DNA from: Cyclobacterium sp.
GTDB lineage: Bacteria > Bacteroidota > Bacteroidia > Cytophagales > Cyclobacteriaceae
NCBI RefSeq assembly: GCF_014762705.1
Contig: NZ_JABURL010000051.1
Span: forward strand, 1 to 64,000
Reading direction: 5' to 3'
Length of the DNA stretch: 64,000 nucleotides
The notes below the pieces were generated by a model. The model made no database searches. It saw only the letters and a program-made list of their open reading frames with translations, and was not told the DNA's origin. A program made the translations under genes and the position numbers. This document shows, in pieces, positions 1 to 64,000 of this stretch (positions are counted from its first letter, which is position 1; every line of letters starts with the position of its first letter).

Positions 1-103
1 AATCATCATTAAACACACAGGGCAATGATTATTTTAATCGTCAAAGATTCCATAGACTGCCCCGACTAATCGAGGTGGCCTATTAAGAACAAATTATAAA
101 CAC
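1..103 (+). repeat. Leader repeat with short ORF, upstream of tolC-like gene
   Basis: This stretch matches the reverse complement of 63801-63903 at 97 of 103 positions by my hand alignment. It holds the 3' part of a short ORF (frame from 3, stop TAA at 84-86), followed by a 17-nt AT-rich spacer and then the TolC start at 104. Positions 24-41 (aatgattattttaatcgt) form one arm of a hairpin; the other arm continues left of the window. The same unit precedes the genes starting at 61773 and 63800 on the other strand. Confidence 0.75.
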
Positions 104-1429
104 ATGAAAAGAATAATGATGATCCCGATGATGATCCTACTTGCCTGCATGAATACCTGGGCACAGGATACCATTCCCCTTTCCTTCGGGGAGGCAGTGG
201 CCATCGGATTGGAGCAGCAGATAGATTTGAAAGTATTGGAAAACCAACAGCAGGTGCTCCGCATGAATAGCCTGAACGCCCGCTTGAGGCAGCTGCCATC
301 GCTCAATATCAATAACAGCATAGGCAGGCAGGTAGGCCAGCAATTTCAGCAGGTGGAAGGCGAGCTGATCGTAACCAACCAAATCAATAACAGGATATCT
401 TCCGGGCTCAATTCCCAGGTGCCGGTATTCTCCGGCTTTCAACGGGTTAATGAATCCAGGGCATCCAGGTATTTTGAGGAGGCGGGGGAATTTGCCCTGG
501 GAAGGGCTCAGGAAGAGGTCAAATTTACCATTGCGCAACAATACCTGCAGGTATTACTGGATGAACAGTTGTATACAATTGCCAAACAAAATCTCCAAAA
601 CCAAAAAAAGCAGTTGGAACAAATTGAAGGTTTTGTGGAAGCCGGTCTCCGCACCCTCTCGGACCAGTACAACCAACAATCGGAAGTAGCCAGATTGGAG
701 ACAGTTGCTTTAAATGCGAGGATTCAATGGGAAACAGATTTGTGGACCCTGGCCGAAACCCTGCAACTGGGGCCCAATGTTTTACCCAGACTTCAGGCTG
801 TTGATTTGAAGCAAATCAGGAATGAATGGTTGGGCATGGATTTGCCTGCGCTTTATGAGCAGGCTTTACAGCAGAGGAAGGATTTCAGGGAACAGCAGTT
901 GCTGGAGCAGGGAAACCAAAGGCTGTTGGTAGCGGCAAAAGGCTCCAGGTATCCGCAGTTGTTTGCATTTTTCAATTACAATACCTTTTTCACCTCTCTG
1001 GATGAAAGGACCATCAGGGATCAGCTGTTGACCGTGTACCCCCAGCGGATTTTTGGCTTGAACCTGAGCATCCCCATTTTCAATAATTTCGACAACAAGG
1101 CGGCCATTATCCGAGCCAGGGCGAATATGATGAACCAGAAACTTGAAAGTAAAGCCTTGGAAAGGAAAATTTCCCAGGAAGTAAAGTTGGCCCTTGAAAA
1201 TTATAAAGGTGCCTTACAAAGGCAGGCATCCACTGCATTGCAACTCAAAGCAGCAGCACAGGCCAGGGAGGCCATTTCGGAAAGGTTCCGCTTAGGGATA
1301 AGCAATTTTGTGGACCTGGCCCAGGCCAATCAGCAATGGGTCACTGCCCAATCGGATCATGCACAGGCCCAATATACCCTGTATTTCCAGGAAGTCATAT
1401 TGAATTATGCCATGGGAAGTATTCCCTAA
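104..1429 (+). CDS. TolC family outer membrane efflux protein
   Basis: The 441-residue protein begins with a signal peptide (residues 1-20, ending TWAQ) and continues as an alpha-helix-rich, Gln-rich sequence with the two OEP repeats of TolC (about 30-220 and 240-430). The segment VPVFSGFQRVNES in the first half and SIPIFNNFDNKAAI in the second are the matching strand-turn motifs of the two repeats. It would form the trimeric outer-membrane duct of a tripartite exporter. The HlyD-type adaptor (5072) and the ABC ATPase (6430) lie a few kb downstream, so it is probably the exit duct for that system. Its leader is a repeat also found at the far end of the window. The family is secure; the substrate is unknown. 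Confidence 0.93.
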   Translation: MKRIMMIPMMILLACMNTWAQDTIPLSFGEAVAIGLEQQIDLKVLENQQQVLRMNSLNARLRQLPSLNINNSIGRQVGQQFQQVEGELIVTNQINNRISSGLNSQVPVFSGFQRVNESRASRYFEEAGEFALGRAQEEVKFTIAQQYLQVLLDEQLYTIAKQNLQNQKKQLEQIEGFVEAGLRTLSDQYNQQSEVARLETVALNARIQWETDLWTLAETLQLGPNVLPRLQAVDLKQIRNEWLGMDLPALYEQALQQRKDFREQQLLEQGNQRLLVAAKGSRYPQLFAFFNYNTFFTSLDERTIRDQLLTVYPQRIFGLNLSIPIFNNFDNKAAIIRARANMMNQKLESKALERKISQEVKLALENYKGALQRQASTALQLKAAAQAREAISERFRLGISNFVDLAQANQQWVTAQSDHAQAQYTLYFQEVILNYAMGSIP

Positions 1430-1441
1430 TCCCTTAAAAAT

Positions 1442-1648
1442 CTAATCCTGGGTATTTCTGAGTTTCAACCAGAGGGCAAGACCGGCAATGGTAACTACAC
1501 CACTTAATACAATTGCCAGGTTGATATCTCTTTGTGTTTTTTGTGCTTTTTTTAGGTAGGTGGAGCCGATCCCTTTTGAGGCGATGAATGCTTCAATTTT
1601 ATCAAGACGGTCTTCCAGTTCTTCTTTTGCTTTTTTAGTTATATCCAT
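1442..1648 (-). CDS. Small single-pass membrane protein, unknown function
   Basis: A 68-residue protein with a charged, helical N-terminal half (about residues 1-40, rich in Lys and Glu, likely coiled coil) and one hydrophobic segment (about 44-62, LAIVLSGVVTIAGLALWLK), ending in a short polar tail. The layout suggests a single-pass inner-membrane protein with a cytosolic coiled-coil head. It is convergent with the TolC gene, with 12 nt between stops. I do not recognise a family. It could be a small partner of the nearby kinase or exporter, but only position suggests this. Confidence 0.6.
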   Translation of the reverse strand: MDITKKAKEELEDRLDKIEAFIASKGIGSTYLKKAQKTQRDINLAIVLSGVVTIAGLALWLKLRNTQD

Positions 1649-2040
1649 AATAATTTGGTTTTTATGTAGTTATTTAACCTGAAAACTGATTTGAGGTAAA
1701 AATAGTTCTTAAACTTGTCTCTATTAACTTTTTAAAAAAACAGGAAGCAAAGTTTGAAAGGGTACGTGGACGACCTTTCGATCCTATTCCCATTTCCCGA
1801 TGGATTAATGCCGCCGCTCCGATTCAGATCGCTTTTTAGGCTGAGCCTGCCGAAGCCCGCTGTGCTCGCGATGACGGTAGGTGTACCGATGACGTATTAT
1901 ATAATATGTTGAATTTTCAATAGATATAAATAAATACCGTCATCCCGATCTCTGCGTTTTGTAAAATGTTAATTCTCGGAATGACCGTTTTTTAACGAAA
2001 TTCAGTCGAACTTAGATTCTATCAATTTTCCATACGAACC
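1649..2040. other. Intergenic region with GTCATCCCGA-type inverted repeat
   Basis: No convincing gene is seen in these 392 bases. Positions 1939-1985 form an imperfect inverted repeat: GTCATCCCGA at 1939-1948 and TCTCGGAATGAC at 1974-1985, with an AT-rich centre. Partial related words (cgatgacggtagg, ccgatgacg) occur around 1868-1890. Such 'gtcatcccga...ggaatgac' units are common dispersed intergenic repeats in Cytophagales. The first 100 bases are the AT-rich leader of the small gene ending at 1648. Confidence 0.5.
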
Positions 2041-3399
2041 CTAACCTGATCCGAAAAACAAGGTAAATGTAGTCCTTACACCGGGAACGGAAGCTACCTC
2101 CAGATTTCCCTGGTGCAGGTTCATGATCTGCCGGGAGATGGCCAGTCCAATGCCGCTTCCCGTTTTTTTGGTGGTATAGAAGGGTACAAATATCCGTTCC
2201 AGGGCTTCCGGAACGATACCCTCCCCATGGTCGGTAACCTGAATATAAGGATGGCCATGGGGGTCGGAGGCAGCATTTAACAGGATCATACGGATGTTGG
2301 CCTTTTCCATGGCCTCCCTTGCATTTTTGATCAGGTTGATCAGGATCATTTGTATCATTTCCCTGTCAGCGATGATTTCCAGGCCTGTTGGTTGAATACT
2401 GGTTTCCAGGCTAATTCCCGATTGGGGTAATTCTTCCTTCATTAATGTACAAATGTTTTCAAACATATCTTTCACCCTTACCCGCCTGATTTTTGGAGGG
2501 GGAATGTTGGTGTAATCCCGATATGCATTCACAAAGTCCACCAGGCCTGTACTCCGTTTTGAAATGGTTTCCAAACCTTCTGAAAGATCCAGGTAACTGT
2601 CTTTATTGATCATTAAGCCGCTGGCAACTTCCTCCAGGTCCTCTTCTAAAATGGTACCCAAAGAATTGGCCAGGCTGGCAATGGGGGTCATGCTGTTCAT
2701 GATCTCATGGCGCAGCACTTTGGTCAGATTTTGCCAGGCCTTTAACTCATTTTTCTGTAGTTCTGATTTGATATTTTGAAAGGAAAGCAAAGTCCAGCTT
2801 TTTCCTTCCATTTTGAATGCAGCGGATTGGACGTTTAAATGCAGGTCGGCATTGATTTTAATGGAAAATGAACCCCCCGGGTGGAGGTCAAGGACCATTT
2901 TCAGCAATTCTTTGGAAAGCTTGCCCAAATCATGGATGTCTTTAAACTGGGGAATCTGAAGGAGCTGTTTGGCAGCCCCGTTGATCACGCCTATTTGTCC
3001 CCGGCTTTCAAAGGAAAGGATGCCTGTGTTGATGTGCTGGATCATGATCTGAAGGAACAGCATCTGTTCTTCTTTTTCCGCCCTGGTTTTTTTGAAGGCA
3101 TTGATCACTTCATTGAAGGAGAGGTTCATTTCCTTAAATGATTTTCCCAGCTTGCTGTCTTTGGTAAAGGTGGATGAAAAATCTGAATAGCGGATAGAAT
3201 CCAGAAAGCGAGTGATTTTTCTGTTGGTGGTATTGCTAAAAGTAATCAGGTTGAAGGTTTGAAATACAAGGATCAGGGAAAAGATAAAACCCTGCAGCAG
3301 GCTATTTTCCTTCATATAGAAATACATGCCCAAATGCACCATCAGAATGATCAACAGCACCCTGATCGTGATCCCAAAAGCAAATGACCTAAAGCCCAT
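2041..3399 (-). CDS. Sensor histidine kinase (NtrB/AtoS-like)
   Basis: With the start at 3399 the protein has 452 residues. Two membrane segments (about 10-28 and 33-55) are followed by a HAMP-like linker, a PAS-like region (about 105-215), a dimerisation/phosphoacceptor helix with H231 in LRHEIMNSMTP, and an HATPase domain with N box (LIKNAREAM), G1 (DHGEGI) and G2 (GSGIGLAISRQI). I chose 3399 over the longer start at 3471 because it overlaps the upstream response-regulator gene by 11 nt (stop at 3389) and begins right before the first membrane helix. It is co-transcribed with that regulator and should be its cognate kinase. No periplasmic sensing domain of any size is present, so the signal is probably membrane-borne or cytosolic. 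Confidence 0.93.
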   Translation of the reverse strand: MGFRSFAFGITIRVLLIILMVHLGMYFYMKENSLLQGFIFSLILVFQTFNLITFSNTTNRKITRFLDSIRYSDFSSTFTKDSKLGKSFKEMNLSFNEVINAFKKTRAEKEEQMLFLQIMIQHINTGILSFESRGQIGVINGAAKQLLQIPQFKDIHDLGKLSKELLKMVLDLHPGGSFSIKINADLHLNVQSAAFKMEGKSWTLLSFQNIKSELQKNELKAWQNLTKVLRHEIMNSMTPIASLANSLGTILEEDLEEVASGLMINKDSYLDLSEGLETISKRSTGLVDFVNAYRDYTNIPPPKIRRVRVKDMFENICTLMKEELPQSGISLETSIQPTGLEIIADREMIQMILINLIKNAREAMEKANIRMILLNAASDPHGHPYIQVTDHGEGIVPEALERIFVPFYTTKKTGSGIGLAISRQIMNLHQGNLEVASVPGVRTTFTLFFGSG

Positions 3400-4777
3400 A
3401 ACGTTCCAGTCTTCGGTATAAGGATGATCTGGTGAGGCCAAGTTCCTCTGCTGCCCGGGTGATGTGTCCATTGTGCTTTTGCAGTGCTTTGCGGATCAGG
3501 ATTTTTTCCACATCCTCGATATTGAAGTGATCCAGGTTGATGGTTTCTTCCTGATTTTCCGGCCCGGAAGGCTTTTGCATGAACAGGTCTTCCGGCTGAA
3601 GCACACTTCGGTCGCACATGATGACCGCACGTTCTATACTGTGCTGCAATTCCCGGATATTTCCCGGCCAGGAATATTTTTGCATTCTTTTGATCAGGCT
3701 TTCCCCGGCTTTGCGGATGTCCTTATTGTACTTTTTGGAATAAATGGCTATAAAATGATTGGCCAGTGGCATGATGTCCTCAACCCTTTCCCTCAAGGGG
3801 GGGAGGGTGATTTCGATGGTATTGATCCGGTACAGGAGGTCTTGCCGGAAACTGTTGTCGTAAACCATGTTGTGGATGGCCATATTGGTAGCGGAAATAA
3901 GCCGGATGTTTATGGGAACGGATTTATTGGTGCCCACCCGGGTTACCTCCCGGTTTTGCAGGGTGGCCAGTAACTTGGCCTGGAGCGGAAGGGGCAGATT
4001 GCCAATTTCATCCAGGAAAAGAGTACCTTTGTGTGCCTGTTCAAATCTCCCGGCCCGATCTTCCCGGGCATCCGTAAATGAGCCCTTTTTATGGCCAAAC
4101 AGTTCACTCTCAAACAAGGTGCTGGTGATAGATCCCAAATCCACACCTACAAACGCCTCTCTGTGCCGTTTGGAGTTCCGGTGAATAGCCCGGGCCACCA
4201 ACTCCTTGCCCGTACCATTTTCTCCCAGTATCAGCACATTGGCATCCGTGCCTGCTACCCGCTCTATGGTTTCAAATACTTTCATCATGGCCGGACTCTG
4301 CCCGATGATGTCCTTGAATTTATGGTCCATGTCCTGGAAAAATTGCTGCTGTTGGTCCTTCAGTTGGGTGATTTCCAATTTGGACTGCCTGAGTTGCAGG
4401 GCAGCGTGAAGGGTGGCCAGTAATTTTTCGTTTTCCCAGGGTTTAAGCACAAAATCTGTGGCCCCCTCTTTAATGGCCTTTACGGCGGTATTCACGTCAC
4501 CATAAGCGGTGATCAGCACCACTACGGCCGAGGAGTCCAGCTCAAGTATCCGGTCCAGCCAATAAAACCCCTCCTGCCCGCTGCTGACATCCCTGGTGAA
4601 ATTCATGTCCAATAATATAACGTCGTACTGTTCGTTTGACATCATGATCGGCAATAAGCCGGGGTTGGTTTCCGTATCCACCTGGCCAAAATGCCTTTTT
4701 AAATAAATTTTTGCTGCTTTCAGCAGGTCTTCATTGTCATCAATGATCAGGATTTTACCGGCTTTTTGCGCTTTCAT
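3389..4777 (-). CDS. NtrC-type sigma-54-dependent response regulator
   Basis: The start at 4777 gives MKAQKAGKILIIDDNEDLL and 462 residues. A receiver domain (about 6-125, phosphoacceptor D57 in LLDMNF) is followed by an AAA+ domain with Walker A GENGTGKE and Walker B GTLFLDEIG, and a Fis-type helix-turn-helix at the C-terminus (ITRAAEELGLTRSSLYRRL). The sigma-54-contacting loop reads GSFTDA rather than the canonical GAFTGA; GxFTDA forms are known in this phylum. The gene lies upstream of its kinase and is divergent from the HlyD gene. Five nearby promoters carry a common operator and -24/-12 elements at fixed spacing, and this protein is the obvious candidate activator. Confidence 0.95.
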   Translation of the reverse strand: MKAQKAGKILIIDDNEDLLKAAKIYLKRHFGQVDTETNPGLLPIMMSNEQYDVILLDMNFTRDVSSGQEGFYWLDRILELDSSAVVVLITAYGDVNTAVKAIKEGATDFVLKPWENEKLLATLHAALQLRQSKLEITQLKDQQQQFFQDMDHKFKDIIGQSPAMMKVFETIERVAGTDANVLILGENGTGKELVARAIHRNSKRHREAFVGVDLGSITSTLFESELFGHKKGSFTDAREDRAGRFEQAHKGTLFLDEIGNLPLPLQAKLLATLQNREVTRVGTNKSVPINIRLISATNMAIHNMVYDNSFRQDLLYRINTIEITLPPLRERVEDIMPLANHFIAIYSKKYNKDIRKAGESLIKRMQKYSWPGNIRELQHSIERAVIMCDRSVLQPEDLFMQKPSGPENQEETINLDHFNIEDVEKILIRKALQKHNGHITRAAEELGLTRSSLYRRLERYGL

Positions 4778-4949
4778 AAATATAGACTTGGATTTCTTAC
4801 TGTTATTCAGGAAAGGCCAAAACCTGTACCGAATTGATACAGTCGGACAAACTTTTCCCATAAACGGGCATTAGGGGGAATTTAAGTATATTTTTTGAAT
4901 CCTGCTTATTTTTTCCTGCAGCTAGCGCATGTCCTCTCTTATACAATTT

Positions 4950-5052
4950 TGGTCGCTGGCGGACAAATTTGTTCGAAAAAAATGAGCTTTGGTTGCCAAA
5001 ATGGCTTTCAGTGCAAATAGGAAAGGGTTTTATAGATGGCATGTTAATTGGC
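4950..5052 (+). promoter_or_regulatory. Site A: activator site and -24/-12 promoter of the HlyD/ATPase genes
   Basis: The operator at 4950-4975 reads TGGTCG-ctgg-CGGACA-aatt-TGTTCG: three half-sites 10 bp apart. After 61 bp comes TGGCAT-gttaa-TTGGC at 5037-5052, a -24/-12 promoter with the spacing needed for sigma-54. The same arrangement occurs at four other places in the window. It puts the transcript start near 5062 and therefore excludes the TTG at 5048 as the start codon of the adaptor gene. Confidence 0.78.
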
Positions 5053-5071
5053 AAATAGTAGAGGAATTAAA

Positions 5072-6340
5072 ATGATGCTCCAAGAGATGGACAGAAAGCT
5101 TGAAAAAAAAACCTGGACCCCAAAATTGATTGGTATGTTACTCGCAGGAACCCTGGTGGTGGCCTTTGTGCTGTACCAATTGGTTTTTGCAGATGCCCGG
5201 TCCAGTATGAATGTGAATAGGGAACGTATTACCATTGCCACCGTCAAAACAGGAGAATTCACTGATTATATCCCCGTGAGCGGAACCATAGAGCCGGGGG
5301 AAGTTTTCTATCTAGATGCCATTGAGCGGGGAAACATACAGGAGATCATCCGGGAATCAGGCTCCATGGTGGAAAAGGGGGATACCATATTGATGCTGAC
5401 CAATTCCAACCTTCAACTGGAGGTGATGCAACGGGAGACAGATCTTTATTTTCAAATCAATAACCTCAGACAAACCCGGCTGCTTCTGGATCAAAATGAC
5501 CTCAGCCAACAGGCTCAACTCGCCGAAATCGATTATCAGATCAACCTGCTTAAACCACAATATGAAAGGTTCCGGGAATTGCACGACAAAAAACTGATTT
5601 CTGACCGGGAGCTGGAAGAGGTGAAAGAAGAATACGAATACAACTTGAAAAGGCAAAGGCTGACCTACGAATCTTACCGAAACGACTCCATTGCCCGTTC
5701 CATTCAAAAAAGGCAGTTGCGGGAATCGGAGGCAAGAATGAATCAGTCCCTTAACGGGGTGGGGCATATTTTGGATAACCTCCTGGTTAGAGCTCCCATC
5801 ACCGGTCAATTGACCACAGAACAGATTGAAGTGGGGCAGTCCATCAATGCAGGAGAGCGCTATGGACAAATCGATGTTATTGATAAATTTAAGGCCCGGG
5901 TGCCCATAGATGAATTGTATTTGCCCAGGATTAGTACCGGTTTGAAAGGCACCTTTAGTTTCTCAGATGAAACCTTTGAGATGGAAATTTCTAAAATCTA
6001 TCCCAATGTGACCGGAGGGAGATTTGAGGTGGACATGGTCTTTACCGGCAATGCTCCCACCGGAATTCGCCGGGGTCAGACGGTCAGGATAAGGCTGGAA
6101 CTTGGTGAAAGTGAACAGGCCACCTTATTGCCCACGGGTGGGTTTTATAAGGATACAGGGGGGAATTGGGTATTTGTGGTGGATGAAGAAAGTGAAAATG
6201 CGGAAAAAAGAGACATCCGACTGGGCCGGAAAAACCCGGAATATTATGAAGTGATCGAAGGTTTACAGCCCGGAGAAAAAGTGATCGTCAGCGGATACGA
6301 AAACTTCGGTAAAAATGAAGTGCTGAACCTTAATCGATAG
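5072..6340 (+). CDS. HlyD/MacA-type periplasmic adaptor of ABC exporter
   Basis: Starting at ATG 5072 (after GAGGAATTAAA) the protein has about 422 residues: one N-terminal membrane anchor (about residues 20-40), a lipoyl/barrel-sandwich half (IPVSGTIEPGEVFYL), a long alpha-helical hairpin (about 110-220, rich in Gln, Arg and Glu), the second lipoyl half (VRAPITGQLT), a beta-barrel domain and a membrane-proximal domain ending YENFGKNEVL. It bridges an inner-membrane transporter to a TolC duct. The ATPase follows 89 nt downstream. An in-frame TTG 24 nt upstream lies inside the predicted -12 element, so I rejected it. Confidence 0.92.
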   Translation: MMLQEMDRKLEKKTWTPKLIGMLLAGTLVVAFVLYQLVFADARSSMNVNRERITIATVKTGEFTDYIPVSGTIEPGEVFYLDAIERGNIQEIIRESGSMVEKGDTILMLTNSNLQLEVMQRETDLYFQINNLRQTRLLLDQNDLSQQAQLAEIDYQINLLKPQYERFRELHDKKLISDRELEEVKEEYEYNLKRQRLTYESYRNDSIARSIQKRQLRESEARMNQSLNGVGHILDNLLVRAPITGQLTTEQIEVGQSINAGERYGQIDVIDKFKARVPIDELYLPRISTGLKGTFSFSDETFEMEISKIYPNVTGGRFEVDMVFTGNAPTGIRRGQTVRIRLELGESEQATLLPTGGFYKDTGGNWVFVVDEESENAEKRDIRLGRKNPEYYEVIEGLQPGEKVIVSGYENFGKNEVLNLNR

Positions 6341-6429
6341 CACCATACAAAAGTAAAATGGGTAGCAATCCAATTCACAGCCAATACAGCTATTTCCCTA
6401 ATTATAGGTTTAATTCATAAATTAATAAC

Positions 6430-7128
6430 ATGCAAAACATCATCAAAACCAATCATTTAAAAAAGCGGTATACCACTGAAGAAGTAGAAACCACCGCTCT
6501 GGACGATATTCATATCGAAATTAAAAAAGGGGAGTTTGTGGCCATTATGGGTCCTTCAGGATGTGGCAAATCTACCCTCCTGAACATCATTGGTCTGCTG
6601 GACAATCCCGATGAGGGCGAATACCATTTTCTGGAAAAGGAGGTGGCCAAATATTCGGAAAGACAACGGTCACAACTTAGAAAGGGAAATATCGGATTTG
6701 TTTTTCAGAGTTTTAACCTGATAGACGAACTCACCTGCTTTGAAAATGTGGAATTGCCCCTGCTGTACCTTAAAATTCCTTCCGACGAAAGGAAAAAGAA
6801 GGTGGAGGAGGTGTTGACAAGGATGAATATCATGCACAGGAAAAACCATTTTCCCCAACAGCTATCCGGAGGCCAGCAGCAAAGGGTGGCCATCGCCCGT
6901 GCCATAGTGGCCAAGCCGGCAGTAATCCTGGCCGATGAGCCTACAGGTAACCTGGACTCGGCCAATGGGGAGGAAGTCATGCGGCTTTTGGAGGAATTGA
7001 ACAATGAGGGAACCACCATCGTGATGGTCACCCATTCCCCGCATGATGCCAATTATGCCCACCGGATCATCAATTTATTTGATGGTAAAGTGGTGACTGA
7101 AAATATCCGGGAACAATTTCATATCTAG
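6430..7128 (+). CDS. ABC transporter ATP-binding protein (MacB/LolD type)
   Basis: A 232-residue nucleotide-binding subunit with Walker A GPSGCGKST (residues 41-49), Q loop VFQSFNLIDELT, signature LSGGQQQRVAIARA, Walker B VILADEPTGNLD and H-loop MVTHSPHD. This belongs to the family powering MacB, LolCDE and FtsX-type permeases. A full-length permease would be expected immediately downstream, but only a 46-codon relic is found there (7149-7289). Four intact permease genes lacking ATPase neighbours follow within 17 kb, so this subunit may serve all of them. That sharing is inference. Confidence 0.95.
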   Translation: MQNIIKTNHLKKRYTTEEVETTALDDIHIEIKKGEFVAIMGPSGCGKSTLLNIIGLLDNPDEGEYHFLEKEVAKYSERQRSQLRKGNIGFVFQSFNLIDELTCFENVELPLLYLKIPSDERKKKVEEVLTRMNIMHRKNHFPQQLSGGQQQRVAIARAIVAKPAVILADEPTGNLDSANGEEVMRLLEELNNEGTTIVMVTHSPHDANYAHRIINLFDGKVVTENIREQFHI

Positions 7129-7148
7129 TTTACCTCATCCAGAAGACC

Positions 7149-7289
7149 ATGTTCAAAAACCATTTGAAAATCGCGACAAGGGGTTTTGCCAGGTACAAAC
7201 TCACCTTTTCCATTGCATACCTAACGGTAACCTTTCAGGCACTGCATGCTGCCAGAATAAAAGTGGTCGATACTTTAAAAACAGAATAA
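7149..7289 (+). pseudogene. Truncated relic of an ABC permease N-terminus
   Basis: An ORF of 46 codons starts 20 nt after the ATPase stop. Its first residues (MFKNHLKIATRGFARYKLTF) match the opening of the full-length permeases in this window (MWKNHLIIAYRNLRKNKVF, MIKNYIKIALRNLLRDKTF). The homology stops before the first membrane helix is complete, and the ORF ends at 7287-7289. The simplest reading is a permease gene reduced by internal deletion, keeping only the start. A short functional peptide cannot be excluded. Confidence 0.72.
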
Positions 7290-7338
7290 AAAGTACCAAA
7301 GAGGACTTCACAGTAACCTCTTTGATATTTTGGGTTCA

Positions 7339-7542
7339 TTAGGAGTTAACTTCAAAGGAGACTTTGGCATTCACGCCATAAGAGACAATTTGGTTATTTT
7401 CGACATTGGCATTAAAATGTTTGACATAAATAGACTTGATGTTTTTTACCGACTTGGAGGCTTCCTTAAGCGCATTCTGAACAGCATCATCAAAACTTTT
7501 GTCAGAGCTGGCGATTACCTCTATTATTTTAACAATTCCCAT
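7339..7542 (-). CDS. Dodecin family flavin-binding protein
   Basis: A 67-residue protein with the compact beta-alpha-beta-beta plan of dodecins: MGIVKIIEVIASSDKSFDDA, then the helix VQNALKEASKSV, then KNIKSIYVKHFNANV and the C-terminal strand VNAKVSFEV. The length and the motif of strand, helix and two long strands fit the family, whose dodecamers store flavin or CoA-type ligands in the cytosol. The gene sits alone between the permease relic and a sigma-54-type promoter that faces away from it, so it is probably not part of that regulon. Confidence 0.9.
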   Translation of the reverse strand: MGIVKIIEVIASSDKSFDDAVQNALKEASKSVKNIKSIYVKHFNANVENNQIVSYGVNAKVSFEVNS

Positions 7543-7710
7543 AGCATTACAGATTTTTATAGTAAGTATCGAAAACCAATCTGGCTTTCCTTCTTTATAA
7601 CTAACAACAAAGATTATGCCCTAACTCGTTTATTTTTAGCGGATTGAGTTTATGAGTCTAAGTTTTGTTGACAGACTTTTCACGGAATGGGGTTAAAAGA
7701 GATCAATCTC

Positions 7711-7811
7711 TGTTCGTAACCGGACATTCAGTGTAGTGATCCGAACAGAGGAATCTTTAAACCTTGTTTAGGCGGCCCCTATCAGCGTTTTTAGATTGGC
7801 ACCTTTTTGGT
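7711..7811 (+). promoter_or_regulatory. Site E: activator site and -24/-12 promoter of the GIN-domain gene
   Basis: The operator at 7711-7736 reads TGTTCG-taac-CGGACA-ttca-gtgtag (third half-site degenerate), with a further CCGAACA at 7741-7747. Sixty bases later TGGCAC-ctttt-TGGTA at 7797-7812 fits a -24/-12 promoter. The predicted start near 7821 lies 26 nt before the ATG at 7847. The remaining bases between the dodecin gene and this site (7543-7710) show nothing I can name. Confidence 0.75.
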
Positions 7812-7846
7812 AAAATGATCACTGTTCCACAAAAAAATGAAGCACC

Positions 7847-8539
7847 ATGAAAATAGGTAACCTACCATTATTGACCTTCTTTCTCGCCCTTGTCAGTTTT
7901 CCTGTAATGAGCCAAAACGTAACAACCAGAAGCCTGGATCCTTTCACCAGGCTTTCTACAGGCGGCAGTTGGGAAGTTATTATCCAGAAAGGGGATCGGC
8001 CCGAGGTAAGGCTGGAATCCAGTAACCTGGATCTTGAAAAAGTGATCACCGAGGTGGAAGACCAAACCCTGAGGGTTTATCTGGAAAAAGGGAATTATAG
8101 AAACATGAACCTCAAGGTATACATTACATTCACTGAACTGGAAGCCATTAGAAACAGCGGGTCAGGAGATTTTAAAAGTCTATCTGCTATTGTGGCTACT
8201 GATCTGGATATCCACGTGTCGGGATCTGGTGATGCCAGTTTCAGTAATCTTCAAGCCCGAAACCTGAATGTAACTCTGAGTGGGTCTGGTGACATGGAAG
8301 TTCATGAGGGGGAGGTAGATGGAATAGAAATAAGGCAATCAGGTTCCGGTGACTTTGAAGGCTTGGACTTGTTGGCGCAGGAAGCTTCAATTCGAACATC
8401 AGGATCTGGTGATACGGCAATAGGAGTTAGTCAGACTATATCTGTCAGGGGCTCTGGTTCAGGGGATGTCTACTACAGGGGAAACCCGGAACGGAGTGAT
8501 GTCAGGTTTTCAGGTTCCGGGCGCCTGACCAAAAGATAA
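7847..8539 (+). CDS. Exported DUF2807 (GIN-domain) protein
   Basis: A 230-residue protein with a signal peptide (about 1-22, ending VMSQ) and a DUF2807 'head GIN' beta-solenoid. The GSG or GSGD turn recurs about every 20 residues (RNSGSGDFKS, HVSGSGDASF, TLSGSGDMEV, RQSGSGDFEG, RTSGSGDTAI, RGSGSGDVYY, RFSGSGRLTK): seven rungs. Such proteins are exported or surface-anchored; their function is poorly known. It is preceded by the same sigma-54-type promoter as the exporter genes and followed after 7 nt by the next ORF, so both probably belong to the envelope response. Confidence 0.9.
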   Translation: MKIGNLPLLTFFLALVSFPVMSQNVTTRSLDPFTRLSTGGSWEVIIQKGDRPEVRLESSNLDLEKVITEVEDQTLRVYLEKGNYRNMNLKVYITFTELEAIRNSGSGDFKSLSAIVATDLDIHVSGSGDASFSNLQARNLNVTLSGSGDMEVHEGEVDGIEIRQSGSGDFEGLDLLAQEASIRTSGSGDTAIGVSQTISVRGSGSGDVYYRGNPERSDVRFSGSGRLTKR

Positions 8540-8546
8540 TGATTCA

Positions 8547-9185
8547 ATGAAAAAAAACATATTTTATTTAGCGAATGGTATTTCAGTGATTTTTATTTCC
8601 TATGAAGTTGTAGGATTGGAATTTGTATGGCTGTTTTTGTGCTTTGTCGCAGTCTTGTTTTTATTTTTTGTTTGGATAATCTCTTACTTCAGAAAAGTCA
8701 AGGGTATTTGGATTCAAATACCATTACGGTTAATTGGCATTTGTATTATTGGAGTGCTTGCATCATTATTCAGGCCCTATGAAGATTCGGCCCATTCTTT
8801 GGGCACTGAAAGGGAGCAATTGGAAAATGCCTATGTTACGGACCAGGCGGATAGAAAATATTTGAAATCCTATATCCCCTTTTTAAGTGGATTGAAAGAC
8901 AGGGATCAATCAAGGCTTAACCAGGTTAAAAGTATTTATGAACGGAATAAAAATCTGGACCCAATTGAAAAATTCTATGCTGCTTTTATCTTCCACCATA
9001 GCGCTGATAGCAAAGATTATAAAATAGCTTCAAAATTGGCTTCAGAAGCGGCAAAAGCCCGACACCTACAGAATCATTATCTGGTCCATTGGCTGAAAAA
9101 GGCAGCCTATGACCGGTGGATGGTATCGATGGGAAAACCAGAAAAGTACAATACCCAAAATAAATTCAGTATCGAAATCGATTGA
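8547..9185 (+). CDS. Membrane protein of unknown function
   Basis: A 212-residue protein with three hydrophobic segments near the N-terminus (about 5-22, 24-47 and 55-75), then a soluble helical domain of about 130 residues rich in Lys, Asp and Tyr, which could be a short TPR-like helical repeat (KFYAAFIFHH, ASKLASEAAKARHL). It begins 7 nt after the GIN-domain gene and is probably co-transcribed with it from the -24/-12 promoter at 7797. I do not recognise a named family. Confidence 0.75.
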   Translation: MKKNIFYLANGISVIFISYEVVGLEFVWLFLCFVAVLFLFFVWIISYFRKVKGIWIQIPLRLIGICIIGVLASLFRPYEDSAHSLGTEREQLENAYVTDQADRKYLKSYIPFLSGLKDRDQSRLNQVKSIYERNKNLDPIEKFYAAFIFHHSADSKDYKIASKLASEAAKARHLQNHYLVHWLKKAAYDRWMVSMGKPEKYNTQNKFSIEID

Positions 9186-9299
9186 TCATTTGCCTTGGTC
9201 ATTGTTGTTGAGATAGTATTTCATTGGTCGCGACAGGCAAGGCAGGAAAATCAACCGAGGCTAATAATATCCCATACCATTCATTTCAGACCACTTCTC

Positions 9300-11735
9300 C
9301 TATTCACTACGCAAAGATTTCACTGGATTCGCTAAAGCAGCCTTAATGGCCTCCTTGCCAACGGCCAACCAGGCTACCAGTAAAACCAATCCTCCTGCAG
9401 CCAAATAGGTCCAGATGGAAATATCTATCCGGTAAGCAAAGCCTTCCAACCATTGGTTCATCAGCCACCAGGAAATTGGGAAGGCAATGAAGGCTGACAA
9501 AAGCACCAACTTTATATACTCCCTGGAAAGCATGCTCACAATGGTGGATACATCCGCACCAAGAACCTTTCGGATTCCGATTTCCTTATTGCGTTGTTTT
9601 GCGGTAAACATAGCCAGCCCAAATAAGCCCAAACAGGCAACAAAAATGATCAAGCCTGAAAATACCATCAGGATGTATCCCATCCTTCGTTCTGCCTGAT
9701 AGGTTTGGTAATACCTTTCGTCCAAAAATGAGTACGCAAAGGGCTCCTCTGCAGCGAGTGTATTCCATTTCAATTTGATATCCTCCAGTAAGTTTCCTGG
9801 CTCATCGGTGTTGATCCTGGCGATGACAGCTCCATGACGGTTACCTTTCACCATTACCAATGGAAAGATGCGTTCATGCAGGGACCTGAAATGGAAATCT
9901 TTCACGATGCCAATGACCTGGTAATTTGTTTGGTTTCCCTCATTGTCATGGTGGGAAAGGGTCTTGCCCAGTGCATCTTCCTCCCAATTCAATGCCCGGG
10001 CCGCAGTCTCATTCAGAATAATGGAGGTTTGTTCGGAGCCAAATGCGTCCGAAAAATTTCTACCAGCTTCCAATTCCATGCCCAGGGTGGGTATGTAATC
10101 GGCATCTACATCATACCTCAAGGTTTTCACTTGCCTGCGGACGTCGCCATCCGGATACAAAAAGAAATTATTATTGAAGGATGGCCCTGAAGGCAGATAT
10201 CCTGAAATACTTACGTTGGCGACTCTTGAGTCCTGAAGCAGCTGTTGCCGGAATGCTTCAGTATTGTTTCCCAGGTACCGGGCATCTGGAAAAATCAAAA
10301 CCTGATCTTTGTTGTAACCCAGGTTTTTATTTTGGATAAATTCCAGTTGGTTGTAAACCACGATTGTGCCCATAATCAGTATTACAGACACGGCGAACTG
10401 GAATGTGACCAATCCGCTGCGCAAACTAAAGGATCGTTTGCCCATTCTGCCTGAGCCTGGGAAAAAGGACCCTTTCAGTACGGAAACAGGCTTGAAAGTA
10501 GAAAGGAAAAAAGCCGGATATATGCCGGCAAGTATCCCTACCATCAGTCCAAATAAAAGCAGGGCGGGTACAGTCCATAAGTTGGAAAAATACTGAATGT
10601 CTATGTCTTTTCCTGCAAGGTTATTAAATACGGGCAGCGATAATTTTACCAATGTCATGGCAATTAACAGTGCAAAAAGGCTCAATAGGGTGTATTCGGC
10701 CAGAAATTGCCCAACAAGTTGCTGCTTTTCTGACCCAAGTATTTTTCGAACACCCACTTCCCGGGCCCTTTTGCCGGCACTTGCTGTGGAAAGGTTGATG
10801 AAATTGATGCTGGCAATCAGGATCATAAAAAGGGCAATGGCCCCGGAAATGTAGATATACCTGATGTCCCCACCCGGTCCCAGTTCGCCCATCAAGTCAG
10901 AATGCAAATGAATGGAAGTGAGTGGCTGCAGGAACATGCCTATATTGTTTCCATCTTCCTTGAATTGATTGTAACTGATTCCCATGGCTTCTTCCAACTG
11001 TGGGCCCATGTATTTTTCGGCTACATGGGGAAGTTTAGCTTCCAGGTGTTTGTAATCATAGCCGGGTTGAAGCAATAGATAGGTATAAAATTCTGAAACC
11101 ATCCAGGATGGGTTTTTGGCTGGCGGGAAGGTCGCCATCGAAGCCAAAAGGTCAAAATGAAAATGGGAGTTGGCCGGCATATCTGCCATGACTGCCGTAA
11201 CGGTGAACAGGGCCCCGTCATCCCCGATCAACAGCTCTTTTCCAATTGGGTTCTCCCCCTTAAAATAGGTTTGTGCAGTAGATGCAGAAATGACAATGGT
11301 GTGGGGTTCTTTTAAAGCCTGAGCCGGATTCCCCTGGATCAATGGAAAGGTAAATACCTGGAAAAAATTGGCATCTGCAAAGGCAGCTGGTCTGTTTCGG
11401 AAAGCGCTGTTTCCGTAAATAACTTTTGGATTTCCCATTTTACGGATACGGGTAGCCTGCTCCACCTCAGGATAATCTGCCTTCAGGGCAGCTGCTACCG
11501 GGGGCATGACATGAGCTTCATTCATTGTTCCCCCCTGTACGGATCCACGAAAGACTACCCGAACAATGCGGTCTGCCTTGTCATGGAAACTGTCATACCC
11601 CAACTCGCTGATTATTGAAAGTAGGATCAGCAGGCAGGAGGCCATCCCAATGGCCAGCCCCAATATATTGATCGCAGTGAAAGTTTTGTCCCGAAGCAGA
11701 TTTCTTAGCGCAATTTTAATGTAGTTTTTTATCAT
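9300..11735 (-). CDS. ABC transporter permease, MacB/FtsX fused type (paralog 1)
   Basis: About 811 residues, counted from the second Met (11735); the upstream ATG at 11741 adds two. It has one N-terminal helix after the MIKNYIKIALRNL opening, a MacB-type periplasmic domain (about 45-240), three FtsX helices (about 285-420), another helix and a second periplasmic domain (about 440-670), then three final FtsX helices with AMFTAKQRNKEIGIRKVLGA, and the tail NPVKSLRSE. Such duplicated permeases lack their own ATPase gene. A type-B operator and -24/-12 promoter lies upstream (11881-11980). Whether it exports a substrate or performs mechanical work in the envelope cannot be seen. Confidence 0.93.
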   Translation of the reverse strand: MIKNYIKIALRNLLRDKTFTAINILGLAIGMASCLLILLSIISELGYDSFHDKADRIVRVVFRGSVQGGTMNEAHVMPPVAAALKADYPEVEQATRIRKMGNPKVIYGNSAFRNRPAAFADANFFQVFTFPLIQGNPAQALKEPHTIVISASTAQTYFKGENPIGKELLIGDDGALFTVTAVMADMPANSHFHFDLLASMATFPPAKNPSWMVSEFYTYLLLQPGYDYKHLEAKLPHVAEKYMGPQLEEAMGISYNQFKEDGNNIGMFLQPLTSIHLHSDLMGELGPGGDIRYIYISGAIALFMILIASINFINLSTASAGKRAREVGVRKILGSEKQQLVGQFLAEYTLLSLFALLIAMTLVKLSLPVFNNLAGKDIDIQYFSNLWTVPALLLFGLMVGILAGIYPAFFLSTFKPVSVLKGSFFPGSGRMGKRSFSLRSGLVTFQFAVSVILIMGTIVVYNQLEFIQNKNLGYNKDQVLIFPDARYLGNNTEAFRQQLLQDSRVANVSISGYLPSGPSFNNNFFLYPDGDVRRQVKTLRYDVDADYIPTLGMELEAGRNFSDAFGSEQTSIILNETAARALNWEEDALGKTLSHHDNEGNQTNYQVIGIVKDFHFRSLHERIFPLVMVKGNRHGAVIARINTDEPGNLLEDIKLKWNTLAAEEPFAYSFLDERYYQTYQAERRMGYILMVFSGLIIFVACLGLFGLAMFTAKQRNKEIGIRKVLGADVSTIVSMLSREYIKLVLLSAFIAFPISWWLMNQWLEGFAYRIDISIWTYLAAGGLVLLVAWLAVGKEAIKAALANPVKSLRSE

Positions 11736-11880
11736 CGTCAACAGCTAATGATTTTCTTTCAACTCAAGTTTAGCCTCCCTTATCTCTTTACCAACTTAAC
11801 AATAGGCAGCTCATTCATGATTAACCGACAACTTTTGTTAAGATCTGCTACTGCCTTAGCGAGGCTTGCAATTTATCATA

Positions 11881-11980
11881 TCTACTTCCATACCAGTAAA
11901 AAACATCTCCAAACAGCTGTTAAGGGCTGAAGTGGCTTTTTTGTGCTTTTTTATCGTACATTGTTGTTCGCTGGCGGGCA
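11881..11980 (-). promoter_or_regulatory. Site B: activator site and -24/-12 promoter of permease 1
   Basis: Read on the minus strand, the operator (11980-11955) is TGCCCG-ccag-CGAACA-acaa-TGTACG. After 59 bp comes TGGTAT-ggaag-TAGAT starting at 11895. The -24/-12 segment is nearly the same as that of permease 4 (TGGCAT-ggaag-TGGAA). The leader to the permease start is about 130 nt. The divergent gene at 12131 begins 150 nt from the operator, but I see no matching promoter on that side. Confidence 0.72.
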
Positions 11981-12130
11981 AAAGATTCCTTGCCCCCGTG
12001 GTGCATTTGCCCAAAAGCCTAAGGTTCGTTTCCTTCATGAGAATAGCCGTTAATTTCTTTTCCAACTTACAAATAATGGATTTTCAGAGATTAATCCGTT
12101 AGTTGTTAGACGTTTTATACTATTCTCTAA

Positions 12131-13075
12131 ATGGAATATTTTACAACCAAAAGGCATTTCTTTCGATTTTATATTTTACTTGTCCTGGTGCTTCTGCTAA
12201 TGGGCGGAGTAGGTATTTATTTTATCCAGGATTTCTATGGAAAGTGGGGAACACCTGATTTTGAAGTTGGGGATTATCTTTTGTTGTTTTTGGGTGGTTT
12301 TATGGTAATGTTTGCGGTTTTCTTTTTGATCATGTATTTCAAAAATGCACCCATTATCAGGCTGCATCAGGATCGGATTGCATTTGGTAAAGAATCCTAT
12401 GATTTAAAGGAGGTAGCGGCTTTGGAAATGACAGGGAAATTTCCCTTTGGCTGGGGTATTTCTCTTCCTGAAGAAGGAGCTTGCCTTTCCTTCAAAGATG
12501 GCACAAAGAAATACATTTTCGACATGATGTATGCCAATGGACCGGAGTTGAAAGTGCTATTGGAAAGGAAAATTCACAATACATCTGCACCAAAAGCTGC
12601 TGGAATCAGGGATTTTAATACGCTTAGAAGCGAGGGTAAGAAACTTTTTAAGGGAAATCCTTTTTTCAATTTCAGGGCCTCAGTTTTATGGCTTATCATC
12701 GGAACTTTCCTATGGCATTTGCTTATAGATCCACCAAACCACAATGACGTATTTATTTTTCTTGCTTTGGTCGGAATCGTTTGGTTTCTTATTCTTGCCT
12801 TCGGTACGCATTACTTTGGCTTGACAAATGAATATTTTTTTGTTCATTACCACTACTTATTCTGGAAAAAACATGTTTATGCTTTAAGTGGTATTGAGGA
12901 GGTTGTATTTGAAAGTCCAGGCAAGGGGCCATATAGACTCAGGCTGATCACCCGGGATTACCAAACAAAAATTTATGCTGCCAGCACCCTGAAAACCAGG
13001 ACCTGGTTGAAGTTAAAAAAAGCATTGGAGCAGATGGAGGTTCAGGTGAGAAACGAGGCGTTTCCGGAAGGGTAA
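12131..13075 (+). CDS. Membrane protein with two PH-like cytosolic segments, unknown
   Basis: A 314-residue protein built as two similar halves. Each has a pair of hydrophobic helices (about 13-33 and 46-67; about 180-195 and 203-222) followed by a beta-rich stretch of about 80 residues (IRLHQDRIAFGKESYDLKEV; YFGLTNEYFFVHYHYLFWKK) that resembles the bacterial PH-like domains found after paired helices. It is divergent from permease 1. I do not recognise a named family, and the PH-like assignment rests only on pattern. Confidence 0.7.
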   Translation: MEYFTTKRHFFRFYILLVLVLLLMGGVGIYFIQDFYGKWGTPDFEVGDYLLLFLGGFMVMFAVFFLIMYFKNAPIIRLHQDRIAFGKESYDLKEVAALEMTGKFPFGWGISLPEEGACLSFKDGTKKYIFDMMYANGPELKVLLERKIHNTSAPKAAGIRDFNTLRSEGKKLFKGNPFFNFRASVLWLIIGTFLWHLLIDPPNHNDVFIFLALVGIVWFLILAFGTHYFGLTNEYFFVHYHYLFWKKHVYALSGIEEVVFESPGKGPYRLRLITRDYQTKIYAASTLKTRTWLKLKKALEQMEVQVRNEAFPEG

Positions 13076-13083
13076 ACCTTCAT

Positions 13084-13251
13084 TTAAAGCTCCGTCAAAA
13101 ATTGTACATAGTTGTCAGGGGTGATAACCGCTGTCGCCGTTTCTGGATATGCATTTAGAAAAGATTTGGAGAAGTTCTTTCTCGCTTCTCTGTTCCATTT
13201 GAATGGATAAGCATTGAAGTTGTCTAATAACCCAATAGATTTTTCAGAAAT
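13084..13251 (-). pseudogene. Possible C-terminal remnant of a DUF4143-type ATPase
   Basis: The minus strand has an open stretch of 55 codons ending at TAA 13084-13086, bounded upstream by a stop and without ATG. Its translation, including REARKNFSKSFLNAYPE and TAVITPDNYVQFLTEL, resembles the extreme C-terminus of AAA ATPases with a DUF4143 tail. I take it as the end of a gene whose rest was lost, lying next to a toxin-antitoxin pair. The family match is from memory and uncertain. Confidence 0.35.
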
Positions 13252-13273
13252 TTACTTTTCCCTATCTGCGTCA

Positions 13274-13320
13274 TTTGAAATGTGTATGACATTGTCGTAT
13301 CTTTACACATAAAAATTATA
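13274..13320 (+). promoter_or_regulatory. Promoter and likely operator of the vapBC-like pair
   Basis: TTTG at 13274-13277, then 20 nt, then TATCTTTA at 13298-13305, fits the Bacteroidota -33/-7 promoter (TTTG, N19-21, TAnnTTTG). The spacer carries dyads: TGTGTA at 13281 with TACACA at 13304-13309, and GAC-att-GTC between them. This is a plausible autoregulatory site for the RHH antitoxin. Confidence 0.6.
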
Positions 13321-13325
13321 TCAAT

Positions 13326-13517
13326 ATGCGAACGAATATTGAATTGGACGATGAACTTGTTCAACAGGCACTGAAAATCAGTAAATTAAAGACAAAGAAG
13401 GATATTGTTCACGAAGCATTGAAACAATATGTGGCTTCGTTGAAAAAAAAACAGTTATTGTCACTTCGTGAGAAGAATACGTGGATCGGTGATTTAGGGC
13501 AAATGCGGGAAGTATGA
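13326..13517 (+). CDS. VapB-type ribbon-helix-helix antitoxin
   Basis: A 63-residue protein opening with the RHH strand MRTNIELDDELVQQAL, then the helix KTKKDIVHEALKQYVASL, and a basic C-terminal tail that should bind the toxin (LREKNTWIGDLGQMREV). This is the DUF2191/VapB type. Its stop overlaps the start of the PIN-domain gene (ATGA, 13514-13517), the usual coupled layout of type II toxin-antitoxin pairs. The dimer would bind the upstream dyad. Confidence 0.9.
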   Translation: MRTNIELDDELVQQALKISKLKTKKDIVHEALKQYVASLKKKQLLSLREKNTWIGDLGQMREV

Positions 13518-13921
13518 ATGAACCCATTCTTTTTGATACCTCAGTATGGATTGATTTTCTAAATAAAAAAAGTACACCAGCAGCCAATTTGCTAGCGCAT
13601 TTTATTGAGGAGGATATGGAAGTTTTGCTGACACCAACCATTTTACAGGAGATTCTGCAAGGTATACGGGATGATTATAAATATCTACAAGTTAAAGAAA
13701 TGCTTTCCTATTTTACCATGTTGGATTTACCTGCCGTTCAGGCAGCGATCGGAGCTTCCGATTTATACAGGTCTTTACGAAAGAAGGGGGCGACCGTAAG
13801 GAAAAGTAATGATTGTCTTATTGCCTTTTATGCACTTGAATTTTCATGTTCGATGGTACATGATGACACTGACTTCGATCTTATAAGCAAACATTTCGAT
13901 TTACAAATCTTGAAATTGTAA
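13514..13921 (+). CDS. VapC-type PIN-domain ribonuclease toxin
   Basis: A 135-residue PIN domain. The acidic residues expected for metal binding are visible: D8 in LFDTSVWIDFL, E45 in TPTILQEILQG, D98 in RKSNDCLIAFYAL, and the last Asp in VHDDTDFDLISKHF. Family members cut tRNA or rRNA. It overlaps its antitoxin by 4 nt. All catalytic positions look intact, so the pair is probably active. It sits between the permease genes with other accessory genes. Confidence 0.92.
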   Translation: MNEPILFDTSVWIDFLNKKSTPAANLLAHFIEEDMEVLLTPTILQEILQGIRDDYKYLQVKEMLSYFTMLDLPAVQAAIGASDLYRSLRKKGATVRKSNDCLIAFYALEFSCSMVHDDTDFDLISKHFDLQILKL

Positions 13922-14083
13922 TTTTTTTAAAATAGGGAAAAACTGATAGAGGTTTACCTAAAATGCCAATTTTATTCCGGGAAATTTTATCAGCTTGATC
14001 TGTGGACAGGCTTGCAGGCCCGTTTGTGAAAACAGTCAGCTTCTTCGTCCAATTATGGATCAATCGGGCATAATGGAAAGCTA

Positions 14084-14764
14084 TTATTTTTTTAATATTT
14101 TATATAGCTGATCGACCGTCCTTTTCCCCACACCTGGCACTTTTAGAAGTTCCTCTTGCCTTGCCGTAAATACCCCATGAAGATTGCCGAATTTCATCAG
14201 CAGCCTTTCCGCCCGATCGACGCCTATCCCCGGAAAGCCTTCCAGAATGTGAATTCGTTGTTTAAGCAAGGCCTGACTCTTCCGTTTAAAAGGTACAGGC
14301 CGGTGGTAAAACCGCTGTTCCTCCAGCTTGTCTTTGGTAAGTTGTTTGAAGCATTGCAACATAACTGCTGCTGATTCCTTGGTGTTTTTAGTCCTCAATA
14401 TTGGGATTCGGAAAGACAAGGAGATGGATAACAAAATGCCTTGAATGGCCTGGGGTAAAAAGTCGGTTTGCTTAAAATCCCTTTTCCTTCCCTCCAGCAT
14501 TAAGCAGGCAGGCACCTTGCTTTTGGACAGTTTTTTAGCTTGTTGGAACAACCGACCATCTTTTATGGATTTGCAGAAATCAGGAATGGTCTTCCTTTCC
14601 ACCAGTAAATCGCAGTCAAGAAGATAGTCACCTACCAACAAACGTTGGCGATGGATAATCATGTTTCCCATTTTACAAAATGCCTCTTCCAGTGCAGGAG
14701 GTTCCCGGTCATCAATGCTGATTTGCAAAGGGAAGTAATAGGAGGATTTCAGTAGCCTGGACAT
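14084..14764 (-). CDS. ERCC4/XPF-type structure-specific nuclease
   Basis: A 226-residue protein with an ERCC4 nuclease domain (about 12-140): ISIDDREPPAL, then GDYLLDCDLLVERKTIPDF, giving the D...GDY...ERKxxxD pattern of XPF, Mus81 and Hef. Helix-hairpin-helix motifs fill the C-terminal 60 residues (LEGFPGIGVDRAERLLMKFG, LLKVPGVGKRTVDQLYKIL). Such proteins cut branched or flapped DNA. The architecture is standard for archaea and eukaryotes but patchy in bacteria. It is divergent from the DUF433 gene and may have been acquired with the surrounding accessory genes. Confidence 0.88.
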   Translation of the reverse strand: MSRLLKSSYYFPLQISIDDREPPALEEAFCKMGNMIIHRQRLLVGDYLLDCDLLVERKTIPDFCKSIKDGRLFQQAKKLSKSKVPACLMLEGRKRDFKQTDFLPQAIQGILLSISLSFRIPILRTKNTKESAAVMLQCFKQLTKDKLEEQRFYHRPVPFKRKSQALLKQRIHILEGFPGIGVDRAERLLMKFGNLHGVFTARQEELLKVPGVGKRTVDQLYKILKK

Positions 14765-14837
14765 AGAAAAATCAGCAATTCACTTCCTAATTTACAAATT
14801 AAACGGATTCGTTTAGGTGTTTGTGCCAGGGATTTTA

Positions 14838-15206
14838 ATGTTGCCTGAGAAGATTCTTAGGAATAATCCTTTGTCACTTATCTCCACTAATCCAGAAATA
14901 TATCATGGTACACTCAATAATCGTGGTACAAGATATGTAGTGTCTGCGATACTTGAATATCTTGAAGAAGGAGGAGGTTTAGATAAAATATTGGAAGAAT
15001 TCCCGGATTTAATTGGTGAAGATATTTTGGCCTGTATCGTGTATGCTTTGGCTTCCATGCAACCCAAAGACAGCTATTCGCTTCGCAGCGATTTAACAGG
15101 GTTTTCCAACGCTGTTTTTACCGTTTGCAGGGTCACAGTGAAAAATGCGACAAGAAATACCAGCAAAATAGGCAATAGCAAAATCCTCCAGTGGATATCC
15201 ATCTGA
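14838..15206 (+). CDS. DUF433 antitoxin-like protein running into a permease gene
   Basis: From ATG 14838 the first 75 or so residues are a complete DUF433 domain (ISTNPEIYHGTL..., RGTRYVVSAILEYLEEGG, GEDILACIVYALA). The frame then runs on for about 44 residues, antisense to the 3' end of the permease at 15074, overlapping it by 133 nt. Normal DUF433 proteins end near the point where the overlap starts. The usual DUF5615/PIN-like partner is absent. It looks like an orphan antitoxin whose original stop and partner were replaced by the permease gene. The GTG at 14817 is a less likely start. Confidence 0.6.
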   Translation: MLPEKILRNNPLSLISTNPEIYHGTLNNRGTRYVVSAILEYLEEGGGLDKILEEFPDLIGEDILACIVYALASMQPKDSYSLRSDLTGFSNAVFTVCRVTVKNATRNTSKIGNSKILQWISI

Positions 15207-17515
15207 TAGGCATAATTTTGAAGCCAGCTTTTCAAGATAAAATAAACGAGCGGCAAGGTCATGACACTGGCTGCGGCGATCAGCAGGAAAAAATCCTTTG
15301 AAAGTAAGGTGATGATATGTATCATTGAGGCTCCGAGCACTTTGCGGATACCGATCTCTTTGGTTCGTTGTATGGTCATGTAAGAGGCAAGACCAAACAG
15401 TCCCAGGCAGGCAATTAGGATGGCGAGACCGGCAAAAAGACTGAAAATTCTTGCAAAATTTTGTTCGGATAGATACTGATTGTTGAAGTAATCGTCGAGA
15501 AAAAAGTATTCAAAAGGACTATTTGGAAAGGCTTTTTCCCAAATTAGCTTTATTTCGCTTAAGGCTGTAGTATAATCATGGGAACGTATTTTCAGAGAAT
15601 AATACTCCCCCGCCCAGGGCGCATTGAGGTATTCCTTTAGTGCAAATACCATCGGTACCACTTCCTTATGAAGCGATTCCTGATTAAAGTCCCTGATCAC
15701 TCCGATAATTGTTTTGGCATGTTTATCTTCGTCAGATTCATGCCAGATAATGGTTTTTTGGGTGGCCTCTTCCGCATTTTTGAAACCAAGCTGGCGCATT
15801 GCAGTTTCGTTTAAGATCAAATTGCCACGGTCAGAAGTTACTTCCCGGGAAAAATTACGGCCTGCAAGGAAATCAGCGCCGTATAATTGAAAAAAATCTT
15901 CATCAATTGCGATGATATTTATGCCTTTGCCGCTTTCCGGCTGTGCGGGATGGTAAAACTGCCTCGCCCAACTCAGTTCCTTTCCGGGGATGCTTGAGGA
16001 AACGCTTGCATCTTGAATGTGGGGAAGCTTGCTCACTTCGTTCTTGAAAAAAACCAGATGCTGTTGATAAGTCGAATCTTTTATTCCCGGTCCTTTTACT
16101 ATCAGTGTTTGCTCCATATTCAATCCTTTATCCTGCTCCTTCATAAAGCTAAGCTGCTGGCGTACCCCCAAGGTACCGGCAATAAGGGCGATAGAAGCAG
16201 CAAATTGGAATACGATCAGTGCTTTCCTAATGGGGACACCCTGACTTGGGTTTTTTAAATGGCCCTTAATCATTTGTAAAGGTTGGAAAGATGACATGAT
16301 GTACGCAGGGTATAGGCCCGATAAAATAGTGCCTGTCAAAAACAACGCAGCTACCCCAATGCTTAATGCTGTAGATGGAGTGGGAGAAAAACCTACTTTT
16401 GTAAGGTTTTGGAAAATGGGCATCATGAGATGCGAAATTGCAATAGCCAAAATAGCGGCTAGTCCGTTGAGCAGGAAAGAACCAGTCATAAATTGAGCGA
16501 TCAATTGTCCTTTACTGGATCCCACCACTTTTCTAATGCCCATTTCTTTCGCCCGCTCAACAGATTTGGCAATGGTCAGGTTCACGTAGTTGATCCAGGC
16601 GATAATTAAAATAAAAATAGCAATAAGGGTAAGGAACCGAACCATGTTTCGGCTTCCGTTGGGTTCAGCCTCGGCCTCCAGGTGGGAGTCCAGGTGGATG
16701 TCTTGTATGGGCTGTAGATTTAGCGTAGAGGTGTAACCTGAATTGCGCCATTCGGTCAAACTTTCCCCCAGATACTTTTCCATTACATCTAAAAACTTCC
16801 CTTCAACTACGGCCAGATTGCTCTGAGGAGTTAGTTCCACGTAATTGTAAAAATTGCCCCAATCCCAGTTATCATCCAGGTTCCAGGGAATCGAATTAAA
16901 AGAGATGATAAAATCAGTATGCACATGGGAGTTATCGGGAATATTTTCAAATATTCCGCTAACCTTTAATTGGGTATTTCCCCGGTCACCCATATAAAAG
17001 GTAAGTTCTTTTCCCAGACCATCCTGCCCCGGAAAATACTTATCTGCCATCTCCATGGATATGACCACGTTGTTAGGTTGGGTAAGTGCCTGATCCTGAT
17101 AGCCATGAACCATTTTATAGGAGAACAGGTCGAGAAATGCCGCATCTGCATAGTACACCTTGTCTTCATGAAAACTCCGCGCATCTACCTGCATCACCGG
17201 GTCTGACATCAGTGGGCCGCTATGGACCAATCGCGCACTGTTTTTTACTTCGGGAATTTCCCTGAGCAGGGCAGGGGCAAGTGCAGGGACTGTTTGCGCC
17301 CTTTTTCCGACCATTTCACCATTGAGATAGGCATAATCGACAACCCGGTAGACTGACGGTTTGCGGAAATCATCATAACTCAGTTCAAAGGTAACATACT
17401 TCAGAATAAGCAGACCCGCTGCCATCGCAATGGCCAGTCCCACAATGTTGATAATGCTGAATACCTTGTTTTTCCTAAGGTTGCGGTAGGCGATTATTAG
17501 ATGATTTTTCCACAT
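15074..17515 (-). CDS. ABC transporter permease, MacB/FtsX fused type (paralog 2)
   Basis: 813 residues beginning MWKNHLIIAYRNLRKNKVF. It has the same layout as the other permeases here: helix, MacB-type periplasmic domain, three FtsX helices (with ERAKEMGIRKVVGSSKGQL), a second periplasmic domain, three FtsX helices (MTIQRTKEIGIRKVLGASM) and the tail NPVKSLRSE. A strong operator and -24/-12 promoter lies at 17622-17723, the best sigma-54 match of the five. Its 3' end overlaps the DUF433 ORF on the other strand. Pairwise similarity to the other permeases is obvious at both FtsX motifs but low in the periplasmic domains. Confidence 0.93.
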   Translation of the reverse strand: MWKNHLIIAYRNLRKNKVFSIINIVGLAIAMAAGLLILKYVTFELSYDDFRKPSVYRVVDYAYLNGEMVGKRAQTVPALAPALLREIPEVKNSARLVHSGPLMSDPVMQVDARSFHEDKVYYADAAFLDLFSYKMVHGYQDQALTQPNNVVISMEMADKYFPGQDGLGKELTFYMGDRGNTQLKVSGIFENIPDNSHVHTDFIISFNSIPWNLDDNWDWGNFYNYVELTPQSNLAVVEGKFLDVMEKYLGESLTEWRNSGYTSTLNLQPIQDIHLDSHLEAEAEPNGSRNMVRFLTLIAIFILIIAWINYVNLTIAKSVERAKEMGIRKVVGSSKGQLIAQFMTGSFLLNGLAAILAIAISHLMMPIFQNLTKVGFSPTPSTALSIGVAALFLTGTILSGLYPAYIMSSFQPLQMIKGHLKNPSQGVPIRKALIVFQFAASIALIAGTLGVRQQLSFMKEQDKGLNMEQTLIVKGPGIKDSTYQQHLVFFKNEVSKLPHIQDASVSSSIPGKELSWARQFYHPAQPESGKGINIIAIDEDFFQLYGADFLAGRNFSREVTSDRGNLILNETAMRQLGFKNAEEATQKTIIWHESDEDKHAKTIIGVIRDFNQESLHKEVVPMVFALKEYLNAPWAGEYYSLKIRSHDYTTALSEIKLIWEKAFPNSPFEYFFLDDYFNNQYLSEQNFARIFSLFAGLAILIACLGLFGLASYMTIQRTKEIGIRKVLGASMIHIITLLSKDFFLLIAAASVMTLPLVYFILKSWLQNYAYQMDIHWRILLLPILLVFLVAFFTVTLQTVKTALENPVKSLRSE

Positions 17516-17621
17516 TTTTTTGATCGGTTATCAGGATGCTTCAGGACTACATGCAGCAAGCTTCCACCTGGATAAGGCTTTTCAAACAGGATAGGTCAAT
17601 TTCTTCCAATATAAACAGATC

Positions 17622-17723
17622 TGCTACATCTGTGCCATCGAAAAAAGTACTAAAACGGCTGGAATGCTAAATTCTACCAAGTTATAGAAAATCAATTCGG
17701 ACAAAACCGTCCGTTTTCGGGCA
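17622..17723 (-). promoter_or_regulatory. Site D: activator site and -24/-12 promoter of permease 2
   Basis: On the minus strand, the operator (17723-17698) reads TGCCCG-aaaa-CGGACG-gttt-TGTCCG. After 60 bp comes TGGCAC-agatg-TAGCA at 17637-17622, close to the sigma-54 consensus TGGCAC-N5-TTGCA. The leader to the start codon is about 95 nt. The rest of the 447-base gap up to 17962 shows no gene. Confidence 0.8.
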
Positions 17724-17962
17724 AATTAACTGAAACGATCCCAAAATTTACCTTTAAGAATTAATTTTGATAGGGGAAATCGAGCCCGTCTCAGACATGA
17801 GGCAGAACGTCCCATATTGGGATGCTGATTAACCATCCGAGATTCCCTGCTGGCCGAAAGGCTGGCATGTGATCTTAAAAATCAAAATAAAAACGCATAA
17901 AATGGAAAATACAATATGGCCCTCTTTTAACAGAGAGTTCAGCATGTCTAAAGAAAAATAAA

Positions 17963-18574
17963 TCAATTGATTTCAGCGAAAAATGCCTCCAAATCCAACT
18001 CAAATCCTGGGATAGCCGAGGATATTGCGGTATCCCCTAAAGTCATCAGGCGAGTTGGCTGATAGTGGCCCTGAATCAACCGGTATATCAGGAGGGTCTG
18101 TCCTTCGGGATCCATCAACCAATATTCTTTTACTCCGGATGTTTCATAAACCTCGTACTTATTTTGGAGTTCCAGCTGTTTGTTGCCTGGTGAAAGGACT
18201 TCCACCACCAGGTCAGGGGCACCGATGCAACCCCTGTCGTCCAGCTTTTCCATATCACATACCACACAGATATCCGGCTGTACAACCGTGAAAATTTTAT
18301 CGTCTTTTTTTGAATTTACCGGAAGCCGGACATCAAAGGGAGCAATATAGGCCTGGCATTTTTTACCTTTCAAAAACAGATGAAATTCCGTATAAAGGGT
18401 TCCAGCCAAACTTTGATGAATTCTCTTTGGAGCTGCGGCGGCTTTTTTGAATACTTTTCCTTTGATCAGTTCGACCATCTCCTCCATATCCCAGGTCAGG
18501 TAATCCGCATAGGTATAGTTCCCGTAGCTCAAATCGGGTTCTTTCAGCAGAGATTTGCTAACCTTTTTTTCCAT
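17963..18574 (-). CDS. Uma2 family (DUF820) endonuclease-like protein
   Basis: A 203-residue protein with the PD-(D/E)xK-like core of the Uma2/DUF820 family: AYIAPFDVRLP, VVQPDICVVCD, GAPDLVVEVLSPGN, then KYEVYETSGVKEYWLMDPE. These proteins are abundant in cyanobacteria and Bacteroidota, and their role is unclear. It has its own AT-rich leader and sits between permease 2 and the second RHH/PIN pair. Catalytic acids look intact. I see no sign of truncation. Confidence 0.88.
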   Translation of the reverse strand: MEKKVSKSLLKEPDLSYGNYTYADYLTWDMEEMVELIKGKVFKKAAAAPKRIHQSLAGTLYTEFHLFLKGKKCQAYIAPFDVRLPVNSKKDDKIFTVVQPDICVVCDMEKLDDRGCIGAPDLVVEVLSPGNKQLELQNKYEVYETSGVKEYWLMDPEGQTLLIYRLIQGHYQPTRLMTLGDTAISSAIPGFELDLEAFFAEIN

Positions 18575-18792
18575 ACCTAAATATAATTAATTGAATATTA
18601 ACATGAAAGATGATGCAAAATAATACGAATTCTTCTTAACCCTCAACCAGTAAGCTGTTACTATCACATTCAGGTTCCCTGATCACTCCACCTGCCCCGA
18701 ACAAGATTCAATTTTGGAACTTTAAACTCCGGAATTTCAACAGCTACACAAAAATACGTATATTTACATTTACACGTACATATCTATTTACT

Positions 18793-19044
18793 ATGAAAAC
18801 GAAATTGACTTTAACCGTAAACAAAAGCATCATAGATGCAGCAAAAAGGAGAGCCAAAAGTCGAGGGATTTCCCTTTCCCGGATGTTTGAGGAGATTTTT
18901 GAAGAAGAGGGATCCTACGAAATAAAGACTGAGCAACAAAGGGCAGCAGAGCGATTGCTTCAACTGCTTGAAAATTCCGGCAGTATACCAACGAAAGATG
19001 ATAAAGCATTAATTAAATCGCATGTTAAAAGGAAGTTTGCCTAA
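18793..19044 (+). CDS. DUF6364-type RHH antitoxin
   Basis: An 83-residue protein with an RHH-like N-terminus (MKTKLTLTVNKSIIDAAKRR, then GISLSRMFEEIFEE) and a C-terminal half that should wrap the toxin. The next gene, a PIN-domain protein, starts 23 nt before this gene ends. Upstream (18751-18785) the sequence is AT-rich with palindromic words around tacgta and acgtac, possible operator half-sites. It differs from the first antitoxin in length and family, so the two pairs are not recent duplicates. Confidence 0.85.
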   Translation: MKTKLTLTVNKSIIDAAKRRAKSRGISLSRMFEEIFEEEGSYEIKTEQQRAAERLLQLLENSGSIPTKDDKALIKSHVKRKFA

Positions 19045-19456
19045 TGTATTTCTGGATACGGATGTGGCTTTTGATATTATTTCAAAAAGAGTTCCCCATT
19101 TCGCAGATGCAGCTAAACTGCTTGAATTGGCAGCTAAAGATCAACTGGCACTTCAAATTGCTGAAAGTAGTGTAGCAAACCTTATTTATCTGTCATATGA
19201 CATATATAAATTACAGAAAGCGTCTTCAAGACTATTGCATTTTATGGGTGCCTGTAATATAGTTATTGCCGGTAAACCTGTTTTGATGGAAGCTTTGGCA
19301 TCTCAATTCAAGGACAAAGAAGATGCACTTCAATATTATACGGCACTTCATTCTGGTTCGGATTATTTCATCACCAGAAATACCAAAGACTATATGTTTT
19401 CTTCGCCTTCACTTCCTGTATTTCATCCAAGAGATTTTTTGACCCAAATTTATTGA
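19022..19456 (+). CDS. PIN-domain toxin (VapC-like)
   Basis: A 144-residue PIN protein: NVFLDTDVAFDIISKR with the first Asp pair, ESSVANLIYLSYDIY with Glu, KDKEDALQYYTAL with the central acids, and SDYFITRNTKDY at the C-terminal metal site. The fold and length fit the PIN proteins paired with DUF6364 antitoxins. It overlaps its antitoxin by 23 nt, so translation is probably coupled. It ends 78 nt from the convergent permease 3 gene. Confidence 0.88.
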   Translation: MLKGSLPNVFLDTDVAFDIISKRVPHFADAAKLLELAAKDQLALQIAESSVANLIYLSYDIYKLQKASSRLLHFMGACNIVIAGKPVLMEALASQFKDKEDALQYYTALHSGSDYFITRNTKDYMFSSPSLPVFHPRDFLTQIY

Positions 19457-19534
19457 TATAAAATTTTTTTGTCTCTCTTCACTCCGTTCGGACTGACTCA
19501 ACCCTGACTACGTCAGGTTTTCGTCCTAATGTAC

Positions 19535-21979
19535 CTACTCGGTGCGTAAGGACTCAACAGGATTTTTAAGGGCGGCTTTCAGGGTTTGTGAGCTTACGAT
19601 GAGGACTGCGATCAGCAAGGTAATCACTGCTGCCCCGGCAAATATCCACCAGTCCAATTCAATTCTGTAAGCAAAGTTTTCCAACCAGCGGTTCATGCCA
19701 TACCAGGCAATTGGACTGGCTATGGCAAATGCGATCAGTACCAATTTCACGAAATCCTTGCTGAAAAGGGTCAGGATACCTGTGACATTCGCCCCCATCA
19801 CCTTGCGAATACCAATTTCCTTGGTACGTTGCTGTATGGATACGGATATCATTCCAAGCAGCCCCAGGCTGGAAAGCAGAATACTCAGTCCGCCAAATAC
19901 CAGGCTCAGGGTCAAAGCCTTCCGGTCATCTTTGTACAAGCGGTCAAATTCTTCATCGAGGAAAGTATATCTGAAAGGATGCTCCGGGGTAAATTCCTTC
20001 CAAACTTTTTTGGCGTGATCCAGGGCTTGAGGTGCTGCACCTGCATTTACCTTCACCAAATAAGAGGAGGCCCCATATGGATCAAGGGAAAAAACAATGG
20101 GATCGATTTGTTCATGAAGACTCTTGTGATGATAGTCTTTGACTATCCCAATTATTCTTCCGGTTTCTTCCGACCCTGTTCGGTATGATATAGTAGAAAA
20201 TGAAGTACCCACAACAGGTTCCTGAAGCCCAAAAATTTTAACAGCTGTTTCATTAATGATAAGATTGTTGAGGTCTACGGTATTTTCCGCTTCAAACCAG
20301 CGACCCGAAACCAGGGTCAGGTTTGCCAATGCAGCATAATCTTCATCCGCCCAGATAATAACGGCATCAGTTGGTTCTGTTGGTTTGGGATAGCCTGACC
20401 AGGAAATCTCAACAGGCTGATTCCTTTTGTCATCCAGGATGGAAGTACCATTTACCTGGGAAACAGTCTGGATGGCACTATTTGCCAGCAACCGGGCTTT
20501 AATGCTATTGACCCGGCTCCTGTGGCGTTCCTTTGCCTCAACGTCACCAAACCCGAACCCCAAAGGCAAGGGCACATGTAACCTGAATACCTGTTCCTTT
20601 TGGTAATGATCGGTTTGCTGCTGAATGAATGTAAATTGATGGTGGACCGTAACGATTCCAATGAGCATTACTATGGTAAAAATAAGTTGGCCGGTTACCA
20701 GCCCCTTTCGGAAATGCTGCCGGCTTATCCCTGTCAAAACCTGGTTTTTTAACAAACCTATAGGCTTCAATGTAGCTAGTACCATTGCGGGATAGAGGCT
20801 GGTCATGATAAAAACCAATGCAACCACCCCAAAAATTAACAACAATACATGATGGTCCATCAGGTTGAGCACAAGGTTTCTTTCTACAAATGCATTGAAT
20901 TCAGGAAGCAACAAGGAAACCAGTAACAAGGTAAGCCCTGAAGCCATGGTGATGGAAAGAAAGGTTTCCACCATTGCCTGGATAAATAGGTGCTGTTTAG
21001 AGGCACCCACTGTTTTCCGTATCCCGATTTCCTTTATCCGGCTACCAATCCTTGCAATGGACAGGTTGACAAAATTGACACTGGCTACCGCAAGCAGTAA
21101 AACGGCAAGAATAGAAAAAACCCAAAGATTGAGGGTGTTTCCATGGGGAATGATTTGATCCAGAAGCCCTTTTTCAAAATGTAAATCTTTCAGTGCCACC
21201 AATTTTGTTCGCCTGGGAGAATCTGCCATCCATGGTGGCCTATTACTGGCTATGATTTCCGCTATTTTTTTCTCCGCTTCCTCAAGTGATGCGCCCGGGT
21301 GTAACTTTAAAATCAAAATTTGTGAAAATATGCCCCATGATGCTGTGTTTTCAATACCCCCCTTGGTTTCTTTATAAATGGAATTTGAAACAAGGACGTC
21401 CTGCTGGAAAGAGGAATTGGCGGGAATGTCCTCGATAATTGCAGCAATGGTATAGGGTATAGAATCGATGTATAGGGTTTGTTGTAAGGGGGGCAGGTCT
21501 CCAAAATATTGGGCGGATTTGGACCTGGTAAGGATAACCGTACGGGGATGATTGAAAAAATAATCCAGGCTTCCCTGGTAGACCTTATAGTCGAACATGT
21601 CTATCCAGTCCCTGCCAACGATCAGCCCATTCGACTCTTTAAAGGATTGCCCATTAATTTCTATAACTTTTCTGCTCAGGTCGGTGCCCGCAGTTGTTAT
21701 TTGTTCTATTTCAGGAATAGTTTGCTGAATGGCCTCGTAAATAGGGTAAGATGAAAAGCCATTAAATGTGTATTCCGACTTGATGGTGTCAATATCTGCC
21801 CGCAAATATATACGGTCGGTATCGGGATGATAAGTATCAAAGCGCAGCTCATTTTGGCTCCAGAGAAGAATCAGTACAGCAGCGGCCATGGCTGCAGACA
21901 GCCCTCCTATATGGATGAGAGAACTTATTTTGGTTTGCCAGAGGTAGCGAAAGGCGATTTTAAAGTAGTTTTCTAACAT
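19535..21979 (-). CDS. ABC transporter permease, MacB/FtsX fused type (paralog 3)
   Basis: 814 residues starting MLENYFKIAFRYLWQTK. It has the same domain order as the others, with FtsX motifs SRIKEIGIRKTVGASKQHL and QQRTKEIGIRKVMGANVTG, and the tail NPVESLRTE. No operator of the shared type is found in the 146 nt before it, so it is probably transcribed together with permease 4, which lies upstream on the same strand. The gap between the two is CT-rich and AT-rich on the plus strand and holds nothing else I recognise. Confidence 0.93.
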   Translation of the reverse strand: MLENYFKIAFRYLWQTKISSLIHIGGLSAAMAAAVLILLWSQNELRFDTYHPDTDRIYLRADIDTIKSEYTFNGFSSYPIYEAIQQTIPEIEQITTAGTDLSRKVIEINGQSFKESNGLIVGRDWIDMFDYKVYQGSLDYFFNHPRTVILTRSKSAQYFGDLPPLQQTLYIDSIPYTIAAIIEDIPANSSFQQDVLVSNSIYKETKGGIENTASWGIFSQILILKLHPGASLEEAEKKIAEIIASNRPPWMADSPRRTKLVALKDLHFEKGLLDQIIPHGNTLNLWVFSILAVLLLAVASVNFVNLSIARIGSRIKEIGIRKTVGASKQHLFIQAMVETFLSITMASGLTLLLVSLLLPEFNAFVERNLVLNLMDHHVLLLIFGVVALVFIMTSLYPAMVLATLKPIGLLKNQVLTGISRQHFRKGLVTGQLIFTIVMLIGIVTVHHQFTFIQQQTDHYQKEQVFRLHVPLPLGFGFGDVEAKERHRSRVNSIKARLLANSAIQTVSQVNGTSILDDKRNQPVEISWSGYPKPTEPTDAVIIWADEDYAALANLTLVSGRWFEAENTVDLNNLIINETAVKIFGLQEPVVGTSFSTISYRTGSEETGRIIGIVKDYHHKSLHEQIDPIVFSLDPYGASSYLVKVNAGAAPQALDHAKKVWKEFTPEHPFRYTFLDEEFDRLYKDDRKALTLSLVFGGLSILLSSLGLLGMISVSIQQRTKEIGIRKVMGANVTGILTLFSKDFVKLVLIAFAIASPIAWYGMNRWLENFAYRIELDWWIFAGAAVITLLIAVLIVSSQTLKAALKNPVESLRTE

Positions 21980-22125
21980 GCTAATAGTAGTTATGATTGT
22001 TGACTAACTCAGGCATTAATTTTCAGTTGCACCCATCTCTCCATTATCCATCACCATATCTCCAACTCACCCGATCTCTGATCTCTCATTCTCCAATCCT
22101 AAATCAGAACTCATAAATCATCCAA

Positions 22126-24486
22126 CTACTCACTTTTCAGCGTCTCAGCTGGATTGGCCAGTCCTGCTTTGATCGCCTGGGCGCTTACTGTCAATAAGGC
22201 AATCAAAAGTGTCAAGCCACCGGTCCATAAAAACAAGGACCAATCAATGGTAGTCCTGTAAGCAAATGTCTCCAGCCAGTCGCTCATAAAATACCAGGTA
22301 AGCGGGATGCCTATGATCACGGAGATTAGCACCAGTTTGGTGAATTCAGAAGAGATCAACGCCACCACACTGCCAATTGATGCACCCATTACTTTCCTAA
22401 CAGAGATTTCCTTTTTTCGCCGGTCTGCTATATAGGTTGCCAATCCAAAAAGCCCCATACAGGATATTATCCCGGCCAGGCCTGTAAACAAGGATGTCAG
22501 CCTGGCGGTACGCTCCTGGGATATGAATTTGCGGGCATGCTCCTGATCTACAAATCGGTATTCAAAAGGGGAATCGGGATTGAATTTATTGAAAATGGTC
22601 TCTACACTGGCAAGCGAATTCAAATAATCAGCTGCTTCTTCAAAACGAATATGGATGAAATTCAGGTCGCGTTTGGGCCCCATTACCATGATCGGAGATA
22701 CTTCATCAAAGGGAGATTCCACAATAAAATCCTTTACTACGCCCACAATGGTAAAGAAATAGGCATCATCCTTGACCACCTGACCTATGGGGTCCTCAAA
22801 CCCCATCACCTCAACCGCTTTTTCATTGACGATTGCCGAAAGGCTATCACTGGCATAGGAATAAATATCAATATCCCTTCCCGCGATCAATTCCATTCCG
22901 GCTGTTTTCACCAGGTTTGCATCTGTTCCCATGCGACTGATATTTGGCTTGTATTCCGGGTCTTTGCCTTGCCATTCCATTCCATCTGTGTCGCTGTAAA
23001 TATTGGTTAAGGGAGAAAAGGTATAGCTGACCTCGGCTACCTCCGGAAGGGCCAGCAATTCAAGACGAAGTGCCGCTTTATTCTTTCTTATACTTTGGGT
23101 TACCGGATGAAAAATCAGATTCTCCTTATCCAATCCCAAATCTCTGTTCTGGACAAACCTCATCTGATCCTGCACAATCCACACACAGGATATCAGGGTG
23201 ACCACAACGGCAAACTGAAAAACTACCAAAACCTCGCGAGCATTCCATCCAAAGTTACTCCTTGTTTTCATTTGGGATTTAAAAACTGCTGTGGGATGGT
23301 AAGCACTTAACAAAAATGCCGGATAGCTACCTGCCAGTACCCCTGTCACGAAAATATAAAAGGCAGAAATCCCCCAAAAGTAGGGTTGGGTAAATGGGTT
23401 GGGCAATTCCTGGCCCACCAAACCCTTAAACCAGGGAAAAGAAAGGGATACAATGGTGATGGCCAGCAAATAAGCGGTGAATGCAATGAATACAGATTCG
23501 GCAAGAAATTGGCCAATTAACATGCCTTTGCCTGCACCGGAGATCTTCCGGATCCCCACTTCTTTGGACCGTTGGTCACTTTGGGCGGTACTCAGATTCA
23601 CAAAGTTAATCGCTGCAAGTACCAATACAATGATGGAGACGATGCCAAACATCCGGATCATTTCGATTTTTCCCCCTACAGACTTTCCATTTTCGAATTT
23701 GGAATAAAGGTGAAGATCACGAATAGGAAAAAGAAAATCAGAAATGTCTTCCAGGTCGGAGTTGCTGGCAGTGAAGTCCGCAAACTTCTGATTGAATGAA
23801 GCGGGATCAGCATGCTCATTTAATAAGGCAAAGGTCCGGTAGGAATTATTGCCCCAATAATCATCTGCCCAGCCCATGGCTTCCAGCTTCTTGAAAGGTA
23901 AAAAAACAGTAAATGGGAAATCGGTATTTTCCGGCAAATCCCTGATTACAGCTTTTACTTCAAAATCCAGTTGCTTGGCTACCGAGACTCTTTGGCCTAA
24001 AGCTGTATCCTCCCCAAAGAGCTTTCTGGCCACCGAGGCTGTCAAAACGATATTTCCCGGTTCGGCCAAAGCAGCGACCGGATCTCCTTCAAGTGTTTCG
24101 AAACTAAATATTTTAAAAAAACCGGGATCAGTAAATGTGGCTTCTTCGTAAAAATTATTTTCACCCACAGTTAAGAGTTGCTGGTCCCATTCTGTGATCC
24201 TGGCTACTTCTTCCACCTCGGGAAACTGCGCTTTCATGGCTGGGGCATAGGGAGCTGGTGTATAGTCCCAGGTTGATACCTGGCCTTGCATGGTTGCATT
24301 TCTCCAGACAGCATATATCCGATTGGAATTTTCATGAAAGCGGTCGACAGACATCTCAAACTGCACCCAGATAAGTATGAGAATAGAAGCGGCCATGCCG
24401 ATCCCCAGTCCGGCAATGTTTATAAATGCATATCGCTTACTTCTGCTGATGTTTCTCCAGGCGATTTTAAAATAATTTTTCCACAT
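22126..24486 (-). CDS. ABC transporter permease, MacB/FtsX fused type (paralog 4)
   Basis: 786 residues, opening MWKNYFKIAWRNISRSKRY and ending NPAETLKSE, slightly shorter than its paralogs. FtsX motifs are QRSKEVGIRKISGAGKGML and DRRKKEISVRKVMGASIGS. It is the first gene of a likely two-permease operon with paralog 3. An operator and -24/-12 promoter lies at 24569-24669. The gene in front, on the same strand, is a TetR regulator whose stop is 289 nt away, so a separate promoter is expected. Confidence 0.93.
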   Translation of the reverse strand: MWKNYFKIAWRNISRSKRYAFINIAGLGIGMAASILILIWVQFEMSVDRFHENSNRIYAVWRNATMQGQVSTWDYTPAPYAPAMKAQFPEVEEVARITEWDQQLLTVGENNFYEEATFTDPGFFKIFSFETLEGDPVAALAEPGNIVLTASVARKLFGEDTALGQRVSVAKQLDFEVKAVIRDLPENTDFPFTVFLPFKKLEAMGWADDYWGNNSYRTFALLNEHADPASFNQKFADFTASNSDLEDISDFLFPIRDLHLYSKFENGKSVGGKIEMIRMFGIVSIIVLVLAAINFVNLSTAQSDQRSKEVGIRKISGAGKGMLIGQFLAESVFIAFTAYLLAITIVSLSFPWFKGLVGQELPNPFTQPYFWGISAFYIFVTGVLAGSYPAFLLSAYHPTAVFKSQMKTRSNFGWNAREVLVVFQFAVVVTLISCVWIVQDQMRFVQNRDLGLDKENLIFHPVTQSIRKNKAALRLELLALPEVAEVSYTFSPLTNIYSDTDGMEWQGKDPEYKPNISRMGTDANLVKTAGMELIAGRDIDIYSYASDSLSAIVNEKAVEVMGFEDPIGQVVKDDAYFFTIVGVVKDFIVESPFDEVSPIMVMGPKRDLNFIHIRFEEAADYLNSLASVETIFNKFNPDSPFEYRFVDQEHARKFISQERTARLTSLFTGLAGIISCMGLFGLATYIADRRKKEISVRKVMGASIGSVVALISSEFTKLVLISVIIGIPLTWYFMSDWLETFAYRTTIDWSLFLWTGGLTLLIALLTVSAQAIKAGLANPAETLKSE

Positions 24487-24568
24487 GATGCCTAATGTTA
24501 ATGCTTTAGTCCCCTAAATAAAACTCCATTTCAGGTCAATTTACGGTTTTATTTCAGAGCTAACTTGT

Positions 24569-24669
24569 TCCACTTCCATGCCAGTCCAAAACCCTGCATT
24601 TTTGCTGAAAATGTAATGTTGCCATTCATTCACGAAAGTAATTCGAACAAAAATGTGCGCAAGCGGACA
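24569..24669 (-). promoter_or_regulatory. Site C: activator site and -24/-12 promoter of permeases 4 and 3
   Basis: On the minus strand, the operator (24669-24644) reads TGTCCG-cttg-CGCACA-tttt-TGTTCG. After 60 bp comes TGGCAT-ggaag-TGGAA from 24583. The leader to the permease start is about 75 nt. Confidence 0.75.
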
Positions 24670-24774
24670 AGAATTCCTGACTCTTTCCGGAAAGCACCAA
24701 TCATCACCGCTGTTTTTCGGGATTTTTGATCATTCAATAAATCTGAAGAAGGTTTATAAGAATGTTTCTTTGCA

Positions 24775-25416
24775 CTACACCTTTGAACCATCCACCAGCT
24801 CCTGGTATAAAAGTTGTCCTTTTTCCGTCATATAAGGAAAAAGCAATTTCCAGATATTGTCCGACATGCCGCTGCTGTTTTTTTTAGATTTGGCATTGGA
24901 AAGCAATTCCTCCTGTGAAAGCCAGAAGGTAATAATGATCCTGATGGACAAAAGCAGTTGTTCGATGTGATCTTCCGTGCTTTTGATAAAATAGCCATCT
25001 TCAATAGCCCGTTTAAACAGGTCTGACATTTGTTGTTTCCGGATCCTTAGGGTGTTTTTCAGGAGTCGGTTGATTTTTGGGTAGGAACGGGAAATTTCCA
25101 ATACATCCAGGTTAAAAAACCGGAATTTATATTGAAAGGATTCCAAATGAAGCAGCAGCCGGTGGATTTGATCAAAACTCCCTGTAGCAGGATCAGCGGC
25201 CTTGTAGGAATCGGACATTTCGGCCCTCATTTGCTTGTATATGGCCAGCAAAAGTACTTCCTTGTTTTTAAAATGGTAGTCAAGGTTGCCATAACTTATA
25301 CCCATCTCTTTGGCAATATGCCTGCTGGTAATGCTTTGAACCCCATCTTTATTGAAAAGGTCTACGGCAGTATCCATGATTCGCTGCTTGGTATTTGTTT
25401 TGCTCTTTTTTGTCAT
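24775..25416 (-). CDS. TetR/AcrR family transcriptional regulator
   Basis: A 213-residue protein with an N-terminal TetR helix-turn-helix (TKQRIMDTAVDLFNKDG, then ITSRHIAKEMGISYGNLDYHF) and an all-helical C-terminal ligand or dimer domain with a hydrophobic helix near LLLSIRIIITFWLSQEEL. Members usually repress a neighbouring transporter. The closest candidates are the permeases downstream on the same strand, but their promoters look sigma-54 dependent, so the regulator's target may lie elsewhere. No clear palindrome is seen next to its own start. Confidence 0.9.
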   Translation of the reverse strand: MTKKSKTNTKQRIMDTAVDLFNKDGVQSITSRHIAKEMGISYGNLDYHFKNKEVLLLAIYKQMRAEMSDSYKAADPATGSFDQIHRLLLHLESFQYKFRFFNLDVLEISRSYPKINRLLKNTLRIRKQQMSDLFKRAIEDGYFIKSTEDHIEQLLLSIRIIITFWLSQEELLSNAKSKKNSSGMSDNIWKLLFPYMTEKGQLLYQELVDGSKV

Positions 25417-25524
25417 TTTAACTGCTAAACCGGTGTAGGGTTAACCTTGAGGACAAAAGTAAAAAAACTCAAGTACTTACACTAAATTTTACGGTTCTTA
25501 CTTTCCCGCATAAGGATAAAAGTA

Positions 25525-25544
25525 GCTCCTTCACCTGAAGGAGC
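25525..25544 (-). terminator. Hairpin, possible terminator of the fucose-glycan locus
   Basis: GCTCCTTCA and TGAAGGAGC form a 9-bp inverted repeat about 80 nt after the stop of the GH95-type gene. On the minus strand it is followed by the T-rich tacttttat. On the plus strand it is followed by aatatttttatttt, so it could work in either direction. The T-run is imperfect. Confidence 0.45.
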
Positions 25545-25625
25545 AATATTTTTATTTTCAATCTGAAGGGTGCAAAGGACCCTTTTTCCTTCCAGAACCC
25601 TTTACACCTTTGCTTCCTTTTGGCA

Positions 25626-27938
25626 TTATTTTAATTTCAAGCTGATTTCCGTTCCGGCAAGCATGGATATGAGCAGGGTGTTTTCTTCCCACTGAATATC
25701 CGCATTGCCCTGAACTTCAATAGCTTTATCTGGAAAGGGGTTGATCAATGGTATAACTCCCCCTGCTTCCGAGTAAATGATGACTTCTTCAACTTTTCCT
25801 TCAATTCTTTCTGCAGAAACCAGAAACGCTCCTTCAGTCCGGAGTTTTTCAAACCTTACCGATTTCCAATCCTCCGGAATTGCAGGAAAAAGCTTGACAA
25901 ATCCAGCATGGCTCTGAATCAACATTTCCTGTATGCCTGCTGCAAAGGCAAAGTTGCCCTCCAGTGTAAAAGGACGGTAGGTGAAATTCGACTTGCCGGT
26001 TCCTGATTGGTCTCCGTTGACATGGAAACTGTTGGGCAATACAAAGGAGGAGGCAAAATCTCTCAATGCCTTTGCTGCACCGTTACCATCATAAGCCCTT
26101 GCTTTTAAATTGCCCAGCCAGGCAAAGGAATAGCCGGTCCAGTAGGAGGAGCCCAATTCGTCTAACCTGTCAATGGTATTGTCGATGATTTCACGGTCTT
26201 TTTCCTCATTGGACGGATCTATCAGGCTAAGGGGATGAATCGCCATGATCTGGGAAAAGTGCCTGTGTGACTCTTTTAAAGGTTCGCCGGGAGCCACCAT
26301 TAGTCCAGTCTCGTCAATGGCATAATCCGGCCATTCGGCCAATATGGTATTCCATTCTTCCGCCTCATCCGGATTGTCAAGTTCCAAAGCGAGTTCGCTT
26401 GCTGTGGTATAGGTCCAACGGACAAGGGCCAGATCATAATTGGTCATTTGATCAAACCATGCCCGTGCTTCATTATTATGGATTTCCGGACTGGAAGACA
26501 AGGGAAGTTTTCTTTTTCCATCTTTATCCATTACAGAAAGATCCCTTAAAAAAATGGCGACTTCTCTGATCCATGGATAGGCCTCGTTTTTTAGAAATTC
26601 CCGGTCCATGGAATACCGCCAATGCAGGTAATAATGATGTCCCAGCCAGGCGCTTACCGTAGGTCCAAAAGCATATTGTATCCAGCCCCCCATGGGGTCG
26701 CCTTCCAGGGTGGTTACCCCGGGTACATTTAGCCCATTGCTGTCAAAATATTCTCTGGTGTATTTTTTAAAGGTGGGTTTGTGTTGATTGAGCCAGTCCA
26801 AAAATCCTTTTTCAAGGCTCAGGTGGTTGCCCTTATAGGTAGGCCAATAGCTCAATTGGGTATTGAGGTCATGGTGGAAATCACCTTTCCAGGGAGGTAA
26901 TTTACCATTGTCCGCAGTCCAGACGCTTTGAAGCGAAATGGGTGGTGCCCCTTGTCTGGCGGCAGCCCCCAGTTTATACATGTCCATGTAATACTGCTGC
27001 TGCAAAAGTGAATCGGGAAGTGTTATAGAGGACTGCTGCCAGTAAGAATCCCACCAGGCCACATGACTCTCCTGATAATTCTCCATGCCCTTGTTAAAAG
27101 CCTTTTCGGTAACCTTTTCGGCCAATTTGGATGGCTCCTGACCTTTCTTTCCGGAGCTAATACTCCAGCTACCCTCCAGTTGGTTTCCATTTTCTTCCCA
27201 TCTCGTATTCACCTGGAAACGGAACCCATCCCATCCTTCCTGTTCATAGGTAATGGTATTTTCTTCTTCGGAAAGCGTTCCAGCGGGATAGCCCAACCTT
27301 CGCAGGTCTTGTCCACTGACCGGGTCCAGGGCTTCTGATGGTCCGGCTCCTACGTAAGGAGGGGGCACCATTTCTGGTAACAGGTCAACTTTGAGGTTTT
27401 CAAAACGATACCAACCAACCGGTTCGGTGGCATGTACAAAGGTCTTCAATAGGGTGCCGTTTTTCCATCGGATTTCACTGCTCGCTTTTTGAAGATCCAG
27501 TTTGACGGATGCTATTTCACCCAATTGGGAAATATCAAATTCAAGTGCAGCTCCCGGGATTTTTGAAGGTCCGGCAAGGGTGTCATACGGAAGGTCATAT
27601 TGTCTCTGTACTGCCCCATATTGCTTGTCTTCCCATTGTTTTTTCACCCAGTTGAAATCATGGTTTTCAAAGTCCAGGTTTTTCATTTCTCTCTGATCCC
27701 AAAGATCTGCCCTGTCAAGTGAAAACCTCAGCTTCCCTTCCTTTTGCCAGATGAGTGCGCCCAGCATAGCATTGCCCAGTGGAATGCCCTCATCCCAGCT
27801 CTGGGCCAGATTGGGGAAACTGAGCTCCATGTAATAGGGCAATGGCTGTTTTTTTTCCTTGCCGGTACAAGATGCTGTTGCAAACAAACAAAGAAGGGTG
27901 AATGCCAGGATATTGCCAGATAGTTCTCTTATTTTCAT
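25626..27938 (-). CDS. GH95-type alpha-L-fucosidase-like lipoprotein, divergent active site
   Basis: The start at 27938 overlaps the sulfatase stop by ATGA and gives 770 residues with a lipobox (LFATASC, Cys24). The fold is that of GH95: N-terminal beta-sandwich, (alpha/alpha)6 barrel and C-terminal beta domain. The expected general acid is E485 in LPLSSSPEIHNN. The usual Asn-x-Asn before the QMNYW-like motif reads DLNTQLSYWP (D357, N359), and the usual QIDGNFG reads TLEGNFAF (E660 in place of Asp). GH95 enzymes invert alpha-1,2-fucosides or related L-galactosides. It is the last gene of the locus, and the substitutions suggest a different substrate. The position matching is from memory of the family. 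Confidence 0.85.
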   Translation of the reverse strand: MKIRELSGNILAFTLLCLFATASCTGKEKKQPLPYYMELSFPNLAQSWDEGIPLGNAMLGALIWQKEGKLRFSLDRADLWDQREMKNLDFENHDFNWVKKQWEDKQYGAVQRQYDLPYDTLAGPSKIPGAALEFDISQLGEIASVKLDLQKASSEIRWKNGTLLKTFVHATEPVGWYRFENLKVDLLPEMVPPPYVGAGPSEALDPVSGQDLRRLGYPAGTLSEEENTITYEQEGWDGFRFQVNTRWEENGNQLEGSWSISSGKKGQEPSKLAEKVTEKAFNKGMENYQESHVAWWDSYWQQSSITLPDSLLQQQYYMDMYKLGAAARQGAPPISLQSVWTADNGKLPPWKGDFHHDLNTQLSYWPTYKGNHLSLEKGFLDWLNQHKPTFKKYTREYFDSNGLNVPGVTTLEGDPMGGWIQYAFGPTVSAWLGHHYYLHWRYSMDREFLKNEAYPWIREVAIFLRDLSVMDKDGKRKLPLSSSPEIHNNEARAWFDQMTNYDLALVRWTYTTASELALELDNPDEAEEWNTILAEWPDYAIDETGLMVAPGEPLKESHRHFSQIMAIHPLSLIDPSNEEKDREIIDNTIDRLDELGSSYWTGYSFAWLGNLKARAYDGNGAAKALRDFASSFVLPNSFHVNGDQSGTGKSNFTYRPFTLEGNFAFAAGIQEMLIQSHAGFVKLFPAIPEDWKSVRFEKLRTEGAFLVSAERIEGKVEEVIIYSEAGGVIPLINPFPDKAIEVQGNADIQWEENTLLISMLAGTEISLKLK

Positions 27939-29404
27939 TTTTTTTCGGGTTGATAAGATGGATTGGGATAGGGCAATTGTACCCCCATTTCCCCCAGCCA
28001 ATTTTGCAATTTTTTATTTAATCGGGCTCTTTTCTTCGGGAGTTGCTCAGCCATGTCAGCATTTTCCTCCCTATCCCTTTTTATATGATACAATTCGTTG
28101 CTATTGCACTCAAAATTATGGATTAGTTTATAATCCCCCACCCGGATAGCTGCAGCAGGTCTTCCGCCAAGCCCGCCACTGTAATGGGGAAAATACCAAA
28201 ATAAGGGCTTTTCCGCCATCGATTTCCCTCCTAAAAGAGGTTTCAGGCTAATCCCATCGCTGTGTTGTTCAGGTAAAAGGGACAGGCCTGCCATTTCAAG
28301 CAGTGTGGGAAATAGATCGGTTCCGGTTACAGGTTCATTGCTCTTGCTACCTGGCTTAATGTTGCCAGGCCATCGGAAAATCAGGGGAACACCAAGGCCT
28401 CCTTCATGCAGATAGCCCTTTCCTGTCCTTAAGGGTGCATTGGACGTTGGTATTTGGTCCATGATATTGCTGGTGGCCATGCCTCCGTTATCGGAAGTAA
28501 AGATAACCAGAGTATTGCGGTCAAGCCCGGATAGGGAAAGGGCCTGCATCAGCCTTCCGATATTTTCGTCCAGGCTTTCTACCATGGCTGCATAAGAGGG
28601 ATTATCCTGCTGCTTTTTGATATAGGTTTCATCTTGCTGCTCATATCCTTCCCCCTTGTATTGCATGGCATTGCGCTTTTCCCTGTATTTTTCTACTTTT
28701 TCCGGTTTTCCCTCCAGTGGCAAATGAACCGTATAATAAGAAAGGAAGGCAAAAAACGGTTGCTCCCTTTTTTGTGTAATAAACGTTATGGTTTCATCCG
28801 TTAGCCGATCCGTCAGGTACTCTCCTTCCGGTCCATCAGGTAATTGGGGGTTATTATAGGGTGAAAAATAACCACCAGCAGGATGTCCGGTATGGTTTCC
28901 TCCCTTATTGATATCAAAACCATGATTTTCCGGATAATGCATCTTTTTCTCGCCCAAATGCCATTTTCCGGCAAAAAAGGTGGCATATCCATTTGATTTA
29001 AAGGCCTCGGCTAAGGTAGTTTCTTTGGGATCGAGAAATAGCTTGAAGGGATGCGCTGCGAGTTTTTGGTCCGGATGGGGCCCATAATGCCGGTTTCCGG
29101 GGATATAGTCGGTAAGTTTTAATCTGGCAGGGTACTTTCCCGTCATGATGGCTGCCCTGGAGGGAGAACAAATGGGGCTGGCGGCATAGGCTTGGGTGAA
29201 TACCATACCTTCATTGGCAAGTTTGTCAATATGTGGCGTTTCATAAAAACGGCTCCCGGTGTAGCCCAGATCATGATAACCCAAATCATCCACCAGAATA
29301 AAAAGAATGTTTGTTGGCTCATCTCCTGCAGGTGCAGCCTGTGAGTGGCCAACAGATGGGAACAGTACCAATAGAAATGCGTACCGGAGCAAGTGTTTAA
29401 CCAT
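27935..29404 (-). CDS. S1-family sulfatase (formylglycine-dependent)
   Basis: From ATG 29404 the protein has 489 residues: signal peptide (about 1-22), alkaline-phosphatase-like fold with the metal pair in ILVDDLGYHDLG and the modification motif C79-S-P-S-R, which anaerobic or FGE-type maturases convert to formylglycine. Further conserved motifs are GKYPARL, FAGKWHLGEKKMHYPE and FTSDNGG. It would remove sulfate esters from a periplasmic glycan fragment. The start is 1 nt after the stop of the upstream GH29 gene. A longer start at 29422 is possible. The S1 subfamily cannot be assigned by eye, and no maturase gene is in the window. Confidence 0.93.
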   Translation of the reverse strand: MVKHLLRYAFLLVLFPSVGHSQAAPAGDEPTNILFILVDDLGYHDLGYTGSRFYETPHIDKLANEGMVFTQAYAASPICSPSRAAIMTGKYPARLKLTDYIPGNRHYGPHPDQKLAAHPFKLFLDPKETTLAEAFKSNGYATFFAGKWHLGEKKMHYPENHGFDINKGGNHTGHPAGGYFSPYNNPQLPDGPEGEYLTDRLTDETITFITQKREQPFFAFLSYYTVHLPLEGKPEKVEKYREKRNAMQYKGEGYEQQDETYIKKQQDNPSYAAMVESLDENIGRLMQALSLSGLDRNTLVIFTSDNGGMATSNIMDQIPTSNAPLRTGKGYLHEGGLGVPLIFRWPGNIKPGSKSNEPVTGTDLFPTLLEMAGLSLLPEQHSDGISLKPLLGGKSMAEKPLFWYFPHYSGGLGGRPAAAIRVGDYKLIHNFECNSNELYHIKRDREENADMAEQLPKKRARLNKKLQNWLGEMGVQLPYPNPSYQPEKK

Positions 29405-29405
29405 A

Positions 29406-30806
29406 TTACTGTGGAGGATCAATTTTGTAGACTGACAAGGATTTTAGCCGGGGCTCACCTTTGGATGACCTGGCCACAAACCGAATTTTATCCGTATGTA
29501 CCGGATCTATTGTTACGATGTGCTTATGGCCAATGGAAGAGCCCCTATAAACCTCAGCCCACTTACCATTTATTTCGGCCTCCAGTATAAATTCGCGTAC
29601 CAGTTCGCCTTTCGATATGTCTTCTTGCAATACAATATGGTCAATCGCTTGCGATTTTTCCAGGTTAAGGGAAATGTTTTTTCCCCTACCTGAAATCCGG
29701 GCCAGGGGACTGGAAAATCGCCGTTCGATTTCATCTCCAAATTCTTTTAGGCGTTTTACATCAGGCTCCGGCATCAAGCCATCCGCATTGGGCGTCACCC
29801 CCAGGATCAATGTTGAATTGTGACCTACTGAGTTATAATACATTTTCACCAGGTTTTCAAGCGGATAAATAATATGCTCACGATTTGGCTCCCAAAACCA
29901 ATCGTGGCCGCCATGTCCTCGTAATGGGGCATCGCTCATGGCAGGCATGTAAAAGCTGCCGTTGGGGTCTCCGGTTTTTAAAAGCTCAAAATTATTGGCT
30001 CCAATTTCCTTTTTGGCACTTTCACCGGCACCAATTGCCGGGTAGGGAAAAGTCCCCCAGCTAGGATAGGGTACTGTTCCGGTTTCACTTCCACCCCAGC
30101 GAATATCCGCCCGTTGGAGGTTGTGATAAAAAATACTGTTGGGTTGATGTTGTTCAAAAATGGATAATACATCCGGGCCCCCTTGTTCGGGTCCGTGTGC
30201 CCCCCCGTCAAACCAGACAATTGCCCAATCACCGTAATTGGTAAATATTTCAGTAACGATTTTTTCAATCATTCCATTATAGTGCTCCTGTCTGTTGCGT
30301 CCAAATTCATTTTCGCCCTGGACCTTAAAGTCATAAACGCCATAATAAGCGTTCCAGCGTGTGCCGATATATACTCCAGGGAGTATATCGTATTTTTCAC
30401 AAGCTGCTTTGAAATCCCGAAGGATGTCTCCTTCTCCATCCTGCCATTTCAAGGCTTTCATGGAATAGGGAGTAGCGTTGCTTTGGTGAAAGAAGAAGCC
30501 GGTCTCATGGCTTACGGTAAAAATGGCGATTTTGAATCCGGCATCTTTTAAGGACCTGATCCACTGGTCCATATCATACTTTTGTGGATTGAATGTGTTA
30601 TAATCTTCTACCGGGGTAATTCTTGCTTTTGGCTGCACATAAAATTCACCATCAAATACATGCATGTCCCAGCAAACCAATGCAGTCAGTTCAGCCTGCT
30701 GCCATTGCAATTGTGCGGGACTTGGAACCGGTACCTGTTGTTGTGCGCCTGCCTGTAAGCAAAACACAAAAAATAAACTTAAAGAGAGTATCACTCGATT
30801 ACGCAT
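29406..30806 (-). CDS. GH29 alpha-L-fucosidase-like protein (copy 2)
   Basis: 466 residues with a signal peptide (about 1-21). The GH29 barrel is recognisable from SHETGFFFHQSNATPYS (canonical HHDGF region), the GDILRDF motif and AIVWFDGGAHG, where D200 is the expected nucleophile. The canonical second His and Asp of HHDGF are replaced (H100-E-T-G-F). It closely resembles the copy at 31753, so this is a tandem duplication separated by the SGNH gene. It carries a C-terminal beta domain (about 370-466). Retaining exo-fucosidase activity on a sulfated or branched fucan is inferred from the neighbours. Confidence 0.9.
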   Translation of the reverse strand: MRNRVILSLSLFFVFCLQAGAQQQVPVPSPAQLQWQQAELTALVCWDMHVFDGEFYVQPKARITPVEDYNTFNPQKYDMDQWIRSLKDAGFKIAIFTVSHETGFFFHQSNATPYSMKALKWQDGEGDILRDFKAACEKYDILPGVYIGTRWNAYYGVYDFKVQGENEFGRNRQEHYNGMIEKIVTEIFTNYGDWAIVWFDGGAHGPEQGGPDVLSIFEQHQPNSIFYHNLQRADIRWGGSETGTVPYPSWGTFPYPAIGAGESAKKEIGANNFELLKTGDPNGSFYMPAMSDAPLRGHGGHDWFWEPNREHIIYPLENLVKMYYNSVGHNSTLILGVTPNADGLMPEPDVKRLKEFGDEIERRFSSPLARISGRGKNISLNLEKSQAIDHIVLQEDISKGELVREFILEAEINGKWAEVYRGSSIGHKHIVTIDPVHTDKIRFVARSSKGEPRLKSLSVYKIDPPQ

Positions 30807-31022
30807 TGTTTTCTTTTTTTATATATAATTGCAATCATTTCCTGGTAACATGAGTTGGGCCTAATTTACTCTTAAAACCTTCATCGGTAGGCTTAAAAGG
30901 GTTTTGTGCGGTGGAACCCCTGGTAATCTCCGGTAAATCGGGACTGCCTCACCATAGCTTCTACAGTATATTGTTTGTTTGGTGATTTAACCGGTTTGAG
31001 ATGTACTTGACCTGAAATCACC

Positions 31023-31760
31023 TTAGAAATTAATTTCATTTCCTAATTTCTGGAATACCAGTTCGGCAATGGCTTTGTACCCCTCCTTATTTGGGTGCAC
31101 CCCATCACTTTCTGTAAACAGTTCCGGTCGGTGATCCAACGGCGCATTCAGGTCGATAAAATGGACGTTTTTCTCGGCTGCAACGCTTTTTGTCATGCCA
31201 ATCAGTTCCTGAAGCCTGGGCTTTCGGGTAGTTAGTCCGGCTATGCGTTCACTATCGAGGCCGGGAGTTTCCAGCACCATTGGTGATGGAGCGCACAGGT
31301 AAATTTGTGGCCTGGAGGATAATTTTGATAATTCATCAACAAGATCACGATAATCGCTTTCGAATTCATCCTTGTATTCCCAGCACTTTCGGTCCCCGCA
31401 GGTGCCCATGCCGCAGGTATCGTTGGTGCCAAGACTGATGATAATTATGTCGGGGTTTGCCGCCTTTATTTTTGGTAATTCGTTCCAAACGGTGGGGATC
31501 CCTTTTCTGATAAGGGTACAGCCACCCACCCCAAAATTTTCTACAGCATATTTCTCGCCCAGTAATGCTTGCAATTGGGCAGGATAGGAGTATTGGTCCG
31601 GATCATCCAGTCGGGCACCGAAGGTAATGCTATCTCCGACACAGGCAATTTTAATTTTTTTATTTGTAAATCCACCCAAAGCAAAAAACAGGATCAATGC
31701 GAGACCGCAAAGGTAAAAGGATGTGATACATGTCTCATTCCGATTCATAGGGTTATTCAT
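31023..31760 (-). CDS. SGNH/GDSL hydrolase, likely carbohydrate esterase
   Basis: 245 residues with an N-terminal hydrophobic segment (about 13-30), then block I IACVGDSITFGARL with the nucleophilic Ser, block II-like GVGGCTL, block III IISLGTND and block V SDGVHPNKEGY with the Asp and His. This family includes acetyl-xylan and other carbohydrate acetylesterases. It overlaps the GH29 gene by 8 nt from this start, or follows after 4 nt from the Met at 31748. In this locus it probably removes acetyl groups from the glycan; that role is inferred. Confidence 0.9.
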   Translation of the reverse strand: MNNPMNRNETCITSFYLCGLALILFFALGGFTNKKIKIACVGDSITFGARLDDPDQYSYPAQLQALLGEKYAVENFGVGGCTLIRKGIPTVWNELPKIKAANPDIIIISLGTNDTCGMGTCGDRKCWEYKDEFESDYRDLVDELSKLSSRPQIYLCAPSPMVLETPGLDSERIAGLTTRKPRLQELIGMTKSVAAEKNVHFIDLNAPLDHRPELFTESDGVHPNKEGYKAIAELVFQKLGNEINF

Positions 31761-33141
31761 TTATGTGAAATATTTTAAAATTCCGGATCGAGGACTCCCC
31801 TTTTGATTCAAGGATTTTGAGCCTTACTGCGTCCACTTCCATTTCATCAAAATTGTGGATAAACTTGTGCCCGATAACTGAACCCTCAAAAATGGTTTGC
31901 CAACCATTTTTAGTTTTACCCTCTAAGACAAATTCCCTGACTCTTTCGCCCTGGGCAATGTCTTCCTGCAAAACGATGTGGTTGATGGGGGTCCTTTTTT
32001 TTAATTTAAGGGTCAGTTTTTTGCCGCTTCCTGAAGTTTCTGCCAGAGGCGTGCTAAATCTTCTTTTTATTTCATCTCCCCAATCCTTCAAACGTTGTAC
32101 ATCTGCCTGGGGCAACAAGCCCCTGGCATCCGGTGTTAATCCCATAATCAAGGAGGTATTGTGTCCTACACTCCTGTAGTACATGTCCATAAGGTTTTCA
32201 AGTGGATAGATATGTAGCTCATCATCCGGCTCCCAAAACCACTCGTGCCCTCCATTGTATCCACGCAAAGGAGCATCACTCATGGCGGGCATGTAATGTT
32301 TGCCGTCTGGGTCCCCCTCCTTAAGTAGTTGGAAATTATTTTTAAGAACCACTTCCTGATTGGCAGCATGCGAGAAAGGGAAGGGAAACGTACCCCAACT
32401 GGGGTAGGGGACCGTACCGCTTTCACTTCCTCCCCAGCGGATATCTGCGCGTTGGGTATTGTGGTAGAATATACCATTAGGTTGGTTCTTTTCAAAAATG
32501 GACAGCACGTCCGGTCCTCCCTTTTCAGGGCCATGTGCTCCTCCATCAAACCAAATAATGGCCAGGTCACCATAACGGGAGGTCAATTCTTCTACCATTC
32601 CCTCACACATTTTATTGTAATAGGCCTGTCTGTTTTTTGCAAATTCGTTATCCCCATTCACTTTGAAATCATGTACTCCAAAAAAGGAATTCCAACGGAT
32701 CCCGATGTAAATGCCAGGGGCAATACCGTATTTGCGACAGGAATTTACAAAGTCGCGTACAATATCTCCTTTGCCTTCTCTCCACTTTACTGCTTTCAAT
32801 GAATAGGGATTGACATCGCTTTGGTAGAGCGCAAAGCCTGTTTCATGGGTGGCCGTTAAGATGGCCATCTTAAAGCCGGCATCTTTGGCAGCTTTGACCC
32901 ACTGGTCAGTATCCAGGTTAACGGGATTAAAGATGTTGTAATCAGGAATAGGGGTAATCCTGTTTTTTGCCTGGTTGTAGGGCTTCCCGTCAAAGACATG
33001 TAGATCATAATGGAAAACGGCCACGAGTTCAGCATTTTGCCAGTCTAGCTGGGCTTGGGTCGGAATGGGGACTTCGGCCTGTCCCCAACTTTTTAATCCA
33101 TAGATTAAAAAGCAGATTACCATTATCGATCTCAATTTCAT
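31753..33141 (-). CDS. GH29 alpha-L-fucosidase-like protein (copy 1)
   Basis: 462 residues from ATG 33141 (signal peptide ending SWGQ); the ATG at 33159 adds six. The GH29 core shows THETGFALYQSDVNPYS (H99), GKGDIVRDF and LAIIWFDGGAHGPEKGG with D199 as the probable nucleophile. As in the second copy, the usual HHDGF reads HETGF. Long stretches are shared with the copy at 29406 (GGPDVLSIFE, QRADIRWGGSE, TVPYPSWGTFP). It lies 22 nt after the GH117-like gene and is followed by the esterase. Two related enzymes may act on differently linked or decorated fucose. Confidence 0.9.
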   Translation of the reverse strand: MKLRSIMVICFLIYGLKSWGQAEVPIPTQAQLDWQNAELVAVFHYDLHVFDGKPYNQAKNRITPIPDYNIFNPVNLDTDQWVKAAKDAGFKMAILTATHETGFALYQSDVNPYSLKAVKWREGKGDIVRDFVNSCRKYGIAPGIYIGIRWNSFFGVHDFKVNGDNEFAKNRQAYYNKMCEGMVEELTSRYGDLAIIWFDGGAHGPEKGGPDVLSIFEKNQPNGIFYHNTQRADIRWGGSESGTVPYPSWGTFPFPFSHAANQEVVLKNNFQLLKEGDPDGKHYMPAMSDAPLRGYNGGHEWFWEPDDELHIYPLENLMDMYYRSVGHNTSLIMGLTPDARGLLPQADVQRLKDWGDEIKRRFSTPLAETSGSGKKLTLKLKKRTPINHIVLQEDIAQGERVREFVLEGKTKNGWQTIFEGSVIGHKFIHNFDEMEVDAVRLKILESKGESSIRNFKIFHINE

Positions 33142-33163
33142 AAATCTTTTTATTTGCATTTTT

Positions 33164-34186
33164 TTATTTTGAGGTTAATTCGAATCGTACCAGGTAACAT
33201 TCGTGTTTGTTTGGAATCATGGATATACCCCATTTTAATCCTTCTCCTACAACCACAGGATCGGTTATATCAGGCCGAAAACCTCCCGGGGCAACCGCAC
33301 GTTCTTTTACCTTTGCATTAAGTTTGTTTGACATAAAATCAATTCCATCAGGGGCATATTCAAATGTTTCCGATAAGGAAGCAAAGGCACCAACACCGGT
33401 ACCCTGAGGCCAGATGAATACTTCATGGCTCCTTTCGAGTATTTCTTTTCCGAATTTGGTGTATGGCCCTTCCGGATATTTAGCATAGGCCACGCCCATA
33501 CAGGTGTGCGCCGGCCCGCCCTGTCCGCCAAGTAAGGATCGGCCTTTGTAATACATCCAGTACAAACCATTTCGGTATAGCAAGGAGGCATCATCCACCC
33601 GGTAACTATCAAATTTTTCAGGCTCCACGCTTACTTTCAGAATGGGTTCCTCGTTTATTCGCTTGAAAGGTCCGGTGGGAGAGTCAGCTACCGCCACACC
33701 GATCGCTGTAATGTCACTGATATTGTTGTTCTCAAACTCGCCATTGGGGTTTCCCGGTGTTGGCTTTACCCCGGTATAATACAGGTAGTATTTACCATCT
33801 GCGAAAAATATGTTTGGCGTAAAAACGGCTTGTGAATCCCATTTTCCATTTTCTCCTACGTCCAACATTTGACCTACCTCTGTCCAGGTAAATCCCTCAT
33901 CCTCAGATTTGGCGCACCAAACGCTTGCTCCCCAGTATCCAGCTCCCCAATATTCCGGCTGGGCATCAGGTATTTTGGTGTAATACACATAATACGTCTG
34001 GTCTACTTTCATCACATCGCTGGGATCTCTGCGAGTCACCCCCTTTTCGTAGCCGATGCCGGCGACATCTTTAAACGTAAATTCAATGTTGTTGAGATAG
34101 TCGGCTGCATCCTGGGCAATAATTGAATTGGACCAAAATAGCAATGGCAGTAGCAGGTATTTGTAGCTGTAACAAATATTTTTCAT
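33164..34186 (-). CDS. Five-bladed beta-propeller glycoside hydrolase (GH117/GH43-like)
   Basis: 340 residues with a signal peptide (about 1-24). Repeated blade motifs (YYVYYTKIPDA, KYYLYYTGVKPTPG, LYWMYYKGR) and RRDPSDVMKV with an early Asp, together with GVAVADSPTGPFKRI and DSYRVDDASLLY, fit the GH117 and GH43 clans, whose acid and base residues lie on the propeller axis. GH117 members act on 3,6-anhydro-L-galactose or related sugars and are reported in fucan and galactan loci. I favour GH117-like because of the RRDPSDV and FTPNIFFADGKYYLYYTG segments. The exact substrate is unknown. Confidence 0.75.
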   Translation of the reverse strand: MKNICYSYKYLLLPLLFWSNSIIAQDAADYLNNIEFTFKDVAGIGYEKGVTRRDPSDVMKVDQTYYVYYTKIPDAQPEYWGAGYWGASVWCAKSEDEGFTWTEVGQMLDVGENGKWDSQAVFTPNIFFADGKYYLYYTGVKPTPGNPNGEFENNNISDITAIGVAVADSPTGPFKRINEEPILKVSVEPEKFDSYRVDDASLLYRNGLYWMYYKGRSLLGGQGGPAHTCMGVAYAKYPEGPYTKFGKEILERSHEVFIWPQGTGVGAFASLSETFEYAPDGIDFMSNKLNAKVKERAVAPGGFRPDITDPVVVGEGLKWGISMIPNKHECYLVRFELTSK

Positions 34187-34245
34187 TGTTAATTATTTTT
34201 TCTTCGAATTCCTGAATCAATACGCTTAAAGATATTCTAAATCAT

Positions 34246-36027
34246 CTATTGGTCCTCCCTGTATTTAAAAATATAACTAACGGGTGCCTCTCCGCCAAAC
34301 CAGTTGTATCCTGAGGCGACATACAGGTAGCAGGGCTTTCCTTCTTTCATCAATAATTGGGGGCGTTCAAATTTGATGATGTCACCAGCATAATGGTTGA
34401 TCGCATTGGCCAGTTTTTCGCTGCCCAGGTAGGCTTCGACGGGATAGAAACCTTGCGCTCTTTTTTCGAATTTTATTCCATCTTTGGATTGCCAGAGTAT
34501 GCCTCCACCTTTTTCTATAAGTCCATGATTGTCTGTCGTAAGTAGACAAAACAGATTGTCCATCATAAAAGCATACCCATCCTCAATGGCCTGGTCGTTA
34601 TTTGTAACCGGAAAAGGCATTTGTACATAAGGTCCTGTTAAATTTTCTGAAACAGCCATCCCCATCCTGGCTTTTTCAGACTTGAAATAGAGGTAAAATC
34701 CTCCGTTCGGGTGCTGCAGAAGGGCTGGGTTGTTGACACCATTGCTAGCATTATGGTTCCAATAATCGGGGTCTGCGGGAACGTCCAGCAATAATCCATC
34801 CCCGTTCACTTTTTTCCAGGGACCATATGGGGTATCTGATAGTGCCATCCCTATCTTTTGATTGGAAGGATGTGGAGGCTGTTTGTAATTGTCATTTGCA
34901 ATGTACAAAAGGACATATTGACCGTTTATTTTGTGGATTGTCGGGTTATGCATCCCATACCTGTCCCAGGTATCACTGCCGCTCCCTTTCAGTGCTATAT
35001 CCGAAAAAACAAACGGACCCTCCGGATTTTCACCCACATAATGGGCAATCTCACTGTGGGAACGCCAACCCGGATCCACCCTGCTTCCAGGCCAGCGTGC
35101 GGCAAACAGGTGTGTTTTTCCATCATCTCCCTTGACTGGAGAGGTGCCCCATACCGCATATCCCGGTTCAGCTACAGCCTGGCCTACATATTGCCAATGA
35201 GCTGCAAAAGATGTTCTGACCAGATCATTCTTACTGCTGCTTACTGCAATCGTGTATGCCCTGTAGATTCGATGGCCATGTGTGACAAGTCCGGTAGGTG
35301 TCAGATGAGTAACATCCGCTTTTGGCAGGCCATGCATGGTCGTATAGATAATATTTGTATCCCTTTGAGCAATTTTTTGCTGGGCTTCAAGAACAATTGG
35401 CCGCTCCGCCACAAAATAGTGTTGTTCATCTACTCCCAAAATAACCTTAAGGGCATCGTTTTTCACAACTTCAGACCGCAAATGGGCGATCAGTTGGCTT
35501 AAATTTTTTTCATAATTCTTGGCTGCTTCATCATCTCCGGCATCCGTTTCACCCTGTATCCAAATAAAGCCCCTGATGTTAACCTGATGCCCACTCTTCT
35601 CCAGATTTTCGACGGCTTTTTTTAAATCTGCGACCATGGCATCATAAATGCCCCCTTCTCCTGGTGATTTCCAATCCCTTTTCAGCCCGGTTCCACCCCG
35701 GGTATATTTGAAAATGGCAGGATGGTAGCCGGCTTTTTTCAATTCCCTGGCAAAGCTCACTTCCGGGCCAAAATGGCCGGAAGGAAACCTCCCTTTTTGG
35801 GCTTGCATGGGTATCCAATCACCATTCGAACTTTCTTTGCCAGATACAGTGTAGTTTAATAAAATGTCATTATCCAATGCTTCCTCATCTTTTGGGTATT
35901 CCGTTGCATCACCCATATATCCCTGCGCATTGGATTGTCCGGCCCAGATAAAAAGATCAACGGTTTCCTGGGCAGCAAGCCAGGAGGGAAGCAGTAAAAA
36001 AAACAGTGCTATTTTAAGGGTATTCAT
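34246..36027 (-). CDS. Fusion: SGNH (CE6-like) acetylesterase plus beta-propeller glycosidase-like domain
   Basis: 593 residues with a signal peptide (about 1-19). Residues about 24-265 form a sialate-O-acetylesterase/CE6-like domain: IWAGQSNAQG with the nucleophilic Ser, KYTRGGTGL, IWIQGETDA and HLTPTGLVTHG with the likely catalytic His. Residues about 275-590 are a GH43-like five-bladed propeller (SEIAHYVGENPEGPF, WDRYGMHNPTIHKINGQYVLLYI, VNNPALLQHPNGGFYLYF). One polypeptide may deacetylate and cleave the same side chain. The domain limits are estimated by eye. The propeller's activity is not predictable. Confidence 0.82.
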   Translation of the reverse strand: MNTLKIALFFLLLPSWLAAQETVDLFIWAGQSNAQGYMGDATEYPKDEEALDNDILLNYTVSGKESSNGDWIPMQAQKGRFPSGHFGPEVSFARELKKAGYHPAIFKYTRGGTGLKRDWKSPGEGGIYDAMVADLKKAVENLEKSGHQVNIRGFIWIQGETDAGDDEAAKNYEKNLSQLIAHLRSEVVKNDALKVILGVDEQHYFVAERPIVLEAQQKIAQRDTNIIYTTMHGLPKADVTHLTPTGLVTHGHRIYRAYTIAVSSSKNDLVRTSFAAHWQYVGQAVAEPGYAVWGTSPVKGDDGKTHLFAARWPGSRVDPGWRSHSEIAHYVGENPEGPFVFSDIALKGSGSDTWDRYGMHNPTIHKINGQYVLLYIANDNYKQPPHPSNQKIGMALSDTPYGPWKKVNGDGLLLDVPADPDYWNHNASNGVNNPALLQHPNGGFYLYFKSEKARMGMAVSENLTGPYVQMPFPVTNNDQAIEDGYAFMMDNLFCLLTTDNHGLIEKGGGILWQSKDGIKFEKRAQGFYPVEAYLGSEKLANAINHYAGDIIKFERPQLLMKEGKPCYLYVASGYNWFGGEAPVSYIFKYREDQ

Positions 36028-36183
36028 AGGTTATCTTTAGGGCAATTAAATCTGTGGATTTTGTGTAGTTGTATATTTTTCTATTCGGCAATAATTTGAA
36101 TGCCAAGCATAAATCAAGCAGCCAAGATACACTTGACTGCTTGAATTGTTTTTTATTTGAGTACTTATTTTAAATTTCAGGAC

Positions 36184-36636
36184 TTATTGTCCTTCCACAA
36201 TCCTGATCACCCAATCGTGTGTTGTTCCATCGGCTGAAACAAGCTTGTAAATAAATTCTCTATCGGATAAATCGGTAATAATACCAGCAACCGGCGAAAG
36301 CCCAACAGGTTCTACCCGCATGCTTTGATGGTTAATAATGATCCCTGCCCTGCTAAGATCAGCAGCCGCTGGTACGGTAACTGTTGCAGTGAAATTTTCA
36401 TCTTCAATCACCGCATTTCCGGTTGAAATAATGAGTCTTCTGCGCGCCGGTGTCAACTCTTCATTCTCATAATATTCCTGAAGCTCATGCTCATCTGCTT
36501 GTAAGGTAAATATATTTACATTGGTGATAAAGGCAGTGTCTCCCCACTGTCCTTCATCAAAGTCAATCCTGGGTTCGCAGGCAGATAGTGCCCCTGCAAT
36601 TACCAGGATATATAGGATTAAAATATTCTTTTTCAT
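36184..36636 (-). CDS. Small surface lipoprotein at the SusE position
   Basis: 150 residues from ATG 36636 (the Met at 36645 adds three). The lipobox is GALSAC, followed by acidic residues (EPRIDFDE) typical of surface-exported Bacteroidota lipoproteins. The rest is beta-rich and ends DGTTHDWVIRIVEGQ, as in DUF5018-like Ig-type domains seen in similar glycan-binding lipoproteins. It lies directly after susD, where a SusE/SusF-type glycan-binding protein is expected. Binding is inferred from position. Confidence 0.78.
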   Translation of the reverse strand: MKKNILILYILVIAGALSACEPRIDFDEGQWGDTAFITNVNIFTLQADEHELQEYYENEELTPARRRLIISTGNAVIEDENFTATVTVPAAADLSRAGIIINHQSMRVEPVGLSPVAGIITDLSDREFIYKLVSADGTTHDWVIRIVEGQ

Positions 36637-36664
36637 ATCATTCATTTTTTGAAAGTCAATTAAT

Positions 36665-38551
36665 TTAGAACCATCCGGGATTTTGTGTCAATTCATATCC
36701 CGCATCGCTATATACTTCAATTTCATTTCTAGGAATAGGGGATAAATAGACCCGGCCCGGTTCAATGAAGAAGCCCTCTCCAGAAGATCTAAAATCTGGA
36801 TTTCGGAAAAATGGATTAATGTGCCCATCACTGAAGATATCAAAATCTTCGCCCATCGTCAAGGCCCAAATACCCGTATTGCCAGGATTAACACCGTCTG
36901 CTTCTAGCCTGGATGGATCATTATAATAATCAACAAATTCCTGATAATGAGCACCCTTAGGTTTCCAATCATTGATTACCTCATGAAAGACGGCCCACCT
37001 TTTCAAGTCATTTTGCCGATGTCCTTCAAAAGCAAGTTCTACTAACCGTTCTCTCCGAATCTCATTTACAATATTTGGCTCGGAAGGCTCAAAGCCATTT
37101 TCTGCCGAATAAGTAACAGGCCAGGAATTAATGTCAGCCAATGACATGGGAGCCATACCTACCCTCTCACGAAGTAGATTCACTGTTTTGTCCAGATCTC
37201 CTTGATTGATCGTACCCAATATGGCTTTTGCTTCTGCCAGCGCCAATAATCCTTCTGCATAACGTATCAATACCTCATCGGTTGAGCCATTTCGCCATTC
37301 ATTGTTATCTAAAATAGCTCCTTTCCACCTGCGAAGTCCCGTTGAGGTATAGTTTGCCGAGAACACATTGTTGAGCTGCGGATACCTTAAAGGCAGCGGA
37401 GTCGGTGTTGATCCATAACCTTCAATTTGCTGGTGAGGTCCTCTGTCAGGAGTCCAGATAGACTGTCTGAAGCGCGGATCCAGGTTCTCACCCAGATTAT
37501 TCAAACTTGCATAATCTAAGGGCAAGGCAGATAGTTCTTGCGGAATCCCCTCTTTATCCAGGTAACTGCCAACCAGTTTCCAGGTTAACGCCTGCGCATT
37601 ATCTACTACCAAATCGTAGAAATTATGTCCCACTATTTCATTCACATCGTAGATGCGATATAGAAATACGCCGGCAGATGAAGCCGCATCCTGTTGGGAA
37701 AACAGTTGATTATAAGCCTCATTAAAGGGGCCTCCATTGGTAAACAAATTGGTGCCTTGATGGTCAATCAATTCCTGTATGGTAGGTTCAACCATTTGTA
37801 AAAATTCACTTCCATCCCTGCCTTCGACCGCAAATGGGGTGTTTTTCGATCCATGGTAACGCTCCCAGCTGCCTTCGAATAAAGCCGTCCGTGCTTTCAT
37901 CACGAGGGCAGCTTCTTTTGTTACCCGTCCCGGAGTTGCGAAAGTGGAATTTTTCCAGCCCATGTTTGCAATAGCAGAGTCCAGGTCCTGAATGATAAAT
38001 TTAGCCACATCATACCGGGAATCTCTTGCTTTGTACAATCTTTCACTATCCGTATCCAGTACTTCTGTGTAAATGGGAACATCTCCATACCGCTCCAACA
38101 TGTTCAAATAGACCCAGGCCCTGAAGAAGAATGCTTCTCCCGTATATTGGTTTGCTTCGGCACTTGCATCAACACGTCTGGCGTTATTTATCAAATAATT
38201 AATTTGTCTTATCCAATTAAAATTGCCATTCCAGCTACCATCTGTTGCAGGTGCCTGGCCTGAAGCCCCTCTTTGGAACAAAAAGCCGGAAGGACCGGTG
38301 CCCACCTGAATGTCGGTATTGGCATCTAAGAAATTGTTCTGGGCTCCATTGCCCTGTCCCTGAAAATGGTATCTCGGTAAAAGTCTGTAAAAGCCATTTG
38401 CCATTACCTTTAAATCATTTGGGGAGGTAAAGTAGGTGGCATCAGTCATTGCATCTAAGGGATATCTTTCCAGAAAATCCTCTACGCAGCTATAAAATGA
38501 CATTGTAAATAGGATTAGCAATGTCCTTATATATTTCAGATTAAATTTCAT
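36665..38551 (-). CDS. susD: SusD/RagB family glycan-binding lipoprotein
   Basis: 628 residues with a lipobox (MSFYSC, Cys22) and the SusD family plan: N-terminal helical TPR-like region (YPLDAMTDATYFTSPNDL, IRQINYLINNARR, EAFFFRAWVYLNMLERYGDVP), then the variable glycan-binding insert, and the C-terminal signature FEGHRQNDLKRWAV with NPEWF-like ending (NPGWF). It caps the SusC channel on the outer face and binds oligosaccharide. It is 16 nt downstream of susC. Confidence 0.96.
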   Translation of the reverse strand: MKFNLKYIRTLLILFTMSFYSCVEDFLERYPLDAMTDATYFTSPNDLKVMANGFYRLLPRYHFQGQGNGAQNNFLDANTDIQVGTGPSGFLFQRGASGQAPATDGSWNGNFNWIRQINYLINNARRVDASAEANQYTGEAFFFRAWVYLNMLERYGDVPIYTEVLDTDSERLYKARDSRYDVAKFIIQDLDSAIANMGWKNSTFATPGRVTKEAALVMKARTALFEGSWERYHGSKNTPFAVEGRDGSEFLQMVEPTIQELIDHQGTNLFTNGGPFNEAYNQLFSQQDAASSAGVFLYRIYDVNEIVGHNFYDLVVDNAQALTWKLVGSYLDKEGIPQELSALPLDYASLNNLGENLDPRFRQSIWTPDRGPHQQIEGYGSTPTPLPLRYPQLNNVFSANYTSTGLRRWKGAILDNNEWRNGSTDEVLIRYAEGLLALAEAKAILGTINQGDLDKTVNLLRERVGMAPMSLADINSWPVTYSAENGFEPSEPNIVNEIRRERLVELAFEGHRQNDLKRWAVFHEVINDWKPKGAHYQEFVDYYNDPSRLEADGVNPGNTGIWALTMGEDFDIFSDGHINPFFRNPDFRSSGEGFFIEPGRVYLSPIPRNEIEVYSDAGYELTQNPGWF

Positions 38552-38567
38552 AGTTAATTTTATTATA

Positions 38568-41500
38568 TTAAATACCTATGTTCACACCAAAAGAAATTTG
38601 ACGCTGTGGAGGATAACCATTTCCACCGTATCTGGACAATATTTCAGGTTCATACCTGAAATTTGACTTGTAATAGATCATTCCCAGGTTTTCAGCACTT
38701 GTATAGACATACACCTTTCTCATCTTTACCTTTTCCAGCAGTGTTTGAGGAAGGTTGTAGCCAAGGCGTAAATTCTGAACCCTGAGATGGGCCAGGTTTT
38801 CTACATATTGGTCGTTTGCCCCATAGGTTTTGAAGGAATGTCTGGGGAAATAATTGTCCGGTGTTTCGGGAGACCATGTACCTAACTCCCTGTGGCTTGT
38901 AAACCATTTTGAATTCCAGATATTTATCCCTGCCGGAATGACGTGGAAGTTGTTGGTATAGGTAATCCATTTTGGTACACCCGTAAAGGTTACCGAAAGG
39001 TCAATGCCATTCCAGTTGGCTTGCAAATTCATACCATATCGGTAACGCCCATAGTTATAGCCGGCCATGACCTGGTCACCACGTGCATACCACCTGCCTC
39101 CTTCTCCTGCATTGATCTGCCCATCGCCATTTAAATCTTTCATCATCAGATCTCCCGGGTAGTACCAACCGCCTCCCTGAGGGACGTTTGCTTCCACATC
39201 GGCTATATTTTGTGCCACACCATTGGACTCGTACATCCATATCTGTCCAAATACCTCGCCTGGAGTCCAGGTACCATTTCTTTGACCATTGATGTTTTCG
39301 TCGTATTCTACCACATAACCTATATAATCGGCAATGTTAAATCTTGCAGAATAATTAAATGGTCTGCCGGCTAACCTGCCCGTATTTCTCCACTTCATCG
39401 AAAACTCCCAGCCTCTGGTCTCACTAACTGCGTTATTGATACTTGGCAAACCGGTTCCAATGGTTTGGGGTAAAATTTTAGCAGGGCCTGGTTGATTATA
39501 AATGGTACGTTGGTACCAATCGTAAGTCAACTCGAGCCTGTTTTCTATAGCCACTACATCAAGACCAAATCCAAGTGTTTGAGGTGAGGACCAGGTTAAA
39601 TCGGAACTTACCAATGGTGGCATAAAGACCATGTTTGGTTTCACTCCGCCAAGCAGTACATCCCCATTTCCTATACCGGTACCCATGGTTGGAAGGTACA
39701 GGTAATTACCAGATCCAGGGTCGCCGGAAGAGGTGTAGGCGGCTCTTATTTTGAAGGCATCTACTTTATTGACAGACCAGAAATTTTCTTTTGCTATATT
39801 CCATGCTCCGGAAACGGAGGGGAAAAAGGACCACCTTATGTCTGCCGGAAATTTTGAATGCGCATCATAGCGGCCATTAAATTCGATAAAGTATTTTTCA
39901 GCATAGTTGTATGCCATCCTGCCAAAGACACCCTGTGTAGCCCAATGGGTTAACATGTCATTCACAGTTGGATTTGGGTTGAAGGTGGTACTGATACTGG
40001 GAACCGAATTGGTATACAGATCCCTACCTACACCGGCTAAACGGGCAAAATTGTTGTATTCTTCCTGGTAACCTACCAATGCATTTATGGAGTGTTTTCC
40101 AATCTGCTTATTGTAATCGGCTACGATATCCGCTGTGTGGTAATTGGTAAAATTCATTTGCCGGATTACACTACTTTGTTGTGCAGACCTTGCGGAGTTT
40201 CGGATGCTTCCATCTGCCTCTTCCACAAAAATCACAAATGTGTTGCGCTCAAGGTGGGAAGTAAGGTTCCTCCAGGTATAATTTCCCCGAATGTCAAGCC
40301 CTTTAAATGGTTTTACGGTAAACCCACCCGTAAGCGTGGTTTCGTTTCTTTGATTGGTTTGGGTTCCACCTTCCCCGCGCAATGAGGGCCCACTACTTAA
40401 AAAAGAAGGGCTTCCATTTGGATTTAAATCATTCCAATTGGGAAGTGATGCGGATGCATTCTGCCAAATGTCACCGTAATTTGGTCCCCCTCCCCGATAA
40501 TTGGGCGCTTTTTCATCTGTCCGTACATAATTCATGCTCATCCGGAGGCTAAGCCAATCTGTAACGTCTGAATTTACTTTTAAGAGCGCATTGTACCGGT
40601 TCAGTCTGTCATCGGATCCTTTAATGAGACCCATAGATTCGTTGTATCCAAGTCCCACATAATACCCAGTATTGTTGCTTCCTCCTGAAACGCTGGCATT
40701 GTGTTGTTGACTTGGAACTACACTTTTATACATGATATCAAACCAGTCACTGTTGCCATTCATGTCCCAGTGTGCACCATAGGTGCCATTTTCGGTTACT
40801 ATGTTATTGGGGATTAATCCTGCACCATAATCCCTCATTCTTTGGATGGCCTCTTCGGTATAAATAGGTGCTTGTAATGAGTTTCTATATTGCTCATTTA
40901 TTTTTTCTGCATATTCCCAGGAATTGGCCCATTGGGGCATTCCTATGGGCGATCCAATACTGTAATTACCGCTGTAATTGACCTGTATTTTTTCTCCTTT
41001 TGAACCTGATTTAGTGGTAATTAGAATAACTCCTGAAGGAGCTCTTGAACCATAAATGGCAGAAGCAGCAGCATCTTTCAGCACCGTAACCGATTCAACA
41101 TCGTTTGGATTTACATCGCTCATGGTTCGCTCGATTCCGTCCACTAAAACAAGAGGTCCGCCTTTCTGGCCAAATCCCGTATACCCGCGAATGTTGAAAT
41201 TTGACTCTTGCGCAGGGCCACCATTTACCGGGGTCACATACAAGCCGGCCACAGCGCCCTGAAGGGCTTCGGATAACCTGTTAATGGGTCTGTTTTCGAT
41301 CAATTCACTTCCAATTTGTTCTACCGCTGCGGTAAGGTGCGATTTCTTTTGGGTACCAAAACCAACCACAACCACTTCATCCATTTGAGCAATGTCTTCG
41401 GTGAGCGTGATTTCCAAATCCGTTCGATTCCCCACTTCGATTTCCTGAGTGACAAAACCCAAAAAAGAAACCACTAATACCGCTCCATCGGGTACGTCAA

Positions 41501-41774
41501 GACTAAAGTTTCCGTCAATATCTGTGGAAGTTCCTGTGGAAGTTCCCTTTACCAGGATGGCTGCCCCCGGAATGGCGTTCCCTTCCTCGTCCATTACTTT
41601 GCCTTGTATGGGAGCATCCTCAGCCACCATGCTTTCGGAATGCGCGTTAAAGGCAAGATCTTTTTCTTTGAAACCGGTTGCCATTACTATCTGAAACATC
41701 AGCAATAGCATCCCAAAGCCATAAATGAGATACCTGGCCAACAGCCAAATCGACTTTTGTAAATTTGCTAGCAT
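38568..41774 (-). CDS. susC: SusC/RagA TonB-dependent outer membrane transporter
   Basis: 1068 residues. A signal segment (about 15-35) is followed by a CarboxypepD-like domain (IQGKVMDEEGNAIPGAAILVKG), the TonB box-like DEVVVVGFGTQKK, the plug domain (LSEALQGAVAGLYV, RGYTGFGQKGGPLVLVDG, VTVLKDAAASAIYGSRAPSG) and a 22-strand beta barrel ending QRQISFGVNIGI. It imports oligosaccharide with SusD. It is the first gene of the locus transcribed leftwards to 25626. The 460-base region in front holds a palindrome shared with the symporter operon. Confidence 0.97.
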   Translation of the reverse strand: MLANLQKSIWLLARYLIYGFGMLLLMFQIVMATGFKEKDLAFNAHSESMVAEDAPIQGKVMDEEGNAIPGAAILVKGTSTGTSTDIDGNFSLDVPDGAVLVVSFLGFVTQEIEVGNRTDLEITLTEDIAQMDEVVVVGFGTQKKSHLTAAVEQIGSELIENRPINRLSEALQGAVAGLYVTPVNGGPAQESNFNIRGYTGFGQKGGPLVLVDGIERTMSDVNPNDVESVTVLKDAAASAIYGSRAPSGVILITTKSGSKGEKIQVNYSGNYSIGSPIGMPQWANSWEYAEKINEQYRNSLQAPIYTEEAIQRMRDYGAGLIPNNIVTENGTYGAHWDMNGNSDWFDIMYKSVVPSQQHNASVSGGSNNTGYYVGLGYNESMGLIKGSDDRLNRYNALLKVNSDVTDWLSLRMSMNYVRTDEKAPNYRGGGPNYGDIWQNASASLPNWNDLNPNGSPSFLSSGPSLRGEGGTQTNQRNETTLTGGFTVKPFKGLDIRGNYTWRNLTSHLERNTFVIFVEEADGSIRNSARSAQQSSVIRQMNFTNYHTADIVADYNKQIGKHSINALVGYQEEYNNFARLAGVGRDLYTNSVPSISTTFNPNPTVNDMLTHWATQGVFGRMAYNYAEKYFIEFNGRYDAHSKFPADIRWSFFPSVSGAWNIAKENFWSVNKVDAFKIRAAYTSSGDPGSGNYLYLPTMGTGIGNGDVLLGGVKPNMVFMPPLVSSDLTWSSPQTLGFGLDVVAIENRLELTYDWYQRTIYNQPGPAKILPQTIGTGLPSINNAVSETRGWEFSMKWRNTGRLAGRPFNYSARFNIADYIGYVVEYDENINGQRNGTWTPGEVFGQIWMYESNGVAQNIADVEANVPQGGGWYYPGDLMMKDLNGDGQINAGEGGRWYARGDQVMAGYNYGRYRYGMNLQANWNGIDLSVTFTGVPKWITYTNNFHVIPAGINIWNSKWFTSHRELGTWSPETPDNYFPRHSFKTYGANDQYVENLAHLRVQNLRLGYNLPQTLLEKVKMRKVYVYTSAENLGMIYYKSNFRYEPEILSRYGGNGYPPQRQISFGVNIGI

Positions 41775-42162
41775 AATTTTGTATGTTAGGTTTATAATTA
41801 TTGATTGTATTTTGCTTTTTTGCAGGCATATTTCTTATCCCAATGCTTAAGGGAGATTTCGACCTGCAGCTTTTTTTAGGAGGTGTTGTGGTATGTTGTT
41901 GCCATCATTTGAAATTTAAGTCCTGGTCCATTCTTTCTAATTCTAAACCATAATCCACGAAACAGGAAAATCCAATTCCATCAGGATTTCACCAGCCTTT
42001 TTTACCTTCTGGCCAAACCGGAATCTGGAAATTCTTCGTTTTCCTTCGGGAGATTACCCATTTAGGCATTGCCCCTTTTGGAAGGGAAAATACCTGCAAT
42101 GCTTTGTTAGAAGTTGATTGCCAGTAATTTATTTTAGTGCATTTGCCCCAATTATACTAACA

Positions 42163-42188
42163 TTAGGCCAAACGACCTAATATTAGGT
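42163..42188. promoter_or_regulatory. Candidate repressor operator upstream of susC
   Basis: TTAGGCCAAACGACCTAA at 42163-42180 is a TTAGG-N8-CCTAA palindrome and runs into ACCTAATATTAGGT (42175-42188), a perfect 14-bp palindrome. The site at 46448 matches 15 of the 18 bases of the first palindrome. Size and symmetry suit a GntR- or LacI-type repressor. Apart from this, the gap 41775-42237 shows only AT-rich leader sequence of susC. Confidence 0.6.
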
Positions 42189-42237
42189 TAAGTTTTTCCA
42201 TGAAAAGTTTTAAGGTCTTTTTTACGGTAGGCAAAAA

Positions 42238-43503
42238 TTAACAGGAAAGGGCTTTTTTTACTTTTTCAGTCTCCTTTAAATCGGTACTCATACCCGGTTC
42301 CTGGGGCGTTTTGTATTTTCCTCCTACCACTTGGGCAGGAAATTTAAAATAGGTTTTTAAATGAGGGATGTGTTCCAGTAAAAGGGCAGGATGGGCCAGT
42401 GAAATGTGATTGAAAAGTACCAGGTGCTGGTGGATCTGACCCATATCCCCTACATGAGGTACAACAGGAATGTTGTATTTTTTGGACAAAAGACTGATAA
42501 GTAAAAATTCAGACACGCCACCAACCCGGACTGCATCCACCTGATTAAAGGCCATGCAACCTGATTGTATAAAATTTTTGAACATGATCTTGTTGGGTAC
42601 GTGCTCACCCAGGGCTATAGGGATGGGTACCTCTTTTGATAGGGTGATGTGAGCCTGTACATCATCGGGATGGGTAGGTTCCTCTATCCAATAGGGATCA
42701 ATGGACATGAGTTTCCTGCAAGTAGTGATGGCTTTGGGCAGGTTCCATTGCTGATTGGCATCCAGCATGATACTGGCTTTTGGGCCTGCAGTTTTTCGTA
42801 CCAGTTCTGCCCTTTGGATGTCCCTTTCCACTTCACTTGACCCAACTTTTAATTTGATGGCGGTAAAACCCTGATCAATTGATTTTTTGATATTGCGTAC
42901 CAACTGCTCTTCGGAATAGTTGAACCAGCCGATAGAAGTGTCATAACCCGGGTATCCATCCTTAAGGATCCCCATCCGGTTTTGCTTTCCTGCCTCTTGC
43001 TCAATCATCAGCGAAATGGCCTCCTGTTTGCTTAAAACATCTTCGTAATAGGAAAAATCAAGGGTGTTGGTCAATTCCTCAGGAGAAAGATCCAGTAACA
43101 ATTTCCAGAGTGGCTGGCACCTGGATTTGGCCCAAAGATCATAACAGGCATTGACCACCGAAGCCAGAGCCAGGTGGGTCACTCCCTTATGGGGTCCCAG
43201 CCACCTGAGGTTGGGGTCATCTGCCATTTTTTTGTAGGTGGTTCCAAAATCGGCCATGAGTTCATTGATTTCCCTGCCCTCAACATAGCGCAACAAATAA
43301 TCTATGGCTTCACAGACCAGCCTGTTACCGGCGCCCAGGGTGAAAGCCAGCCCGATTCCTTCCAGAGAGCTGTCCGTTTGTAATTTGCACACCGCATAGG
43401 CATAGATGGGTGTAGAATGCACCGCATCAGAACCGGCACCATTTTTTAAAGGAAACTGGACATCCTGCGATCTTCCGGTTTTAATTAGTATTGACTTATT
43501 CAT
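42238..43503 (-). CDS. fucD: L-fuconate dehydratase (enolase superfamily)
   Basis: 421 residues. The protein follows L-fuconate dehydratase along its whole length: NLRWLGPHKGVTHLALASVVNA, PLWKLLLDLSPEEL, then catalytic K217 and K219 in AIKLKVG, metal ligands D248 (LDANQQW), E274 (WIEEPT) and E300 (ALGEHV), and H350 in VVPHVGD. These positions agree almost exactly with the characterised Xanthomonas enzyme as I remember it. It converts L-fuconate to 2-keto-3-deoxy-L-fuconate. It implies non-phosphorylating, oxidative L-fucose breakdown in the cytosol. The remaining steps are not all in the window. Confidence 0.93.
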   Translation of the reverse strand: MNKSILIKTGRSQDVQFPLKNGAGSDAVHSTPIYAYAVCKLQTDSSLEGIGLAFTLGAGNRLVCEAIDYLLRYVEGREINELMADFGTTYKKMADDPNLRWLGPHKGVTHLALASVVNACYDLWAKSRCQPLWKLLLDLSPEELTNTLDFSYYEDVLSKQEAISLMIEQEAGKQNRMGILKDGYPGYDTSIGWFNYSEEQLVRNIKKSIDQGFTAIKLKVGSSEVERDIQRAELVRKTAGPKASIMLDANQQWNLPKAITTCRKLMSIDPYWIEEPTHPDDVQAHITLSKEVPIPIALGEHVPNKIMFKNFIQSGCMAFNQVDAVRVGGVSEFLLISLLSKKYNIPVVPHVGDMGQIHQHLVLFNHISLAHPALLLEHIPHLKTYFKFPAQVVGGKYKTPQEPGMSTDLKETEKVKKALSC

Positions 43504-43582
43504 TCCTTTTTCTTTTCAAGTTTGCTGTTTTGCCTAAGTTGATTATTCAGCCTTATGCAAAGCGATTTTTCCCGAACTTTTC

Positions 43583-44650
43583 TTATTTGAATGGTAACCC
43601 ACCCTGTTCATTTGAATCGTACAATTTTTCTACCAGGCGCATGGTTTGGAAGGCGTCTTCCACGGCATTGGGGAAAGCAGCTGTAGGATTTTTCAGACGG
43701 CTTTGCAAGGATGCCATGGGGCCCATAAAGGCGTGGGGGAACCAATCCCCCTCCAAAGGAACCTCCTGCCAAGCCTTATCACTTTCCAATTTGCTGTAAT
43801 ATTCCAATTTGGATGCCCTGCCTTTGGGATAATCGAATGAAACGCCTATTTGTATCTTGATGGCACCTTGCGTTCCTTCCAGCTTCAGGTAAGATTCCTG
43901 GTGCTTCGATCCGTAATCATGACCATGGTTGGTAAGGATACGGGCTTGTCTGAATGTGTCATAATCCAGAACTATCGTGCTTCTGGTGGCTGCCAATGAA
44001 GCAGCTTTGGGATGTTGTATGGTACTGCCAAACACCCTTGATGGGTTTCCCCAAAAAGCCCTGACTGTATCCACATAATGGATACTGTGGTACAGAATTT
44101 CCACCCTTGGCTTTTTTTTCAGGAATTCCCATAATTCCCAGGGGGTATACACAGCTACCTTAAACTCTATATCAAACAGCTCTCCGATCAGACCCTGTTG
44201 AACCAGGTCCATGGCAGCTAAAATAAATGGGGCATGCCGAAGTTGAAAATTGACAGCCGCCACCAGGGACTTTTCCCGGCATAGGGCGAGGATTTCACTT
44301 GCCTCCTTAATGCTCTCGCCCATGGGTTTCTGTATCAGTACCGATGCGCCATCAGGTAATTGCTTCAGCAGGTCTGAAATTTGGTCTGCGGGCACCGCCA
44401 GGTCAAATACCGCTCCGACCTCCAGGGCCTTCCGGATAAGCAAATCCAGAGAATCAAATGCAACCTGCCCCAAACCAAAGGAATCTGCCAGTGATTTGGC
44501 TTTTCCCGGTGTTAGATCATAGATGCCAGCAATCGGGAATTTTGCCATGGCGTAGGCTGGCAGATGGCCATCGCGCACAATGCCACCTGCCCCTATGATG
44601 ACAACTGGAAGCGGGTTATCAGGAATTACCGGTCTTTGATTCAAATGCAT
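43583..44650 (-). CDS. Gfo/Idh/MocA family NAD(P)-dependent oxidoreductase
   Basis: 355 residues with an N-terminal Rossmann fold (VVIIGAGGIVRDGHLPAY) and the C-terminal alpha/beta domain of the family (EILYHSIHYVDTVRAFWG). The usual EKP motif reads LIQKPMG, so the acidic residue is replaced by Gln. It sits between the symporter and the fuconate dehydratase genes on the same strand. A sugar dehydrogenase role in the L-fucose route, for example oxidising fucose or a related deoxysugar, is a reasonable guess but not shown by the sequence. Confidence 0.88.
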   Translation of the reverse strand: MHLNQRPVIPDNPLPVVIIGAGGIVRDGHLPAYAMAKFPIAGIYDLTPGKAKSLADSFGLGQVAFDSLDLLIRKALEVGAVFDLAVPADQISDLLKQLPDGASVLIQKPMGESIKEASEILALCREKSLVAAVNFQLRHAPFILAAMDLVQQGLIGELFDIEFKVAVYTPWELWEFLKKKPRVEILYHSIHYVDTVRAFWGNPSRVFGSTIQHPKAASLAATRSTIVLDYDTFRQARILTNHGHDYGSKHQESYLKLEGTQGAIKIQIGVSFDYPKGRASKLEYYSKLESDKAWQEVPLEGDWFPHAFMGPMASLQSRLKNPTAAFPNAVEDAFQTMRLVEKLYDSNEQGGLPFK

Positions 44651-44694
44651 GGGTTGGAATAAATTTTAAATTTTTTTGGCCAGGTCATTCCTTC

Positions 44695-46299
44695 TCAATA
44701 GAATGTCCAGTACAAAATCAGCATGGTAAGCAATAAAACGACACTCAGCCAATTGACAAGAGATGAAGGACTTCGGACTTTCAGGTAAAAACCAGGGAAA
44801 ATCACCTGTTTTTGTTTATCGAAAACGGAAATGACCGCATATAGCAAAACAGAGAAAATAAAGTTAAGGTAAGTTTGCTTTAACCAATTGATGCCAAGCC
44901 CATCAGTACTGGAGATGTAATTCGAAACCCCTCCAATCGGGATATACTTTTCTACCAAAAAAACCGCAACAGCAAATAAACTTCCCCCCAAAAGCGTAAA
45001 GAAGGCTGCATTGGCAGTACCCCTGGAGGACAGTATCCCAAGCAGGAAAACGGCTACTATAGAAGGGGCAAAGATGGAAAACATTTGGTTGATCAATTCG
45101 AAAATCGTTCCCAGGCTCCCCAGAAAGGGAGACCAAATGACGGCCAGGATCAATACCAGCACGCCGGTAATTCTCCCAATGTAAATCTTTTGCACATCGG
45201 CCAGGTTGGGTTTTAGTTTGTTGAAGACATCGTACACAATGAGCGTAGAACAGCTGTTGATTGCAGCGGCCACACTGCTCATCACTGCGGCAAGCAAGGC
45301 GGCCAGCATGAGTCCTTTCAGCCCCACCGGCATCAATTGATTGATCATCATTGGCAAGACGCTTTTGGTGTCCGCTCCGATCTCCTGCCTGAACAGGGCA
45401 AAGGCCAAAATACCTGGCACTACCATGATGAATACCGGAAGGATTTTCAGGAAGCCGGCAAAAAGGGCTCCAAGCTTAGCCTGTTTTTCTGAGCGGGCAC
45501 CCAATACCCGCTGTACAATGGTCTGGTCTGTACACCAATACCAGATCCCCAAAATCAGGTGACCGAATAGCATGTCAGCGAAAGTGAAGCCTTTTTTTGA
45601 AGCATCGAAGCTTACAATTTTAAAGCGATCCGGATCTACAGCCGTCTTTAGTTCCGCATAGGAAGTAATGCCTATCTCAGGCAGGCGGTAGATGGCCAGT
45701 ACCGTAATGGTCAAGGATCCGGCAATCAATATAACCGTCTGCACCGTTTCTGTGATCACTACAGATGTCAGTCCGCCCACAATGGTGTAGATCCCGGTAG
45801 CCAGGGCAATGATGACAATGGACAATGGGATACTGACACCGAAAACATTTTCAAATACCACGGCTCCGGCATACAGGCTCACTCCGATATGCATAAAGAG
45901 GGCAGCAAGAATACTGAATATGGCCAGCAGTACCCTGGACCGGGAGTCATAGCGTTTTTCAAGAAACTGGGGCAGGGTAGTGATTTTGGTTCGCAGGTAA
46001 AAAGGGATGAATACAAAAGCAAGGATCAGGAGTTCGATTCCGGAAAACCACTCAAAATTGCCCCAAACGATTCCATCTGTAAAGCCGGATTCGGCAAGCC
46101 CCACCAGGTGCACTGTAGAAATATTGGATGCAAATAGGGAAGCGCCTATCACGGCCCATGACAATGACTTACCCGCCAAAAAATACCCTTCGCTGTTACG
46201 TTTTTTATTGCGCACAGACAAAAGTCCGATCAGGACAATGCCCAACAGATAGCCTGCGATGATCAATACATCCCAAAAGTCAGTTGAATTCATATCCAA
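44695..46299 (-). CDS. Sodium:solute symporter (SSS/SGLT family)
   Basis: 534 residues with about 13-14 membrane helices and SSS motifs: FLAGKSLSWAVIGASLFASNIST near the N-terminus, GLTSVVITETVQTVI, and the region around AALLAAVMSSVAAAINSCSTLIVYDVF, which carries the sodium-site Ser residues. The family imports sugars, amino acids or organic acids with sodium. Its place ahead of the oxidoreductase and fuconate dehydratase suggests uptake of L-fucose or a related monosaccharide released by the GH29 and GH95 enzymes. Confidence 0.93.
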   Translation of the reverse strand: MDMNSTDFWDVLIIAGYLLGIVLIGLLSVRNKKRNSEGYFLAGKSLSWAVIGASLFASNISTVHLVGLAESGFTDGIVWGNFEWFSGIELLILAFVFIPFYLRTKITTLPQFLEKRYDSRSRVLLAIFSILAALFMHIGVSLYAGAVVFENVFGVSIPLSIVIIALATGIYTIVGGLTSVVITETVQTVILIAGSLTITVLAIYRLPEIGITSYAELKTAVDPDRFKIVSFDASKKGFTFADMLFGHLILGIWYWCTDQTIVQRVLGARSEKQAKLGALFAGFLKILPVFIMVVPGILAFALFRQEIGADTKSVLPMMINQLMPVGLKGLMLAALLAAVMSSVAAAINSCSTLIVYDVFNKLKPNLADVQKIYIGRITGVLVLILAVIWSPFLGSLGTIFELINQMFSIFAPSIVAVFLLGILSSRGTANAAFFTLLGGSLFAVAVFLVEKYIPIGGVSNYISSTDGLGINWLKQTYLNFIFSVLLYAVISVFDKQKQVIFPGFYLKVRSPSSLVNWLSVVLLLTMLILYWTFY

Positions 46300-46447
46300 C
46301 AGTTTGGTGCAGGGAGCGGTCTGGACGGAATAGGGAAGGGGTCAAGCCCTGGTCACTTTCATTCCGGGTTAAGCGAAGGGCCAAATTAATGGTGTAAGGG
46401 AGCATGCCTTTGTCTTTTTGAAACTTATCGGGCCAAAAATAGAAAAA

Positions 46448-46465
46448 CTAGGGCAAAAGACCTAA
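46448..46465. promoter_or_regulatory. Candidate repressor operator upstream of the symporter operon
   Basis: CTAGGGCAAAAGACCTAA, 149 nt before the symporter start, matches 15 of 18 bases with the site before susC (TTAGGCCAAACGACCTAA). The 292-base gap 46300-46591 holds nothing else I can name. Confidence 0.58.
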
Positions 46466-46591
46466 TCATATTTTTACCCAAGGACTAAAATGAAAAATTA
46501 ACTTGCTCCCGAAAGGATTGGTATCATCAAATCCTGGTGTTTTGTAGTCGAATCTGTTCCAAAGCACGAATCAAACTCAAAAGCCCTGGAG

Positions 46592-46993
46592 CTACCGGTA
46601 TTGGGGCCATGTCCTGAAGGCCAAGACACCACCGCATACCAGCAATAAAATCTGGAGAAACAATCCTGGTGCTGTTTCCAGGTTCCTGCCTATGACAAAG
46701 AGCAGCAGCACCATGGAAAAGAAAGCCAACATTCCGGTTACTTCTTCTTTTTTTTCACTGGTTTTTCTGTTATAAAAAATCTTGGCTAACAGCCCTCCGA
46801 AGAGGAAGGTAAACCAGATCAGCCGGTGCCGGAGGTCTTTGACCACATAGCTGAAGGTAGGAAAGTCCTTTCCTTCCAAAGTGACAAGCACAATATCAAT
46901 CACTACCATCAATCCCAGCATGCTTGCCACAATGATCTTGATCGTTCGTATTTCAGATAAATGCCTTTTTAAAAACTTTTTGAGTTTGTTCAT
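46592..46993 (-). CDS. Small multi-pass membrane protein, unknown
   Basis: 133 residues with four hydrophobic helices (about 18-38, 50-68, 78-100 and 105-125) after a basic N-terminus (KLKKFLKRHLSEIRTIK). Its start overlaps the stop of the preceding gene by ATGA (46990-46993), so the two are translationally coupled. Both encode four-helix membrane proteins of equal size and may form one complex. No family is recognised. Confidence 0.7.
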   Translation of the reverse strand: MNKLKKFLKRHLSEIRTIKIIVASMLGLMVVIDIVLVTLEGKDFPTFSYVVKDLRHRLIWFTFLFGGLLAKIFYNRKTSEKKEEVTGMLAFFSMVLLLFVIGRNLETAPGLFLQILLLVCGGVLAFRTWPQYR

Positions 46994-47388
46994 GGCGTTA
47001 CCGTATAATTCATGGACCAGAAAAAATGTCCGTACAGGAAACCGGCTATCAGAAGAGCCGTCAGGAAGGCCCTGGATTTCTTAAAGGGCACCTTGAAAGC
47101 AATCAATACCATGATTATTGTCAGCCCGAATAATATCAAAACCGGAAACATGCCATTGGACATTTTGAAGGCTGCATTTGAGGTTCCCAAAAACAGGTGA
47201 CCTCCAATGGCCCCCAGGGCAAAGGGGATAAAGAAGGACTTGCCCTTAGACCATTCCAGCAGGAGTTTATTCGAGGTATCCTGATCAATTCCATTGAGCA
47301 TGAGCAGGATCTCAAGTACAAAATAGGTAACGGTAATACCTATCATGATATTGACTACGGATATATACTGTATGCTTTCCATATTCAA
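46990..47388 (-). CDS. Small multi-pass membrane protein, unknown
   Basis: 132 residues with four likely membrane helices (about 8-30, 45-68, 78-98 and 108-128). It is the first gene of a two-gene unit with the protein encoded at 46592. Similar size and helix count suggest partners, although the two sequences do not look alike. Conserved polar residues inside the helices are few. Function unknown. Confidence 0.7.
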   Translation of the reverse strand: MNMESIQYISVVNIMIGITVTYFVLEILLMLNGIDQDTSNKLLLEWSKGKSFFIPFALGAIGGHLFLGTSNAAFKMSNGMFPVLILFGLTIIMVLIAFKVPFKKSRAFLTALLIAGFLYGHFFWSMNYTVTP

Positions 47389-47949
47389 CCTAGAAAATTC
47401 AAATTCAATTTAAGGCATTTTTGGGCAAAATGATATAGAAAGGACATCTATTTTTGACCAAATAATATAGGGAATAAGGGTCTGGGCCAGGTACAACCTG
47501 TAAAATCCAATGTAAATATTCAAAATCACTTAGATTACTTATTTTTTTAGCTACTTCCCGATTTTAAACTGGGTGTAGGTGCATCTACATCCCTTCTATC
47601 CATTGATTTATGTCATCGAGGCATTTGTAATGCCGGATCACTTGTAAATTAATATGATTGGAGACGGGCAGGTCCAGCCATTGTAAATGGCTTTTTGGTA
47701 AGAATAATCTGTTTTTTGCTTCTGTGATATCAGGGTGAAGTGGCATACTTCACCCAGTAGATTCGTTCATGATAAAATTTTACTCCATGCTACCAGTAAC
47801 TTTCCTATTTCGATGGATACCCATTGCCACTTCTTACCTGGTCATGGGTTTAGCAGTACTTAATTTTTGGAATTTAACGTTTAAAAAAAGAGGCTTCAAA
47901 TAAAATTAGTTAAACAATTTCTTGCAAATTTCATTTATTTGTTTATAAT
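47389..47949. other. Intergenic region with two hairpins, no gene seen
   Basis: Positions 47733-47755 form GGGTGAAGT-ggcat-ACTTCACCC, a perfect 9-bp stem without a T-run. Around 47620-47645 the word ggcatttgtaatgccggatcac resembles the first hairpin of the repeats at 52470-52835. The last 60 bases are AT-rich leader of the lytic transglycosylase gene. Confidence 0.5.
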
Positions 47950-49413
47950 ATGGAGGTTATGGATATAAGAATTACTACTTTATTTGCTGTTGTATTATTG
48001 ATAATGTCAGCTTGTTCTCAAGAAAAAAGAGGTTCCGGGGAAGGAGATGGCCAATTGCTGCCGGACACCGTTCCTTACAAGGTGGACAAGGATCTGGAAA
48101 GCATAAAAGAGGATGGAGTACTGCATGCCATCACCATTTACAGCTCAACTAGCTATTTTTTGTACAAGGGAATGCCCATGGGCTTTGAGTATGAGCTATT
48201 GTCCCGCCTGGCAGAACACCTGGATCTGGAGCTAGAGATTACTGTTGCGGAGGATATTGATGATTTATTCGATATGCTGAACAATGGGGATGGGGACCTG
48301 ATCGCCTATGGTTTGACGGTAACGGAGCCCAGAAAAAGACTGGTGGATTTTACAGAATACCATTATGTGACCCATCAGGCTTTGGTTCAGCGCATGCCAG
48401 ACAATTGGCGCTCGCTGCCCGGCTATAAGATTGATAAACAGCTTATTTCCAATACGCTTGAATTGGAGGACGATACCGTTTGGGTGAGAGAAAACACTTC
48501 CTACTCCCAAAGGCTTCAAAACCTTCAGGATGAGATTGGGGCGGAAATCCCTGTTAAACTGATAGACGGAAATATACCCACAGATGAAATCATCCGCATG
48601 GTAGTGGATGGGGAAATTGACAGGACGGTTGCAGACTACAATATTGCGGCAATCAACAAAACCTATTATCCCATCCTCCATATTGATACCAGGATTTCCT
48701 TCTCCCAGCGCATTGCCTGGGCGGTAAGACAAAATTCCCCTGAATTGCTTCAGGCCATTAACGATTGGATCAAAGAGGAGAAAAAGTCAGACGACTACTA
48801 TGTCATCTACAACAAATATTTCAAAAACAGGAAATCTTTCAGGGGTAGGATCCAAAGCGATTTTTACAGCAAAAACGGCAATAGGATCAGCGAATACGAC
48901 GGTATCATAAAAGAAAATGCCCCTGAGTTGGGATGGGATTGGCGTTTCCTTTGTTCTCAGGTTTACCAGGAGTCCAGGTTTGATCCAAGGGCCACCTCCT
49001 GGGTGGGCGCCAGTGGGTTGATCCAACTGATGCCGGCCACCGCAAAGGAAGTTGGTGTTACCAATAGTTATAACCCGGCACAGAATGTAAAGGGAGGAGT
49101 AAAGTATCTGGATAAGATGTGGGACAACTTCGAATCGGTAAAAGATTCCGTGCAAAGGGTAAAGTTTACTCTCGCTGCCTTCAATTGTGGGGCGGGTCAT
49201 GTGTATGATGCCATGCGGCTGGCAGAAAAGTATGGAAAAGACCCTGCTATCTGGGACGAAAATGTGGAAGAATTCATATTGAAACTGGCGGATAAGGAAT
49301 ACTACTACGATGATGTGGTTCGGCATGGGTTTGTGAGGGGAGCGGAACCTTACCACTATGTCAGGGACATATTTCTGCGGTATGAGCACTACAAACAGTT
49401 TATAGAAATGTGA
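47950..49413 (+). CDS. mltF: MltF-type lytic transglycosylase lipoprotein
   Basis: 487 residues with a lipobox (LLIMSAC). A periplasmic solute-binding-like domain (about 50-290; ITIYSSTSYFLYKGMPMGFEYELL, VTEPRKRLVDFT) precedes a C-terminal SLT domain (about 310-480; SQVYQESRFDPRATSWVGAS with the catalytic Glu, then LIQLMPATAKEVG). This is the MltF/YfhD architecture; it cleaves peptidoglycan between MurNAc and GlcNAc to give anhydro-muropeptides. It stands alone, followed by a hairpin terminator at 49498. Confidence 0.93.
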   Translation: MEVMDIRITTLFAVVLLIMSACSQEKRGSGEGDGQLLPDTVPYKVDKDLESIKEDGVLHAITIYSSTSYFLYKGMPMGFEYELLSRLAEHLDLELEITVAEDIDDLFDMLNNGDGDLIAYGLTVTEPRKRLVDFTEYHYVTHQALVQRMPDNWRSLPGYKIDKQLISNTLELEDDTVWVRENTSYSQRLQNLQDEIGAEIPVKLIDGNIPTDEIIRMVVDGEIDRTVADYNIAAINKTYYPILHIDTRISFSQRIAWAVRQNSPELLQAINDWIKEEKKSDDYYVIYNKYFKNRKSFRGRIQSDFYSKNGNRISEYDGIIKENAPELGWDWRFLCSQVYQESRFDPRATSWVGASGLIQLMPATAKEVGVTNSYNPAQNVKGGVKYLDKMWDNFESVKDSVQRVKFTLAAFNCGAGHVYDAMRLAEKYGKDPAIWDENVEEFILKLADKEYYYDDVVRHGFVRGAEPYHYVRDIFLRYEHYKQFIEM

Positions 49414-49497
49414 TCCCGGGTTTGAATCCGAAAAGGATTTGTTTGGTTGAATATTGCTATTTTCTAAAATAAATCCCCTATATCAAGGGGTTGAGTC

Positions 49498-49527
49498 TTT
49501 CCCGACCAAAATCGGGAAGGATTTTTT
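49498..49527 (+). terminator. Rho-independent terminator after the lytic transglycosylase gene
   Basis: TTCCCGA (49499-49505), a 6-nt loop and TCGGGAA (49512-49518) are followed by T6 at 49522-49527. It lies 85 nt after the stop codon. Confidence 0.75.
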
Positions 49528-49746
49528 CGGGTATTTTAAATTTATTGCAGCACCCATTTAGCAGGAGTTGTTTACGTGCCACGGATTTCAAATCCCCGGG
49601 ATAGGGTAGCTGCCCGGGCAGGGCTTCAGCCAGCGATAAGGCCGGACGATTGTTAATCTCCGTTAATTTTAGTAGCTGCTTTAATTTTATTTACTATTTT
49701 AGTTGCTGAATTTGGGCCTAGCACCCAAATCATTCGCCAGCAGCCT
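49528..49746. other. Intergenic stretch with repeat-like palindromes
   Basis: The word cacggatttcaaatccccg (about 49580-49600) resembles the fourth hairpin of the repeat cluster at 52470-52835. Next to it gctgcccgggcagggc is another short dyad. With the terminator this makes up the 333-base gap; no gene is seen. Confidence 0.45.
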
Positions 49747-50997
49747 ATGAAAACTGAAAAAACAAGCGCATTACCCACCTTTTTTCTGCTTTGGATAGCA
49801 GGATATGCTTTCCTTTTTATGCTGCCGTTCCCGGTCAGGCATATACCCTTTGCCCATGAACTGATTGCTGCTCCCATTTCATTGGGAATGGAAAACCTTA
49901 ATTTTTTGGTGGGTCGGCAGTTCCTTGGACTGGAAGACCTGGCCTATGACGGGGGCAGGGGAAGCGGGGATACGCGCTTCGATTATGTGTACCTCGTAAC
50001 CTGGCTGCTGCTCTCTTTCCTGCTGGCAGTACTGCTCTTTTTGTTGAGAAACAAACTTACCTGGATCCGAAAGACTTACCCTTCCATGATTGTCTATGCG
50101 AGGTATTTTGTTGGGCTCACCTTGATCCATTATGGGGTTGCCAAATTTATGATCGGGCAATTCCCCGGTCCCAGCCTCATCTCCATGGAAGAATCTTTTG
50201 GCGATTTTTCGCCCATGGGACTGGCCTGGCGGTTTTTTGGCTATTCAGATTTGTACAAGGTATTTATGGGCCTTTCGGAGATTACAGCAGGGGCGCTCTT
50301 GCTTTTCCGGCGAACGGTGGTGGTTGGCGCGATGCTATCCATCGCCGTGGTGACGAATATCGTGCTGGTCAATTTCTCCTTTGACGTTCCTGTGAAAATC
50401 CTTTCTTCACACCTGTTGCTATTCTCGGTACTGATCCTGGCTCCTTATATAAAGCAATTATTCTGCCTGCTTATTCTCCATAGACCGGGACAACTGAGCT
50501 ATCAGCCCCGGACTTTTTTATCCCCGAAAAAGAAATGGGCTTACCGGCTGGTGAAATATTACATGGTGGTGTTTGTGCCGGTCAGCATGATGGTAGGTCA
50601 TGTTTTATCCCAATCCTACCGAAGTTTTGATAACCCCTGGGAAGGGGCGTATGAGGTGATTGGTCTGGAGAGCGGACAGCAGGACTTTCAGCCAAATGAA
50701 GCCTGGGCGAAAGTGATTCTGGATGGAAAAACGCTGGTTGTAGAGCGGGTTTCCGGAGACAGATCCTATTATTCCATAGTAGAAGTCGGGGAAAACGGTG
50801 TGATTACCCTGTCCGGTTCAGCTGAAGGGAAGGATACTCCGACCTTGCATTTACAGGAAGAGGGGGAGGAGTATCAATTGGCAGCCAGATTCGGAGATGA
50901 GCCATTTACGCTAAAGGCAAAGCGGAAAATGAAGTCAGATTATTTTCTGCTGAGCAGGGGATTTCATTGGATAAATGAATATCCGCTGAATAGGTAG
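49747..50997 (+). CDS. DoxX-like integral membrane protein
   Basis: 416 residues. Helices at about 10-30, 80-100, 113-133, 165-185, 190-215 and 220-240 include a DoxX-like segment (YFVGLTLIHYGVAKFMIGQFP, then SEITAGALLLFRRT). After another helix (about 272-292) comes a soluble beta-rich domain of about 120 residues outside the membrane. DoxX-like proteins are often linked to redox or respiratory functions. The long C-terminal domain is not part of the short DoxX family and I do not recognise it. Confidence 0.75.
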   Translation: MKTEKTSALPTFFLLWIAGYAFLFMLPFPVRHIPFAHELIAAPISLGMENLNFLVGRQFLGLEDLAYDGGRGSGDTRFDYVYLVTWLLLSFLLAVLLFLLRNKLTWIRKTYPSMIVYARYFVGLTLIHYGVAKFMIGQFPGPSLISMEESFGDFSPMGLAWRFFGYSDLYKVFMGLSEITAGALLLFRRTVVVGAMLSIAVVTNIVLVNFSFDVPVKILSSHLLLFSVLILAPYIKQLFCLLILHRPGQLSYQPRTFLSPKKKWAYRLVKYYMVVFVPVSMMVGHVLSQSYRSFDNPWEGAYEVIGLESGQQDFQPNEAWAKVILDGKTLVVERVSGDRSYYSIVEVGENGVITLSGSAEGKDTPTLHLQEEGEEYQLAARFGDEPFTLKAKRKMKSDYFLLSRGFHWINEYPLNR

Positions 50998-51072
50998 CTT
51001 TGTAAAAGATAGCTCTTGTCAGGTCAGAAGATGTCCAGTTAAACCAAAGTGACCTGGATTAGAGAAGCTGTT

Positions 51073-51594
51073 TCAGCTGGCTACCTTAACGTTTTCATAG
51101 GTAGATTTCTTACCCCCAATGGTCTTTTCGATGAGGGTGATATCACCGGTAGTTTCTAAAATGATCATATCGACTTCATCCAGGCTGGCCATGCCTTCCT
51201 GCCGGCCTTTGCTATAAATCTCCTCGACGGTAATTCGCTCCTTTTTCATGGCCGGATACAGAAATTCACCTTTGTAAAACAATAAGGAAGGACTGCTGGT
51301 AATTAATTTTTTAATGGTCTTTATCCGGACAGACAGCCAGGTTAATAGAAACTGGAAGGCGATAAACAGACCAATTGCCGTTACCCCATCAGCCAGGGGT
51401 ATGTTTTTGTTTAAAGCTACACTGGCCAGGCAGGAGCCTAAAGCAATGGTGACGACAAAATCAAAGGCATTCATTTTAGACAGGGTCCTTTTACCTGAAA
51501 TCCTCAATAACAACACCATGGCAATGTATCCCAGGGTAGTTAAACAAATCGTTCGGGTCAGGCTTTCCCAGTTATCAAACCAAATATTTTCCAT
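51073..51594 (-). CDS. DUF421 (YetF-type) membrane protein
   Basis: 173 residues with three membrane helices (about 15-33, 45-62 and 68-88) and a C-terminal soluble domain with the family pattern (SSPSLLFYKGEFLYPAMKKERITVEEI, QEGMASLDEVDMIILETTGDITLI). The motif FDFVVTIALGSCLAS matches the conserved membrane part. The family is widespread in spore formers and Bacteroidota, with a poorly known role in envelope or sporulation biology. It is followed leftwards by no close gene. The DUF305 gene starts the unit 9 nt upstream. Confidence 0.92.
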   Translation of the reverse strand: MENIWFDNWESLTRTICLTTLGYIAMVLLLRISGKRTLSKMNAFDFVVTIALGSCLASVALNKNIPLADGVTAIGLFIAFQFLLTWLSVRIKTIKKLITSSPSLLFYKGEFLYPAMKKERITVEEIYSKGRQEGMASLDEVDMIILETTGDITLIEKTIGGKKSTYENVKVAS

Positions 51595-51603
51595 GCTTTC
51601 CTA

Positions 51604-52059
51604 TTAATTATTTTCCAACCGCTTGATCATCGCTTTCATCTCGGCTATTTCTCTTTCCTGCGCTTTGATGATTTCATCCGCTAATTTTTTCACCTCCGGG
51701 TCTTTCAGGTCTGCGCGTTTACTGGTCAGGATGGCTATGGAATGATGGGGTATCATCGCCCGCATCCATTTCACATCTTCAATGGGGATCTGCTGCCTTA
51801 CCAAAAAGGTGGAACTTGCCATCAATAAGAGACTGCACAGGATCAGGGCCACATTTTTTTTCCTGTTGGCGTACATTTTCCGCATAAACAAAAACATGAT
51901 GATGGCCATGCCGCCGATACCGATCAGGGTCATGTACATTCTGGTCCAGCTAAAAAACACATGACTTAGCTCATAGGTATTGAAATACATGGTGATGTAC
52001 ATGGAAATGGCCGAACAGGCCAGCATCAGAACAAAGGTGGTGTACGGTGCATTTTTCAT
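51604..52059 (-). CDS. DUF305 membrane protein
   Basis: 151 residues. Three membrane segments (about 7-27, 37-55 and 65-85) precede a DUF305-like helical region with MIPHHSIAILTSKRADLKDPEV, the His-His pair typical of the family, and a C-terminal helix (EREIAEMKAMIKRLE). DUF305 domains are often near copper-handling genes. It is 9 nt from the DUF421 gene, so the two likely form an operon. Confidence 0.9.
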   Translation of the reverse strand: MKNAPYTTFVLMLACSAISMYITMYFNTYELSHVFFSWTRMYMTLIGIGGMAIIMFLFMRKMYANRKKNVALILCSLLLMASSTFLVRQQIPIEDVKWMRAMIPHHSIAILTSKRADLKDPEVKKLADEIIKAQEREIAEMKAMIKRLENN

Positions 52060-52469
52060 AGTGCGATTTTATTTAGTTAGTCAAAGGGTTCAGTTGTAGT
52101 TACAGGATTATCGAGACCTGTTTTATGAGCGGGAGTCGCCTTTTCAGGCTCGGTTATACAGTACGGGCATTTGCCCTTTCCATTGCTCCCAGCATCCTTT
52201 TTCCACCAAAAGCCGGGCCATAAATTTTCCACATTGATTTGGCCGTAAACCCGTGAGGGAATGGGCGTTTGTTGATGGGTAAAGGGAGTGGTTGGCAGGA
52301 TTGGCTTTTGTTGCGTTGAAAAGCCCTTTCCAAGGGTGAGTATTCGGAACAGGGCCCTACTGATTCCTGGTATAGGCCTTTTCCATATAGCACCAGAATT
52401 GGTTACAAAGCGGTAAATACTAAAAATATTGATAATATTAGGCCTGGATTTCCCGCACCTGGGAACATG
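52060..52469. other. Intergenic stretch, possible decayed coding remnant
   Basis: A minus-strand open frame (52077-52586) crosses this stretch and reads, near its end, GKGKCPYCITEPEK, a Cys-x-x-Cys motif. Its start would lie inside the palindromic repeats, so I do not call it a gene. It might be the tail of a lost metal-binding protein. Confidence 0.3.
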
Positions 52470-52835
52470 CTGTTCGACATTTGTAATGTCGGACCACAGA
52501 TAAACCAGGATTTGTAATCCTGGTTTCGTGCCCGTTCCGGGGATTACAAATCCCGCGGAGCGGTAAGGAACTGCGCTGTCCGACATTTGTAATGTCGGAC
52601 TACAGATAATGCAGGATTTGCAATCCTGGTTTCGTGCTCGTTCCGGGGATTACAAATCCCCTTTGTCTGCCCCACCGAATTACACATTCCGCGGAGCGGT
52701 ACGGGGCCTTGCTGTCCGACATTTGTAATGTCGGTCCACAGATAAGTCAGGATTTGTAATCCTACTTACGTGCCCGTCCGGGGGATTGCAAATCCCCTTT
52801 GTCTGTACCACGGAATTTCAAATTCCGCGGAGCGG
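52470..52835. repeat. Three copies of a palindrome-rich intergenic repeat
   Basis: Units begin at 52470, 52576 and 52712. A full unit (second copy, 136 bp) has four short hairpins: GTCCGACATT-tgt-AATGTCGGAC, CAGGATT-tgc-AATCCTG, GGGGATT-aca-AATCCCC and a cggaatt...attccg type. All share the loop words TTTGTAAT or ATTACAAA. Copy 1 lacks most of the fourth hairpin and is 106 bp. The end is at gcggagcgg (about 52835). Single relatives occur near 47625, 49585 and 53930. They resemble REP/BIME-type elements mobilised by Y1 transposases; no such transposase is in the window. Confidence 0.85.
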
Positions 52836-53020
52836 CTTTTTATTAAAAAAAATGCTTAAATGAATGGATTTTTTATTCCAAACCCGTATTTTTAATTGAC
52901 CATTGTGGCTTAAAAGGTTTCTAAATTGCCGGCTCATTACAAGTTACTTTTTCGGACTTCATTTCAATAATTTTTTTTCGCAAAACCCCTGTAATCGGGA
53001 AGGCTTATGGAAAGGTAAAT

Positions 53021-53377
53021 ATGGATGTAATAGACAAGTACATGGCCGGATTTCCCAGGGATGTTCAAGACATTTTGCAGCATATCCGGAAGATAATCAA
53101 AGCCTGCGCGCCAGGAGCGGAGGAAATTTTTTCCTGCGGTATGCCCGGATACAAGACCCTGGGGAAGCCCCTGGTCTATTTTGCGGCCTTTAAAAACCAT
53201 ATCGGCTTCTATGCCACTCCCTCAGGCCATGCTGAATTTGAAAGGGAACTTGCTCCCTATAAGCAAGGCAAGGGATCCGTACAATTTCCCTTGACCAAAC
53301 CTATTCCTTTTGACCTGATTGAGAGAATGGTGGTTTTCAGGGTGGAGGAAAATGAAAAAAACAGGGTGAAAAAATAG
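53021..53377 (+). CDS. DUF1801 (YdhG-like) protein
   Basis: 118 residues with the DUF1801 pattern: MDVIDKYMAGFPRDVQDILQHIRKIIKACAP, then AEEIFSCGMPGYKTLGKPLVYFAAFKNHIGFYATP, ending FPLTKPIPFDLIERMVVFRVEEN. These small cytosolic proteins have a YdhG-like fold and unknown function, and they are often carried in accessory regions. The gene stands alone after the repeat cluster and is followed 38 nt later by another small gene. Confidence 0.92.
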   Translation: MDVIDKYMAGFPRDVQDILQHIRKIIKACAPGAEEIFSCGMPGYKTLGKPLVYFAAFKNHIGFYATPSGHAEFERELAPYKQGKGSVQFPLTKPIPFDLIERMVVFRVEENEKNRVKK

Positions 53378-53415
53378 GGTTTGCAGGTACTTAGTATGTT
53401 AGCAATAATATAAAA

Positions 53416-53748
53416 ATGAAAGCGACAATTACATCAATCGAGTTAAGAGGTCCGCTAAAATTCTTCGCTTTAACTTCAAAAGCTCTCAAAATCATTAGAC
53501 AGCTGAAAGCTACGAATTGTAAAGATTTTAGAAAGAAAGGATTTTGGACAACTCATTATACTATGACATTGTGGAATAATGAGGATGAATTGAAAAATTT
53601 TGCCCGAAGCGGAGCTCACTTGGAAGCTATGAAAGCAAGTAAAAAGATAGCTAAGGAAATCAGGACAATCACGATAGAAACAGATTGCCTCCCTAATTGG
53701 ACTGAGGCAAATGAATTGCTGCAAAAAGGATACGTAATTAAATATTAA
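53416..53748 (+). CDS. Small dimeric alpha-beta-barrel-like protein (DUF3291/ABM-like)
   Basis: 110 residues. A first strand MKATITSIELRGP, a helix SKALKIIRQLKATNC, then FWTTHYTMTLWNNEDELKNFARSGAHLEAMKASKKIA resemble the ferredoxin-like fold of DUF3291 and antibiotic-biosynthesis monooxygenases, where a Trp or Tyr and a His in SGAHLEAM line the pocket. Function is unknown. A bulged inverted repeat begins 17 nt after the stop, a layout like that of gene cassettes. Confidence 0.78.
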   Translation: MKATITSIELRGPLKFFALTSKALKIIRQLKATNCKDFRKKGFWTTHYTMTLWNNEDELKNFARSGAHLEAMKASKKIAKEIRTITIETDCLPNWTEANELLQKGYVIKY

Positions 53749-53764
53749 AAAAACTGTTACAACA

Positions 53765-53884
53765 CCGGCTAAGAAAACATGCGGGCTGAAACGGTAAAAT
53801 GAGATTTAGTACACAAAGTAAATTTTGTTCGCGGTTAACAGAGACTTATTCCAAAACCCGCAGGTTTCTTAGCCAGGGCCGGTT
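53765..53884. repeat. Long bulged inverted repeat after a small gene
   Basis: The left arm (53765-53785: ccgg, ctaagaaa, tgcggg) pairs with the right arm (53857-53882: cccgca, tttcttag, ccgg). Stems of 6, 8 and 4 bp are separated by small bulges, with a six-base insertion (ccaggg) in the outer right arm. About 70 bp lie in the centre. Extra-helical bases on one side and placement right after a small ORF recall integron attC sites. The core trinucleotides AAC/GTT are not in the ideal place. Confidence 0.55.
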
Positions 53885-54180
53885 TTTAAGAGAAACTCTT
53901 TTCAATCAGGAAATTCAGATAATACAGGATTTGCGATCCTGCTTGCGTGTTCATCCTTGCGATTTCAGGACTCTTTGAGTGGGGGATTTTGTTGATCATG
54001 GTCCATCACTACTGGAAATAAGTAAGCAATGGTATACTGATCAATGATCAGATATAGTTAGATAGGCCAACTGTACCGCGGCAGTAGAAACAGGTTTCAT
54101 TCGACAGTTAACTGAATTCCCAAAAAGTATTCAAATCCTAACCGGCTTAAATGACCTCAGATCAGGTCAACCTCCCAAAC
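53885..54180. other. Intergenic stretch with a degenerate repeat copy
   Basis: Positions about 53920-53965 (cagataatacaggatttgcgatcctg, shown here only by its ends cagataa and gatcctg) resemble part of the repeats at 52470-52835. The remaining bases up to the tmRNA terminator show no gene. Confidence 0.45.
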
Positions 54181-54184
54181 AAAA

Positions 54185-54229
54185 ATCCCTCGCTCCCCTA
54201 AACTCGAAGAGTTTAGGGGAGCGAGGGAT
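54185..54229 (-). terminator. Strong rho-independent terminator of tmRNA
   Basis: A perfect 21-bp inverted repeat (54185-54205 with 54209-54229, loop gaa) lies 7 nt after the tmRNA 3' end and is followed on the minus strand by T5 (54185-54181). Confidence 0.92.
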
Positions 54230-54236
54230 CTTTAAG

Positions 54237-54638
54237 TGGAGCTGGCGGGATTCGAACCCGCGTCCAGATAGGGAAACACCGTACCGTCTACATGCTTAGT
54301 CACCGATTGGATTGTCGGCCGAAAGCTGCTGGGTGACACACCTACTTCCGGCTTAGCCACTGATCTTAGCCCTGCTTAGTAGCCTCACAGGGAGCAGCAC
54401 CGTCAAGTCGACACCCCAACTCTACCCGGACAGTGCAACGGGTAGTGGGATGTGGCCGGGGAGCATCTATCGAAGCTCAACCCTTTAAGCAGTATCTATT
54501 CCCCGAAGGGTAAGATTAGGCAGCCATGGCGTAATTAGATTCGCCAAGTATGGTTCGTATGAATCTTTCAAGGCCGTACATACTCCAGCCTGCATGCGAG
54601 CCCAGTCCTTACACCTACTGTCAAAACCGGTCAGCCCC
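54237..54638 (-). ncRNA. ssrA: tmRNA (transfer-messenger RNA)
   Basis: The 5' end GGGGCUG (54638-54632) pairs with CAGCUCC (54244-54238), leaving discriminator A at 54237; CCA is not encoded. The 3' part carries the TLD T-arm GGTTCGAATCCC. The tag frame (54545-54516) reads GGC GAA TCT AAT TAC GCC ATG GCT GCC TAA, giving GESNYAMAA, a Bacteroidota-type degradation tag. Length is about 402 nt. It rescues stalled ribosomes with SmpB. A TAnnTTTG element lies upstream at 54662-54655 and a terminator directly downstream. Confidence 0.97.
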
Positions 54639-54654
54639 ATATGATTGGTAAAGA

Positions 54655-54662
54655 CAAAGCTA
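54655..54662 (-). promoter_or_regulatory. -7 element of the tmRNA promoter
   Basis: On the minus strand TAGCTTTG fits the Bacteroidota -7 consensus TAnnTTTG. A TTTG lies 15 nt further upstream, a little short for the -33 box. The mature 5' end is 16 nt downstream, so a short leader would be removed by RNase P. Confidence 0.5.
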
Positions 54663-54718
54663 ACACAAATTTGGTTCCAAACCTTTAAATTTTTTCCGGT
54701 TCTATCCTTCCGCACCAC

Positions 54719-55038
54719 CCCTGTTTTTTAACGCCAAAACCTGCAAGGCGGAAGTGAATTTGTGTTTAGATATTTTGAATTGGGCACTTATTCAATCATA
54801 AAAAACAATTTCCCTTGGATTTCTCCAATTTTGGCTAAAGCCAGGGATTTTGGAATACTATATTTTTAGAATGGGCTAAAGCCGCATTCCTATTGAGGGA
54901 GTTTTGGCAATGATTTATGGCTCATAATAGTTTTTCCATTAATGTCAGGTAATTTATTGAATCAATATCCCACCTGGAAAAACGCTCACCACCCCTTTAC
55001 TTCCCGCAAAAACCTTCGGCAGCAACCGGCCGGGAAAA
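54719..55038. other. Intergenic region with 'ggctaaagcc' repeats
   Basis: Two copies of ggctaaagcc (near 54832 and 54875), the second followed by gcattcctattg, are a dispersed intergenic word often seen in this phylum. No gene is seen in these 320 bases. Confidence 0.4.
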
Positions 55039-55071
55039 CAAAAAAAGGCCATGGGATCGCTCCCATGACCT
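55039..55071 (-). terminator. Rho-independent terminator of the CHRD-like gene
   Basis: aggccatggga (55046-55056), loop tcgc and tcccatgacct (55061-55071) form an 11-bp stem with one G-U type mismatch. On the minus strand it is followed by T7. Confidence 0.85.
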
Positions 55072-55097
55072 CTTGACCAACATTTACTATTAAAAAA

Positions 55098-56117
55098 TTA
55101 TCTTGCGAATGTACCCAGTACCAGATAAGTGGTCAGATCTGTGGTACTGATCTCCTGAGTGGGGTCGTGTACCACCAGGAAGCCTTCATACATCCTTGTC
55201 AATTCATTGTAAGAAATCTCCAACTCATTTTCAGCCATCACTGTTCCTCCATTACCGGCTATGCCGCCGGCAAAGATATCACCGTTGGGCGTTTCATTAT
55301 AAGGCGTACCATTGGGGGTCGTGGATGGATCGGCGGCATCATGTGCATGCACCATATAAGTCATGCCTTCCATGGTGTTCATCAGGCTGATGGTGATTTT
55401 GGAAGTACCATCTACCATCTCTTCCACCATGATTTCCGCCATCAGGTTTCTGGCATGCTCCCCTTCATAGGCCAGGTCAGCGTTGTCCAGCAACTGCCCT
55501 TCGTTGAAGTCATACATAAAGGTTTCTGTTCTCAGGTTGGCTTCCCCTGCAGCAAGGTCCTGTCCAAATACACCCAGCACCAGATAAGTACCCAGGTCTG
55601 TAGTGCTCACTGCCTGAGTGGGGTCATGCACTACCAGAAAGCCCTCATAGGTGTCCAGCAACATGTTATAATCCATGTCCGTCTCCATGGTTCCGCTACC
55701 CATGCCATTGCTTACACTGATCATCCCGGCAAAAATATCTCCATTCGGCGTCTCGTTATAGGGGGTGCCGTTAGGTGTAGTACTGGGGTCGGCAGCATCG
55801 TGCACATGAACCGGATACTGAACGCCATCCAGACCGTTTTCCAGACGAATGGTCACTTCTGCATTGCCGTTTTCCATTTCGGTAATTTCAAGTTGTGCAG
55901 AAAGATTCCTGGGATGGTCTCCCTCGCCATCTCCGTTGTAGGCCGTGGCTGGATTGTCTAGCAGTTGACCTTCGTTAAATCCATAATCAAAGGTTTCCAT
56001 TCCAGGAGTAAATGGCATTTCCGGTTCCGGATCATCGTTACAGGAAGCAAAAATCCCTAATCCTGCAACCAATAGTCCCAGGTTTAATGTCGTTTTTAAA
56101 TTCAAGTACTTTTTCAT
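55098..56117 (-). CDS. CHRD-like lipoprotein with two tandem domains
   Basis: 339 residues from ATG 56117 (the Met at 56123 adds two), with lipobox (LGIFASC) and an acidic linker. Two domains of about 145 residues follow, each starting FNEGQLLDN and ending FLVVHDPTQxxSTTDLxTYLVLG. Both carry a run of 26 identical residues around HDAADPSTTPNGTPYNETP. The fold resembles CHRD or Cu/Zn superoxide-dismutase-like beta-sandwiches, where His residues bind metal; here HVHD and HAHD are candidates. A surface or periplasmic location follows from the lipid anchor. Function is unproven. Confidence 0.82.
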   Translation of the reverse strand: MKKYLNLKTTLNLGLLVAGLGIFASCNDDPEPEMPFTPGMETFDYGFNEGQLLDNPATAYNGDGEGDHPRNLSAQLEITEMENGNAEVTIRLENGLDGVQYPVHVHDAADPSTTPNGTPYNETPNGDIFAGMISVSNGMGSGTMETDMDYNMLLDTYEGFLVVHDPTQAVSTTDLGTYLVLGVFGQDLAAGEANLRTETFMYDFNEGQLLDNADLAYEGEHARNLMAEIMVEEMVDGTSKITISLMNTMEGMTYMVHAHDAADPSTTPNGTPYNETPNGDIFAGGIAGNGGTVMAENELEISYNELTRMYEGFLVVHDPTQEISTTDLTTYLVLGTFAR

Positions 56118-56322
56118 GGTCAATTAAAATTTAGTCGTTTATGATATTTTCTTATTTGGCAGGATTTACGAGGTGGCTGCCGGCTTTGGATCAGTACCGG
56201 GTAAAGTTTTCTTAAATTTTCTGTAAATTGCCCCATAAGTAGGTCTGAGGTAAGCCAGCCTGTTTTTTAAAAAGGACTTTTCAGAACCCGGATCTTTTTG
56301 AACCGCTAAAACCAAAGTGTTA

Positions 56323-57741
56323 ATGTTTTATTCAGATTCCAGGACTGCGGCCCAGATTCTTTACAGAAAACTCAGGCTCAATTGGATTTTCAGTACCTCT
56401 ACATTTATTGGCAATTTCCTGATTGCCCTGTTGGTTAGCTATTTTTTTCGGAAAATCGGTTACGATCCTCCGGTCAACTTTGTTTTCTTTATCAGCATTC
56501 TGGCCATAGGACTGTGGATTTCTGAGGCCATGCCTCCTTTTGCCGTAGGTATTTTTATCATCGCAGCCTTATTGGTAGGGTTCAGTACAGATTTCTTTTT
56601 TGAAAAGACCATGTCCCCGGACCTGTATATAAGCACCTGGACCAGTAATGTGGTCTGGCTCTTGCTGGGTGGTTTTTTCCTGGCCAAGGGCATGAGTATG
56701 GTGGAGCTGGACCGGCAGCTTTTCCGGTTTACGGTGCGCAGTTTTGGTCAGAGGCCGGAATATTTGCTTTTGGGTTTGATGATGACTACAGCCATCGCCA
56801 GTATGATCATGTCCAATACAGCTACCACCGCCATGATGGTGTCTTCCATCATTCCCCTGATACAGCTGATCGGTAAAAAATCCGCTTATGCCAAAGCTTT
56901 GCTTACGGCCATACCCGCAGCTGCTTCGGTGGGAGGGATAGGTACCATTATCGGAAGTACTCCCAATGCCATTGCGGTTGGGGCCTTACAGGAAAAGGGG
57001 ATTAGCATCACTTTTGTAGACTGGATGATCGTAGGCTTTCCAAGCGGATTATTGCTGGTCTGGCTTTTTTGGAAATTCCTATGTAAAAAACATGATTTTT
57101 CAGGGGTAGTTCTGGACCTGTCTCTTTTGCCCAAAGGGGTAGGGGAAGTAGATCTCTTTAAGAAGTATGCGGTCATATTTACCCTTTCGCTCACGGTGCT
57201 GATGTGGCTGACCGAACCGCTGCATGGGATTCCCGTAGCCGCTACCTCGGCCATTCCCATAGTACTGCTCACCATGACCCAGGTGATTCATTCCGAGCAG
57301 GTCAGAAGTCTTCCCTGGGATACCCTGATGCTGGTGGCGGGAGGCCTGGCCCTGGGCATTGCGCTTGTGGAGGTGGGGCTGGCTGAAATTGTCATGGCCA
57401 AAATCAATAACCTGCCCATGCCCATGTTGTTTATTGCCATTTTCTTCTGCCTGGTAGCGGTACTGCTATCCAATGTCATGAGCAATACCGCTGCTGCCTC
57501 CATTTTGGTGCCGCTTAGCCTGGCTTTGCCGGGTGTGTATGGCCTTGCCGGCCCGGTAATGGTGGCCATCAGTTGTTCCTGTTCCTTGTTGCTTCCCGTG
57601 TCTACGCCTGCAAACGCCATCGCATATGCCACTGGTCTGGTGGAACAAAAAGATTTCCGTACCGGCGGATTATTTTTTATCTTTCTGGGCCCGGCCATTG
57701 CTTTTCTTGCTGTAATGGCCTGGGTATGGCTGATGTTTTAG
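56323..57741 (+). CDS. DASS/SLC13 family sodium-coupled anion transporter
   Basis: 472 residues from ATG 56323 (a GTG at 56317 is less likely). About 11 membrane helices carry the two family signatures with the SNT motif: MIMSNTATTAMMVSSI and NVMSNTAAASILVPLS, plus GGIGTIIGSTPNAIAVG. Members import sulfate, dicarboxylates or citrate with sodium. Since the sulfatase in this window would release sulfate, sulfate uptake is possible but not shown. It is 43 nt from the beta-lactamase-like gene and may be co-transcribed. Confidence 0.92.
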   Translation: MFYSDSRTAAQILYRKLRLNWIFSTSTFIGNFLIALLVSYFFRKIGYDPPVNFVFFISILAIGLWISEAMPPFAVGIFIIAALLVGFSTDFFFEKTMSPDLYISTWTSNVVWLLLGGFFLAKGMSMVELDRQLFRFTVRSFGQRPEYLLLGLMMTTAIASMIMSNTATTAMMVSSIIPLIQLIGKKSAYAKALLTAIPAAASVGGIGTIIGSTPNAIAVGALQEKGISITFVDWMIVGFPSGLLLVWLFWKFLCKKHDFSGVVLDLSLLPKGVGEVDLFKKYAVIFTLSLTVLMWLTEPLHGIPVAATSAIPIVLLTMTQVIHSEQVRSLPWDTLMLVAGGLALGIALVEVGLAEIVMAKINNLPMPMLFIAIFFCLVAVLLSNVMSNTAAASILVPLSLALPGVYGLAGPVMVAISCSCSLLLPVSTPANAIAYATGLVEQKDFRTGGLFFIFLGPAIAFLAVMAWVWLMF

Positions 57742-57784
57742 GTTAGGGCCATGATGTAAAGAACAACCACTAAATAATCCTTCG

Positions 57785-58687
57785 ATGAAAAAATTGATTT
57801 TGATTTTACCCGTATTGTTTTTTTTCGGTTGTGGAGAGCAGCAAAAGAATGCTTCCACAGAAGATTTGAAAGTAGCCATTCAGGCCTTGATTGAGGAAAC
57901 TGAAGGCGATTTCGGCATTGCCTTTAAATTGCTGGACGATTCGGGAAGTCAATTGCTGATCAATGAAAAAGAGGTGTTTCACGCTGCCAGTACCATGAAA
58001 ACACCGGTAATGATAGAAATTTTCAAGCAGGCGGGTTCCGGTAAGTTCTCCCTGGATGATTCGATTTTGATCGTCAATGAATTCAAGAGTATTGTAGATG
58101 GCAGCCCATATAGCATGGACCTGGGGGTAGATAGCCAGGAGGGACTTTACGAGCGTATCGGGGAAAAGGCCACGGTATATGAACTGATGTACCAAATGAT
58201 CATCAAAAGCAGTAACCTAGCCACCAATATCCTGATCGAAGAGGTAGGAGCGGAAAATGTCACCCAAACCATGAGGGATTTGGGTGCAGCAGACATCGAA
58301 GTGCTTCGGGGTGTAGAAGACCTGAAAGCCTTTGATGCCGGCCTCAGCAATACCACCACGGCCCTGGATATGATGCTGATTATGGAAGCCATCGCTACCG
58401 GGGAAGCCGTAGGACAGGAGGAGAGCCGGCAGATGATGGATATCCTGTATGATCAGTATTACAAAGACCTGATCCCGAAATTATTGCCGGCGGAGGTGAA
58501 GATAGCCCATAAGACGGGATCCATTACCGGAGTGCAACACGATGCAGCTATTTTAACCCTACCTGATGGCAAGCAATATGTCTTGGTCATTTTGACCAAA
58601 AACCTGACCGATATGGAGGCAGGGAAACAGGCCATTGCTGAAATCAGTAAAATGATTTATGATTTTGTGAATGGGAATTATTCCTGA
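57785..58687 (+). CDS. Class A beta-lactamase-like serine hydrolase lipoprotein
   Basis: 300 residues with a lipobox (LFFFGC, Cys16). Catalytic motifs are in place: S69-T-M-K72 (SxxK), S142-S-N144 (SDN position), an ExxL-like motif in RGVEDLKAFDAG and KTGS near the C-terminus. This is class A beta-lactamase architecture, of the sort found as divergent chromosomal genes in Bacteroidota. The SDN motif reads SSN, and the omega loop lacks the usual Glu-x-x-Leu-Asn (ends Lys-Ala). It may hydrolyse beta-lactams or act as a penicillin-binding-type enzyme. Its stop overlaps the next start (TGATG). Confidence 0.88.
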   Translation: MKKLILILPVLFFFGCGEQQKNASTEDLKVAIQALIEETEGDFGIAFKLLDDSGSQLLINEKEVFHAASTMKTPVMIEIFKQAGSGKFSLDDSILIVNEFKSIVDGSPYSMDLGVDSQEGLYERIGEKATVYELMYQMIIKSSNLATNILIEEVGAENVTQTMRDLGAADIEVLRGVEDLKAFDAGLSNTTTALDMMLIMEAIATGEAVGQEESRQMMDILYDQYYKDLIPKLLPAEVKIAHKTGSITGVQHDAAILTLPDGKQYVLVILTKNLTDMEAGKQAIAEISKMIYDFVNGNYS

Positions 58688-59670
58688 TGATGGTATCCAT
58701 AAAAAAACGCCTGGCCAAAGCCGGTATCAATTCTTTTTTCTTTTTACTGTTGCTGACCATTCTCCTGGCCTATCTTTTTCCGGAATGGGGGGAAACAAGT
58801 GCCAGTGGCCTGAACCTGGATGTGCTGACTTATTATGGAGTATCCCTGATTTTCTTTTTTTATGGGGTTAAAATCAGTCCTGCCACCCTCAAAACCGGGC
58901 TTTCCAACTGGAAGCTGCACCTGGTCATTCAAAGCACCACCTTTCTGGTATTTCCACTGATCATTTTGGTTTTGTATGCGGCATTTGGCAATCAGCAGAA
59001 CCTTTTCTGGATAGGAACATTCTACCTGGCTGCCCTTCCATCCACAGTTTCTTCCTCTGTGGTCATGGTGTCTATTGCTGGAGGTAACCTTCCGGCAGCC
59101 ATTTTTAACGCCAGTATTTCCAGTATCATTGGCATCCTCATTACCCCTTTCTGGATGGGCTTGCTTTTGAGCAGCAGCCAGGCGGATTTTGAGTTGCTGA
59201 CCACGGTATGGAAGCTGGTGCAGCAAATATTCATCCCGGTGCTGATAGGGTTTATGCTGCACCGCTGGCTGGGTAGCTGGGTGCAGCGGTACAGCAAGGT
59301 ACTGAAAGGCTTCGATCAAACGGTCATTTTGCTGATTGTCTTCTCCGCCTTTTCTCAATCCTTTGGTGGGAACATGTTTGCGGGACAAAATATTCTGGGC
59401 CTGGGATTTTTGATGTTGCTGTTGTTTTTGTTGATGCTGGCGGTGATGTATGGTTTGGGCAGATGGCTTGGCTTCAACAGGGAGGATGGCATCACGGTAT
59501 TGTTTTGCGGATCGAAAAAATCCCTGGTACAAGGCGCGGTGATGGGTAAAATTCTTTTTCCGGACCCGGTTATTTTTGGAGTGGTATTGTTGCCATTAAT
59601 GCTTTACCATACCCTTCAGCTGATCCTTGGCTCTGCTCTGGCGGAAAAATTGGCAGCAGGGGCTAAATAA
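58687..59670 (+). CDS. Bile acid:sodium symporter family (SBF) transporter
   Basis: 327 residues with about 9-10 membrane helices of the SBF/BASS plan, including YYGVSLIFFFYGVKISP, FYLAALPSTVSSSVVMVSIAGGN and the segment with GSKKSLVQGAVMGKILFP. The family moves bile acids, pantothenate, organic anions and similar solutes. It overlaps the beta-lactamase-like gene by 1 nt, so it is coupled to it, and its 3' end overlaps the convergent queuosine transporter gene by 8 nt. Confidence 0.9.
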   Translation: MMVSIKKRLAKAGINSFFFLLLLTILLAYLFPEWGETSASGLNLDVLTYYGVSLIFFFYGVKISPATLKTGLSNWKLHLVIQSTTFLVFPLIILVLYAAFGNQQNLFWIGTFYLAALPSTVSSSVVMVSIAGGNLPAAIFNASISSIIGILITPFWMGLLLSSSQADFELLTTVWKLVQQIFIPVLIGFMLHRWLGSWVQRYSKVLKGFDQTVILLIVFSAFSQSFGGNMFAGQNILGLGFLMLLLFLLMLAVMYGLGRWLGFNREDGITVLFCGSKKSLVQGAVMGKILFPDPVIFGVVLLPLMLYHTLQLILGSALAEKLAAGAK

Positions 59671-60469
59671 AGGAGGTGTCTCCGGAGGCTTCTTCGGTCA
59701 TTTTTTTTGCAGTCTCCTTACCCAGATAACGGTCTATCAATCCATGCCCCAGGTAAAGCAAGGGGGTAAGCAGTATGGCTACTGAAAATTTGTATATATA
59801 GTTAATGATCCCCACGGCAATGATCTGTTCTATGGACCAATTCCCGAATACATAAAAAGCAATACCCAATACCACAAAGGAGTCGATAAACTGGGATACC
59901 AGGGTAGAACCTGTGGCCCGCAACCAGATCATTTTCGAGCCGGTTATTTTCCTGAGTTTCTGGAATACAAATACATCCAGGAGCTGTCCCAGCAGGAAGG
60001 CTACCAGAGAGCCAATGATGATACCCAGCCCTTGTCTGAAAATGGTGTTGAAGGCATAATTGATATTGAAGGGAGTTCCCGAGGGGTCGGTGGCATTCAC
60101 TTCCAGCCAAAAGGGGGCAGGAGGCAATTGGGTGACCAGGGAAATGACAATAAAAGCATAGGCGATCAGTCCTGCGGTGATAAAACTGATTTTCCTTACC
60201 CCTTTTTTGCCATAATACTCATTGATAATATCTGTGGTAAGGAAAACCACCGGCCAAATGACAGCACCGGCTGTTAAATTAAAATCCAGGATATAATCCC
60301 CGAAAAATGTCCAGTTTGCGGCACTTAAGCCCAGTGTTTCTTCACCTGAAAAAATTTTTACGCCTATGATCTCTGCCAGGATGGCGTTGGTGAGGAATAT
60401 CCCTCCCAATATGATGAACAAATTGGTTTTTTTTGATTGGTAAACCTTCTCCTGATTTTCCATGCTCAT
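59663..60469 (-). CDS. yhhQ: Queuosine precursor transporter (YhhQ family)
   Basis: 268 residues with six to seven helices and the family motifs: ILAEIIGVKIF, VIWPVVFLTTDIINEYYGKKGVRK, LLGQLLDVFVFQKLRK, SQFIDSFVVLGIAFYVFGNW. YhhQ imports preQ0/preQ1, precursors for tRNA queuosine. The gene follows the RNase Z gene with an ATGA overlap (60466-60469), so the two tRNA-linked genes form one unit. Confidence 0.94.
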   Translation of the reverse strand: MSMENQEKVYQSKKTNLFIILGGIFLTNAILAEIIGVKIFSGEETLGLSAANWTFFGDYILDFNLTAGAVIWPVVFLTTDIINEYYGKKGVRKISFITAGLIAYAFIVISLVTQLPPAPFWLEVNATDPSGTPFNINYAFNTIFRQGLGIIIGSLVAFLLGQLLDVFVFQKLRKITGSKMIWLRATGSTLVSQFIDSFVVLGIAFYVFGNWSIEQIIAVGIINYIYKFSVAILLTPLLYLGHGLIDRYLGKETAKKMTEEASGDTSFI

Positions 60470-61380
60470 TTGATGCTGTAAGTGGTGCCCTCTTCACTTA
60501 AAAAACTGTTCGGAAATGTTTCCCTTGCTTCCTCCAGTAGAGGGGTCAGGTCGGTATACCTCACAGAATAATGGCCCAGCAGCAGGTTTTTAGCCTTTGA
60601 GGCCAGGGCGATGGAGGCTGCTTCTTTTGTGGTACTGTGCCTGGTCAATCTTGCCCGGTCTTTTTCTGCCTCCATAAAGGTGGACTCATGGTAGAGTATG
60701 TCCATCTCCCTGATATATTGGGTTAGTTGTGGATCATAAACGGTATCTGAGCAAAAAGCATATTTGCGTGGTGCCTTGATCTCGCAATAGTCCTTTGCGG
60801 GATACAAAACCTTACCGGTCATGTCCCGCACATCCTGCCCCTTAAGGAGGGTGCGTATGGCCTCTATGCCAGGTTTGTTTTTGACCACCAATTCCTTGTT
60901 GAGTTTTACCCTGCCTGTTTTTTCCTCGAAACTAAAACCTGTGCAAGGTATGCGGTGTTTTAATGGGAAACTCCATACCTCCAAATCCCCCAATTCCAGT
61001 AATTTGGTTTTTTGTGAATGGGTGGTGGGGTGGAAAATCAGCGGAAATTTCAAAATGGTACCTGAGTATTTTAACTGTACCGTGATGATTTCATCCAGTC
61101 CGGAAGGTCCAAAGATGTGGAGGGGCTGTTTCCTGTTGTTCAGGTGGTAGGTGCCGATCAGTCCCATCAGCCCAAGATAATGGTCACCGTGCAGATGGGA
61201 AATAAATATATGGTTGATTTTGAAATACTTGATTTTGAATTTCCTCAACTGGTGCTGGGTGGATTCTCCGCAATCCAACAAAAATGTATAAGCTCCCCAG
61301 GTAACCACCTGGGAAGTTTGGTTTCGGCCATGGGCAGGAGCTGCAGAGTTGGAACCCAGAATGGTGATATTGAAATCCAA
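60466..61380 (-). CDS. rnz: Ribonuclease Z
   Basis: 304 residues of the metallo-beta-lactamase fold, with the signature SHLHGDHYLGLMGL (HxHxDH), the exosite-like region and the C-terminal DILYHESTFMEAEKDRARLTRHSTTKEAA. It trims tRNA 3' ends, which fits a genome whose tmRNA lacks encoded CCA. The start codon lies 12 nt downstream of the STAS gene's stop. Confidence 0.95.
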   Translation of the reverse strand: MDFNITILGSNSAAPAHGRNQTSQVVTWGAYTFLLDCGESTQHQLRKFKIKYFKINHIFISHLHGDHYLGLMGLIGTYHLNNRKQPLHIFGPSGLDEIITVQLKYSGTILKFPLIFHPTTHSQKTKLLELGDLEVWSFPLKHRIPCTGFSFEEKTGRVKLNKELVVKNKPGIEAIRTLLKGQDVRDMTGKVLYPAKDYCEIKAPRKYAFCSDTVYDPQLTQYIREMDILYHESTFMEAEKDRARLTRHSTTKEAASIALASKAKNLLLGHYSVRYTDLTPLLEEARETFPNSFLSEEGTTYSIK

Positions 61381-61392
61381 GTAGCTTAACGT

Positions 61393-61773
61393 TTACTCTT
61401 CCTCATCTTTTTCTGCACCCTGCTCGATCTCATGGATAAATACCGCTTCAGCAGCAGCTTCATTGTCATCTACCAACTTAAACACCTTATCCAGCATGGA
61501 TATTTTCATCAATTTCAATACATGCTCCTGAAGTGAAGACAATATAAAAACCCCTCCTTCTTCTCCAAAAGCCCTGTTGCCCACCAAAAGCGCACTGAGC
61601 CCGCTTGAATCGGCATACTTCACACTTGCCATATCCAAAATCAGGTTTTTATATCCCTCCGCATGAACCGTTAGCAATTCCGATTTTAACTGAGGGGAAA
61701 GGGTGGAGTCCAGTTTTTCTTCCATCAGGGTGAAAAGTACAAATTGTTCTTTTTTATCTACAGCGTATTTCAT
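61393..61773 (-). CDS. STAS-domain protein (anti-sigma factor antagonist-like)
   Basis: 126 residues. The STAS fold is complete: TLMEEKLDSTLSPQLKSEL, NLILDMASVKYADSSGLSALLVGNRAF with the phosphorylatable Ser in DSSG, and FILSSLQEHVLKLMKISMLDKVF. The tail is acidic. Such proteins control a partner by Ser phosphorylation through an HPK-type kinase; no kinase or sigma factor is adjacent. It is preceded by a leader repeat with a short overlapping ORF. Confidence 0.93.
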   Translation of the reverse strand: MKYAVDKKEQFVLFTLMEEKLDSTLSPQLKSELLTVHAEGYKNLILDMASVKYADSSGLSALLVGNRAFGEEGGVFILSSLQEHVLKLMKISMLDKVFKLVDDNEAAAEAVFIHEIEQGAEKDEEE

Positions 61774-61862
61774 GTGTTTATAATTTGCTTTTTAAAGGCC
61801 ATATGGAATCTCGCAATGATAATCATGCCACTGTGGTACGATTTCGTCATGCTCGATTTCAT
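61770..61862 (-). repeat. Leader repeat with 30-codon ORF overlapping the STAS start
   Basis: The ORF starts ATGAAATCG at 61862 and reads 30 codons to a TGA that overlaps the STAS start codon (ATGA, 61770-61773). It includes GCG AGA TTC CAT ATG and the AT-rich spacer aaattataaac shared with the copies at 1 and 63801. Whether it is translated is unknown. Confidence 0.6.
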
Positions 61863-61975
61863 TTGAAAATTAATTTACCAGTCTTTATATATCTTCAGAA
61901 AACAGTAGCTTCCTGATTTTCAAATTTGTTTTAAAATTAGCTTAAAATATTTTGGTGCCAAAATGATCGGTTCAT

Positions 61976-62911
61976 TTATATATTTTCCAGAATGGCCTTT
62001 TGTATCCTGGATGCAATATCGGAACCATTTGCGGGAACAAAAGTTTTGCCGGTAATGTGTTCGTAAAGCTCAATGTACCTGTTGGAAATGTTTTCGATTA
62101 TCCCGGGGCTCATTTCGGGGATAGATTGGCCTTCTTTTCCCTGAAATCCATTTTCAATCAGCCATTGACGGACAAATTCTTTGGAGAGTTGTTTTTGGGG
62201 AAGTCCCTGTTCCTGTCTTTGGGCATATCCCTCCTTATAGAAATAGCGCGAAGAGTCCGGTGTATGGATCTCATCAATCAACAGGATTTCATCTCCATAT
62301 TTGCCGAATTCATACTTTGTATCTACCAAAATCAAACCTTTTTCCCTGGCCATTTCGGATCCCCGCTCAAACAAAGCCCGGGTATATTTTTCTAGTTGCG
62401 CATAATCAGCTTCACCTACTATTCCCTGAGCCAAAATAGCTTCCCTGGAGATATCTTCATCATGGCCTTGATCCGCTTTGGTGGTAGGGGTGATGATGGG
62501 TTCCGGAAGGGGATCATTTTCCTTCAGGCCTTCCGGAAGGGATATGCCGCAAAGGCTTCTTTTTCCTTCCCGGTATTCTCTCCAGGCATGTCCGGCCAAA
62601 TAACCCCTGATTACCATTTCCACTTTGAAAGGCACACATTTTTTTCCTATGGTGACGTTGGGATCAGGGCAAACGGTAACCCAATTGGGGACAATGGAAG
62701 CAGTGGAAGATAGGAAATGGTAGGCGATTTGATTTAAAACCTGCCCTTTATAAGGAATGGGTTTTGGCAGGACCACATCAAAAGCAGAAATTCTGTCTGT
62801 GGCCACCACTGCAATGGTACGCTCGAAAATATATACGTCCCTTACCTTGCCCCGGTAAAAATCAACCTGACCTGGAAATTGATATTGTGTATTTTTTATG
62901 CCTTTGCTCAT
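61976..62911 (-). CDS. purC: Phosphoribosylaminoimidazole-succinocarboxamide synthase
   Basis: 311 residues matching SAICAR synthetase: [86 protein letters not shown] and [14 protein letters not shown]. It joins aspartate to CAIR in de novo purine synthesis. The length is that of the longer bacterial/eukaryotic type. It stands alone with a TATTTTTG element (62939-62932) about 20 nt before the start, a good -7 promoter box. Confidence 0.97.
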
Positions 62912-62931
62912 GGGATTTTTGATTTAAGATG

Positions 62932-62939
62932 CAAAAATA
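62932..62939 (-). promoter_or_regulatory. -7 promoter element of purC
   Basis: On the minus strand TATTTTTG fits TAnnTTTG. The start codon is 20 nt downstream. No clear TTTG at -33. Confidence 0.45.
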
Positions 62940-63005
62940 AGAAATAATCGCCACCAACTGTAAAATTTTCATTATCCTGTTCCGAATGGATTTCCGGAAC
63001 GAAAG

Positions 63006-63800
63006 TCAGTCTGGGGTTCCCCTTTTAAATTTTCTTTCGCCAAGCAATTTTCCTGCCTCATCGTAGGTAGCAAATTGGCCATGCCGCAAGCCCATCCGGT
63101 AATTGCCCTTCTCCTTTATTTTTCCGTTTTCATGGTAGCTGATATAGGTCCCGTGCCGGACACCATTTTTGTATTCCACCTCAGAAGACTTGGTGCCATC
63201 CGGAAAATAGCTGATATAGCGTCCATCCAGGCTTCCATCTTTATAGGGTTGTTCTGTCAGCAATTGCCCGTCTTCGGCGTACTTTTTCTGTACTCCCTCC
63301 ATCATGCCCTGATCAAACTGTTGCGTTTCCTGTATTTCACCATTTTCGAAAAATATCTCGTTGAGTCCATTGGGTTTTCCATTTTCAAAACGGGTGCGGC
63401 TTTTAAGGGCACCGGATTCATAGTAGGTTTCAAGGGTGCCTTGGATTTCACCATTTAGAAAAAATGCTTTTTGCGCAACTGCTCCATTGGGGAAAAATGA
63501 AGTCACTTCTCCATTCACCAGATCTTCCTCGTATGGAGTTACTTTCAGGGTGTCCCTGCTCTCTGGATGTAATTCATAAAATTTACCTGATTTTTTACCT
63601 TCCCTGAACTGTCCGATTTGGGTCAGGTTTCCAAAGGGGTCGTAAAACCTGTAAGCTCCGTGGGGTATACTGTCTTTGGTCTGAAAACGCTCCTTTACCT
63701 GTGTTTGCTCATCATCGTAATAGGTGGTTTGCTGTTGGGCATTGACTGAAAGGCCATTGAATAAAAAACAAAATACCAGTAGTAACAGGCTTGATTTCAT
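63006..63800 (-). CDS. MORN-repeat (YwqK-type) exported protein
   Basis: 264 residues with a signal peptide (about 1-21) and about nine MORN-like repeats of 20-24 residues with YxxGxxxG or FxNGxxxG turns (YDPFGNLTQIGQFREGKKSGKF shown in part: FREGKKSGK; YESGALKSRTRFENGKPNG; YFPDGTKSSEVEYKNGVRHG; YHENGKIKEKGNYRMGLRHG). YwqK is an antitoxin in Bacillus, but exported MORN proteins in Bacteroidota are of unknown function; a toxin partner is not seen here. Its leader is the same repeat as that of the TolC gene. Confidence 0.9.
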   Translation of the reverse strand: MKSSLLLLVFCFLFNGLSVNAQQQTTYYDDEQTQVKERFQTKDSIPHGAYRFYDPFGNLTQIGQFREGKKSGKFYELHPESRDTLKVTPYEEDLVNGEVTSFFPNGAVAQKAFFLNGEIQGTLETYYESGALKSRTRFENGKPNGLNEIFFENGEIQETQQFDQGMMEGVQKKYAEDGQLLTEQPYKDGSLDGRYISYFPDGTKSSEVEYKNGVRHGTYISYHENGKIKEKGNYRMGLRHGQFATYDEAGKLLGERKFKRGTPD

Positions 63801-63922
63801 TTGTTTATAATTTGTTTTTAATAGGCCAGCCCGATTAGTCGGGGCAGGCTATGGAATCTTTGACGATTAAAATCATCATTGCCCTGTGTGTTTAATGATG
63901 ATTTTAATCGTGTCGATTTCAT
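63801..63922 (-). repeat. Leader repeat with 34-codon ORF, upstream of the MORN-repeat gene
   Basis: 97 of 103 bases (63801-63903) match the inverted copy at 1-103. The ORF starts ATG at 63922, begins MKSTRLKSSL and ends TAT TAA at 63818, 17 nt before the gene start. A hairpin with an 18-bp perfect stem (63863-63880 with 63894-63911) lies inside it. Confidence 0.75.
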
Positions 63923-64000
63923 ATGATTATAATTTGTTATTTAAAGGTCATATGCCCGTCCCTACCTTCGGGAGAATCTCGCATGTTGGATAGTCATCCC
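63923..64000 (-). repeat. Partial second unit of the leader repeat
   Basis: The AT-rich spacer (aaattataatcat) is followed by ggcctttaaa-like and gcgagattc words as in the copy at 61770, with an inserted GC-rich block of about 20 bp (cccgaaggtaggg). It is in tandem with the copy at 63801 and runs out of the window. Confidence 0.55.

Follow-up and report, generated by a model that had tools for sequence, protein, structure and literature searches.

A conserved operator-promoter unit marks a putative sigma-54 regulon of exporter genes in Cyclobacterium

A stretch of 64,000 nucleotides from Cyclobacterium sp. (contig NZ_JABURL010000051.1, hereafter the window) encodes an NtrC-type regulator and a histidine kinase next to an HlyD-type adaptor, an ABC ATPase, a GIN/Toastrack protein and several permeases, and raises the question of whether the repeated sites ahead of these genes are enhancers of a single regulon, and which regulator would act on them. 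A sequence-only reading had described five operators with three half-sites each (TGTYCG-N4-CGGACA-N4-TGTYCG). Searching the window with this pattern, we recovered four of them, at 4950, 11955, 17698 and 24644 (1, 3, 2 and 1 mismatches, respectively; Table 1), with 0.04 matches expected and none of 100 shuffles reaching four. The 7711 site was missed by this search: it has two half-sites and a decayed third, and a CGAACA at 7742-7747 lies one base off the fourth position. The promoter part of the description held at every site, as the gaps of 59-61 bp between operator and TGGYAY-N5-TNG measured 61, 60, 59, 60 and 60 bp, and the -12 part is TNG at all five sites (TTG at 4950 alone). All five thereby carry the GG at -24 and the G at -12 at the fixed spacing of sigma-54 promoters, and dyads lie upstream at a constrained distance, as in enhancers of NtrC-type activators, whose binding here is predicted. 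We consider it highly probable that these sites are enhancers of one sigma-54 regulon, most likely run by the neighbouring NtrC-type regulator/kinase pair.

Table 1. Positions of the genes, operators and predicted promoters in the window
Feature	Position	Strand	Basis or remark
TolC-family outer-membrane protein	104..1429	+	Pfam; putative regulon member
Histidine kinase	2041..3471	-	HATPase_c only by Pfam; hydropathy
NtrC-type response regulator, proposed activator	3389..4861	-	Pfam; 77/80 loci with units
Operator TGGTCG-N4-CGGACA-N4-TGTTCG, three half-sites	4950..4975	+	Pattern search
Sigma-54 promoter TGGCATGTTAATTG	5037..5050	+	61 bp past 4950 operator, 5' of HlyD
HlyD-type adaptor	5087..6340	+	Pfam; best NCBIfam DarC, under cut-off
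ABC ATPase	6430..7128	+	Pfam; best NCBIfam DarD, under cut-off
Operator variant, dyad TGTTCG-N4-CGGACA at 7711-7726	7711..7747	+	Ahead of GIN/Toastrack gene
Sigma-54-like promoter TGGCACCTTTTTGG	7797..7810	+	5' of GIN/Toastrack gene; 60 bp past 26-bp frame
GIN/Toastrack (DUF2807) protein	7847..8539	+	Pfam; signal-peptide-like start, judged by eye
Duplicated MacB/FtsX permease A, ADOP/DarB-like	9300..11741	-	Pfam, NCBIfam
Sigma-54-like promoter TGGTATGGAAGTAG	11882..11895	-	59 bp past 11955 operator, 5' of permease A
Operator TGCCCG-N4-CGAACA-N4-TGTACG	11955..11980	-	Pattern search
Duplicated permease B, ADOP/DarB-like	15074..17515	-	Pfam, NCBIfam
Sigma-54-like promoter TGGCACAGATGTAG	17624..17637	-	60 bp past 17698 operator, 5' of permease B
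Operator TGCCCG-N4-CGGACG-N4-TGTCCG	17698..17723	-	Pattern search
Duplicated permease C, 146 bp past D	19535..21979	-	Pfam; presumed transcript shared with D
Duplicated permease D, first gene behind 24644 operator	22126..24486	-	Pfam, NCBIfam
Sigma-54-like promoter TGGCATGGAAGTGG	24570..24583	-	60 bp past 24644 operator, 5' of permeases D, C
Operator TGTCCG-N4-CGCACA-N4-TGTTCG	24644..24669	-	Pattern search

The gene context reported for these operators was confirmed by Pfam. The listed adaptor ORF, with a TTG start at 5048, overlaps the promoter, and translation more likely begins at an in-frame ATG, position 5087 (MDRKLEKK, as in homologues). The best NCBIfam matches of adaptor, ATPase and permeases are to the darobactin exporter DarBCD and to ADOP duplicated permeases, all under the curated cut-offs: DarC 199.5 against 450 and DarD 287.6 against 375, while permeases A, B and D, the three scanned, rank ADOP (TIGR03434) first with 254-297 bits against 622.3 and DarB second with 102-136 against 700. 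Searches of the rest of the genome revealed four further operators, one on contig C118, two on C77 and one on C34. The seven duplicated permeases of about 800 residues in this genome, which resemble one another, all sit behind operators, permease C only via its presumed shared transcript, as no operator of its own was found; none was reported by the genome searches near a MacB-type protein of 867 residues or seven of about 400 residues. Neither the 12.5 kb surrounding the C77 permease nor the 28 kb surrounding the pair on C34 contains a relative of the window ATPase. A further two Toastrack (DUF4097) genes lie behind the operator or a variant of it, one in a relative (L105) and one in this genome (L190). 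In C. plantarum (L009), an operator is followed by a second ATPase gene and then by a TolC gene whose product is 95% identical to that of the window; here the corresponding operator and ATPase are located where contig C118 ends, so that the window TolC probably belongs to the regulon across the contig break.

Conservation in relatives supports a common regulon. Operator-promoter units, with the promoter sought only 55-65 bp from the operator, numbered 126 and occurred in 77 of 80 regulator-centred loci, and a unit precedes HlyD in 77 of the 80. The first downstream gene was HlyD for 77 units, a permease for 35, an ATPase for 12 and none for two, in a sample picked by the regulator, and so biased toward the regulator's neighbours, and in classes that comprise relatives of 13 window proteins only, some of them several hundred bases downstream. 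The operator had been expected upstream of HlyD and permease genes near this regulator in related genomes, and this is where it was found. With no distance limit imposed, 107 of 108 exact promoters up to 130 bp from an operator lay at 59-62 bp. Within 84 distinct sites of relatives, position 4 of TGGC is C in 79 and the C after the -12 G is mostly absent, the -12 G itself being fixed by construction; in L009, L013 and L083, an operator likewise precedes the orthologue of permease A. The conserved units and their near-constant spacing support one sigma-54 regulon of HlyD/ATPase genes, the GIN gene and permease units, as originally proposed. The repeats might instead be by-products of permease genes duplicated together with their upstream DNA, devoid of regulatory meaning, and the permeases are indeed paralogues with some sites in tandem. 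However, HlyD, ATPase plus TolC and Toastrack genes are preceded by the unit as well, and its half-sites and promoter persist across genera while spacers and flanks vary, such that a copying origin appears already disfavoured and very improbable.

The specificity of the signal depends on the promoter. Across the whole genome, the bare operator was found 14 times with up to three mismatches, compared to 13 times for the reversed control, which is chance level, and 8 versus 2 times when searched with CGRACA and up to two mismatches. The dyad alone was rarer than its control (27 versus 46 places) and was rejected as a search handle; the exact dyads at C10 and C100 have no promoter within about 130 bp on either side. 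In 148 family genomes, the strict operator-promoter pattern yielded 46 exact matches, in 27 genomes, versus none for the reversed control. Matches at background frequency had been named as an argument against the regulon, and this is how the bare operator behaves with up to three mismatches, but not the operator joined to its promoter: the operator becomes specific only when a promoter follows at the proper spacing. For the 30 of the 46 strict matches whose neighbours were fetched, these were a permease (12), HlyD (9), an ATPase (5) or none of these (4). The combination of operator, 59-62 bp and TGGCA offers a search handle for further members. Of the 28 genomes whose regulator is 82% or more identical, 22 contained the strict pattern, compared to 5 of the 120 others (Fisher p 2.5e-16, uncorrected for kinship, which overstates independence as the genomes are related), leaving six of the 28 with no match to the strict pattern.

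The odd number of half-sites, which the sequence-only reading had singled out as unusual, does not have to imply a novel mode of binding: three half-sites are already published for DVU2956 (see below), and relatives mostly have four. More distant relatives, with regulators 64-77% identical, mostly carry four half-sites in 10-bp register, and half-site 4 matched at least five of six bases in 27 of 32 relatives, compared to a mean of 0.4 and a largest value of 6 at control offsets. Because half-sites 1-2 served as the anchor in these relatives, the strength they show is in part built in; 12 of 44 loci failed this anchor: seven relatives with a different operator spacing of 52-53 or 95 bp (L202, L206, L209, L213, L216, L219, L229), three weak matches (L207, L208, L230) and two without a match (L205, L233). 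Three non-family loci (L138, L139, L144) fitted badly and were omitted from the count. In the window's own clade, half-site 4 was not found as a feature of the 84 distinct operators (z -0.5 at +30); it is present at the single loci L013, L039, L119 and L120. Since relatives mostly have four half-sites in register, the best interpretation of the three is a two-dyad enhancer reduced by one half-site, with half-site 4 probably lost here and not gained in the relatives, which would mean that an enhancer can go from four half-sites to three with its promoter distance staying within about 3 bp. A dimer could alternatively sit on half-sites 2-3 (CGRACA-AWTT-TGTYCG, an A/T-centred palindrome) with half-site 1 as an extra; across the 84 distinct operators, the spacer of this pair is indeed rich in A/T, unlike the 1-2 spacer. 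We regard this arrangement as unlikely: relatives pair half-sites 3-4 as a second symmetric unit (CGTTCA-N4-TGAACG) beside 1-2 with the 2-3 spacer unconserved, and Zixibacteria and Aminicenantes have half-sites 1-2 with a poor half-site 3, their loci presenting dyads and no detectable three-half-site unit.

The regulator contains a receiver (PF00072), a sigma-54 AAA+ domain (PF00158) and a Fis-type HTH (PF02954), all above the Pfam cut-off. The kinase has no separate sensor domain visible to Pfam, and hydropathy indicates two N-terminal hydrophobic stretches with a short loop between them. Intramembrane-sensing kinases have two transmembrane helices with a loop of under about 25 residues; by a crude hydropathy rule, 54 of 78 kinase orthologues show exactly two peaks, with estimated loops of 2-16 residues, and the other 24 differ. 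That the adjacent NtrC-type regulator is the activator, as first suggested, is likely from its conserved neighbourhood, an assignment qualified by a paralogue on C92 that is 61% identical and has a near-identical recognition helix (TRASLYRRLEKYGL versus TRSSLYRRLERYGL in the window regulator) and could therefore bind the same operators. Were this paralogue to bind them mainly or jointly, the regulon would belong to another sensor or be common to two, and a TGTCCG-N4-TGAACA dyad upstream of the paralogue gene itself would fit such a role. Yet the unit precedes HlyD beside the window regulator in 77 of 80 loci, strict matches follow the genomes with a close orthologue of that regulator, and 14.9 kb around the paralogue revealed no relative of adaptor, ATPase, TolC or permeases, making its involvement improbable.

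The DNA itself shows the operator-promoter unit with its neighbouring genes, how far the unit is conserved, and the arrangement of four half-sites in relatives. From this we propose a mechanism in which regulator binding, dimer stoichiometry, phosphorylation and transcription starts are all predicted. The adjacent kinase would phosphorylate the response regulator, one dimer of which would sit on half-sites 1-2 (TGTYCG-N4-CGRACA). Another dimer would lie two turns of the helix further downstream, on the same face, with half-site 3 as its anchor; half-site 4, which would complete this dyad, is conserved in relatives and presumably lost in the window. The AAA+ ring would then assemble and reach the sigma-54 polymerase about 60 bp downstream, opening the promoters that drive the adaptor and ATPase genes, the second ATPase gene with TolC, the seven duplicated permeases of MacB/FtsX type and the GIN/Toastrack genes.

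Precedents exist in print both for operators with three half-sites that serve sigma-54 activators and for a connection between sigma-54 and FtsX-type permeases. NifA sites have the frame TGT-N10-ACA, which half-sites 1-2 fit. Unlike the operators here, the NifA site is described as a single palindrome, and CbrB, described in the same source, has three subsites on one helix face as here, but non-palindromic and with centres 20-25 bp apart (PMC6296734). The sigma-54 activator DVU2956 of Desulfovibrio vulgaris, whose predicted site likewise has three conserved half-sites and was bound in gel shifts, with a mutated version of the site assayed as well, also resembles this case in being divergently transcribed from its target and in targets annotated as transmembrane transport, but is a one-component activator without an N-terminal domain, unlike the window regulator (PMC4641369). 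In Bacteroidia, sigma-54 promoters upstream of COG0577 FtsX/MacB permeases, the same promoter class, permease class and phylum as here, were presented by the authors as first evidence of the link, and the terms 'UAS' and 'upstream activat' are absent from the main text, in which no activator or operator was seen for those permeases (PMC12316311). Our analysis supplies a candidate activator and operator for this recently reported link in Bacteroidota. A paper on flavobacterial sigma-54 promoters makes no mention of HlyD (PMC9723704). The operator is undescribed in the titles and abstract openings found, subscription journals being mostly outside reach, and no paper on Cyclobacterium and sigma-54 was found there.

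As to function, the regulon may serve a cell-envelope stress or antimicrobial-peptide response. In it, permeases that have no ATPase gene to themselves would be expressed together with one ATPase, adaptor and outer channel (TolC) used in common, tying scattered orphan permeases to the same partners. We tentatively suggest a modular exporter, in which many ATPase-less duplicated permeases would use one ATPase-adaptor-TolC chassis and the kinase would sense transporter activity inside the membrane; if true, this would explain the 'orphan' label of ADOP-type permeases. Sigma-54 is not known to take part in BceRS-BceAB modules. These have intramembrane-sensing kinases, which lack an extracellular sensing domain and are paired with antimicrobial-detoxifying ABC transporters; they resemble the layout predicted here, but are Gram-positive (PMC7828314). 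The toxin-response regulon of P. vulgatus was dropped as a precedent because it depends on another sigma/anti-sigma pair (PMC9308784). PspF and Lia envelope-stress systems, as predicted here, have Toastrack proteins (DUF2807/DUF4097) as partners and are controlled by an NtrC-type or two-component regulator; Toastrack is argued to be intracellular (PMC11237479), whereas the GIN protein of the window starts like an exported one.

The sequence-only reading had placed an operator of three half-sites (TGTYCG-N4-CGGACA-N4-TGTYCG) ahead of five sigma-54 promoters, and its pattern did match four of these sites (0.04 expected), but not the one at 7711, where the first dyad (half-sites 1 and 2) is present, the third half-site is poor and one half-site lies 1 base off the fourth position. 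The operator-to-promoter gaps of 61, 60, 59, 60 and 60 bp are as it had given them. The window forms the beginning of contig C17 in a 6.08-Mb genome, across the whole of which the bare operator yielded 14 matches versus 13 for a reversed control at 3 mismatches (chance level) and 8 versus 2 at 2 mismatches, and the dyad alone was rarer than its control (27 versus 46 places). Coupling the operator to TGGCA at 59-62 bp (strict match) is very specific: 46 exact matches were spread over 27 of the 148 family genomes, all of which together gave no match to the reversed control.

Conservation was scanned in 80 loci fetched by regulator (1.6 Mb in total), which contained 122 operator matches at up to 2 mismatches; exact promoters within 130 bp of these lay at 59 (n = 4), 60 (n = 15), 61 (n = 32), 62 (n = 56) or 74 bp (n = 1). 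Units, defined as an operator (≤3 mismatches) with a promoter (≤1 mismatch) at 55-65 bp, numbered 126 in 77 of the 80 loci, the unit scan finding none on one Zixibacteria and two Aminicenantes contigs. Outside the imposed pattern, a T directly 5' of half-site 1 and a T 7 bases before the -24 element were each present in 80 of 84 distinct operators. The gene order kinase, regulator (60-63% identical), HlyD, ATPase recurs on MAG contigs of Zixibacteria and Aminicenantes (L084, L085, L087), which have comparable dyads; L085 and L087 additionally encode a second ATPase and L084 several permeases.

Of the 126 units, 77 have an HlyD gene as the first related gene downstream, 35 a permease gene and 12 an ATPase gene, while 2 have no related gene; the classification recognises only relatives of 13 window proteins, some starting several hundred bases downstream. 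Among the 30 of 46 family-wide matches fetched (the window's 4950 site included; two overlapping opposite-strand matches without promoter left out), 12 are followed by a permease gene, 9 by an HlyD gene and 5 by an ATPase gene, whereas the remaining 4 precede other genes. Among these 4, L105 stands ahead of a DUF4097 gene of the Toastrack class, comparable to the window's GIN gene at 7847 (DUF2807); PMC11237479 unites both families as Toastrack and ties them to envelope stress. Genes scanned after the other three operators (L095, L119, L120) had no Pfam match, the L119 gene being judged through its L120 homologue from the same genus. Elsewhere in the window's genome (L190), a DUF4097 gene is preceded by a dyad that has an extra TGTCCG upstream and is followed 63 bp on by a promoter.

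Operators of three half-sites or subsites are already published (PMC4641369, PMC6296734). Upstream DNA of 40 regulator orthologues (64-77% identity, a subset of a longer list) and four added loci was anchored on half-sites 1-2 only (≤2 mismatches) plus promoter, for which 32 of the 44 qualified. At five or more of six bases, half-site 3 was present in 31 and a fourth half-site in 27 of these 32 (control offsets for the latter: mean 0.4, maximum 6), with the consensus TGTYCG-N4-CGRACA-N4-CGTTCA-N4-TGAACG; in 29 of them the promoter follows the first dyad at 70-74 bp, a position shared with the window. In relatives half-sites 3-4 form a second dyad, and the pattern supports binding by what would be a pair of dimers separated by two helical turns. 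Half-site 3 is TGTTCG in the window's clade, where half-site 4 is not detectable, and the five relatives lacking half-site 4 include the two genomes closest to that clade (L195, L196). We infer that four half-sites are ancestral; the 7711 site is best read as having kept half-site 4 and lost half-site 3. In seven upstream regions (L202, L206, L209, L216, L229, L213, L219) the operator is spaced differently (52-53 or 95 bp) and the promoter sequence is TGGCAYAGTGTTCGTA, making a TGTTCG overlap the -12 region; the four examined (L202, L206, L209, L213) each precede an HlyD-like start.

A strict match occurred in 22 of 28 family genomes whose regulator is at least 82% identical to the window's versus 5 of the 120 others, an association and not proof because the 28 probably form one clade. 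The window's regulator shares 99% identity with its Cyclobacterium plantarum counterpart, which makes a Cyclobacterium the probable source organism. A paralogue on contig C92 may be a second activator of the operators, its recognition helix being near-identical, but no relative of the window's transporter proteins was found in the 14.9 kb around it. As to the window's own regulator, the adjacent kinase has two hydrophobic stretches with a very short loop (a crude rule gives exactly two hydrophobic peaks for 54 of 78 orthologues) and resembles kinases described, in the accessible text of PMC7828314, as sensing within the membrane beside ABC transporters. We infer a chain in which the regulator would be phosphorylated in response to envelope stress, or to the activity of the transporters, and would then bind and drive expression of the permeases with a shared ATPase, adaptor and channel. 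Sigma-54 promoters are reported to be enriched ahead of COG0577 permeases in Bacteroidia, called the first such link, in PMC12316311, whose accessible text describes no operator for them; our analysis adds a candidate activator, the operator and how it varies among relatives, and the regulon's gene content.

Coordinates of operators and neighbouring features
Feature	Locus	Position
Operator of ~800-aa permease	window	11955
Operator of ~800-aa permease	window	17698
Operator of ~800-aa permease	window	24644
Operators of ~800-aa permease (two)	C77	
Operator of ~800-aa permeases	C34	134820
Two tandem operator-promoter units ahead of one permease; 87-codon ORF of unassigned kind between them, after the distal one	L156 (C77:26000-38500)	8231-8863
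Paralogous NtrC-type regulator, 61% identical, kinase beside; TGTCCG-N4-TGAACA dyad upstream	L155 (C92)	8449-9828
Fourth half-site in register; overlapping matches, both strands	L013	9718-9753
Same	L039	4625-4660
Same	L119	1501-1536
Same	L120	1558-1593
PIN gene between permease units	window	13514-13921
ERCC4 gene between permease units	window	14084-14764
Uma2 gene between permease units	window	17963-18574
PIN_3 gene between permease units	window	19022-19456
GH95, sulfatase and alpha-L-fucosidase genes, adjacent	window	25626-30806

The genome has 22 MacB_PCD matches. Seven mutually similar permeases of ~800 aa, four of them in the window, a fifth on C77 and a tandem pair on C34, all lie behind operators, permease C presumably through a transcript shared with permease D: it lies 146 bp after D, and a 281-bp search gave no separate operator (best, 7 mismatches). 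An 867-aa C34 protein, adjoining an ATPase, resembles none of the window permeases at E 1e-5, and genome-wide searches reported no operator near it or near seven ~400-aa proteins. The DNA surrounding the C77 permease (12.5 kb) and the C34 pair (28 kb) contains no relative of the window's ATPase. The end of contig C118 carries an operator and a second ATPase, and because in C. plantarum the same operator-ATPase pair precedes a TolC with 95% identity to the window's own, the latter probably belongs to the regulon. Among named families, the adaptor, the ATPase and the three scanned permeases come closest to the darobactin exporter proteins DarC, DarD and DarB and to ADOP, yet all score below cut-off. 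The carbohydrate-related genes at the end of the table suggest a fucose-polysaccharide locus.
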